From: Saccoglossus kowalevskii
Taxonomy: Eukaryota > Hemichordata > Enteropneusta > Harrimaniidae
Assembly: GCF_000003605.2 (NCBI RefSeq)
Contig: NW_003127663.1
Coordinates: 1-32,488 of the forward strand
Length of the DNA: 32,488 bases
Reading direction: 5' to 3'
The position numbers and the translations under genes were made by a program. Shown piece after piece: positions 1-32,488 of this stretch (positions are counted from its first letter, which is position 1; each line of letters starts with the position of its first letter). Below the pieces are notes generated by a model that was not told the origin of the DNA, did no database searches, and saw nothing but the letters and a program-made list of their open reading frames with translations.

Positions 1-1790
1 GACAATGTCTCGAATAACCTGGACGTCTCCTGGATGGACCTCCCAGGGACTCCACACGTTTGGTATGGAGACAGCAGGTGAGAGGTAACAGATTTTAAAC
101 GGTTGCAGAAGGATTTGGAGATGAGCTTGTAATCGGTGTTGAGTAGGGAAATTGGCCGTTTGTTTTGTGGGCTCAAGTGGGCATTTTCGTTAGCTGGAGT
201 GGAGGAATCACCGGGTTTGTTCAACAGGATGATGGTACCATGGCGCTGGGAGGACGAGAGTTTCCCAAGCTCAAGTTCTTGATTGAGTACTTCAGTGAGG
301 TCTTCCCCTATAAAACGCCAACATGCAGAATAAAATTCCTTAGGTAATCCATCACTTCCGGGGGTTTTGTGGTTTTGCATGCAGCGAAGTGACTGTTGAA
401 CCTCTGCAGGGGTGAGAGGCCCCTCCAGAGTAGATTGCTGATTAGGTGAGAGTTTGTTAGAAATTTTAGATAGGAAGAACTCCTGTTCCGTGGTGTTGAG
501 ACAAGGTTCAGCCGTGTACAGCGTTTGGTAAAAGTCGATGAGGGTTTCAGAGATTTTATCCTGAGAATGGTGAATAGTACCATGTTTATTCAAGATGGCA
601 GTGATGAGTTTCTCCTTTCCTCTGCGATGTTCCCGGCTGAAGAAGTATCTGGAGCATTTCTCATCCATATCCAGTTTTTGCACACGGGCCCGGATCTTGA
701 CTCCCTGCAAACGCTTGGCTTTAAGCTTATTAATTTTGTTTTTAATTTCGTGGTAGTTGTCTAGGGTTGGCTTGGAGCGATCTCCCTGATTCAGTTTTGA
801 TGTATAGAGCACAAGCTGTTGATGGAGCGATTCCAACGCTGCCTTGTGGGCTTTTGCCTTGCGATGAGAATGGGACTTCAGAAGAAGCTGCATACGATGT
901 TTTATCATATCCCACCAATCTGCCATGGTGTTGAAAGCTGGTTGCAGTGTCTTCCACTTGTTATAATGCTCTTCTAGGTCTTTAGTAATTTTAGGGTCCT
1001 GGAAAAGAGACGTGTTACACTTCCAAACTCCTGGGCCACGATGTGGGGAGGAGAAAGGAGAAATAGAGAGTTTCATAAACTCATGATCAGATAGCGAACA
1101 AGGAGAAATGCTAGTTTCAGTGTTTAAGCAGATGGAGACGTAAAATCTGTCAAGCCGGGAGGCAGTGGTGTTATTAGCATCCCGCCAGGTAAACTCCTGA
1201 GCAGTAGGGTGGTCTTTGCGCCAAGAATCGACCATGGAGAAATCACTGACCAGTTGGCAAAGTTGCCTACTACCGACAAAGGAGTGACGACTGGAAAGTG
1301 AACCACCACATTTGTCATTGGTGGACTCGATGCAGTTAAAGTCTCCTCCAAGTACGATTGGGAAGCCACTGCCACAGAATTCATGAAGTGAGTTGAAAAA
1401 ATCAGACCTACGCCCAGGAACATTAGGCCCATAAATGTTGACCAGAGTTAAAGGTGACCCGCTGACTTTAACTGTACAGGCGATTACTCTACCATCGCCG
1501 TCTTTCATGATGTTAGTTGGAGAAATGCCAGAGTTTGGCGAAAACAAAATCCCAACACCCTTGCTGTTGTTAGCGCCGATACTCCAAATGGCCTCGCCTC
1601 CCCACTCGCACGTCCACTGTTGTTCTTCTGCAAGAGTGCTGACATGAGCTTCCTGGATGAAAACAATGTCGTAGTTGTTACGGCAGTCTGAAAAAAGCTG
1701 AGCACGTTTATTGTACTCTTTTAAACCATTAATATTGATGGTGAGTATGGACAGAGAAGCCATAATAAGGGGTAGGGTGGTGTGAAGCAT
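1..1790 (-). pseudogene. Family A ORF2 fragment (endonuclease plus start of RT), copy A1
   Basis: The reading frame starts at the ATG at 1788-1790, as in the intact copies, and runs off the left window edge. It contains the AP-like endonuclease with the QEAH, GGDFNC and LSDHE motifs, the linker, and the first RT blocks (KTPGSDGLPKEFY, NKRPISLLN). Compared with 21762 onward, one T is missing near position 26, which shifts the frame just before the edge. Together with the truncated ORF1 this marks the copy as dead. I saw no other indel between 165 and 2138, because landmarks keep a constant offset to copy A2. Confidence 0.8.
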
Positions 1791-1796
1791 GACGAG

Positions 1797-2159
1797 TTAG
1801 GTGATGTAATAATAGTCAAAGAAGGATGAGTCCTTGGCCAGAACAAACTCAGGATGGCAGTTGCAGCAGTGGGAAAGCCATTCTGAGGTGTTGATAGAAG
1901 TGGCTTTGCATTGTTTTACAGGGCACAAAAGATGGATGGTATCAAAGAAGTTGTGGGAGGTTTGTAGGTGGTTTACCACGTCAGCCCAACCTGTGAGAAT
2001 TTTCCGGCAGTCTGTGCTAGATATTGAGCAGCATCTGACATCAACTTCGGAAAGCTTGTGCAGTGGGGAGTCACGACATTTTGATAGAGCGTTACGAACA
2101 CGTCTGGAAAGGAGGGGTTCTTCTTTTCCACTATCCACTGATTCTTGGTCCGAAGAGGC
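1797..2159 (-). pseudogene. Family A ORF1 C-terminal fragment, copy A1
   Basis: About 120 codons match the C-terminal end of the intact family A ORF1, ending in the same FFDYYYIT tail and TAA stop. The fragment keeps the two C-terminal C2H2-like fingers (C-x6-C-x12-H-x4-H and C-x4-C-x12-H-x4-H) but lacks the RNA-binding-like N-terminal region and all three CCHC knuckles. Upstream the frame runs straight into U5 snRNA sequence at 2160. There is no ATG start, so it is a remnant rather than a gene. Confidence 0.85.
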
Positions 2160-2236
2160 TCATTAGTTGTTCCTCTGCACGGAAATCTTTAGTAAAAGGC
2201 GAAAGATTTATGCGGCCTGCAGAAAAACCAGAGTTA
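2160..2236 (-). pseudogene. U5: U5 snRNA gene, 3'-truncated (nt 1-77)
   Basis: The 5' end, stem I and the complete loop I are present and match the intact copies. The sequence stops after the AACAACTAATGA segment, where the truncated family A LINE begins. The Sm site and the 3' terminal stem-loop are missing, so no stable U5 snRNP could form from this copy even though its upstream promoter region is intact. Confidence 0.9.
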
Positions 2237-3085
2237 ATTCGACATATGGTTGTGGTGTAATACATACGTTTCAGTGACCACAACTTCGGATAAGGTGAGT
2301 AAAGTGGGAAAACAAATATCTTTCGATTTTGTGTACTATGTGTAATTTCTTACAGAAACTTAGGTGGTTTGTTATTAAAGGCTAGACAAATAATTATGTT
2401 ATACAAAATACATTATGAGGAACGCTGCCTTGAATATGAGAAATACATAATTTGCCCCTGCTTTCTGACCAATAAACGTTTAAGTCGCGCTCTATAGCGA
2501 CGATACTGTAACAATGTTGTTCAAAGTGAAAACCGTCTCGTCATTTCGGATATTATAATTAATCTTAGATTTCTTTTCGGCATAATGTCCAGTATGATTG
2601 TAACATTGTTTTAGCATATAGCATTTCAAAGTTTAGCTGCCAGTCAGTACAAACTGTTGATAGTCAACAATGTAATTAATAGTTTACCTTCATGATTTTT
2701 TTAATAACTTGCCCTTTCAGTCGACAGCTACTTCAACATATCCCTGTATCCGCTGGTGGAGGGCGCAACTCGTGCGAATTTGATGAGCTATCAAACCAAA
2801 GTGTAAATTTCTACAGAAGGTCAGTGCCCGGCCACAAAGATCCGCCAATTGGAAATAATCTGTGAAATAAAAATGAAAAAACAAACAAACAAAAAACGGC
2901 GATGTTGAATTTTGCCCAAGCATACCCGGGCCTGATTAGACAGTCATGAAACCTGCCCGTCTGTTGTAAACCCGCCCGATAGAGCCTGGCCTTCGTCGAA
3001 ATTTGGATACTGAAAGATTTGGTCATCTGAATATCGTACATATTCAGGTTGCCGATTCAATTATTTCAAATATTTGTTTATTTAT
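2237..3085 (-). repeat. U5 intergenic spacer 1
   Basis: This is non-coding spacer upstream of U5-1 and downstream of U5-2. It contains the putative PSE promoter element at 2282-2300, a short inverted repeat GTCGC/GCGAC at 2484-2501, a second one TGTTGA/TCAACA at 2655-2669, and an A-rich AAAC run near 2875-2896. Small reading frames on the minus strand recur in every unit but are not supported as genes. Confidence 0.85.
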
Positions 3086-3205
3086 CGCCCCGCAATTGAG
3101 CGGGGTTATCAAAAATTTGATTATAGACTCATTAGTTGTTCCTCTGCACGGAAATCTTTAGTAAAAGGCGAAAGATTTATGCGGCCTGCAGAAAAACCAG
3201 AGTTA
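3086..3205 (-). ncRNA. U5: U5 snRNA gene, complete (copy 2)
   Basis: U5 is the core RNA of the U5 and U4/U6.U5 snRNPs; its loop I holds exon ends during both splicing steps. Reading the minus strand, the 5' end resembles the known U5 start (ACTCTGGTTT). The loop I sequence CGCCTTTTAC (3161-3170) is closed by ATCTTT/AAAGAT, and TGCAGAGGAACAACT follows. The Sm site AATTTTTG lies at 3110-3117, and a terminal hairpin CCCCGC/GCGGGG occupies 3088-3105. The 120 nt length fits metazoan U5 (about 116 nt). Counting from 3205 puts the loop uridines at 40-43, as in human U5. The exact 5' and 3' ends are inferred to within 1-3 nt. Confidence 0.95.
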
Positions 3206-4055
3206 ATTCGACATATGGTTGTGGTGTAATACATACGTTTCAGTGACCACAACTTCGGATAAGGTGAGTAAAGTGGGAAAACAAATATCTTTCGATTTTG
3301 TGTACTATGTGTAATTTCTTACAGAAACTTAGGTGGTTTGTTATTAAAGGCTAGACAAATAATTATGTTATACAAAATACATTATGAGGAACGCTGCCTT
3401 GAATATGAGAAATACATAATTTGCCCCTGCTTTCTGACCAATAAACGTTTAAGTCGCGCTCTATAGCGACGATACTGTAACAATGTTGTTCAAAGTGAAA
3501 ACCGTCTCGTCATTTCGGATATTATAATTAATCTTAGATTTCTTTTCGGCATAATGTCCAGTATGATTGTAACATTGTTTTAGCATATAGCACTTCAAAG
3601 TTTAGCTGCCAGTCAGTATAAACTGTTGATAGTCAACAATGTAATTAATAGTTTACCTTCATGATTTTTTTAATAACTTGCCCTTTCAGTCGACAGCTAC
3701 TTCAACATATCCCTGTATCCGCTGGTAGAGGGCGCAACTCGTGCGAATTTGATGAGCTATCAAACCAAAGTGTAAATTTCTACAGAAGGTCAGTGCCCGG
3801 CCACAAAGATCCGCCAATTGGAAGTAATCTGCGAAATAAAAATGAAAAAAACAAACAAACAAAAAACGGCGATGTTGAATTTTGCCCAAGCATACCCGGG
3901 CCTGATTAGACAGTCATGAAACCTGCCCGTCTGTTGTAAACCCGCCCGATAGAGCCTGGCCATCGTCGAAATTTGAATACTGAAAGATTTGGTCATCTGA
4001 ATATCGTACATATTCAGGTTGCCGATTCAATTATTTCTAATATTTGTTTATTTAT
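3206..4055 (-). repeat. U5 intergenic spacer 2
   Basis: This spacer is nearly identical to spacer 1. It carries the PSE-like element described at 3251-3269, the same two short inverted repeats and the AAAC run. No gene is seen. Confidence 0.85.
3251..3269 (-). promoter_or_regulatory. Putative U5 proximal sequence element (PSE)
   Basis: The sequence ACTCACCTTATCCGAAGTT on the minus strand lies 46-64 bp upstream of the U5 start. That is where the PSE of Pol II snRNA genes sits, and the TCACC core resembles the vertebrate consensus. The same 19 bp is present at 2282-2300, 4221-4239, 5192-5210, 11525-11543, 17917-17935, 18883-18901, 25298-25316 and 26268-26286, including upstream of U5 copies split by LINEs. 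The assignment rests on position and a partial consensus match, not on experiment. Confidence 0.5.
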
Positions 4056-4175
4056 CGCCCCGCAATTGAGCGGGGTTATCAAAAATTTGATTATAGACTC
4101 ATTAGTTGTTCCTCTGCACGGAAATCTTTAGTAAAAGGCGAAAGATTTATGCAGCCTGCAGAAAAACCAGAGTTA
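4056..4175 (-). ncRNA. U5: U5 snRNA gene, complete (copy 3)
   Basis: All U5 landmarks are present: 5' end at about 4175, loop I at 4131-4140, an Sm site and the terminal CCCCGC/GCGGGG hairpin. One substitution in the 5' stem region (GCAGCC on the + strand at 4151-4156 instead of GCGGCC) distinguishes it from copy 2. It lies upstream of the conserved loop, so it may be tolerated. Upstream PSE-like element at 4221-4239. Confidence 0.93.
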
Positions 4176-5026
4176 ATTCGACATATGGTTGTGGTGTAAT
4201 ACATACGTTTCAGTGACCACAACTTCGGATAAGGTGAGTAAAGTGGGAAAACAAATATCTTTCGATTTTGTGTACTATGTGTAATTTCTTACAGAAACTT
4301 AGGTGGTTTGTTATTAAAGGCTAGACAAATAATTATGTTATACAAAATACATTATGAGGAACGCTGCCTTGAATATGAGAAATACATAATTTGCCCCTGC
4401 TTTCTGACCAATAAACGTTTAAGTCGCGCTCTATAGCGACGATACTGTAACAATGTTGTTCAAAGTGAAATAACCGTCTCGTCATTTCGGATATTATAAT
4501 TAATCTTAGATTTCTTTTCGGCATAATGTCCAGTATGATTGTAACATTGTTTTAGCATATAGCACTTCAAAGTTTAGCTGCCAGTCAGTATAAACTGTTG
4601 ATAGTCAACAATGTAATTAATAGTTTACCTTCATGATTTTTTTAATAACTTGCCCTTTCAGTCGACAGCTACTTCAACATATCCCTGTATCCGCTGGTAG
4701 AGGGCGCAACTCGTGCGAATTTGATGAGCTATCAAACCAAAGTGTAAATTTCTACAGAAAGTCAGTGCCCGGCCACAAAGATCCGCCAATTGGAAGTAAT
4801 CTGTGAAATAAAAATGAAAAAAACAAACAAACAAAAACGGCGATGTTGAATTTTGCCCAAGCATACCCGGGCCTGATTAGACAGTCATGAAACCTGCCCG
4901 TCTGTTGTAAACCCGCCCGATAGAGCCTGGCCATCGTCGAAATTTGGATACTGAAAGATTTGGTCATCTGAATATCGTACATATTCAGGTTGCCGATTCA
5001 ATTATTTCTAATATTTGTTTAGTTAT
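4176..5026 (-). repeat. U5 intergenic spacer 3
   Basis: Standard-type spacer like spacers 1 and 2. A small difference is a longer run in GTGAAATAACCG near 4466-4477. No gene is seen. Confidence 0.85.
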
Positions 5027-5146
5027 CGCCCCGCAATTGAGCGGGGTTATCAAAACTTTGATTATAGACTCATTAGTTGTTCCTCTGCACGGAAATCTTT
5101 AGTAAAAGGCGAAAGATTTATGCGGCCTGCAGAAAAACCAGAGTTA
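5027..5146 (-). ncRNA. U5: U5 snRNA gene, complete, altered Sm site (copy 4)
   Basis: Loop I, its stem and the terminal hairpin match the other copies. The Sm site differs: the + strand reads CAAAACTTTG at 5051-5060 where other copies read CAAAAATTTG or CAAAAAATTG. The RNA would therefore carry AAGUUUUG rather than AAUUUUUG, with a G replacing the first U of the Sm heptamer. This could weaken Sm ring assembly, so the copy may be a poorly functional variant. Confidence 0.88.
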
Positions 5147-5996
5147 ATTCGACATATGGTTGTGGTGTAATACATACGTTTCAGTGACCACAACTTCGGA
5201 TAAGGTGAGTAAAGTGGGAAAACAAATATCTTTCGATTTTGTGTACTATGTGTAATTTCTTACAGAAACTTAGGTGGTTTGTTATTAAAGGCTAGGCAAA
5301 TAATTATGTTATACAAAATACATTATGAGGAACGCTGCCTTGAATATGAGAAATACATAATTTGCCTCTGCTTTCTGACCAATAAACGTTTAAGTCGCGC
5401 TCTATAGCGACGATACTGTAACAATGTTGTTCAAAGTGAAAACCGTCTCGTCATTTCGGATATTATAATTAATCTTAGATTTCTTTTCGGCATAATGTCC
5501 AGTATGATTGTAACATTGTTTTAGCATATAGCACTTCAAAGTTTAGCTGCCAGTCAGTACAAACTGTTGATAGTCAACAATGTAATTAATAGTTTACCTT
5601 CATGATTTTTTTAATAACTTGCCCTTTCAGTCGACAGCTACTTCAACATATCCCTGTATCCGCTGGTAGAGGGCGCAACTCGTGCGAATTTGATGAGCTA
5701 TCAAACCAAAGTGTAAATTTCTACAGAAGGTCAGTGCCCGGCCACAAAGATCCGCCAATTGGAAGTAATCTGTGAAATAAAAATGAAAAAAACAAACAAA
5801 CAAAAAACGGCGATGTTGAATTTTGCCCAAGCATACCCGGGCCTGATTAGACAGTCATGAAACCTGCCCGTCTGTTGTAAACCCGCCCGATAGAGCCTGG
5901 CCATCGTCGAAATTTGGATACTGAAAGATTTGGTCATCTGAATATCGTACATATTCAGGTTGCCGATTCAATTATTTCTAATATTTGTTTATTTAT
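5147..5996 (-). repeat. U5 intergenic spacer 4
   Basis: Standard-type spacer with the PSE-like element at 5192-5210 and the same inverted repeats. No gene is seen. Confidence 0.85.
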
Positions 5997-6082
5997 CGCC
6001 CCGCAATTGAGCGGGGTTATCAAAAAATTGATTATAGACTCATTAGTTGTTCCTCTGCACGGAAATCTTTAGTAAAAGGCGA
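5997..6082 (-). pseudogene. U5: U5 snRNA gene 3' part (nt 35-120), split by LINE B1
   Basis: This 86 bp runs from the first base of loop I through the Sm site (AAUUUUUUG) and the terminal hairpin. It ends at GTAAAAGGCGA on the + strand, directly abutting the LINE B1 3' end. Its missing 34-nt 5' part is found at 11446-11479; together they make exactly 120 nt. Confidence 0.93.
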
Positions 6083-6159
6083 TTTTTAGTTTGTAGGAAA
6101 AATCAATTTAACTTATCTTGAAACAGATGTGCAGAGGATCAAACATATACAAATGAACT

Positions 6160-6240
6160 GCAGGAGCCTCCTACTAGCAGGCTGGTCTCACCAGTTCTCG
6201 CCACAAGAGGGTACGATCCTCCCTACTGTAAAACTCCTGC
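6160..6240 (-). other. 3' UTR structured element of family B (B1)
   Basis: On the minus strand GCAGGAG at the start pairs with CTCCTGC at the end, enclosing an inner hairpin CTGGTGAGACCAG and the motif GGAGGATCG followed by CTTGTGGCGAGA. A similar order of motifs occurs in the family A 3' UTR (19848-19901), although the surrounding sequence differs. Reverse transcriptases of many LINEs bind a 3' UTR structure to prime at the target; that role is inferred here. Confidence 0.6.
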
Positions 6241-6351
6241 TGAAAATAAATATTTAGGGAACAAATGTGTTGTACTTGGAGGGATGTATCGAGAAAAGTT
6301 AACTCGAAAAGTTGAATAGATCAGGCATAGAATAGTGGTTGCAAGACAAAT

Positions 6352-9300
6352 TCATGACAAAATGGCGGCATACCCAGTCTGTGTTTTTTGGACGACAGGA
6401 TCCCATCTGAAGAAGAAATCTGGTCTTGCCAAACGGTGAAAATCAGTTTTCAAACGTGTTTTAATAGAGATCTTTACTTGTTGCAATAGTTGGTCCTGAG
6501 AAAGATGAATATTTTCAAATGCCGATTTGCATCGAGACTTCCAGATGTGCAATTTGACGATGTTAATCAAATAGAGTGCTGTACTCGATGGAAAGGATGA
6601 AGGTGACGCATCAGATATGCTATAGAAAATTAAGTTCAGATCACAAGGAGATATAATATTGAACCATTTAAAGAACAAATTATCCAGCCAAGACCACAAG
6701 AAAGCGGCAAGGTGGCAGGTGATGAACATGTGAATCATAGTTTCAGGGGAAGTACAGGTCGCACGTGGGCATTTGGAACATGAAACATATCCCCATTTGT
6801 GCATTACTGATGTTGTAACGACAGCACGGTGAACAATTTTCCAGGACAGACAGATCATATTGTTTTCCAGAATACACGAGTGCATACGATGCCAAATCAA
6901 AGGCCAGTCAAGGTTCGGGTTTTCTCCCACGACCTTTGGGTAGGTTACCGTATTTCTGGAGAGGTGATCGGACAATTCTCTAGTTGATGATGTCTTCCAG
7001 TTGATGCTTGGGCTTTTCCTCATGATCTGTTTAACCAATTCAGTTGTTGTTTTGTACCAAACTGGGCACGATTCAAAGTGAGGACTAGAATTAGACCAAA
7101 GGTGAGAAAGATAGTGTCTGAGTTCAGAGGCACAGTATGCTGTGAAATAAAGGTTGCAAGGTTTAGTCTGAAAAGAGATTTTTATGCTTTTCAGAAGAAG
7201 TGACATAGCTTTTGTGGGCAGATGTGATAGGCCCCAACCACCCTTTTCCTTCGGTAAGCAGATCACATCTCTTCGGACGTGTTCTTTGCGTCCTCCCCAA
7301 AAAAAACAAAGATATCGGCCATGATTGACTTCCTAATTGGAAGGGGGCAGGGGAAGAGAGGAGCAATATAGAAAAAGAGTGGCAAAGCAACAGAGTTCAG
7401 AAGAGTTGTCTTACCGGCATAAGTGAGATTTCTTGATTTCCAAGAATTGAGCACATGCTTCAGTTTGATTTGCCGATCATACCAATTCAAAGCAGACATA
7501 TCAGAATTTGAAATCCAGACACCGTTAACTTTTAGTTTATTGCTGTTAAAGGTGAATTGGCAAGGCGAGTGCCCGAGGCTTTAGAAAATCTATCAGACAA
7601 CATGATAAGGTGGTTGAGAGATGACAGGTCCGATAGTGAGGCTGTATTATCATCAGCATACTGCACGAGCTTACACTCATCAGTTGATCCAGGAAGGTAA
7701 AAGCCCTTGATCTTTTGGCAGTTCCTCACAGCGGCTGCAAATGGCTCGATGAACAGCACATAAAACAGGGGAGAAAGAGGGCATCCTTGGCGAACTCCTC
7801 TAGATAACATGATGGGGGGTGACAAATGACCATTAACCAGAACAGAGCTGGTGATACCATTATACAGACATGATATGAAGTGACTGAATTGGGGACCAAA
7901 ATTCATACGAAAAAGAACTTTGTGCAGAAAACTCCATTCCACCTGGTCAAAGGCTTTCTGTTGGTCCAATGAGATAAGCAGACCTGACATATTACGATCA
8001 TTAGCATGAAACACAATATCACGGATGATTTGAATGTTTTCTTGGATCGATCTTCCAGAGACACCACATGTTTGAAAGGGAGATAACAGACTAGAGATGA
8101 CAGGTTTCAGGCGGTTACAGAGAGATTTGGAGATCAGCTTGTAGTCCACATTCAAAAGCCATATAGGACGTTTGTTCTTTGGATCGAGGTGAGAGTTTTC
8201 ATTGCCAGGTTTGGTGACATCAATATCCTTATTGATAAGGGTGGTGACGCTTTTCTTTTGAGATGAAGAAAGATGACCGGAAGAAAGCTCTTCATTGATG
8301 ACGTCAGTCAGATCATATTTCAGAAAGTGCCAGCAATGAATATAAAATTCCTTTGGCAAACCATCCCTTCCGGGTGTTTTGTTGTTCTCCATGCCCCTAA
8401 GGGCATGTTCAATTTCAGAAGTTTTCAGAGGTGATTCCAAAGAATCACGCTGGCTACTTGAAAGACTGTGAGTCACCTGTGAAAGAAAAAAATCCTGATC
8501 TTCTTCGTCAAGTGATGATTTAGAAGTGAACAGAGATGCATAGAAGTTGTGAATTGTATTCAAAATATTTTTCTGAGAATGGTGAATGTCTTCATTCGTG
8601 TCTCTGATGGCAGAAATTACTTTCCTTTTTCCGCGACGGCGTTCACGACCAAGAAAATAACGAGAGCACTTCTCATTTTCATCAAGATTCTGAACCCGCG
8701 CACGGATTTTGGCGCCTTCGAGATTAGACATATTCAGGGAGTTGATTTGATCCCTTACAGAAGAATACTGCTCAAGGCTGGATTGGGACCGGTCCCCCTG
8801 ATTCAGCTTGGACGTCAGATGCTGAAGCTCATCATTAAGATATTTAAGTTTGACCTTTCTTGCATGAGATTTTTGACAAGCATATGAAATGAGACAAGAT
8901 TTACAACGGTCTTTAACCATATCCCATCATTCACTGATGTTATCAAAGGCCGGCTTCAGAGTCTTCCATCTTTCATAGTCGTCTTCGATGGATCTTATAA
9001 TCTCCGGATCCTGGAAGAGTGAGACGTTACATTTCCATACTCCAGGTCCCCGAGCAGGGGAATTAAAGGCTTTAAGCAGAATACATACAGCATCATGATC
9101 AGAAAGAGTGAAAGCAGAAATAGTCGCAGAAGATACATTCAGGGATGAAGATACATACAATCGGTCAATCCTAGATGAAACAGAGTTGTTCTTGTTGCGC
9201 CAGGTGAATTGTGATGTAGAAGGATGATGCTTTCGCCAAACATCCACAAGACTAAGTTCAGAGCAAAGATCACCCAACTCTAAGCCCCCTACATAGGAAT

Positions 9301-9778
9301 GGGAGCATGTTAGAGAACCTCCCAACTTGTCCATACTACTCTCAATACAATTAAAGTCCCCACCAAGAATCAGGGGGTAGTTACCTCCAAGAAATTGATG
9401 AAGCGAGTCAAGGAATTTTTTCCTCTGAGAAGGCATATTAGGAGCATACACAGAAATAACTTTAAACAGGTTTGTGTTCCACTTCACAACACTTGATACC
9501 ACTCTGCCACTATCATCAGAAACCGCGTTGTCAAATGAAACATTACATTTCGGTGAAAGGAGGATCCCCACACTTCTGCTGTTGTTCGAGCCGAGACTCC
9601 ATATCGCACTACCACCCCATTCTCTCTCCCACTGCTTTCCTTCCTCAAGAGAACAGACATGTGCCTCCTGGACAAGGATGATATCAAAGTTAGATTCATG
9701 ACAGTATTTGAAAAAAAGAGACCTTTTCATATAATCTTTTAAACCATTTATGTTTATTGAAATAATAGAGACAGACAT
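6352..9778 (-). pseudogene. Family B ORF2 (endonuclease-RT), broken copy B1
   Basis: The frame starts at ATG 9776-9778, 20 nt after the ORF1 stop. The N-terminal AP-like endonuclease shows NINGLKDY, QEAH, GGDFNC and LSDHD. The RT shows KTPGRDGLPKEFY, SLDQQKAFDQVEW, GVRQGCPLSPL and YADDN, and a C-terminal CPRATC..H..C knuckle lies near the end. Against copy B2 there are three lesions: a Trp to TGA stop at 8924-8926 (codon 284, just after the endonuclease), a 61 bp deletion at 7570/7571 just C-terminal of YADDN, and one base lost in the A-run near 7300. It encodes at best a free endonuclease domain of 283 aa. Confidence 0.92.
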
Positions 9779-9798
9779 ATTTTTGGTGAGAAGAACCT

Positions 9799-11253
9799 TT
9801 ATTTCGTAAAATAATCATCAAAATAGCTGGATTCTTTGTTCAGAACCCATTGTGGGTGGGCTTCGCAACAGTGGATGAGCCACTCGGATGGCGTGACAGA
9901 CACCGCTTCACATGCTTCGACAGGGCAGAGCAGTTGCACCGTGTCCAGAAAAGAGTGGTGAGCTTGGAGATGAGAAACCAGGGCAGGCCATCCAGTAAAT
10001 TCGCTATTGCAGTCCGCATCAGACACTCGGTGACATGTAACTTCCACCTGGTTCAGTTTGTGGAGGCGAGAATCTCTTGTCCTCGACAAGGCAGCCTTAG
10101 TTTCAGTATTCACATTCGGTGTGTTTAGACTTTGTTCGTCAGCACTGGTGAAGCTCTCGCAATCAGAAACAATAGTGACATCGTGTGAAAAGCCAGGGAC
10201 CCTAGTTCGTTTGTGATCTTCAGTGGAGGGAACATAGTCATCTTCTGCTGGGCGTTTTCCGCTAGCAAGATGGGGAAGAATAGGAGCTTCAGCCACCATA
10301 TCAGAAATGTCTTCGGGTTCACTACCAACAGTTTCAGATGGTGATACACTGGCGGGTGAAGAAGAGATGGCGCCTGGTCCAGAAGTAGTTTTCGCAGAAT
10401 CATGTTTAGAAATAGGCAAGATCGGAGGAGAATCGTAATTCATATCAGGTTGAACCGGACAGGCAGGTGAGATTACAGGGTCAGTGATATCAGCCGAATC
10501 AGCTGGAGAGGTATCATGGACAGGTTTGTCAGGAGCAGGATCAGATGGCCGGCTTGCTTGTGGTGCTGTGGACCACTTGTTCAGAACACTGGCTTTGTTC
10601 GCAAAAGAGACTTTACATTGGCGGAAGTTGTGCCCGTTTTCATGGCACACAGTACACTTTATGTCATTGGTACAGTTGTCAATAGAGTGGCCAACTCCAA
10701 GACAGCGAAAGCAAACAACTTCTTTGCATTCTTTAGCAAAGTGATCAACTCCGTGACAGCGGGCACAGATCTTAGGCTGACCGGGATAAGAAATCCAAAC
10801 ATTTCTATTACAGATGCGCAGACGGGGAGGAATATTTCGCCCCAATTTAACTTTATATTGACGAATTCCATTAAAGCAAGTAGGAAACTCAGAGTAGACG
10901 CATTTTCGTGCAGCAAGAACCTTTCCAAATCTGGATAAAGCATGTTGCATGTATGAGTCATCTAGATCATTGCCCACGTATGAGGCGGTGACGATAGTGG
11001 ATTCTTCATATGAAGATGAGGAACAGTCTGCTGAGGCAGCAATTTTCTCTTCAAAATTTCTTCTGAAGGGTAAGGAACGGAAGGTGACATCATATTTTGA
11101 CGGACCAAGCTTTTCAACAGCTTCCAAGTGAAGCTTCACATCAATGTCGAAGGATTTTAAATAATCAAACACCTGTTTAGGTGTTGCAGATTCAGATTTT
11201 AAAACCAAACAAAGAACTCTGTCTTTTCTGCCAATAGGCCGAATTCCAGCCAT
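9799..11253 (-). CDS. Family B ORF1, gag-like nucleic-acid-binding protein (B1)
   Basis: 484 aa from the ATG at 11251-11253 (MAGIRPIGRKDRVLC); the frame is open further upstream but without another ATG. The protein should coat LINE RNA in the ribonucleoprotein. The N-terminal 150 residues look RRM-like (YVGNDLDDSYMQHALSRFG). Three CCHC knuckles follow at about 163-176, 181-194 and 200-213, then a Pro/Ser/Asp-rich, probably disordered linker. The C-terminus has two C2H2-like fingers at about 407-433 and 443-466. The frame is intact although ORF2 of this copy is dead. Assignment as LINE gag is firm; the role of the C2H2 pair is unknown. Confidence 0.93.
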   Translation of the reverse strand: MAGIRPIGRKDRVLCLVLKSESATPKQVFDYLKSFDIDVKLHLEAVEKLGPSKYDVTFRSLPFRRNFEEKIAASADCSSSSYEESTIVTASYVGNDLDDSYMQHALSRFGKVLAARKCVYSEFPTCFNGIRQYKVKLGRNIPPRLRICNRNVWISYPGQPKICARCHGVDHFAKECKEVVCFRCLGVGHSIDNCTNDIKCTVCHENGHNFRQCKVSFANKASVLNKWSTAPQASRPSDPAPDKPVHDTSPADSADITDPVISPACPVQPDMNYDSPPILPISKHDSAKTTSGPGAISSSPASVSPSETVGSEPEDISDMVAEAPILPHLASGKRPAEDDYVPSTEDHKRTRVPGFSHDVTIVSDCESFTSADEQSLNTPNVNTETKAALSRTRDSRLHKLNQVEVTCHRVSDADCNSEFTGWPALVSHLQAHHSFLDTVQLLCPVEACEAVSVTPSEWLIHCCEAHPQWVLNKESSYFDDYFTK

Positions 11254-11291
11254 GGCAACAGAGAGACAAAACAAAAAAGATGAAAACAGCA

Positions 11292-11306
11292 CGAGGCGAA
11301 GCCTCG
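11292..11306 (-). other. 5' UTR hairpin upstream of ORF1 (B1)
   Basis: A perfect 6 bp stem CGAGGC/GCCTCG with a 3 nt loop lies 39-53 nt before the ORF1 ATG. In B2 the loop base differs but the stem is preserved. It could affect initiation at ORF1; this is an inference from position alone. Confidence 0.45.
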
Positions 11307-11445
11307 AGCAAGACAAGTCCAATAACCAGCAAGCAAACTGAAGGCAGCAGCACACGTGAGAGGACAGCAGCGAATCAGAAAATATCAAACGATGATCAAA
11401 GCAAGAAGAGAATTACTTACAGGATCCAGTGACTTGGTAACAGCG

Positions 11446-11479
11446 AAGATTTATGCGGTCTGCAGAAAAACCAGAGTTA
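11446..11479 (-). pseudogene. U5: U5 snRNA gene 5' part (nt 1-34), split by LINE B1
   Basis: The first 34 nt of U5 end at AAATCTT and join directly to the LINE B1 5' end. The upstream promoter region, including the PSE-like element at 11525-11543, is intact, so transcription starting here would enter the LINE. The complementary 3' part is at 5997-6082. Confidence 0.92.
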
Positions 11480-12325
11480 ATTCGACATATGGTTGTGGTG
11501 TAATACATACGTTTCAGTGACCACAACTTCGGATAAGGTGAGTAAAGTGGGAAAACAAATATCTTCCGATTTTGTGTACTATGTGTAATTTCTTACAGAA
11601 ACTTAGGTGGTTTGTTATTGAAGGCTAGACAAATAATTATGTTATACAAAATACATTATGAGACACGCTGCCTTGAATATGAGAAATACATAATTTGCCC
11701 CTGCTTTCTGACCAATAAACGTTTAAGTCGCGCTCTATAGCGACGATACTGTAACAATGTTGTTCAAAGCGAAAACCGTCTCGTCATTTCGGATATTATA
11801 ATTAATCTTAGATTTCTTTACGGCATAATTTCCAGTATGATTGTAACATTGTTTTAGCATATAGCACTTCAAAGTTTAGCTGCCAGTCAGTACAAACTGT
11901 TGCTAGTCAACAATGTAATTAATAGTTTACCTTCATGATTTTTTTAATAACTTGCCCTTTCAGTCGACAGCTACTTCAACATATCCCTGTATCCGCTGGT
12001 AGAGGGCGCAACTCGTGCGAATTTGATGAGCTATCAAACCAAGGTGTAAATTTCTACAGAAGGTCAGTGCCCGGCCACAAAGATCCGCCAATTGGGAGTA
12101 ATCTGTGAAATAAAAATGAAAACAAAAAACAAAAAACGGCGATGTTCAATTTTGCCCAAGCTTACCCGGGCCTGATTAGACAGTCATGAAACCTGCCCGT
12201 CAGTTGTAAACCCGCCCGATAGACCCTAGCCATCGTCGAAATTTGGATACTGAAAGATTTGGTCATCTGAATATCGTACATATTCAAGTTGCCGATTCAA
12301 TTATTTCTAATATTTGTTTATTTAT
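11480..12325 (-). repeat. U5 intergenic spacer, variant type
   Basis: This spacer shares diagnostic changes with 17872-18717 that set it apart from the standard type: CTTCCGATT, ATTGAAGGC, GAGACACGCTG, AAAGCGAAAACC, TTACGGCATAATTTCC, GTTGCTAGTC, a shorter AAAC run, GTCAGTTG and AGACCCTAGCC. No gene is seen. Confidence 0.85.
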
Positions 12326-12411
12326 CACCCCGCAATTGAGCGGGGTTATCAAAAAATTGATTATAGACTCATTAGTTGTTCCTCTGCACGGAAATCTTTA
12401 GTAAAAGGCGA
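12326..12411 (-). pseudogene. U5: U5 snRNA gene 3' part (nt 35-120), split by LINE B2
   Basis: 86 bp from loop I through an Sm site and terminal hairpin, with a G-to-A change just outside the hairpin (CACCCC on the + strand). It abuts the 3' end of LINE B2; its 5' part is at 17838-17871 and the two again sum to 120 nt. Confidence 0.92.
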
Positions 12412-12488
12412 TTTTTAGTTTGTAGGAAAAATCAATTTAACTTATCTTGAAACAGATGTGCAGAGGATCAAACATATACAAATGAACT

Positions 12489-12569
12489 GCAGGAGCCTCC
12501 TACTAGCAGGCTGGTCTCACCAGTTCTCGCCACAAGAGGGTACGATCCTCCCTACTGTAAAACTCCTGC
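12489..12569 (-). other. 3' UTR structured element of family B (B2)
   Basis: Same sequence and pairing as the element at 6160-6240: outer stem GCAGGAG/CTCCTGC with an inner CTGG/CCAG hairpin. It starts about 77 nt from the LINE 3' terminus. Confidence 0.6.
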
Positions 12570-12680
12570 TGAAAATAAATATTTAGGGAACAAATGTGTT
12601 GTACTTGGAGGGATGTATCGAGAAAAGTTAACTCGAAAAGTTGAATAGATCAGGCATAGAATAGTGGTTACAAGACAAAT

Positions 12681-15600
12681 TCATGACAAAATGGCGGCAT
12701 ACCCAGTCTGTGTTTTTTGGACGACAGGACCCCATCTGAAGAAGAAATCTGGTCTTGCCAAACGGTGAAAATCAGTTTTCAAACGTGTTTTAATGGAGAT
12801 CTTTACTTGTTGCAATAGTTGGTCCTGAGAAAGATGAATATTTTCAAATGCCGATTTGCATCGAGACTTCCAGATGTGCAATTTGACGATGTTAATCAAA
12901 TAGAGTGCTGTACTCGATGGAAAGGATGAAGGTGACGCATCAGATATGCTATAGAAAATTAAGTTCAGATCACAAGGAGATATAATATTGAACCATTTAA
13001 AGAACAAATTATCCAGCCAAGACCACAAGAAAGCGGCAAGGTGGCAGGTGATGAACATGTGAATCATAGTTTCAGGGGAAGTACAGGTCGCACGTGGGCA
13101 TTTGGAACATGAAACATATCCCCATTTGTGCATTACTGATGTTGTAACGACAGCACGGTGAACAATTTTCCAGGACAGACAGATCATATTGTTTTCCAGA
13201 ATACACGAGTGCATACGATGCCAAATCAAAGGCCAGTCAAGGTTCGGGTTTTCTCCCACGACCTTTGGGTAGGTTACCGTATTTCTGGAGAGGTGATCGG
13301 ACAATTCTCTAGTTGATGATGTCTCCCAGTTGATGCTTGGGCTTTTCCTCATGATCTGTTTAACCAATTCAGTTGTTGTTTTGTACCAAACTGGGCACGA
13401 TTCAAAGTGAGGACTAGAATTAGACCAAAGGTGAGGAAGATAGCGTCTGAGTTCAGAGGCACAGTATGCTGTGAAATAAAGGTTGCAAGGTTTAGTCTGA
13501 AAAGAGATTTTTATGCTTTTCAGAAGAAGTGACATAGCTTTTGTGGGCAGATGTGATAGGCCCCAACCACCCTTTTCCTTCGGTAAGCAGATCACATCTC
13601 TTCGGACGTGTTCTTTGCGTCCTCCCCAAAAAAACCCAAAGATATCGGCCATGATTGACTTCCTAATTGGAAGGGGGCAGGGGAAGAGAGGAGCAATATA
13701 GAAAAAGAGTGGCAAAGCAACAGAGTTCAGAAGAGTTGTCTTACCGGCATAAGTGAGATTTCTTGATTTCCAAGAATTGAGCATGTGCTTCAGTTTGATT
13801 TGCCGATCATACCAATTCAAAGCAGACATATCAGAATTTGAAATCCAGACACCGTTAACTTTTAGTTTATTGCTGTTAAAGGTGAATTGGCAAGGCGAGT
13901 CGCTACGGTGCTTCCACCTGCCAAGCCACAGACCTTTGCACTTAGATTTATTCAGACAAGAGCCCGAGGCTTTAGAAAATCTATCAGACAACATGATAAG
14001 GTGGTTGAGAGATGACAGGTTCGATAGTGAGGCTGTATTATCATCAGCATACTGCACGAGCTTACACTCATCAGTTGATCCAGGAAGGTAAAAGCCCTTG
14101 ATCTTTTGGCAGTTCCTCACAGCGGCTGCAAATGGCTCGATGAATAGCACATAAAGCAGGGGAGAAAGAGGGCATCCTTGGCGAACTCCTCTAGATAACA
14201 TGATGGGGGGTGACAAATGACCATTAACCAGAACAGAGCTGGTGATACCATTATACAGACATGATATGAAGTGACTGAATTGGGGACCAAAATTCATACG
14301 AAAAAGAACTTTGTGCAGAAAACTCCATTCCACCTGGTCAAAGGCTTTCTGTTGGTCCAATGAGATAAGCAGACCTGACATATTACGATCATTAGCATGA
14401 AACACAATATCACGGATGATCTGAATGTTTTCTTGGATCGATCTTCCAGTGACACCACATGTTTGAAAGGGAGATAACAGACTAGAGATGACAGGTTTCA
14501 GGCGGTTACAGAGAGATTTGGAGATCAGCTTGTAGTCCACATTCAAAAGCGATATAGGACGTTTGTTCTTTGGATCGAGGTGAGAGTTTTCATTGCCAGG
14601 TTTGGTGACATCGATATCCTTACTGATAAGGGTGATGACGCCTTTCTTTTGGGATGAAGAAAGATGACCGGAAGAAAGCTCTTCATTGATGACGTCAGTC
14701 AGATCATATTTCAGAAAGTGCCAGCAATGAATATAAAATTCCTTTGGCAAACCATCCCTTCCGGGTGTTTTGTTGTTCTCCATGCCCCTAAGGGCATGTT
14801 CAATTTCAGAAGTTTTCAGAGGTGATTCCAAAGAATCACGCTGGCTACTTGAAAGACTGTGAGTCACCTGTGAAAGAAAAAAAATCCTGATCTTCTTCGT
14901 CAAGTGATGATTTAGAAGTGAACAGAGATGCATAGAAGTTGTGAATTGTATTCAAAATATTTTTCTGAGAATTGTGAATGTCTCCATTCGTGTCTCTGAT
15001 GGCAGAAATTACTTTCATTTTTCCGCGACGGCGTTCACGACCAAGAAAATAACGAGAGCACTTCTCATTTTCATCAAGATTCTGAACCCGTGCACGGATT
15101 TTGGCGCCTTCGAGATTAGACATATTCAGGGAGTTTATTTGATCCCTTACAGAAGAATACTGCTCAAGGCTGGATTGGGACCTGTCCCCCTGATTCAGCT
15201 TGGACGTCAGATGCTGAAGCTCATCATTAAGATATTTAAGTTTGACCTTTCTTGCATGAGATTTTTGACAAGCATATGAAATGAGACAAGATTTACAACG
15301 GTCTTTAACCATATCCCACCATTCACTGATGTTATCAAAGGCTGGCTTCAGAGTCTTCCATCTTTCATAGTTGTCTTCGATGGATCTTATAATCTCTGGA
15401 TCCTGGAGGAGTGAGACGTTACATTTCCATACTCCAGGTCCCCGAGCAGGGGAATTAAAGGCTTTAAGCAGAATACATACAGCATCATGATCAGAAAGAG
15501 TGAAAGCAGAAATAGTCGCAGAAGATACATTCAGGGATGAAGATACATAAAATCGGTCAATCCTAGATGAAACAGAGTTGTGCTTGTTGCGCCAGGTGAA

Positions 15601-16170
15601 TTGTGATGCAGAAGGATGATGCTTTCGCCAAACATCCACAAGACTAAGTTCAGAGCAAAGATCTCCCAACTCTAAGCCCCCTACATAAGAATGGGAGCAT
15701 GTTAGAGAACCTCCCAACTTGTCCATACTACTCTCAATACAATTAAAGTCCCCACCAAGAATCAGGGGGTAGTTACCTCCAAGAAATTGATGAAGCGAGT
15801 CAAGGAATTTTTTCCTCTGAGAAGGCATATTAGGAGCATACACAGAAATAACTTTAAAAAGGTTTGTGTTCCACTTCACAACACTTGACACCACTCTGCC
15901 ACTATCATCAGAAACCGCGTTGTCAAATGAAACATTACATTTCGGTGAAAGGAGGATTCCCACACCTCTGCTGTTGTTCGAGCCGAGACTCCATATCGCA
16001 CTACCACCCCATTCTCTCTCCCACTGCTTTCCTTCCTCAAGAGAACAGACATGTGCCTCCTGGACAAGGATGATATCAAAGTTAGATTCATGACAGTATT
16101 TGAAAAAAAGAGACCTTTTCATATAATCTTTTAAACCATTTATGTTTATTGAAATAATAGAGACAGACAT
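12681..16170 (-). pseudogene. Family B ORF2 (endonuclease-RT), one frameshift (B2)
   Basis: ORF2 starts at ATG 16168-16170. Residues 1-235 form the AP-like endonuclease (NINGLKDY near 9-16, QEAH with E38, GGDFNC with D141, SDHD at 226-229). A run of eight A at 14877-14884, against seven in B1, shifts the frame at about codon 429, before the first RT block. The rest is open to 12681 and holds KTPGRDGLPKEFY, SLDQQKAFDQVEW, GVRQGCPLSPL, YADDN, and a C-terminal CPRATC..H..C knuckle. The two open segments, 14845-16170 and 12681-14933, overlap. A homopolymer error in the assembly would explain the break equally well. Confidence 0.9.
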
Positions 16171-16190
16171 ATTTTTGGTGAGAAGAACCT

Positions 16191-17645
16191 TTATTTCGTA
16201 AAATAATCATCAAAATAGCTGGATTCTTTGTTCAGAACCCATTGTGGGTGGGCTTCGCAACAGTGGACGAGCCACTCGGATGGCGTGACAGACACCGCTT
16301 CACATGCTTCGACAGGGCAGAGCAGTTGCACCGTGTCCAGAAAAGAGTGGTGAGCTTGGAGATGAGAAACCAGGGCAGGCCATCCAGTAAATTCGCTATT
16401 GCAGTCCGCATCAGACACTCTGTGACATGTAACTTCCACCTGGTTCAGTTTGTGGAGGCGAGAATCTCTTGTCCTCGACAAGGCAGCCTTAGTTTCAGTA
16501 TTCACATTCGGTGTGTTTAGACTTTGTTCGTCAGCACTGGTGAAGCTCTCGCAATCAGAAACAATAGTGACATCGTGTGAAAAGCCAGGGACCCTAGTTC
16601 GTTTATGATCTTCAGTGGAGGGAACATAGTCATCTTCTGCTGGGCGTTTTCCGCTAGCAAGATGGGGAAGAATAGGAGCTTCAGCCACCATATCAGAAAT
16701 GTCTTCGGGTTCACTACCAACAGTTTCAGATGGTGATACACTGGCGGGTGAAGAAGAGATGGCGCCTGGACCAGAAGTAGTTTTCGCAGAATCATGTTTA
16801 GAAATAGGCAAGATCGGAGGAGAATCGTAATTCATATCAGATTGAACCGGACAGGCAGGTGAGATTACAGGGTCAGTGATATCAGCCGAATCAGCTGGAG
16901 AGGTATCATGGACAGGTTTGTCAGGAGCAGGATCAGATGTCCGGCTTGCTTGTGGTGCTGTGGACCACTTGTTCAGAACACTGGCTTTGTTCGCAAAAGA
17001 GACTTTACATTGGCGGAAGTTGTGCCCGTTTTCATGGCACACAGTACACTTTATGTCATTGGTACAGTTGTCAATAGAGTGGCCAACTCCAAGACAGCGA
17101 AAGCAAACTATTTCTTTGCATTCTTTAGCAAAGTGATCAACTCCGTGACAGCGGGCACAGATTTTAGGCTGACCGGGATAAGAAATCCAAACATTTCTGT
17201 TACAGATCCGTAGACGGGGAGGAATATTTCCCCCCAATTTAACTTTATATTGACGAATTCCATTAAAGCAAGTAGGAAACTCAGAGTAGACGCATTTTCG
17301 TGCAGCAAGAACCTTTCCAAATCTAGATAAAGCATGTTGCATGTACGAGTCATCTAGATCATTGCCCACGTATGAGGCGGTGACGATAGTGGATTCTTCA
17401 TATGAAGATGAGGAACAGTCTGCTGAGGCAGCAATTTTCTCTTCAAAATTTCTTCTAAAGGATAAGGAACGAAAGGTGACATCATATTTTGACGGACCAA
17501 GCTTTTCAACAGCTTCCAAGTGAAGCTTCACATCAATGTCGAAGGATTTTAAATAATCAAACACCTGTTTAGGTGTTGCAGATTCAGATTTTAAAACCAA
17601 ACAAAGAACTCTGTCTTTTCTGCCAATAGGCCGAATTCCAGCCAT
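16191..17645 (-). CDS. Family B ORF1, gag-like nucleic-acid-binding protein (B2)
   Basis: 484 aa, starting at ATG 17643-17645 and ending with TAA 20 nt before the ORF2 start. Domain order is the same as in B1: RRM-like N-terminal region, three CCHC knuckles (about 163-176, 181-194, 200-213), a Pro/Ser-rich middle and two C2H2-like fingers near the C-terminus. It differs from the B1 protein by a few substitutions only (for example a Gly for Arg at the residue before NIPPRLR). No lesion is visible. Confidence 0.93.
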   Translation of the reverse strand: MAGIRPIGRKDRVLCLVLKSESATPKQVFDYLKSFDIDVKLHLEAVEKLGPSKYDVTFRSLSFRRNFEEKIAASADCSSSSYEESTIVTASYVGNDLDDSYMQHALSRFGKVLAARKCVYSEFPTCFNGIRQYKVKLGGNIPPRLRICNRNVWISYPGQPKICARCHGVDHFAKECKEIVCFRCLGVGHSIDNCTNDIKCTVCHENGHNFRQCKVSFANKASVLNKWSTAPQASRTSDPAPDKPVHDTSPADSADITDPVISPACPVQSDMNYDSPPILPISKHDSAKTTSGPGAISSSPASVSPSETVGSEPEDISDMVAEAPILPHLASGKRPAEDDYVPSTEDHKRTRVPGFSHDVTIVSDCESFTSADEQSLNTPNVNTETKAALSRTRDSRLHKLNQVEVTCHRVSDADCNSEFTGWPALVSHLQAHHSFLDTVQLLCPVEACEAVSVTPSEWLVHCCEAHPQWVLNKESSYFDDYFTK

Positions 17646-17683
17646 GGCAACAGAGAGACAAAACAAAAAAGATGAAAACAGCA

Positions 17684-17698
17684 CGAGGCAAAGCCTCG
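17684..17698 (-). other. 5' UTR hairpin upstream of ORF1 (B2)
   Basis: Same 6 bp stem CGAGGC/GCCTCG as in B1, 39-53 nt before the ORF1 ATG. The only difference falls in the loop, so pairing is unaffected. Confidence 0.45.
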
Positions 17699-17837
17699 AG
17701 CAAGACAAGTCCAATAACCAGCAAGCAAACTGAAGGCAGCAGCACACGTGAGAGGACAGCAGCGAATCAGAAAATATCAAACGATGATCAAAGCAAGAAG
17801 AGAATTACTTACAGGATCCAGTGACTTGGTAACAGCG

Positions 17838-17871
17838 AAGATTTATGCGGTCTGCAGAAAAACCAGAGTTA
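17838..17871 (-). pseudogene. U5: U5 snRNA gene 5' part (nt 1-34), split by LINE B2
   Basis: First 34 nt of U5 fused to the LINE B2 5' end, with the PSE-like element at 17917-17935 upstream. The 3' part is at 12326-12411. Confidence 0.92.
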
Positions 17872-18717
17872 ATTCGACATATGGTTGTGGTGTAATACAT
17901 ACGTTTCAGTGACCACAACTTCGGATAAGGTGAGTAAAGTGGGAAAACAAATATCTTCCGATTTTGTGTACTATGTGTAATTTCTTACAGAAACTTAGGT
18001 GGTTTGTTATTGAAGGCTAGACAAATAATTATGTTATACAAAATACATTATGAGACACGCTGCCTTGAATATGAGAAATACATAATTTGCCCCTGCTTTC
18101 TGACCAATAAACGTTTAAGTCGCGCTCTATAGCGACGATACTGTAACAATGTTGTTCAAAGCGAAAACCGTCTCGTCATTTCGGATATTATAATTAATCT
18201 TAGATTTCTTTACGGCATAATTTCCAGTATGATTGTAACATTGTTTTAGCATATAGCACTTCAAAGTTTAGCTGCCAGTCAGTACAAACTGTTGCTAGTC
18301 AACAATGTAATTAATAGTTTACCTTCATGATTTTTTTAATAACTTGCCCTTTCAGTCGACAGCTACTTCAACATATCCCTGTATCCGCTGGTAGAGGGCG
18401 CAACTCGTGCGAATTTGATGAGCTATCAAACCAAGGTGTAAATTTCTACAGAAGGTCAGTGCCCGGCCACAAAGATCCGCCAATTGGGAGTAATCTGTGA
18501 AATAAAAATGAAAACAAAAAACAAAAAACGGCGATGTTCAATTTTGCCCAAGCTTACCCGGGCCTGATTAGACAGTCATGAAACCTGCCCGTCAGTTGTA
18601 AACCCGCCCGATAGACCCTAGCCATCGTCGAAATTTGGATACTGAAAGATTTGGTCATCTGAATATCCTACATATTCAAGTTGCCGATTCAATTATTTCT
18701 AATATTTGTTTATTTAT
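17872..18717 (-). repeat. U5 intergenic spacer, variant type (second copy)
   Basis: Almost identical to 11480-12325, with the full set of variant-type diagnostic bases. One visible difference is ATATCCTAC near 18664 instead of ATATCGTAC. No gene is seen. Confidence 0.85.
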
Positions 18718-18837
18718 CACCCCGCAATTGAGCGGGGTTATCAAAAAATTGACTATAGACTCATTAGTTGTTCCTCTGCACGGAAATCTTTAGTAAAAGG
18801 CGAAAGATTTATGCGGTCTGCAGAAAAACCAGAGTTA
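18718..18837 (-). ncRNA. U5: U5 snRNA gene, complete (copy 7)
   Basis: Uninterrupted 120 nt copy between LINEs B2 and A2. Loop I, its stem, an Sm site (AAUUUUUUG) and the terminal hairpin are all present. It carries the variant GCGGTCTGCAG and CACCCC bases shared with the B-flanking copies, plus a unique T-to-C in GACTATAGAC. PSE-like element at 18883-18901. Confidence 0.93.
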
Positions 18838-19687
18838 ATTCGACATATGGTTGTGGTGTAATACATACGTTTCAGTGACCACAACTTCGGATAAGGTGAG
18901 TAAAGTGGGAAAACAAATATCTTCCGATTTTGTGTACTATGTGTAATTTCTTACAGAAACTTAGGTGGTTTGTTATTGAAGGCTAGACAAATAATTATGT
19001 TATACAAAATACATTATGAGACACGCTGCCTTGAATATGAGAAATACATAATTTGCCCCTGCTTTCTGACCAATAAACGTTTAAGTCGCGCTCTATAGCG
19101 ACGATACTGTAACAATGTTGTTCAAAGCGAAAACCGTCTCGTCATTTCGGATATTATAATTAATCTTAGATTTCTTTACGGCATAATTTCCAGTATGATT
19201 GTAACATTGTTTTAGCATATAGCACTTCAAAGTTTAGCTGCCAGTCAGTACAAACTGTTGATAGTCAACAATGTAATTAATAGTTTACCTTCCTGATTTT
19301 TTTAATAACTTGCCCTTTCAGTCGACAGCTACTTCAACATATCCCTGTATCCGCTGGTAGAGGGCGCAACTCGTGCGAATTTGATGAGCTATCAAACCAA
19401 AGTGTAAATTTCTACAGAAGGTCAGTGCCCGGCCACAAAGATCCGCCAATTGGAAGTAATCTGTGAAATAAAAATGAAAAAAACAAACAAACAAAAAACG
19501 GCGATGTTGAATTTTGCCCAAGCATACCCGGGCCTGATTAGACAGTCATGAAACCTGCCCGTCTGTTGTAAACCCGCCCGATAGAGCCTGGCCATCGTCG
19601 AAATTTGGATACTGAAAGATTTGGTCATCTGAATATCGTACATATTCAGGTTGGCGATTCAATTATTTCTAATATTTGTTTATTTAT
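18838..19687 (-). repeat. Hybrid U5 intergenic spacer
   Basis: The left part (to about 19190) carries the variant-type bases seen next to the B elements: CTTCCGATT, ATTGAAGGC, GAGACACGCTG, TTACGGCATAATTTCC. From GTTGATAGTC at 19258 on it carries the standard-type bases: CCAAAGTG, GAAGTAATC, a long AAAC run, GTCTGTTG, AGAGCCTGG. The switch falls between about 19190 and 19261, which marks an exchange or conversion breakpoint. No gene is seen. Confidence 0.8.
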
Positions 19688-19773
19688 CGCCCCGCAATTG
19701 AGCGGGGTTATCAAAAATTTGATTATAGACTCATTAGTTGTTCCTCTGCACGGAAATCTTTAGTAAAAGGCGA
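19688..19773 (-). pseudogene. U5: U5 snRNA gene 3' part (nt 35-120), split by LINE A2
   Basis: 86 bp from loop I to the terminal hairpin, identical in layout to the other split copies, abutting the 3' end of family A copy A2. The 5' part at 25221-25252 is 32 nt long, so 2 nt were lost at this insertion. Confidence 0.92.
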
Positions 19774-19792
19774 TTTTTGATTTAGGAGGTTA

Positions 19793-19808
19793 AATCAATC
19801 AATCAATC
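19793..19808 (-). repeat. GATT microsatellite at the A2 3' end
   Basis: Four copies of AATC on the + strand (GATT on the element's sense strand) lie about 20 nt from the 3' terminus of the LINE. It may be a slippage product of reverse transcription. Family B has no such run. Confidence 0.8.
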
Positions 19809-19847
19809 ATTCATCAAGAAGACGAAATGAGATTACAGGCCCCTCCT

Positions 19848-19901
19848 AGGCAGGCCAGCCTTGCTGGATCTCACCACATAAGACTTCGAGTCCTCCTGCC
19901 T
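19848..19901 (-). other. 3' UTR structured element of family A (A2)
   Basis: On the minus strand AGGCAGG at the start pairs with CCTGCCT at the end. Inside are GGAGGACTCG, then CTTATGTGGTGAGA, then a hairpin CCAGC/GCTGG. The order GGAGGA-TCG, CTT-TGTGG-GAGA, CCAG hairpin matches the family B element. It is a candidate recognition structure for the reverse transcriptase. Confidence 0.6.
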
Positions 19902-20022
19902 GATGTTATGTAGCCTGAATGTCTATGGAAAAGTCCAAAAGCAACAGAAACAGAGATGTGTAACTTTGAATTGATTGCGATAATCGATGAACCGTAGTGA
20001 TGCTGAGCTCGGGCCATTATGA

Positions 20023-23000
20023 TTAAGTTTGAGAACTGGGTTGATTGGTCAGGTGGAGTGGTTGCCACAGGGAGACGTATTTCGCTCTGGAGAAACGCAG
20101 TTGATCAGTCTGGAGTCGTCTTTTGATGTCTTCATTGATGTTCAAAATGGCTGATTCAGATGACAAGTGGATGTTTTCAAAGGCGGCTTTACATCTGGTC
20201 TTCCAAATATGGAGTTTAACTAGGTTAATGATGTAAAGGGCGGAGTTGTTGGGAAATGACGTGTGCACGGGGTCAGCTAAGCTGTAGATGATGAGGTTGG
20301 ATGTACAGACGTTTAAGAGACCAAAGTGACGAAAAATGAAGCTTTCCACCCAAGACCATAGGGAAGCCGAAAAATCGCAAGAAATAAACATGTGATGTAT
20401 TGTCTCTGGCATAGTACAAGAGAGACGAGGACACATTTGACTGGTGGCGTATCCCCATCTATGCATCATAATGGTGGTGGTAAGTGCATTATGGATTATT
20501 CTCCAAGACAGGTCCCTCATGTTCATGTCCAGAAGAGGGGCATGAACTCTGTGCCAAATAGTGTTCCAGTCGAGACAGCCCTTCAACTCCATCACACGTG
20601 GGTATATAGAAGCTTGATTCAGGAGTAAGCCATATAACTCTTTCGTGGTGGCTTTATTGCAAATAATGTTGTTGTCCATTCTATTTACTGTACGAGCAAG
20701 GGTGATGATAGAAGCATACCAGGGAGGTTCTGGTGGGAAGTGTGGGCCAATGTTTGACCACATGTTCGGCAGAAGACACCTGAGATCTGAGGCACAGTAT
20801 GCCTTGGTGAAATAGCAGCAGGGACGATCATGGAAGCATGAGAAAACAGTTTTCAACAGCAGAGCATTTGCCATGCTGTGGAGATGTACGAGGCCCCAAC
20901 CCCCCTTCGTCATAGGCAGGTGAATAACATCGCGGCGGACCTTTTCCTTTCTTCCTCCCCAAAAGAAGCGGAATATATCAACTTGAATCTGTTTTAAGAT
21001 TGGGGTTGGGCAGGGGAAGATGGGAGCGATATAATAAAACAAGGGGATGGCAAGAGAGTTGAGAATGGTGGTTTTGCCAGCTAAGGTGAGACGTCTAGAT
21101 CTCCAGGACGTGAGCATATTTCTCAGCTTGTTGTGTCTAATGGACCAGTTTTCTGATGGCATGTCCTCGTTTGAGATCCAAACCCCATTGACTTTAAGTC
21201 TCTTGTTATTGAAAGATATGCCACTTGGAGAGTCCACTCTGTGTTTCCAGCTTCCAGCCCACATGCCTTTGGTCTTTTGCTTATTCAGTCGGGATCCGGA
21301 TGCTAAACCAAAACGCTCACTGATGGACATCAGAGCTTCCAAGGACTCTGAGCTGGTAATAATGGCAGTGTTGTCATCGGCGTACTGGAAGAGTTTGGAT
21401 GGTGAGGGAGCTCCTGGCAGGTTAAACCCTTGGATGCACGGGGATTGCCTAACTGCAGCAGCAAAGGGTTCAATGTAAAGGGTGTACAGCAGTGGTGAAA
21501 TGGGGCAGCCCTGCCGCACACCTCTTGAAAGGGGAAAGGCTTTTGAGAGGAACCCATTAACCAGAACTGAGCTGTGGATGTCATTATAGAAGGTCTGAAT
21601 GGTTTGGATGAACGAGGGGCCAAAATTCATTCTCTGCAGAACCTTTACAAGGAAGGGCCACTCAACACGGTCGAAAGCCTTTTGCTGGTCTAGCGATACC
21701 AGAGCACAGGGAAAGTTGCGTTCATTGGCAAGGTAGACAATGTCTCGAATAACCTGGACGTTCTCCTGGATGGACCTCCCAGGGACTCCACACGTTTGGT
21801 ATGGAGACAGCAGGTGAGAGGTAACAGATTTTAAACGGTTGCAGAAGGATTTGGAGATGAGCTTGTAATCGGTGTTGAGTAGGGAAATTGGCCGTTTGTT
21901 TTGTGGGCTCAAGTGGGCATTTTCGTTAGCTGGAGTGGAGGAATCACCGGGTTTGTTCAACAGGATGATGGTACCATGGCGCTGGGAGGACGAGAGTTTC
22001 CCAAGCTCAAGTTCTTGATTGAGTACTTCAGTGAGGTCTTCCCCTATAAAACGCCAACATGCAGAATAAAATTCCTTAGGTAATCCATCACTTCCGGGGG
22101 TTTTGTGGTTTTGCATGCAGCGAAGTGACTGTTGAACCTCTGCAGAGGTGAGAGGCCCCTCCAGAGTAGATTGCTGATTAGGTGAGAGTTTGTTAGAAAT
22201 TTTAGATAGGAAGAACTCCTGTTCCGTGGTGTTGAGACAAGGTTCAGCCGTGTACAGCGTTTGGTAAAAGTCGATGAGGGTTTCAGAGATTTTATCCTGA
22301 GAATGGTGAATAGTACCATGTTTATTCAAGATGGCAGTGATGAGTTTCTCCTTTCCTCTGCGATGTTCCCGGCTGAAGAAGTATCTGGAGCATTTCTCAT
22401 CCATATCCAGTTTTTGCACACGGGCCCGGATCTTGACTCCCTGCAAGCGCTTGGCTTTAAGCTTATTAATTTTGTTTTTAATTTCGTGGTAGTTGTCTAG
22501 GGTTGGCTTGGAGCGATCTCCCTGATTCAGTTTTGATGTATAGAGCACAAGCTGTTGATGGAGCGATTCCAACGCTGCCTTGTGGGCTTTTGCCTTGCGA
22601 TGAGAATGGGACTTCAGAAGAAGCTGCATACGATGTTTTATCATATCCCACCAATCTGCCATGGTGTTGAAAGCTGGTTGCAGTGTCTTCCACTTGTTAT
22701 AATGCTCTTCTAGGTCTTTAGTAATTTTAGGGTCCTGGAAAAGAGACGTGTTACACTTCCAAACTCCTGGGCCACGATGTGGGGAGGAGAAAGGAGAAAT
22801 AGAGAGTTTCATAAACTCATGATCAGATAGCGAACAAGGAGAAATGCTAGTTTCAGTGTTTAAGCAGATGGAGACGTAAAATCTGTCAAGCCGGGAGGCA
22901 GTGGTGTTATTAGCATCCCGCCAGGTAAACTCCTGAGCAGTAGGGTGGTCTTTGCGCCAAGAATCGACCATGGAGAAATCACTGACCAGTTGGCAAAGTT

Positions 23001-23526
23001 GCCTACTACCGACAAAGGAGTGACGACTGGAAAGTGAACCACCACATTTGTCATTGGTGGACTCGATGCAGTTAAAGTCTCCTCCAAGTACAATTGGGAA
23101 GCCGCTGCCACAGAATTCATGAAGTGAGTTGAAAAAATCAGACCTACGCCCAGGGACATTAGGCCCATAAATGTTGACCAGAGTTAAAGGTGACCCGCTG
23201 ACTTTAACTGTACAGGCGATTACTCTACCATCGCCGTCTTTCATGATGTTAGTTGGAGAAATGCCAGAGTTTGGCGAAAACAAAATCCCAACACCCTTGC
23301 TGTTGTTAGCGCCGATACTCCAAATGGCCTCGCCTCCCCACTCGCACGTCCACTGTTGTTCTTCTGCAAGAGTGCTGACATGAGCTTCCTGGATGAAAAC
23401 AATGTTGTAGTTGTTACGGCAGTCTGAAAAAAGCTGAGCACGTTTATTGTACTCTTTTAAACCATTAGTATTGATGGTGAGTATGGACAGAGAAGCCATA
23501 ATAAGGGGTAGGGTGGTGTGAAGCAT
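20023..23526 (-). CDS. Family A ORF2, endonuclease-reverse transcriptase (A2)
   Basis: 1167 aa from ATG 23524-23526; a second ATG nine codons on (MASLSIL, 23499) aligns better with family B ORF2 and may be the true start. The AP-like endonuclease spans about 12-245 (NGLKEY at 21-26, QEAH with E47, GGDFNC with D150 and N152, SDHE at 234-237). A basic linker follows. The RT spans about 475-790 (KTPGSDGLPKEFY, D613 in SLDQQKAFD, GVRQGCPISPLLY, YADD at 715-718). A C-terminal knuckle has C1032, C1037, H1044/1045 and C1050. It nicks the target and copies LINE RNA there. Residue 20 is Thr where A3 has Ile, next to the first endonuclease motif; it is not the metal-binding Asn. Confidence 0.95.
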   Translation of the reverse strand: MLHTTLPLIMASLSILTINTNGLKEYNKRAQLFSDCRNNYNIVFIQEAHVSTLAEEQQWTCEWGGEAIWSIGANNSKGVGILFSPNSGISPTNIMKDGDGRVIACTVKVSGSPLTLVNIYGPNVPGRRSDFFNSLHEFCGSGFPIVLGGDFNCIESTNDKCGGSLSSRHSFVGSRQLCQLVSDFSMVDSWRKDHPTAQEFTWRDANNTTASRLDRFYVSICLNTETSISPCSLSDHEFMKLSISPFSSPHRGPGVWKCNTSLFQDPKITKDLEEHYNKWKTLQPAFNTMADWWDMIKHRMQLLLKSHSHRKAKAHKAALESLHQQLVLYTSKLNQGDRSKPTLDNYHEIKNKINKLKAKRLQGVKIRARVQKLDMDEKCSRYFFSREHRRGKEKLITAILNKHGTIHHSQDKISETLIDFYQTLYTAEPCLNTTEQEFFLSKISNKLSPNQQSTLEGPLTSAEVQQSLRCMQNHKTPGSDGLPKEFYSACWRFIGEDLTEVLNQELELGKLSSSQRHGTIILLNKPGDSSTPANENAHLSPQNKRPISLLNTDYKLISKSFCNRLKSVTSHLLSPYQTCGVPGRSIQENVQVIRDIVYLANERNFPCALVSLDQQKAFDRVEWPFLVKVLQRMNFGPSFIQTIQTFYNDIHSSVLVNGFLSKAFPLSRGVRQGCPISPLLYTLYIEPFAAAVRQSPCIQGFNLPGAPSPSKLFQYADDNTAIITSSESLEALMSISERFGLASGSRLNKQKTKGMWAGSWKHRVDSPSGISFNNKRLKVNGVWISNEDMPSENWSIRHNKLRNMLTSWRSRRLTLAGKTTILNSLAIPLFYYIAPIFPCPTPILKQIQVDIFRFFWGGRKEKVRRDVIHLPMTKGGWGLVHLHSMANALLLKTVFSCFHDRPCCYFTKAYCASDLRCLLPNMWSNIGPHFPPEPPWYASIITLARTVNRMDNNIICNKATTKELYGLLLNQASIYPRVMELKGCLDWNTIWHRVHAPLLDMNMRDLSWRIIHNALTTTIMMHRWGYATSQMCPRLSCTMPETIHHMFISCDFSASLWSWVESFIFRHFGLLNVCTSNLIIYSLADPVHTSFPNNSALYIINLVKLHIWKTRCKAAFENIHLSSESAILNINEDIKRRLQTDQLRFSRAKYVSLWQPLHLTNQPSSQT

Positions 23527-23532
23527 GACGAG

Positions 23533-24912
23533 TTAGGTGATGTAATAATAGTCAAAGAAGGATGAGTCCTTGGCCAGAACAAACTCAGGATGGCAGTTGC
23601 AGCAGTGGGAAAGCCATTCTGAGGTGTTGATAGAAGTGGCTTTGCATTGTTTTACAGGGCACAAAAGATGGATGGTATCAAAGAAGTTGTGGGAGGTTTG
23701 TAGGTGGTTTACCACGTCAGCCCAACCTGTGAGAATTTTCCGGCAGTCTGTGCTAGATATTGAGCAGCATCTGACATCAACTTCGGAAAGCTTGTGCAGT
23801 GGGGAGTCACGACATTTTGATAGAGTGTTACGAACACGTCTGGAAAGGAGGGGTTCTTCTTTTCCACTATCCACTGATTCTTGGTCTGAAGAGGCGCAGA
23901 ACTCATCGTCTTCGGGCGCTTTCGGTCTCTTGTTGTCTTCATTGGTGGGATCTTCGTTTGAAGCGGGACGCTTCTCTCCTTTATTGGTCTCTGCTGTGGT
24001 GGGTAGAGGATCTTTGGTAGTGGAGACTTGGCTGTTCATATCCAGGGTTCTTGGTAGGTTCTTTGCAGGGTCCAGAGATGTGGAGTGGGGGTCGGTGAGA
24101 TGTTCGTTTGTTGGTTCCTCCCTGTGCATTGTAGCTGCTTGGGGCTCAGAAGGAGGATCGTGGGGTGTGGTTGCACTCGAGGGCTCAGGTGGGGGAATAG
24201 GATCTGAGGCTGGTGGATTGGTAGGGGTCCAAGTTTTACCTAGGTTGACTCTGCCGGCGAAAGAAATTGGACAGTTGCGGTAATTGTGTCCACCTTTATG
24301 ACAGACAGTGCAAGTGATGGGATTTGTGCAGCTGTCAACTGAGTGGCCCATTTCGAGGCACCTGTAACAAATAACTTCTTTACAGTCTTTGGCAAAATGA
24401 CCATTCTTATTGCACCGTGCGCAAATCTTCGGTTGACCAAGGTATGAGAACCAGATGTTACGATTACATACACGAAGGCGTGGTGGGATATTATGACGTA
24501 GTCTGATCTTGTACTGTCGCAGACCGTTGAAACATGAAGGGTGGTCTGCGTACACACATTTTCTCGCTGCAACAACTTCTCCAAAAGCATTTAAAGCGTG
24601 GCGAACAAATGAATCGTCTAAATCATTCCCCACAAAGGAGGCAGTAACAATCACAAATTCTTCATAAGAAGACACACAAACTTGCGTATCCAAGCCCTTT
24701 AGCTTAGTAAAGAACTCACGCCTGAGAGAGATAGACCGAAAGGTCACATCATACTTTGAGGCAGATAGTTTTTCAACTGCCTCCAGATGTGGCTCGACGA
24801 CAACGTCACCAGAAGCTAAAAATGAGAATACCTCTTTGGGAGGGACACTTTCGCTCTGGAAGGAAAGGCAGAGAACTCTGTCCTTTCTTGCCATTGATGG
24901 AGCTCCAGTCAT
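23533..24912 (-). CDS. Family A ORF1, gag-like nucleic-acid-binding protein (A2)
   Basis: 459 aa from ATG 24910-24912 (MTGAPSMARKDRVLC); the frame extends upstream only through a TTG. RRM-like segments occupy roughly the first 150 residues (FVGNDLDDSFVRHALNAFG). Three CCHC knuckles lie near 164-177, 182-195 and 201-214. A Pro/Thr/Glu-rich linker with short basic KRPA and KRPKA stretches follows. Two C2H2-like fingers lie near 383-408 and 418-441. Six nt separate its TAA from the ORF2 ATG, which suits termination-reinitiation. The protein is homologous to family B ORF1 throughout. Confidence 0.94.
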   Translation of the reverse strand: MTGAPSMARKDRVLCLSFQSESVPPKEVFSFLASGDVVVEPHLEAVEKLSASKYDVTFRSISLRREFFTKLKGLDTQVCVSSYEEFVIVTASFVGNDLDDSFVRHALNAFGEVVAARKCVYADHPSCFNGLRQYKIRLRHNIPPRLRVCNRNIWFSYLGQPKICARCNKNGHFAKDCKEVICYRCLEMGHSVDSCTNPITCTVCHKGGHNYRNCPISFAGRVNLGKTWTPTNPPASDPIPPPEPSSATTPHDPPSEPQAATMHREEPTNEHLTDPHSTSLDPAKNLPRTLDMNSQVSTTKDPLPTTAETNKGEKRPASNEDPTNEDNKRPKAPEDDEFCASSDQESVDSGKEEPLLSRRVRNTLSKCRDSPLHKLSEVDVRCCSISSTDCRKILTGWADVVNHLQTSHNFFDTIHLLCPVKQCKATSINTSEWLSHCCNCHPEFVLAKDSSFFDYYYIT

Positions 24913-24968
24913 GGCAGCCAAACGTAGTGAGAAAGAAACAGGAATGGAGAAGAGGGGAGGGCCCCTCA

Positions 24969-24994
24969 GCCCAATAGTCTATTTGACTATGGGC
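24969..24994 (-). other. 5' UTR hairpin upstream of ORF1 (A2)
   Basis: GCCC-A-ATAGTC pairs with GACTAT-GGGC around a 5 nt loop, giving a 10 bp stem with one bulged base, 57-82 nt before the ORF1 ATG. The same structure is present in A3. Family B has an unrelated hairpin at a similar position. Confidence 0.45.
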
Positions 24995-25075
24995 AGAGGA
25001 ACAGCAGACGCCAAAAGGAGAGCAAACACAGAGCAAAAAAAAGCAGGGAAAAGCTAACGAACCAAACAGCAATCA

Positions 25076-25220
25076 GGACACAGCACTCAACACAGGTGAC
25101 CTTGAATTGAAGAACAGCTTCAGCGTCCGGTTGTGACTTGTACAATTAGGCTGCAAACACGGATTACACCACTCGGTACAGGTAAACCTGAAGTGAAGAA
25201 TAGCTCCGGCATCCAACGAC
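25076..25220 (-). repeat. Diverged direct repeat in the family A 5' UTR
   Basis: Two copies of about 60 bp, at 25076-25137 and 25161-25220, share the order GGACGC/GGATGCC, AGCTGTTCTTCA/AGCTATTCTTCA, TTCAAGGTCACCTGT/TTCAGGTTTACCTGT, GAGTGCTGTGTCC/GAGTGGTGTAATCC on the minus strand, about 84 bp apart. They lie right at the element's 5' end, next to the U5 stub. Repeated 5' UTR monomers carry promoter activity in some other LINEs; here that is only a possibility. Confidence 0.65.
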
Positions 25221-25252
25221 GATTAATGCGGTCTGCAGAAAAACCAGAGTTA
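25221..25252 (-). pseudogene. U5: U5 snRNA gene 5' part, split by LINE A2
   Basis: The first 32 nt of U5, ending in CATTAATC where intact copies read CATAAATC, are fused to the LINE 5' end. Two nt of the target are missing compared with B1 and B2. The PSE-like element at 25298-25316 is intact. The 3' part is at 19688-19773. Confidence 0.88.
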
Positions 25253-26102
25253 ATTCGACATATGGTTGTGGTGTAATACATACGTTTCAGTGACCACAAC
25301 TTCGGATAAGGTGAGTAAAGTGGGAAAACAAATATCTTTCGATTTTGTGTACTATGTGTAATTTCTTACAGAAACTTAGGTGGTTTGTTATTAAAGGCTA
25401 GACAAATAATTATGTTATACAAAATACATTATGAGGAACGCTGCCTTGAATATGAGAAATACATAATTTGCCCCTGCTTTCTGACCAATAAACGTTTAAG
25501 TCGCGCTCTATAGCGACGATACTGTAACAATGTTGTTCAAAGTGAAAACCGTCTCGTCATTTCGGATATTATAATTAATCTTAGATTTCTTTTCGGCATA
25601 ATGTCCAGTATGATTGTAACATTGTTTTAGCATATAGCACTTCTAAGTTTAGCTGCCAGTCAGTACAAACTGTTGATAGTCAACAATGTAATTAATAGTT
25701 TACCTTCATGATTTTTTTAATAACTTGCCCTTTCAGTCGACAGCTACTTCAACATATCCCTGTATCCGCTGGTAGAGGGCGCAACTCGTGCGAATTTGAT
25801 GAGCTATCAAACCAAAGTGTAAATTTCTACAGAAGGTCAGTGCCCGGCCACAAAGATCCGCCAATTGGAAGTAATCTGTGAAATAAAAATGAAAAAAACA
25901 AACAAACAAAAAACGGCGATGTTGAATTTTGCCCAAGCATACCCGGGCCTGATTAGACAGTCATGAAACCTGCCCGTCTGTTGTAAACCCGCCCGATAGA
26001 GCCTGGCCATCGTCGAAATTTGGATACTGAAAGATTTGGTCATCTGAATATCGTACATATTCAGGTTGCCGATTCAATTATTTCTAATATTTGTTTATTT
26101 AT
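25253..26102 (-). repeat. U5 intergenic spacer, standard type
   Basis: Matches the standard-type spacers at 2237-5996 (CTTTCGATT, ATTAAAGGC, GAGGAACGCTG, GTTGATAGTC), with a private CTTCTAAG near 25641. No gene is seen. Confidence 0.85.
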
Positions 26103-26222
26103 CGCCCCGCAATTGAGCGGGGTTATCAAAAATTTGATTATAGACTCATCAGTTGTTCCTCTGCACGGAAATCTTTAGTAAAAGGCGAAAGATTTATGCG
26201 GCCTGCAGAAAAACCAGAGTTA
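26103..26222 (-). ncRNA. U5: U5 snRNA gene, complete (copy 9)
   Basis: Complete 120 nt copy between LINEs A2 and A3 with intact loop I, stem, Sm site AAUUUUUG and terminal hairpin. One substitution (ACTCATCAG on the + strand instead of ACTCATTAG) falls in the segment between stem I and the Sm site. PSE-like element at 26268-26286. Confidence 0.94.
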
Positions 26223-27072
26223 ATTCGACATATGGTTGTGGTGTAATACATACGTTTCAGTGACCACAACTTCGGATAAGGTGAGTAAAGTGGGAAAACA
26301 AATATCTTTCGATTTTGTGTACTATGTGTAATTTCTTACAGAAACTTAGGTGGTTTGTTATTAAAGGCTAGACAAATAATTATGTTATACAAAATACATT
26401 ATGAGGAACGCTGCCTTGAATATGAGAAATACATAATTTGCCCCTGCTTTCCGACCAATAAACGTTTAAGTCGCGCTCTATAGCGACGATACTGTAACAA
26501 TGTTGTTCAAAGTGAAAACCGTCTCGTCATTTCGGATATTATAATTAATCTTAGATTTCTTTTCGGCATAATGTCCAGTATGATTGTAACATTGTTTTAG
26601 CATATAGCACTTCAAAGTTTAGCTGCCAGTCAGTACAAACTGTTGATAGTCAACAATGTAATTAATAGTTTACCTTCATGATTTTTTTAATAACTTGCCC
26701 TTTCAGTCGACAGCTACTTCAACATATCCCTGTATCCGCTGGTAGAGGGCGCAACTCGTGCGAATTTGATGAGCTATCAAACCAAAGTGTAAATTTCTAC
26801 AGAAGGTCAGTGCCCGGCCACAAAGATCCGCCAATTGGAAGTAATCTGTGAAATAAAAATGAAAAAAACAAACAAACAAAAAACGGCGATGTTGAATTTT
26901 GCCCAAGCATACCCGGGCCTGATTAGACAGTCATGAAACCTGCCCGTCTGTTGTAAACCCGCCCGATAGAGCCTGGCCATCGTCGAAATTTGGATACTGA
27001 AAGATTTGGTCATCTGAATATCGTACATATTCAGGTTGCCGATTCAATTATTTCTAATATTTGTTTATTTAT
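26223..27072 (-). repeat. U5 intergenic spacer, standard type (last)
   Basis: Standard-type spacer; a private change is CTTTCCGACC near 26447. It has the same PSE-like element, inverted repeats and AAAC run as the others. No gene is seen. Confidence 0.85.
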
Positions 27073-27158
27073 CGCCCCGCAATTGAGCGGGGTTATCAAA
27101 AATTTGATTATAGACTCATTAGTTGTTCCTCTGCACGGAAATCTTTAGTAAAAGGCGA
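27073..27158 (-). pseudogene. U5: U5 snRNA gene 3' part (nt 35-120), split by LINE A3
   Basis: 86 bp from loop I to the terminal hairpin, abutting the 3' end of family A copy A3 at the same base as all other insertions. Its 5' part lies beyond the right window edge. Confidence 0.92.
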
Positions 27159-27177
27159 TTTTTGATTTAGGAGGTTA

Positions 27178-27193
27178 AATCAATCAATCAATC
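27178..27193 (-). repeat. GATT microsatellite at the A3 3' end
   Basis: Four AATC units on the + strand, the same number and place as in A2. Confidence 0.8.
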
Positions 27194-27232
27194 ATTCATC
27201 AAGAAGACGAAATGAGATTACAGGCCCCTCCT

Positions 27233-27286
27233 AGGCAGGCCAGCCTTGCTGGATCTCACCACATAAGACTTCGAGTCCTCCTGCCT
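27233..27286 (-). other. 3' UTR structured element of family A (A3)
   Basis: Same sequence and pairing as the A2 element at 19848-19901: outer AGGCAGG/CCTGCCT stem and inner CCAGC/GCTGG hairpin. Confidence 0.6.
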
Positions 27287-27407
27287 GATGTTATGTAGCC
27301 TGAATGTCTATGGAAAAGTCCAAAAGCAACAGAAACAGAGATGTGTAACTTTGAATTGATTGCGATAATCGATGAACCGTAGTGATGCTGAGCTCGGGCC
27401 ATTATGA

Positions 27408-30400
27408 TTAAGTTTGAGAACTGGGTTGATTGGTCAGGTGGAGTGGTTGCCACAGGGAGACGTATTTCGCTCTGGAGAAACGCAGTTGATCAGTCTGGAG
27501 TCGTCTTTTGATGTCTTCATTGATGTTCAAAATGGCTGATTCAGATGACAAATGGATGTTTTCAAAGGCGGCTTTACATCTGGTCTTCCAAATATGGAGT
27601 TTAACTAGGTTAATGATGTAAAGGGCGGAGTTGTTGGGAAATGACGTGTGCACGGGGTCAGCTAAGCTGTAGATGATGAGGTTGGATGTACAGACGTTTA
27701 AGAGACCAAAGTGACGAAAAATGAAGCTTTCCACCCAAGACCATAGGGAAGCCGAAAAATCGCAAGAAATAAACATGTGATGTATTGTCTCTGGCATAGT
27801 ACAAGAGAGACGAGGACACATTTGACTGGTGGCGTATCCCCATCTATGCATCATAATGGTGGTGGTAAGTGCATTATGGATTATTCTCCAAGACAGGTCC
27901 CTCATGTTCATGTCCAGAAGAGGGGCATGAACTCTGTGCCAAATAGTGTTCCAGTCGAGACAGCCCTTCAACTCCATCACACGTGGGTATATAGAAGCTT
28001 GATTCAGGAGTAAGCCATATAACTCTTTCGTGGTGGCTTTATTGCAAATAATGTTGTTGTCCATTCTATTTACTGTACGAGCAAGGGTGATGATAGAAGC
28101 ATACCAGGGAGGTTCCGGTGGGAAGTGTGGGCCAATGTTTGACCACATGTTCGGCAGAAGACACCTGAGATCTGAGGCACAGTATGCCTTGGTGAAATAG
28201 CAGCAGGGACGATCATGGAAGCATGAGAAAACAGTTTTCAACAGCAGAGCATTTGCCATGCTGTGGAGATGTACGAGGCCCCAACCCCCCTTCGTCGTAG
28301 GCAGGTGAATAACATCGCGGCGGACCTTTTCCTTTCTTCCTCCCCAAAAGAAGCGGAATATATCAACTTGAATCTGTTTTAAGATTGGGGTTGGGCAGGG
28401 GAAGATGGGAGCGATATAATAAAACAAGGGGATGGCAAGAGAGTTGAGAATGGTGGTTTTGCCAGCTAAGGTGAGACGTCTAGATCTCCAGGACGTGAGC
28501 ATATTTCTCAGCTTGTTGTGTCTAACGGACCAGTTTTCTGATGGCATGTCCTCGTTTGAGATCCAAACCCCATTGACTTTAAGTCTCTTGTTATTGAAAG
28601 ATATGCCACTTGGAGAGTCCACTCTGTGTTTCCAGCTTCCAGCCCACATGCCTTTGGTCTTTTGCTTATTCAGTCGGGATCCGGATGCTAAACCAAAACG
28701 CTCACTGATGGACATCAGAGCTTCCAAGGACTCTGAGCTGGTAATAATGGCAGTGTTGTCATCGGCGTACTGGAAGAGTTTGGATGGTGAGGGGGCTCCT
28801 GGCAGGTTAAACCCTTGGATGCACGGGGATTGCCTAACTGCAGCAGCAAAGGGTTCAATGTAAAGGGTGTACAGCAGTGGTGAAATGGGGCAGCCCTGCC
28901 GCACACCTCTTGAAAGGGGAAAGGCTTTTGAGAGGAACCCATTAACCAGAACTGAGCTGTGGATGTCATTATAGAAGGTCTGAATGGTTTGGATGAACGA
29001 GGGGCCAAAATTCATTCTCTGCAGAACCTTTACAAGGAAGGGCCACTCAACACGGTCGAAAGCCTTTTGCTGGTCTAGCGATACCAGAGCACAGGGAAAG
29101 TTGCGTTCATTGGCAAGGTAGACAATGTCTCGAATAACCTGGACGTTCTCCTGGATGGACCTCCCAGGGACTCCACACGTTTGGTATGGAGACAGCAGGT
29201 GAGAGGTAACAGATTTTAAACGGTTGCAGAAGGATTTGGAGATGAGCTTGTAATCGGTGTTGAGTAGGGAAATTGGCCGTTTGTTTTGTGGGCTCAAGTG
29301 GGCATTTTCGTTAGCTGGAGTGGAGGAATCACCGGGTTTGTTCAACAGGATGATGGTACCATGGCGCTGGGAGGACGAGAGTTTCCCAAGCTCAAGTTCT
29401 TGATTGAGTACTTCAGTGAGGTCTTCCCCTATAAAACGCCAACATGCAGAATAAAATTCCTTAGGTAATCCATCACTTCCGGGGGTTTTGTGGTTTTGCA
29501 TGCAGCGAAGTGACTGTTGAACCTCTGCAGGGGTGAGAGGCCCCTCCAGAGTAGATTGCTGATTAGGTGAGAGTTTGTTAGAAATTTTAGATAGGAAGAA
29601 CTCCTGTTCCGTGGTGTTGAGACAAGGTTCAGCCGTGTACAGCGTTTGGTAAAAATCGATGAGGGTTTCAGAGATTTTATCCTGAGAATGGTGAATAGTA
29701 ACATGTTTATTCAAGATGGCAGTGATGAGTTTCTCCTTTCCTCTGCGATGTTCCCGGCTGAAGAAGTATCTGGAGCATTTCTCATCCATATCCAGTTTTT
29801 GCACACGGGCCCGGATCTTGACTCCCTGCAAGCGCTTGGCTTTAAGCTTATTAATTTTGTTTTTAATATCATGGTAGTTGTCTAGGGTTGGCTTGGAGCG
29901 ATCTCCCTGATTCAGTTTTGATGTATAGAGCACAAGCTGTTGATGGAGCGATTCCAACGCTGCCTTGTGGGCTTTTGCCTTGCGATGAGAATGGGACTTC
30001 AGAAGAAGCTGTATACGATGTTTTATCATATCCCACCAATCTGCCATGGTGTTGAAAGCTGGTTGCAGTGTCTTCCACTTGTTATAATGCTCTTCTAGGT
30101 CTTTAGTAATTTTAGGGTCCTGGAAAAGAGACGTGTTACACTTCCAAACTCCTGGGCCACGATGTGGGGAGGAGAAAGGTGAGATAGAGAGTTTCATAAA
30201 CTCATGATCAGATAGCGAACAAGGAGAAATGCTAGTTTCAGTGTTTAAGCAGATGGAGACGTAAAATCTGTCAAGCCGGGAGGCAGTGGTGTTATTAGCA
30301 TCCCGCCAGGTAAACTCCTGAGCAGTAGGGTGGTCTTTGCGCCAAGAATCGACCATGGAGAAATCACTGACCAGTTGGCAAAGTTGCCTACTACCGACAA

Positions 30401-30911
30401 AGGAGTGACGACTGGAAAGTGAACCACCACATTTGTCATTGGTGGACTCGATGCAGTTAAAGTCTCCTCCAAGTACGATTGGGAAGCCGCTGCCACAGAA
30501 TTCATGAAGTGAGTTGAAAAAATCAGACCTACGCCCAGGGACATTAGGCCCATAAATGTTGACCAGAGTTAAAGGTGACCCGCTGACTTTAACTGTACAG
30601 GCGATTACTCTACCATCGCCGTCTTTCATGATGTTAGTTGGGGAAATGCCAGAGTTTGGCGAAAACAAAATCCCAACACCCTTGCTGTTGTTAGCGCCGA
30701 TACTCCAAATGGCCTCACCTCCCCACTCGCACATCCACTGTTGTTCTTCTGCAAGAGTGCTGACATGAGCTTCCTGGATGAAAACAATGTCGTAGTTGTT
30801 ACGGCAGTCTGAAAAAAGCTGAGCACGTTTATTGTACTCTTTTAAACCATTAATATTGATGGTGAGTATGGACAGAGAAGCCATAATAAGGGGTAGGGTG
30901 GTGTGGAGCAT
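27408..30911 (-). CDS. Family A ORF2, endonuclease-reverse transcriptase (A3)
   Basis: 1167 aa, the same length as A2, with all key motifs: endonuclease (NINGLKEY, QEAH, GGDFNC, SDHE), RT (SLDQQKAFD, GVRQGCPISPLLY, YADD) and the C-terminal CPRLSC..H..C knuckle. It differs from A2 by scattered substitutions; Ile rather than Thr in NINGLKEY matches family B and is probably ancestral. No stop or frameshift is seen, so the copy looks competent. The start at ATG 30909-30911 could instead be the MASLSIL ATG nine codons later. Confidence 0.95.
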   Translation of the reverse strand: MLHTTLPLIMASLSILTININGLKEYNKRAQLFSDCRNNYDIVFIQEAHVSTLAEEQQWMCEWGGEAIWSIGANNSKGVGILFSPNSGISPTNIMKDGDGRVIACTVKVSGSPLTLVNIYGPNVPGRRSDFFNSLHEFCGSGFPIVLGGDFNCIESTNDKCGGSLSSRHSFVGSRQLCQLVSDFSMVDSWRKDHPTAQEFTWRDANNTTASRLDRFYVSICLNTETSISPCSLSDHEFMKLSISPFSSPHRGPGVWKCNTSLFQDPKITKDLEEHYNKWKTLQPAFNTMADWWDMIKHRIQLLLKSHSHRKAKAHKAALESLHQQLVLYTSKLNQGDRSKPTLDNYHDIKNKINKLKAKRLQGVKIRARVQKLDMDEKCSRYFFSREHRRGKEKLITAILNKHVTIHHSQDKISETLIDFYQTLYTAEPCLNTTEQEFFLSKISNKLSPNQQSTLEGPLTPAEVQQSLRCMQNHKTPGSDGLPKEFYSACWRFIGEDLTEVLNQELELGKLSSSQRHGTIILLNKPGDSSTPANENAHLSPQNKRPISLLNTDYKLISKSFCNRLKSVTSHLLSPYQTCGVPGRSIQENVQVIRDIVYLANERNFPCALVSLDQQKAFDRVEWPFLVKVLQRMNFGPSFIQTIQTFYNDIHSSVLVNGFLSKAFPLSRGVRQGCPISPLLYTLYIEPFAAAVRQSPCIQGFNLPGAPSPSKLFQYADDNTAIITSSESLEALMSISERFGLASGSRLNKQKTKGMWAGSWKHRVDSPSGISFNNKRLKVNGVWISNEDMPSENWSVRHNKLRNMLTSWRSRRLTLAGKTTILNSLAIPLFYYIAPIFPCPTPILKQIQVDIFRFFWGGRKEKVRRDVIHLPTTKGGWGLVHLHSMANALLLKTVFSCFHDRPCCYFTKAYCASDLRCLLPNMWSNIGPHFPPEPPWYASIITLARTVNRMDNNIICNKATTKELYGLLLNQASIYPRVMELKGCLDWNTIWHRVHAPLLDMNMRDLSWRIIHNALTTTIMMHRWGYATSQMCPRLSCTMPETIHHMFISCDFSASLWSWVESFIFRHFGLLNVCTSNLIIYSLADPVHTSFPNNSALYIINLVKLHIWKTRCKAAFENIHLSSESAILNINEDIKRRLQTDQLRFSRAKYVSLWQPLHLTNQPSSQT

Positions 30912-30917
30912 GACGAG

Positions 30918-32297
30918 TTAGGTGATGTAATAATAGTCAAAGAAGGATGATTCCTTGGCCAGAACAAACTCAGGATGGCAGTTGCAGCAGTGGGAAAGCC
31001 ATTCTGAGGTGTTGATCGAAGTGGCTTTGCATTGTTTTACAGGGCACAAAAGATGGATGGTATCAAAGAAGTTGTGGGAGGTTTGTAGGTGGTTTACCAC
31101 GTCAGCCCAACCTGTGAGAATTTTCCGGCAGTCTGTGCTAGATATTGAGCAGCATCTGACATCAACTTCGGAAAGCTTATGCAGTGGGGAGTCACGACAT
31201 TTTGATAGAGCGTTACGAACACGTCTGGAAAGGAGGGGTTCTTCTTTTCCACTATCCACTGATTCTTGGTCCGAAGAGGCGCAGAACTCATCGTCTTCGG
31301 GCGCTTTCGGTCTCTTGTTGACTTCATTGGTGGGATCTTCGTTTGAAGCGGGACGCTTCTCTCCTTTATTGGTCTCTGCTGTGGTGGGTAGAGGATCTTT
31401 GGTAGTGGAGACTTGGCTGTTCATATCCAGGGTTCTTGGTCGGTCCTTTGCAGGGTCCAGAGATGTGGATTGGGCGTCGGTGAGATGTTCGTTTGTTGGT
31501 TCCTCCCTGTGCATTGTAGCTGATTGGTGCTCAGAAGGAGGATCGTGGGGTGGGGTTGCACTCGAGGGCTCAGGTGGGGGAATAGGATCTGAGGCTGGTG
31601 GATTGGTAGGGGTCCAAGTTTTACCTAGGTTGACTCTGCCGGCGAAAGAAATTGGACAGTTGCGGTAATTGTGTCCACCTGTATGACAGACAGTGCAAGT
31701 GATGGGATTTGTGCAGCTGTCAACTGAGTGGCCCATTTCGAGGCACCTGTAACAAATAACTTCTTTACAGTCTTTGGCAAAATGACCATTCTTATTGCAC
31801 CGTGCGCAAATCTTCGGTTGACCGAGGTATGAGAACCAGATATTACGATTACATACACGAAGGCGTGGTGGGATATTATGGCGTAGTCTGATCTTGTACT
31901 GTCGCAGACCATTGAAACATGAAGGGTGGTCTGCATATACACATTTTCTCGCTGCAACAACTTCTCCAAAAGCATTTAAAGCGTGGCTGACAAATGAATC
32001 GTCTAAATCATTCCCCACAAAGGAGGCAGTAACAATCACAAATTCTTCATAAGAAGACACACAAACTTGCGTATCCAAACCCTTTAGCTTAAGAAAGAAC
32101 TCACGCCTGAGAGAGATAGACCGAAAGGTCACATCATACTTTGAGGCAGACAGTTTTTCAACTGCCTCCAGATGTGGCTCGACGACAACGCCACCAGAAG
32201 CTAAAAATGAGAATACCTCTTTGGGAGGGACACTTTCGCTCTGGAAGGAAAGGCAGAGAACTCTGTCCTTTCTTGCCAATGATGGAGCTCCAGTCAT
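30918..32297 (-). CDS. Family A ORF1, gag-like nucleic-acid-binding protein (A3)
   Basis: 459 aa from ATG 32295-32297. RRM-like N-terminal region, three CCHC knuckles (the third reads CTVCHTGGHNYRNC), an acidic/Pro-Thr linker that differs from A2 at several residues, and two C2H2-like fingers at the C-terminus. Most A2/A3 amino-acid differences I noticed fall in the linker, none at the metal ligands. Six nt separate the stop from ORF2. Confidence 0.94.
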   Translation of the reverse strand: MTGAPSLARKDRVLCLSFQSESVPPKEVFSFLASGGVVVEPHLEAVEKLSASKYDVTFRSISLRREFFLKLKGLDTQVCVSSYEEFVIVTASFVGNDLDDSFVSHALNAFGEVVAARKCVYADHPSCFNGLRQYKIRLRHNIPPRLRVCNRNIWFSYLGQPKICARCNKNGHFAKDCKEVICYRCLEMGHSVDSCTNPITCTVCHTGGHNYRNCPISFAGRVNLGKTWTPTNPPASDPIPPPEPSSATPPHDPPSEHQSATMHREEPTNEHLTDAQSTSLDPAKDRPRTLDMNSQVSTTKDPLPTTAETNKGEKRPASNEDPTNEVNKRPKAPEDDEFCASSDQESVDSGKEEPLLSRRVRNALSKCRDSPLHKLSEVDVRCCSISSTDCRKILTGWADVVNHLQTSHNFFDTIHLLCPVKQCKATSINTSEWLSHCCNCHPEFVLAKESSFFDYYYIT

Positions 32298-32351
32298 GGC
32301 AGCCAAACGTAGTGAGAAAGTAACAGGAATGGAGAAGAGGGGGGGGCCTCA

Positions 32352-32377
32352 GCCCAATAGTCTATTTGACTATGGGC
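32352..32377 (-). other. 5' UTR hairpin upstream of ORF1 (A3)
   Basis: The GCCC-A-ATAGTC/GACTAT-GGGC stem-loop of A2 is conserved here without change, although the bases on either side differ by small indels. Confidence 0.45.
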
Positions 32378-32488
32378 AGAGGAACAGCAGACGCAAAAAG
32401 GAGAGCAAACACAGAGCAAAAAAGCAAGGAAAAGCTAACGAACCAAACAGCAATCAGGACACAGCACTCAACACCTTGACCTTGAATT

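Follow-up and report, generated by a model that had tools for sequence, protein, structure and literature searches.

Among LINEs, R1, R2 and SART each insert at a single fixed position within a multicopy target and have a precise 3′ end; L1 insertions are not restricted to a single gene. The Tx1 clade includes Keno, Mutsu, Dewa and Tx1L; Tx1L has a target site duplication of ~23 bp, a feature of that element which is not known to define the clade. RNase H is not found in every member of the R1 clade. The APE-type clades with target specificity are Tx1 and R1, and RNase H downstream of RT has been reported for the latter (PMC4640811, in excerpt), while SART1 is described as a site-specific LINE with a fixed site (PMC7265360, in excerpt). 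As of 2015, the only elements reported to be specific for snRNA genes in the available part of one survey were Keno and Utopia, which target U2, together with Dada-U1 and Dada-U6 (PMC4640811). The term “U5 snRNA” does not occur in the available portions of two articles on Dada elements (PMC3706591; PMC8869645). The first-pass annotation of the DNA described here pointed to no described U5-specific LINE, and a search of the literature outside Repbase and subscription journals likewise found none specific for U5 or U1. Since U2 is the only snRNA gene for which the papers surveyed name specific LINEs, targeting of U5 and U1 would be new.

The window analyzed here is a whole contig of 32,488 nt (NW_003127663.1) from the Saccoglossus kowalevskii assembly GCF_000003605.2, in which LINEs of two families, termed A and B, break up a ~970-bp tandem U5 snRNA repeat. 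The cox1 and nad1 genes were read with mitochondrial code 5, as expected for a bilaterian invertebrate. Keno is likewise an APE-type LINE that inserts into a spliceosomal snRNA gene at a fixed position, and its 3′ flank in U2 (from nt 39) is that of Utopia (PMC4640811, in excerpt); compared by description rather than by sequence, it differs in its U2 target, as opposed to U5 and, for a relative described below, U1. Utopia, of the NeSL clade, shares with the present elements a fixed 3′ junction in an snRNA gene and the co-residence of several families per array, and its arthropod families also lack target duplications (PMC4640811, in excerpt), but it belongs to another clade, targets U2 and encodes a restriction-like endonuclease, whereas A and B have an N-terminal APE. 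Dada-U1 and Dada-U6 also insert strictly in snRNA genes, although the excerpts on them describe DDE DNA transposons with 6-bp target duplications, not retrotransposons. R1, R2 and SART differ in their targets, which are rDNA or telomeric repeats rather than snRNA genes.

U5 Genes and 3′ Junctions in the Window

The ~970-bp unit had been read as U5 in the first-pass annotation, and five intact genes in the window score 92–101 bits against the Rfam model: 3086..3205 (96.8 bits), 4056..4175 (94.3 bits), 5027..5146 (92.1 bits), 18719..18837 (100.9 bits) and 26103..26222 (95.4 bits), all on the minus strand, as are the features given below. There were 10 matches to RF00020 in the window, with a top score of 100.9 bits (cut-off 40); the weakest four (40.6–46.2 bits) are U5 3′ halves behind element 3′ ends. 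A 32-nt loop-I core occurs six times without mismatch, as compared with 0 of 100 shuffles at up to 3 mismatches.

Four 3′ junctions lie between U5 nt 34 and 35, namely those of copies A1 (6082..6083, CTAAAAA/TCGCC), A2 (12411..12412), B1 (19773..19774, ATCAAAAA/TCGCC) and B2 (27158..27159). In each, the element end in AAAAA abuts U5 T35 (TCGCCTTTTACTAAAG), with which, according to the Rfam structure line, the 11-nt terminal loop (loop I) begins. The junction positions, their constant U5 orientation and their location at the 5′ edge of loop I, all proposed earlier, proved exact. The accompanying description of four independent junctions is too strong from the window alone, because each family contributes two copies and a ~60-bp ORF2 deletion in A1 recurs in an A copy on another contig. 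Independence is better supported by the divergence between A and B, by a diverged locus on contig C1645 and by a synonymous excess between copies. These observations establish the identity of target and elements and the exactness of the junctions.

Both ends are present in A1 (6083..11445, 5363 bp), in which the internal deletion accompanies a broken ORF2, in A2 (12412..17837, 5426 bp), in which ORF2 is frame-broken, and in B1 (19774..25218, 5445 bp), in which ORF1 and ORF2 are open. Both ORFs are also open in B2 (27159..32488), the 5′ side of which runs off the contig end. A 5′-truncated copy of B (B from ~1328) at 1..2155 has its 3′ end beyond the contig start and is joined to U5 nt 81. This truncated copy and B2 lie outside the range covered by the first-pass annotation (5997..27158).

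Coding Capacity and Classification

Measured from stop to stop, ORF1 comprises 537 amino acids in A1 (9799..11412) and A2 (16191..17804), 481 in B1 (23533..24978) and 476 in B2 (30918..32348), and ORF2 comprises 1169 in both B1 (20023..23532) and B2 (27408..30917). Pfam families in B1 are CCHC zinc knuckles (over the cut-off) in ORF1, followed by C-terminal C2H2-like pairs discerned by eye, and the APE endonuclease (Exo_endo_phos), RT (RVT_1) and zf-RVT in ORF2. The corresponding Pfam matches in A2 fall in separate ORF2 pieces, one with the APE endonuclease, Exo_endo_phos (14845..16206), and one with RVT_1 and zf-RVT (12681..14951). The CCHC match in A1 scores below the Pfam cut-off (13.8 vs. 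20.8 bits), yet the CCHC columns are invariant in an alignment of ORF1 from A, B and the relative, family C, all of which have three CCHC sets and C2H2-like pairs.

The APE and RT domains of ORF2 identify the elements as LINEs, as first proposed, and place them in the L1 type. Human LINE-1 ORF2p, which has the same APE and RT architecture, is the best PDB match (E 3.6e-77 over residues 14–905), R2 being matched at E 8e-18; the human element differs from A, B and C in the ORF1 features just described. As regards long terminal repeats, the element ends, read directly, differ. Site specificity combined with an APE endonuclease is a likeness to the Tx1 clade, although the full-length copies of A and B differ from Tx1L in lacking a target site duplication. 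A difference from the R1 clade is that a Pfam search of B1 ORF2 detected no RNase H family at E 0.001. Elements of the Utopia/R2 type, with a restriction-like endonuclease, were ruled out by the N-terminal APE and by an R2 match far weaker than that to L1.

Genome-Wide Distribution of the Insertions

All 12 full 3′ ends of A and B found in the assembly (seven A and five B, lower bounds from one host genome in which arrays are possibly incompletely assembled) lie in three U5 contigs, between nt 34 and 35 in U5 sense, and all 12 terminate in AAAAA. The possibility that most copies lie outside U5 is therefore not borne out. A 20-mer starting at U5 nt 35 has 55 copies in the assembly, compared with none for the reversed control. 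The three array contigs hold 53 of these, 12 preceded by an element end and 41 by a U5 5′ half; one of the others is an intact single U5 gene on C4724, and the last, on C1645, follows an A-like end (...CCTACAAACTAAAAA). This thirteenth 3′ end, identified as A-like by 19 matching bases (E 0.001), sits at a separate, decayed U5 locus and abuts the same base, nt 35. The other two B matches, both short, come from a degenerate B-like copy on C1645, ~3 kb from the A-like end and close to U5 spacer remnants, which has lost its 3′ end; the 3′ ends of other relic elements on that contig are lost or unread, and no U5 was detected with Rfam in the first ~6 kb examined there. Apart from the degenerate copy, a search of 572 Mb yielded no A or B 3′-end match outside the U5 arrays, and within this assembly both families are confined to snRNA arrays. 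Seven U2 matches were found in the genome, none on a contig with A, B or C. No Keno-type U2 insertion was seen, the full A and B 3′ ends found being only in U5.

It might be supposed that the LINEs insert at random and persist only at sites able to tolerate disruption, the U5 array not having been chosen; multicopy arrays do tolerate insertions, and an element precedes 12 of the 53 exact loop-I 20-mers found in them. Such persistence would, however, fix neither the base, the orientation nor the position within a 970-bp unit that is mostly spacer, and it is contradicted by the placement of all readable 3′ junctions (12 in the arrays and one on C1645) at one base. Moreover, a mapping confined to units, A and B located elements in U5 spacer only at the 5′ joins of truncated copies, and random insertion is hardly credible. 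An assembly artefact joining unrelated repeats to U5 is just as improbable: tandem repeats are hard to assemble and a head-to-head B/A join occurs on C3795, but three contigs carry identical junctions, and there is a fourth, diverged junction inside an 850-kb contig.

Family C, a relative at 41–45% identity, occupies U1 genes in the loop of stem-loop I, at 32/37, and both of its full 3′ ends (n = 2) share one U1 position. Protein identity among A, B and C is 41–60% in aligned pieces. Seven more distant L1-like relatives in the genome show 29–34% identity, and no Rfam match was found in 901 bp on C918 or in 125 bp to the end of C1922, stretches that may not reach the element ends.

Could the shared site reflect descent, each family having inserted once by chance and then been multiplied by unequal crossing over and gene conversion? 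The array is concerted, with copies ~98–99.6% identical, the same 5′ ends recur, and the deletion common to two A copies on different contigs indicates that some copies spread passively or in trans. Nevertheless, one base is used by an old end at a separate locus and by two clearly different families, which share just 64–69% DNA identity in the longer pieces that align at all. A synonymous excess among copies occurs in all four ORF sets (5, 67, 0 and 8 of 2000 neutral simulations, respectively, reached the observed value); the ORFs are under selection, and the copies are not merely passive duplicates. The open ORFs of B1 and B2, the lack of A and B 3′-end matches elsewhere in the genome noted above and the single U1 position of family C also count against amplification from one chance event, which is improbable as the explanation. 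The unit haplotypes downstream of the five B 3′ ends are all different. Taken with the domain content, the distribution indicates that A and B are very probably autonomous, site-specific L1-type (APE-RT) non-LTR retrotransposons targeting the U5 snRNA gene.

5′ Junctions and the Proposed Mode of Insertion

The 5′ flanks of A1 (11446..11479) and A2 (17838..17871) consist of U5 nt 1–34 with A at nt 21, the target being neither duplicated nor lost, and in all six A copies with both junctions 0 bp are duplicated and 0 lost. That of B1 (25219..25252) is U5 nt 1–32 followed by GT, which replaces nt 33–34 or represents a single difference at nt 33; duplication is absent and GT stands for nt 33–34 in 4/4 B copies. 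The truncated B copy is preceded by U5 nt 1–81 (2156..2236) with G at nt 21. Within U5 nt 1–34, A21 is present in 10/10 full-length copies vs. 9/39 intact units and 0/3 flanks of truncated copies; behind one shared spacer haplotype the numbers are 4/4 full-length 5′ halves vs. 1/29 intact units. This bias suggests that transcripts from the U5 promoter carry a leader of nt 1–34, although one A21-bearing ancestor per family combined with spacer exchange could produce the same pattern.

Three truncated copies show unit/element overlaps of 7–10 bp at their 5′ joins. Of the three copies without a 5′ end, one has a visible 3′ end at nt 35, the 3′ end of another lies off the contig and the third terminates at an inverted join. 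A truncated A copy on C191 stands between U5-unit nt 1–447 and nt 35–969, a candidate 413-bp duplication; its single difference over nt 35–447 says nothing on duplication, because common-haplotype units mostly differ by 0–3 anyway.

From these junctions we infer where the nick falls, that the U5 promoter is used and that the leader has a role. The ORF2 endonuclease would nick the antisense strand opposite U5 nt 35, and RT would prime from the nicked 3′ end on element RNA ending in a short A run. The new copy would then have the U5 orientation and lie 34 nt past the U5 start, with the U5 promoter region ahead of it. That promoter would then transcribe a chimeric RNA of U5 nt 1–34 and the element, and the 34-nt leader, reverse transcribed together with the element, would anneal to the corresponding sequence upstream of the nick to give a clean 5′ junction without target duplication. 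Where reverse transcription stops early, the cDNA may join elsewhere in the array by microhomology. Family C would act likewise in U1 genes.

What the endonuclease recognizes might be an snRNA stem-loop hairpin or cruciform, or a promoter-proximal chromatin feature, rather than U5 sequence itself. In U5 the sites are at the 5′ edge of loop I and in U1 within the loop of stem-loop I, and the two target sequences are unlike by eye. The U2 insertion site, however, lies outside any terminal loop in the U2 structure. The U5 (34/35), U1 (32/37) and published U2 (39; PMC4640811, in excerpt) sites are all ~32–39 nt from the RNA start. No full 3′ end of A or B was found outside U5, nor any of C outside U1, so sequence must contribute to recognition, and recognition of structure or chromatin instead of U5 sequence is unlikely.

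The elements most likely represent a previously undescribed lineage of U5- and U1-specific LINEs. There is perhaps an even chance that they belong to a broader L1/Tx1-type lineage of snRNA-gene elements that has changed target between U5 and U1, with U2 perhaps included through Keno, entering ~32–38 nt behind the RNA start as a parasite of snRNA promoters, with the ~34-nt leader of its chimeric transcripts guiding the 5′ end to the cognate gene. The closeness of A and B to C makes target switching testable, and the 5′ leader pattern offers a concrete test of how precise 5′ junctions arise in LINEs that possibly lack a promoter of their own. The endonuclease and RT might be developed into a tool for insertion at a conserved multicopy site. 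Here the splicing machinery’s own genes are the landing site of a parasite. The loop-I target is nearly identical to the Rfam consensus and thus probably occurs widely among eukaryotes, a breadth that might allow the element to persist for long or to be transferred horizontally.

Insertions at a single base of the U5 gene

Two LINE families, A and B, occupy U5 snRNA genes at one base and in one orientation, are confined in this assembly to snRNA arrays, and encode L1-type proteins on which selection has acted. The window is a complete contig (C2012, 32,488 bp) of the 572-Mb assembly, and its minus strand is built from a tandem repeat of ~970 bp, the first ~120 bp of which are the U5 snRNA gene. 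An Rfam scan of the window returned 10 U5 matches, including five intact genes at 92–101 bits. The same repeat fills contigs C191 (44.7 kb) and C3795 (41.9 kb), while C4724 carries one isolated, unlinked U5 gene (C4724:136378-136496), which has the loop-I core of the array genes, A at nt 21 and no insertion, and which at 105.7 bits gave the top U5 score among the matches listed for the genome. An ACTCACC block located 61–64 bp upstream of the start of array U5, C4724 U5 and U1 is positioned as expected for an snRNA promoter element and may represent one.

The first-pass annotation had reported four 3' junctions at one base of U5. All four were borne out as base-exact and in U5 orientation, with an AAAAA end followed by U5 T35, which opens the 11-nt terminal loop of the Rfam structure. 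Mapping of C2012, C191 and C3795 yielded 12 full 3' ends (seven A, five B), every one of which lies between U5 nt 34 and 35, in sense. A search of the assembly with the last ~310–330 bp of each family, which scores the best candidates and gives match counts as lower bounds, found at least seven A and at least five full B matches, all on the three array contigs, and two additional short B matches (47 and 49 bp), both on C1645. The 20-mer beginning at U5 nt 35 has 55 exact copies in the assembly, 53 of them on arrays, where 41 follow a U5 5' half and 12 follow an element end; the other two are located in the intact C4724 gene and on C1645.

The 850-kb contig C1645 contains a relic locus (~785.5–793.9 kb), in which several decayed A-like and B-like pieces, ~67–90% identical to A or B where alignable, are interleaved with U5 spacer remnants. 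Directly before the nt-35 20-mer of C1645 stands an A-like 3' end (...CCTACAAACTAAAAA|TCGCC). Its resemblance to A lies in the final 19 bases (E 0.001), and the preceding 106 bases matched neither A nor B significantly. This end is read as a separate, old insertion at U5 nt 35, outside the arrays. Counting against a separate insertion, Rfam scans of ~6 kb on C1645 found no U5, and the remaining relic elements there have 3' ends that are lost or unread.

5' junctions and a possible U5 leader

Full-length A elements join directly to U5 nt 34 at their 5' ends (6/6), with no base duplicated and none lost. At all four full-length B elements, GT replaces U5 nt 33-34, which may reflect either a two-base loss or a single difference at nt 33, and two of these four 5' flanks have T at U5 nt 28 in common. 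Three further copies have no 5' end and are joined to unit positions 81, 328 and 447, with overlaps of 7–10 bp at the join. The 3' end is visible in one of the three, at nt 35; another runs off a contig end, and the third, on C3795, is joined in inverted orientation to a B copy missing its 3' end. In this region (C3795:12840-19863), a B element is joined head-to-head to an inverted A fragment and the flanking U5 units are oppositely oriented, an arrangement that represents either a palindromic array or an assembly join.

The U5 5' halves at full-length insertions carry A at nt 21 (A21) in 10 of 10 cases vs. nine of the 39 intact units with a mapped spacer ahead of them (Fisher 1.1e-5), and in 4/4 vs. 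1/29 cases with the common upstream spacer haplotype (1.2e-4), p-values that are indicative at most given the non-independence of copies. A21 is found in none of the three flanks of truncated copies. On the simplest reading, U5 nt 1–34 would be carried along by the element, serving as leader of a transcript initiated at the U5 promoter. Alternatively, each family may descend from one ancestral A21 insertion, followed by spacer exchange. Following general LINE biology, the endonuclease would nick the antisense strand opposite U5 nt 35, and reverse transcriptase would prime at the nick on the element RNA. Less certainly, this RNA would begin at U5 +1, and its 34-nt U5 leader might position the 5' end.

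Element proteins and the independence of copies

The B1 element of the window has two long open frames of 481 and 1169 aa, stop to stop, which lie in the same frame with a stop between them. In both B copies of the window (B1, 20023-24978; B2, 27408-32348; minus strand), ORF1 and ORF2 share one frame and are separated by a single TAA; family B ORF2 may need reinitiation or readthrough. B1 ORF2 contains an APE-type endonuclease and a reverse transcriptase, with a zf-RVT motif at the C-terminus. Among solved structures, human LINE-1 ORF2p matches it best (E 3.6e-77, residues 14–905), followed by R2 proteins (E 8e-18). Zinc knuckles of the CCHC type scored above the Pfam cut-off in ORF1 of B1 and of C, a related family in U1 genes, while the match in the A1 copy fell under it. 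Alignment of the A, B and C ORF1 proteins showed that three CCHC sets are invariant; two C2H2-like pairs at the C-terminus were seen by eye, without Pfam support. All of these are candidates for target DNA binding. A and B are 46–60% identical across ORF2 pieces; their DNA is alignable in parts alone, the longer of which are 64–69% identical.

Copies within a family diverge by 0.4–1.9%. With stop-bearing codons omitted and broken frames compared piecewise, synonymous changes exceed neutral simulation in all four A and B ORF sets. The segregating sites of B ORF2 comprise 37 synonymous and 49 non-synonymous changes, with 24.9 synonymous expected, and the observed count was reached in 5 of 2000 neutral simulations. 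The corresponding synonymous and non-synonymous counts are 18 and 27 for B ORF1 (reached in 67/2000), 30 and 32 for A ORF1 (0/2000), and 36 and 47 for A ORF2 (8/2000), and pairwise pN/pS between copies is 0.28–0.51. Purely passive duplication would not give such a synonymous excess, and much of the divergence therefore arose while the proteins of the lineage were functional. The five B 3' ends adjoin five distinct unit haplotypes. A ~60-bp ORF2 deletion is common to two A copies on different contigs and, together with sequence exchange within arrays, argues that some copies were passive or moved in trans.

As a separate observation on codon usage, in the mitochondrial contig C4830, AGA falls, by eye, at Ser-like positions and AAA at positions of conserved Lys, a pattern that fits a non-echinoderm bilaterian invertebrate.

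Family C in U1 genes and relation to known elements

The relic excepted, the nearest relatives outside U5 are found on C876 and C3935 (41% and 45% identical to B ORF2), in U1 tandem repeats of ~790 bp; at least 42 U1 genes are present across C876, C3935 and, with one gene, C3461. The element end on C3935 (...CTAAAACAAAAAT|AGGCGG) abuts U1 nt 37. Assembly-wide, this junction pattern occurs at two places, one on C876 and one on C3935, which are the sites of the full C 3'-end matches, and the remaining 23 of the 25 matches to the C 3' region span just a 50–75 bp stretch. The sole C 5' end seen, in another copy, joins U1 nt 32 (C876:9250/9251); the element bearing it is truncated on the 3' side, where it meets U1 spacer. 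Since the 5' join is at nt 32 and the 3' junction at nt 37, both within the terminal loop of U1 stem-loop I, U1 nt 33–36 appear to be lost at C insertions. U1 is apparently a second new snRNA target of a related LINE family.

The 50–75 bp stretch (C3935, query 144–230 of the 3' region) recurs at 23 other places with 76–84% identity and is perhaps a shared 3' structure or a SINE. By eye, the sequence ahead of the relic 3' end on C1645 contains a similar stretch.

U5 nt 35 and U1 nt 37 lie at nearly equal distance from the RNA start as U2 nt 39, the site that a published account gives for U2 insertion (PMC4640811). In endonuclease and specificity, the three families are similar to the Tx1 clade. 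Tx1L reportedly has a target duplication, which A, B and C lack. A, B and C are most likely new site-specific LINEs, for which a Repbase entry is possible, and they are possibly of the Tx1 kind.
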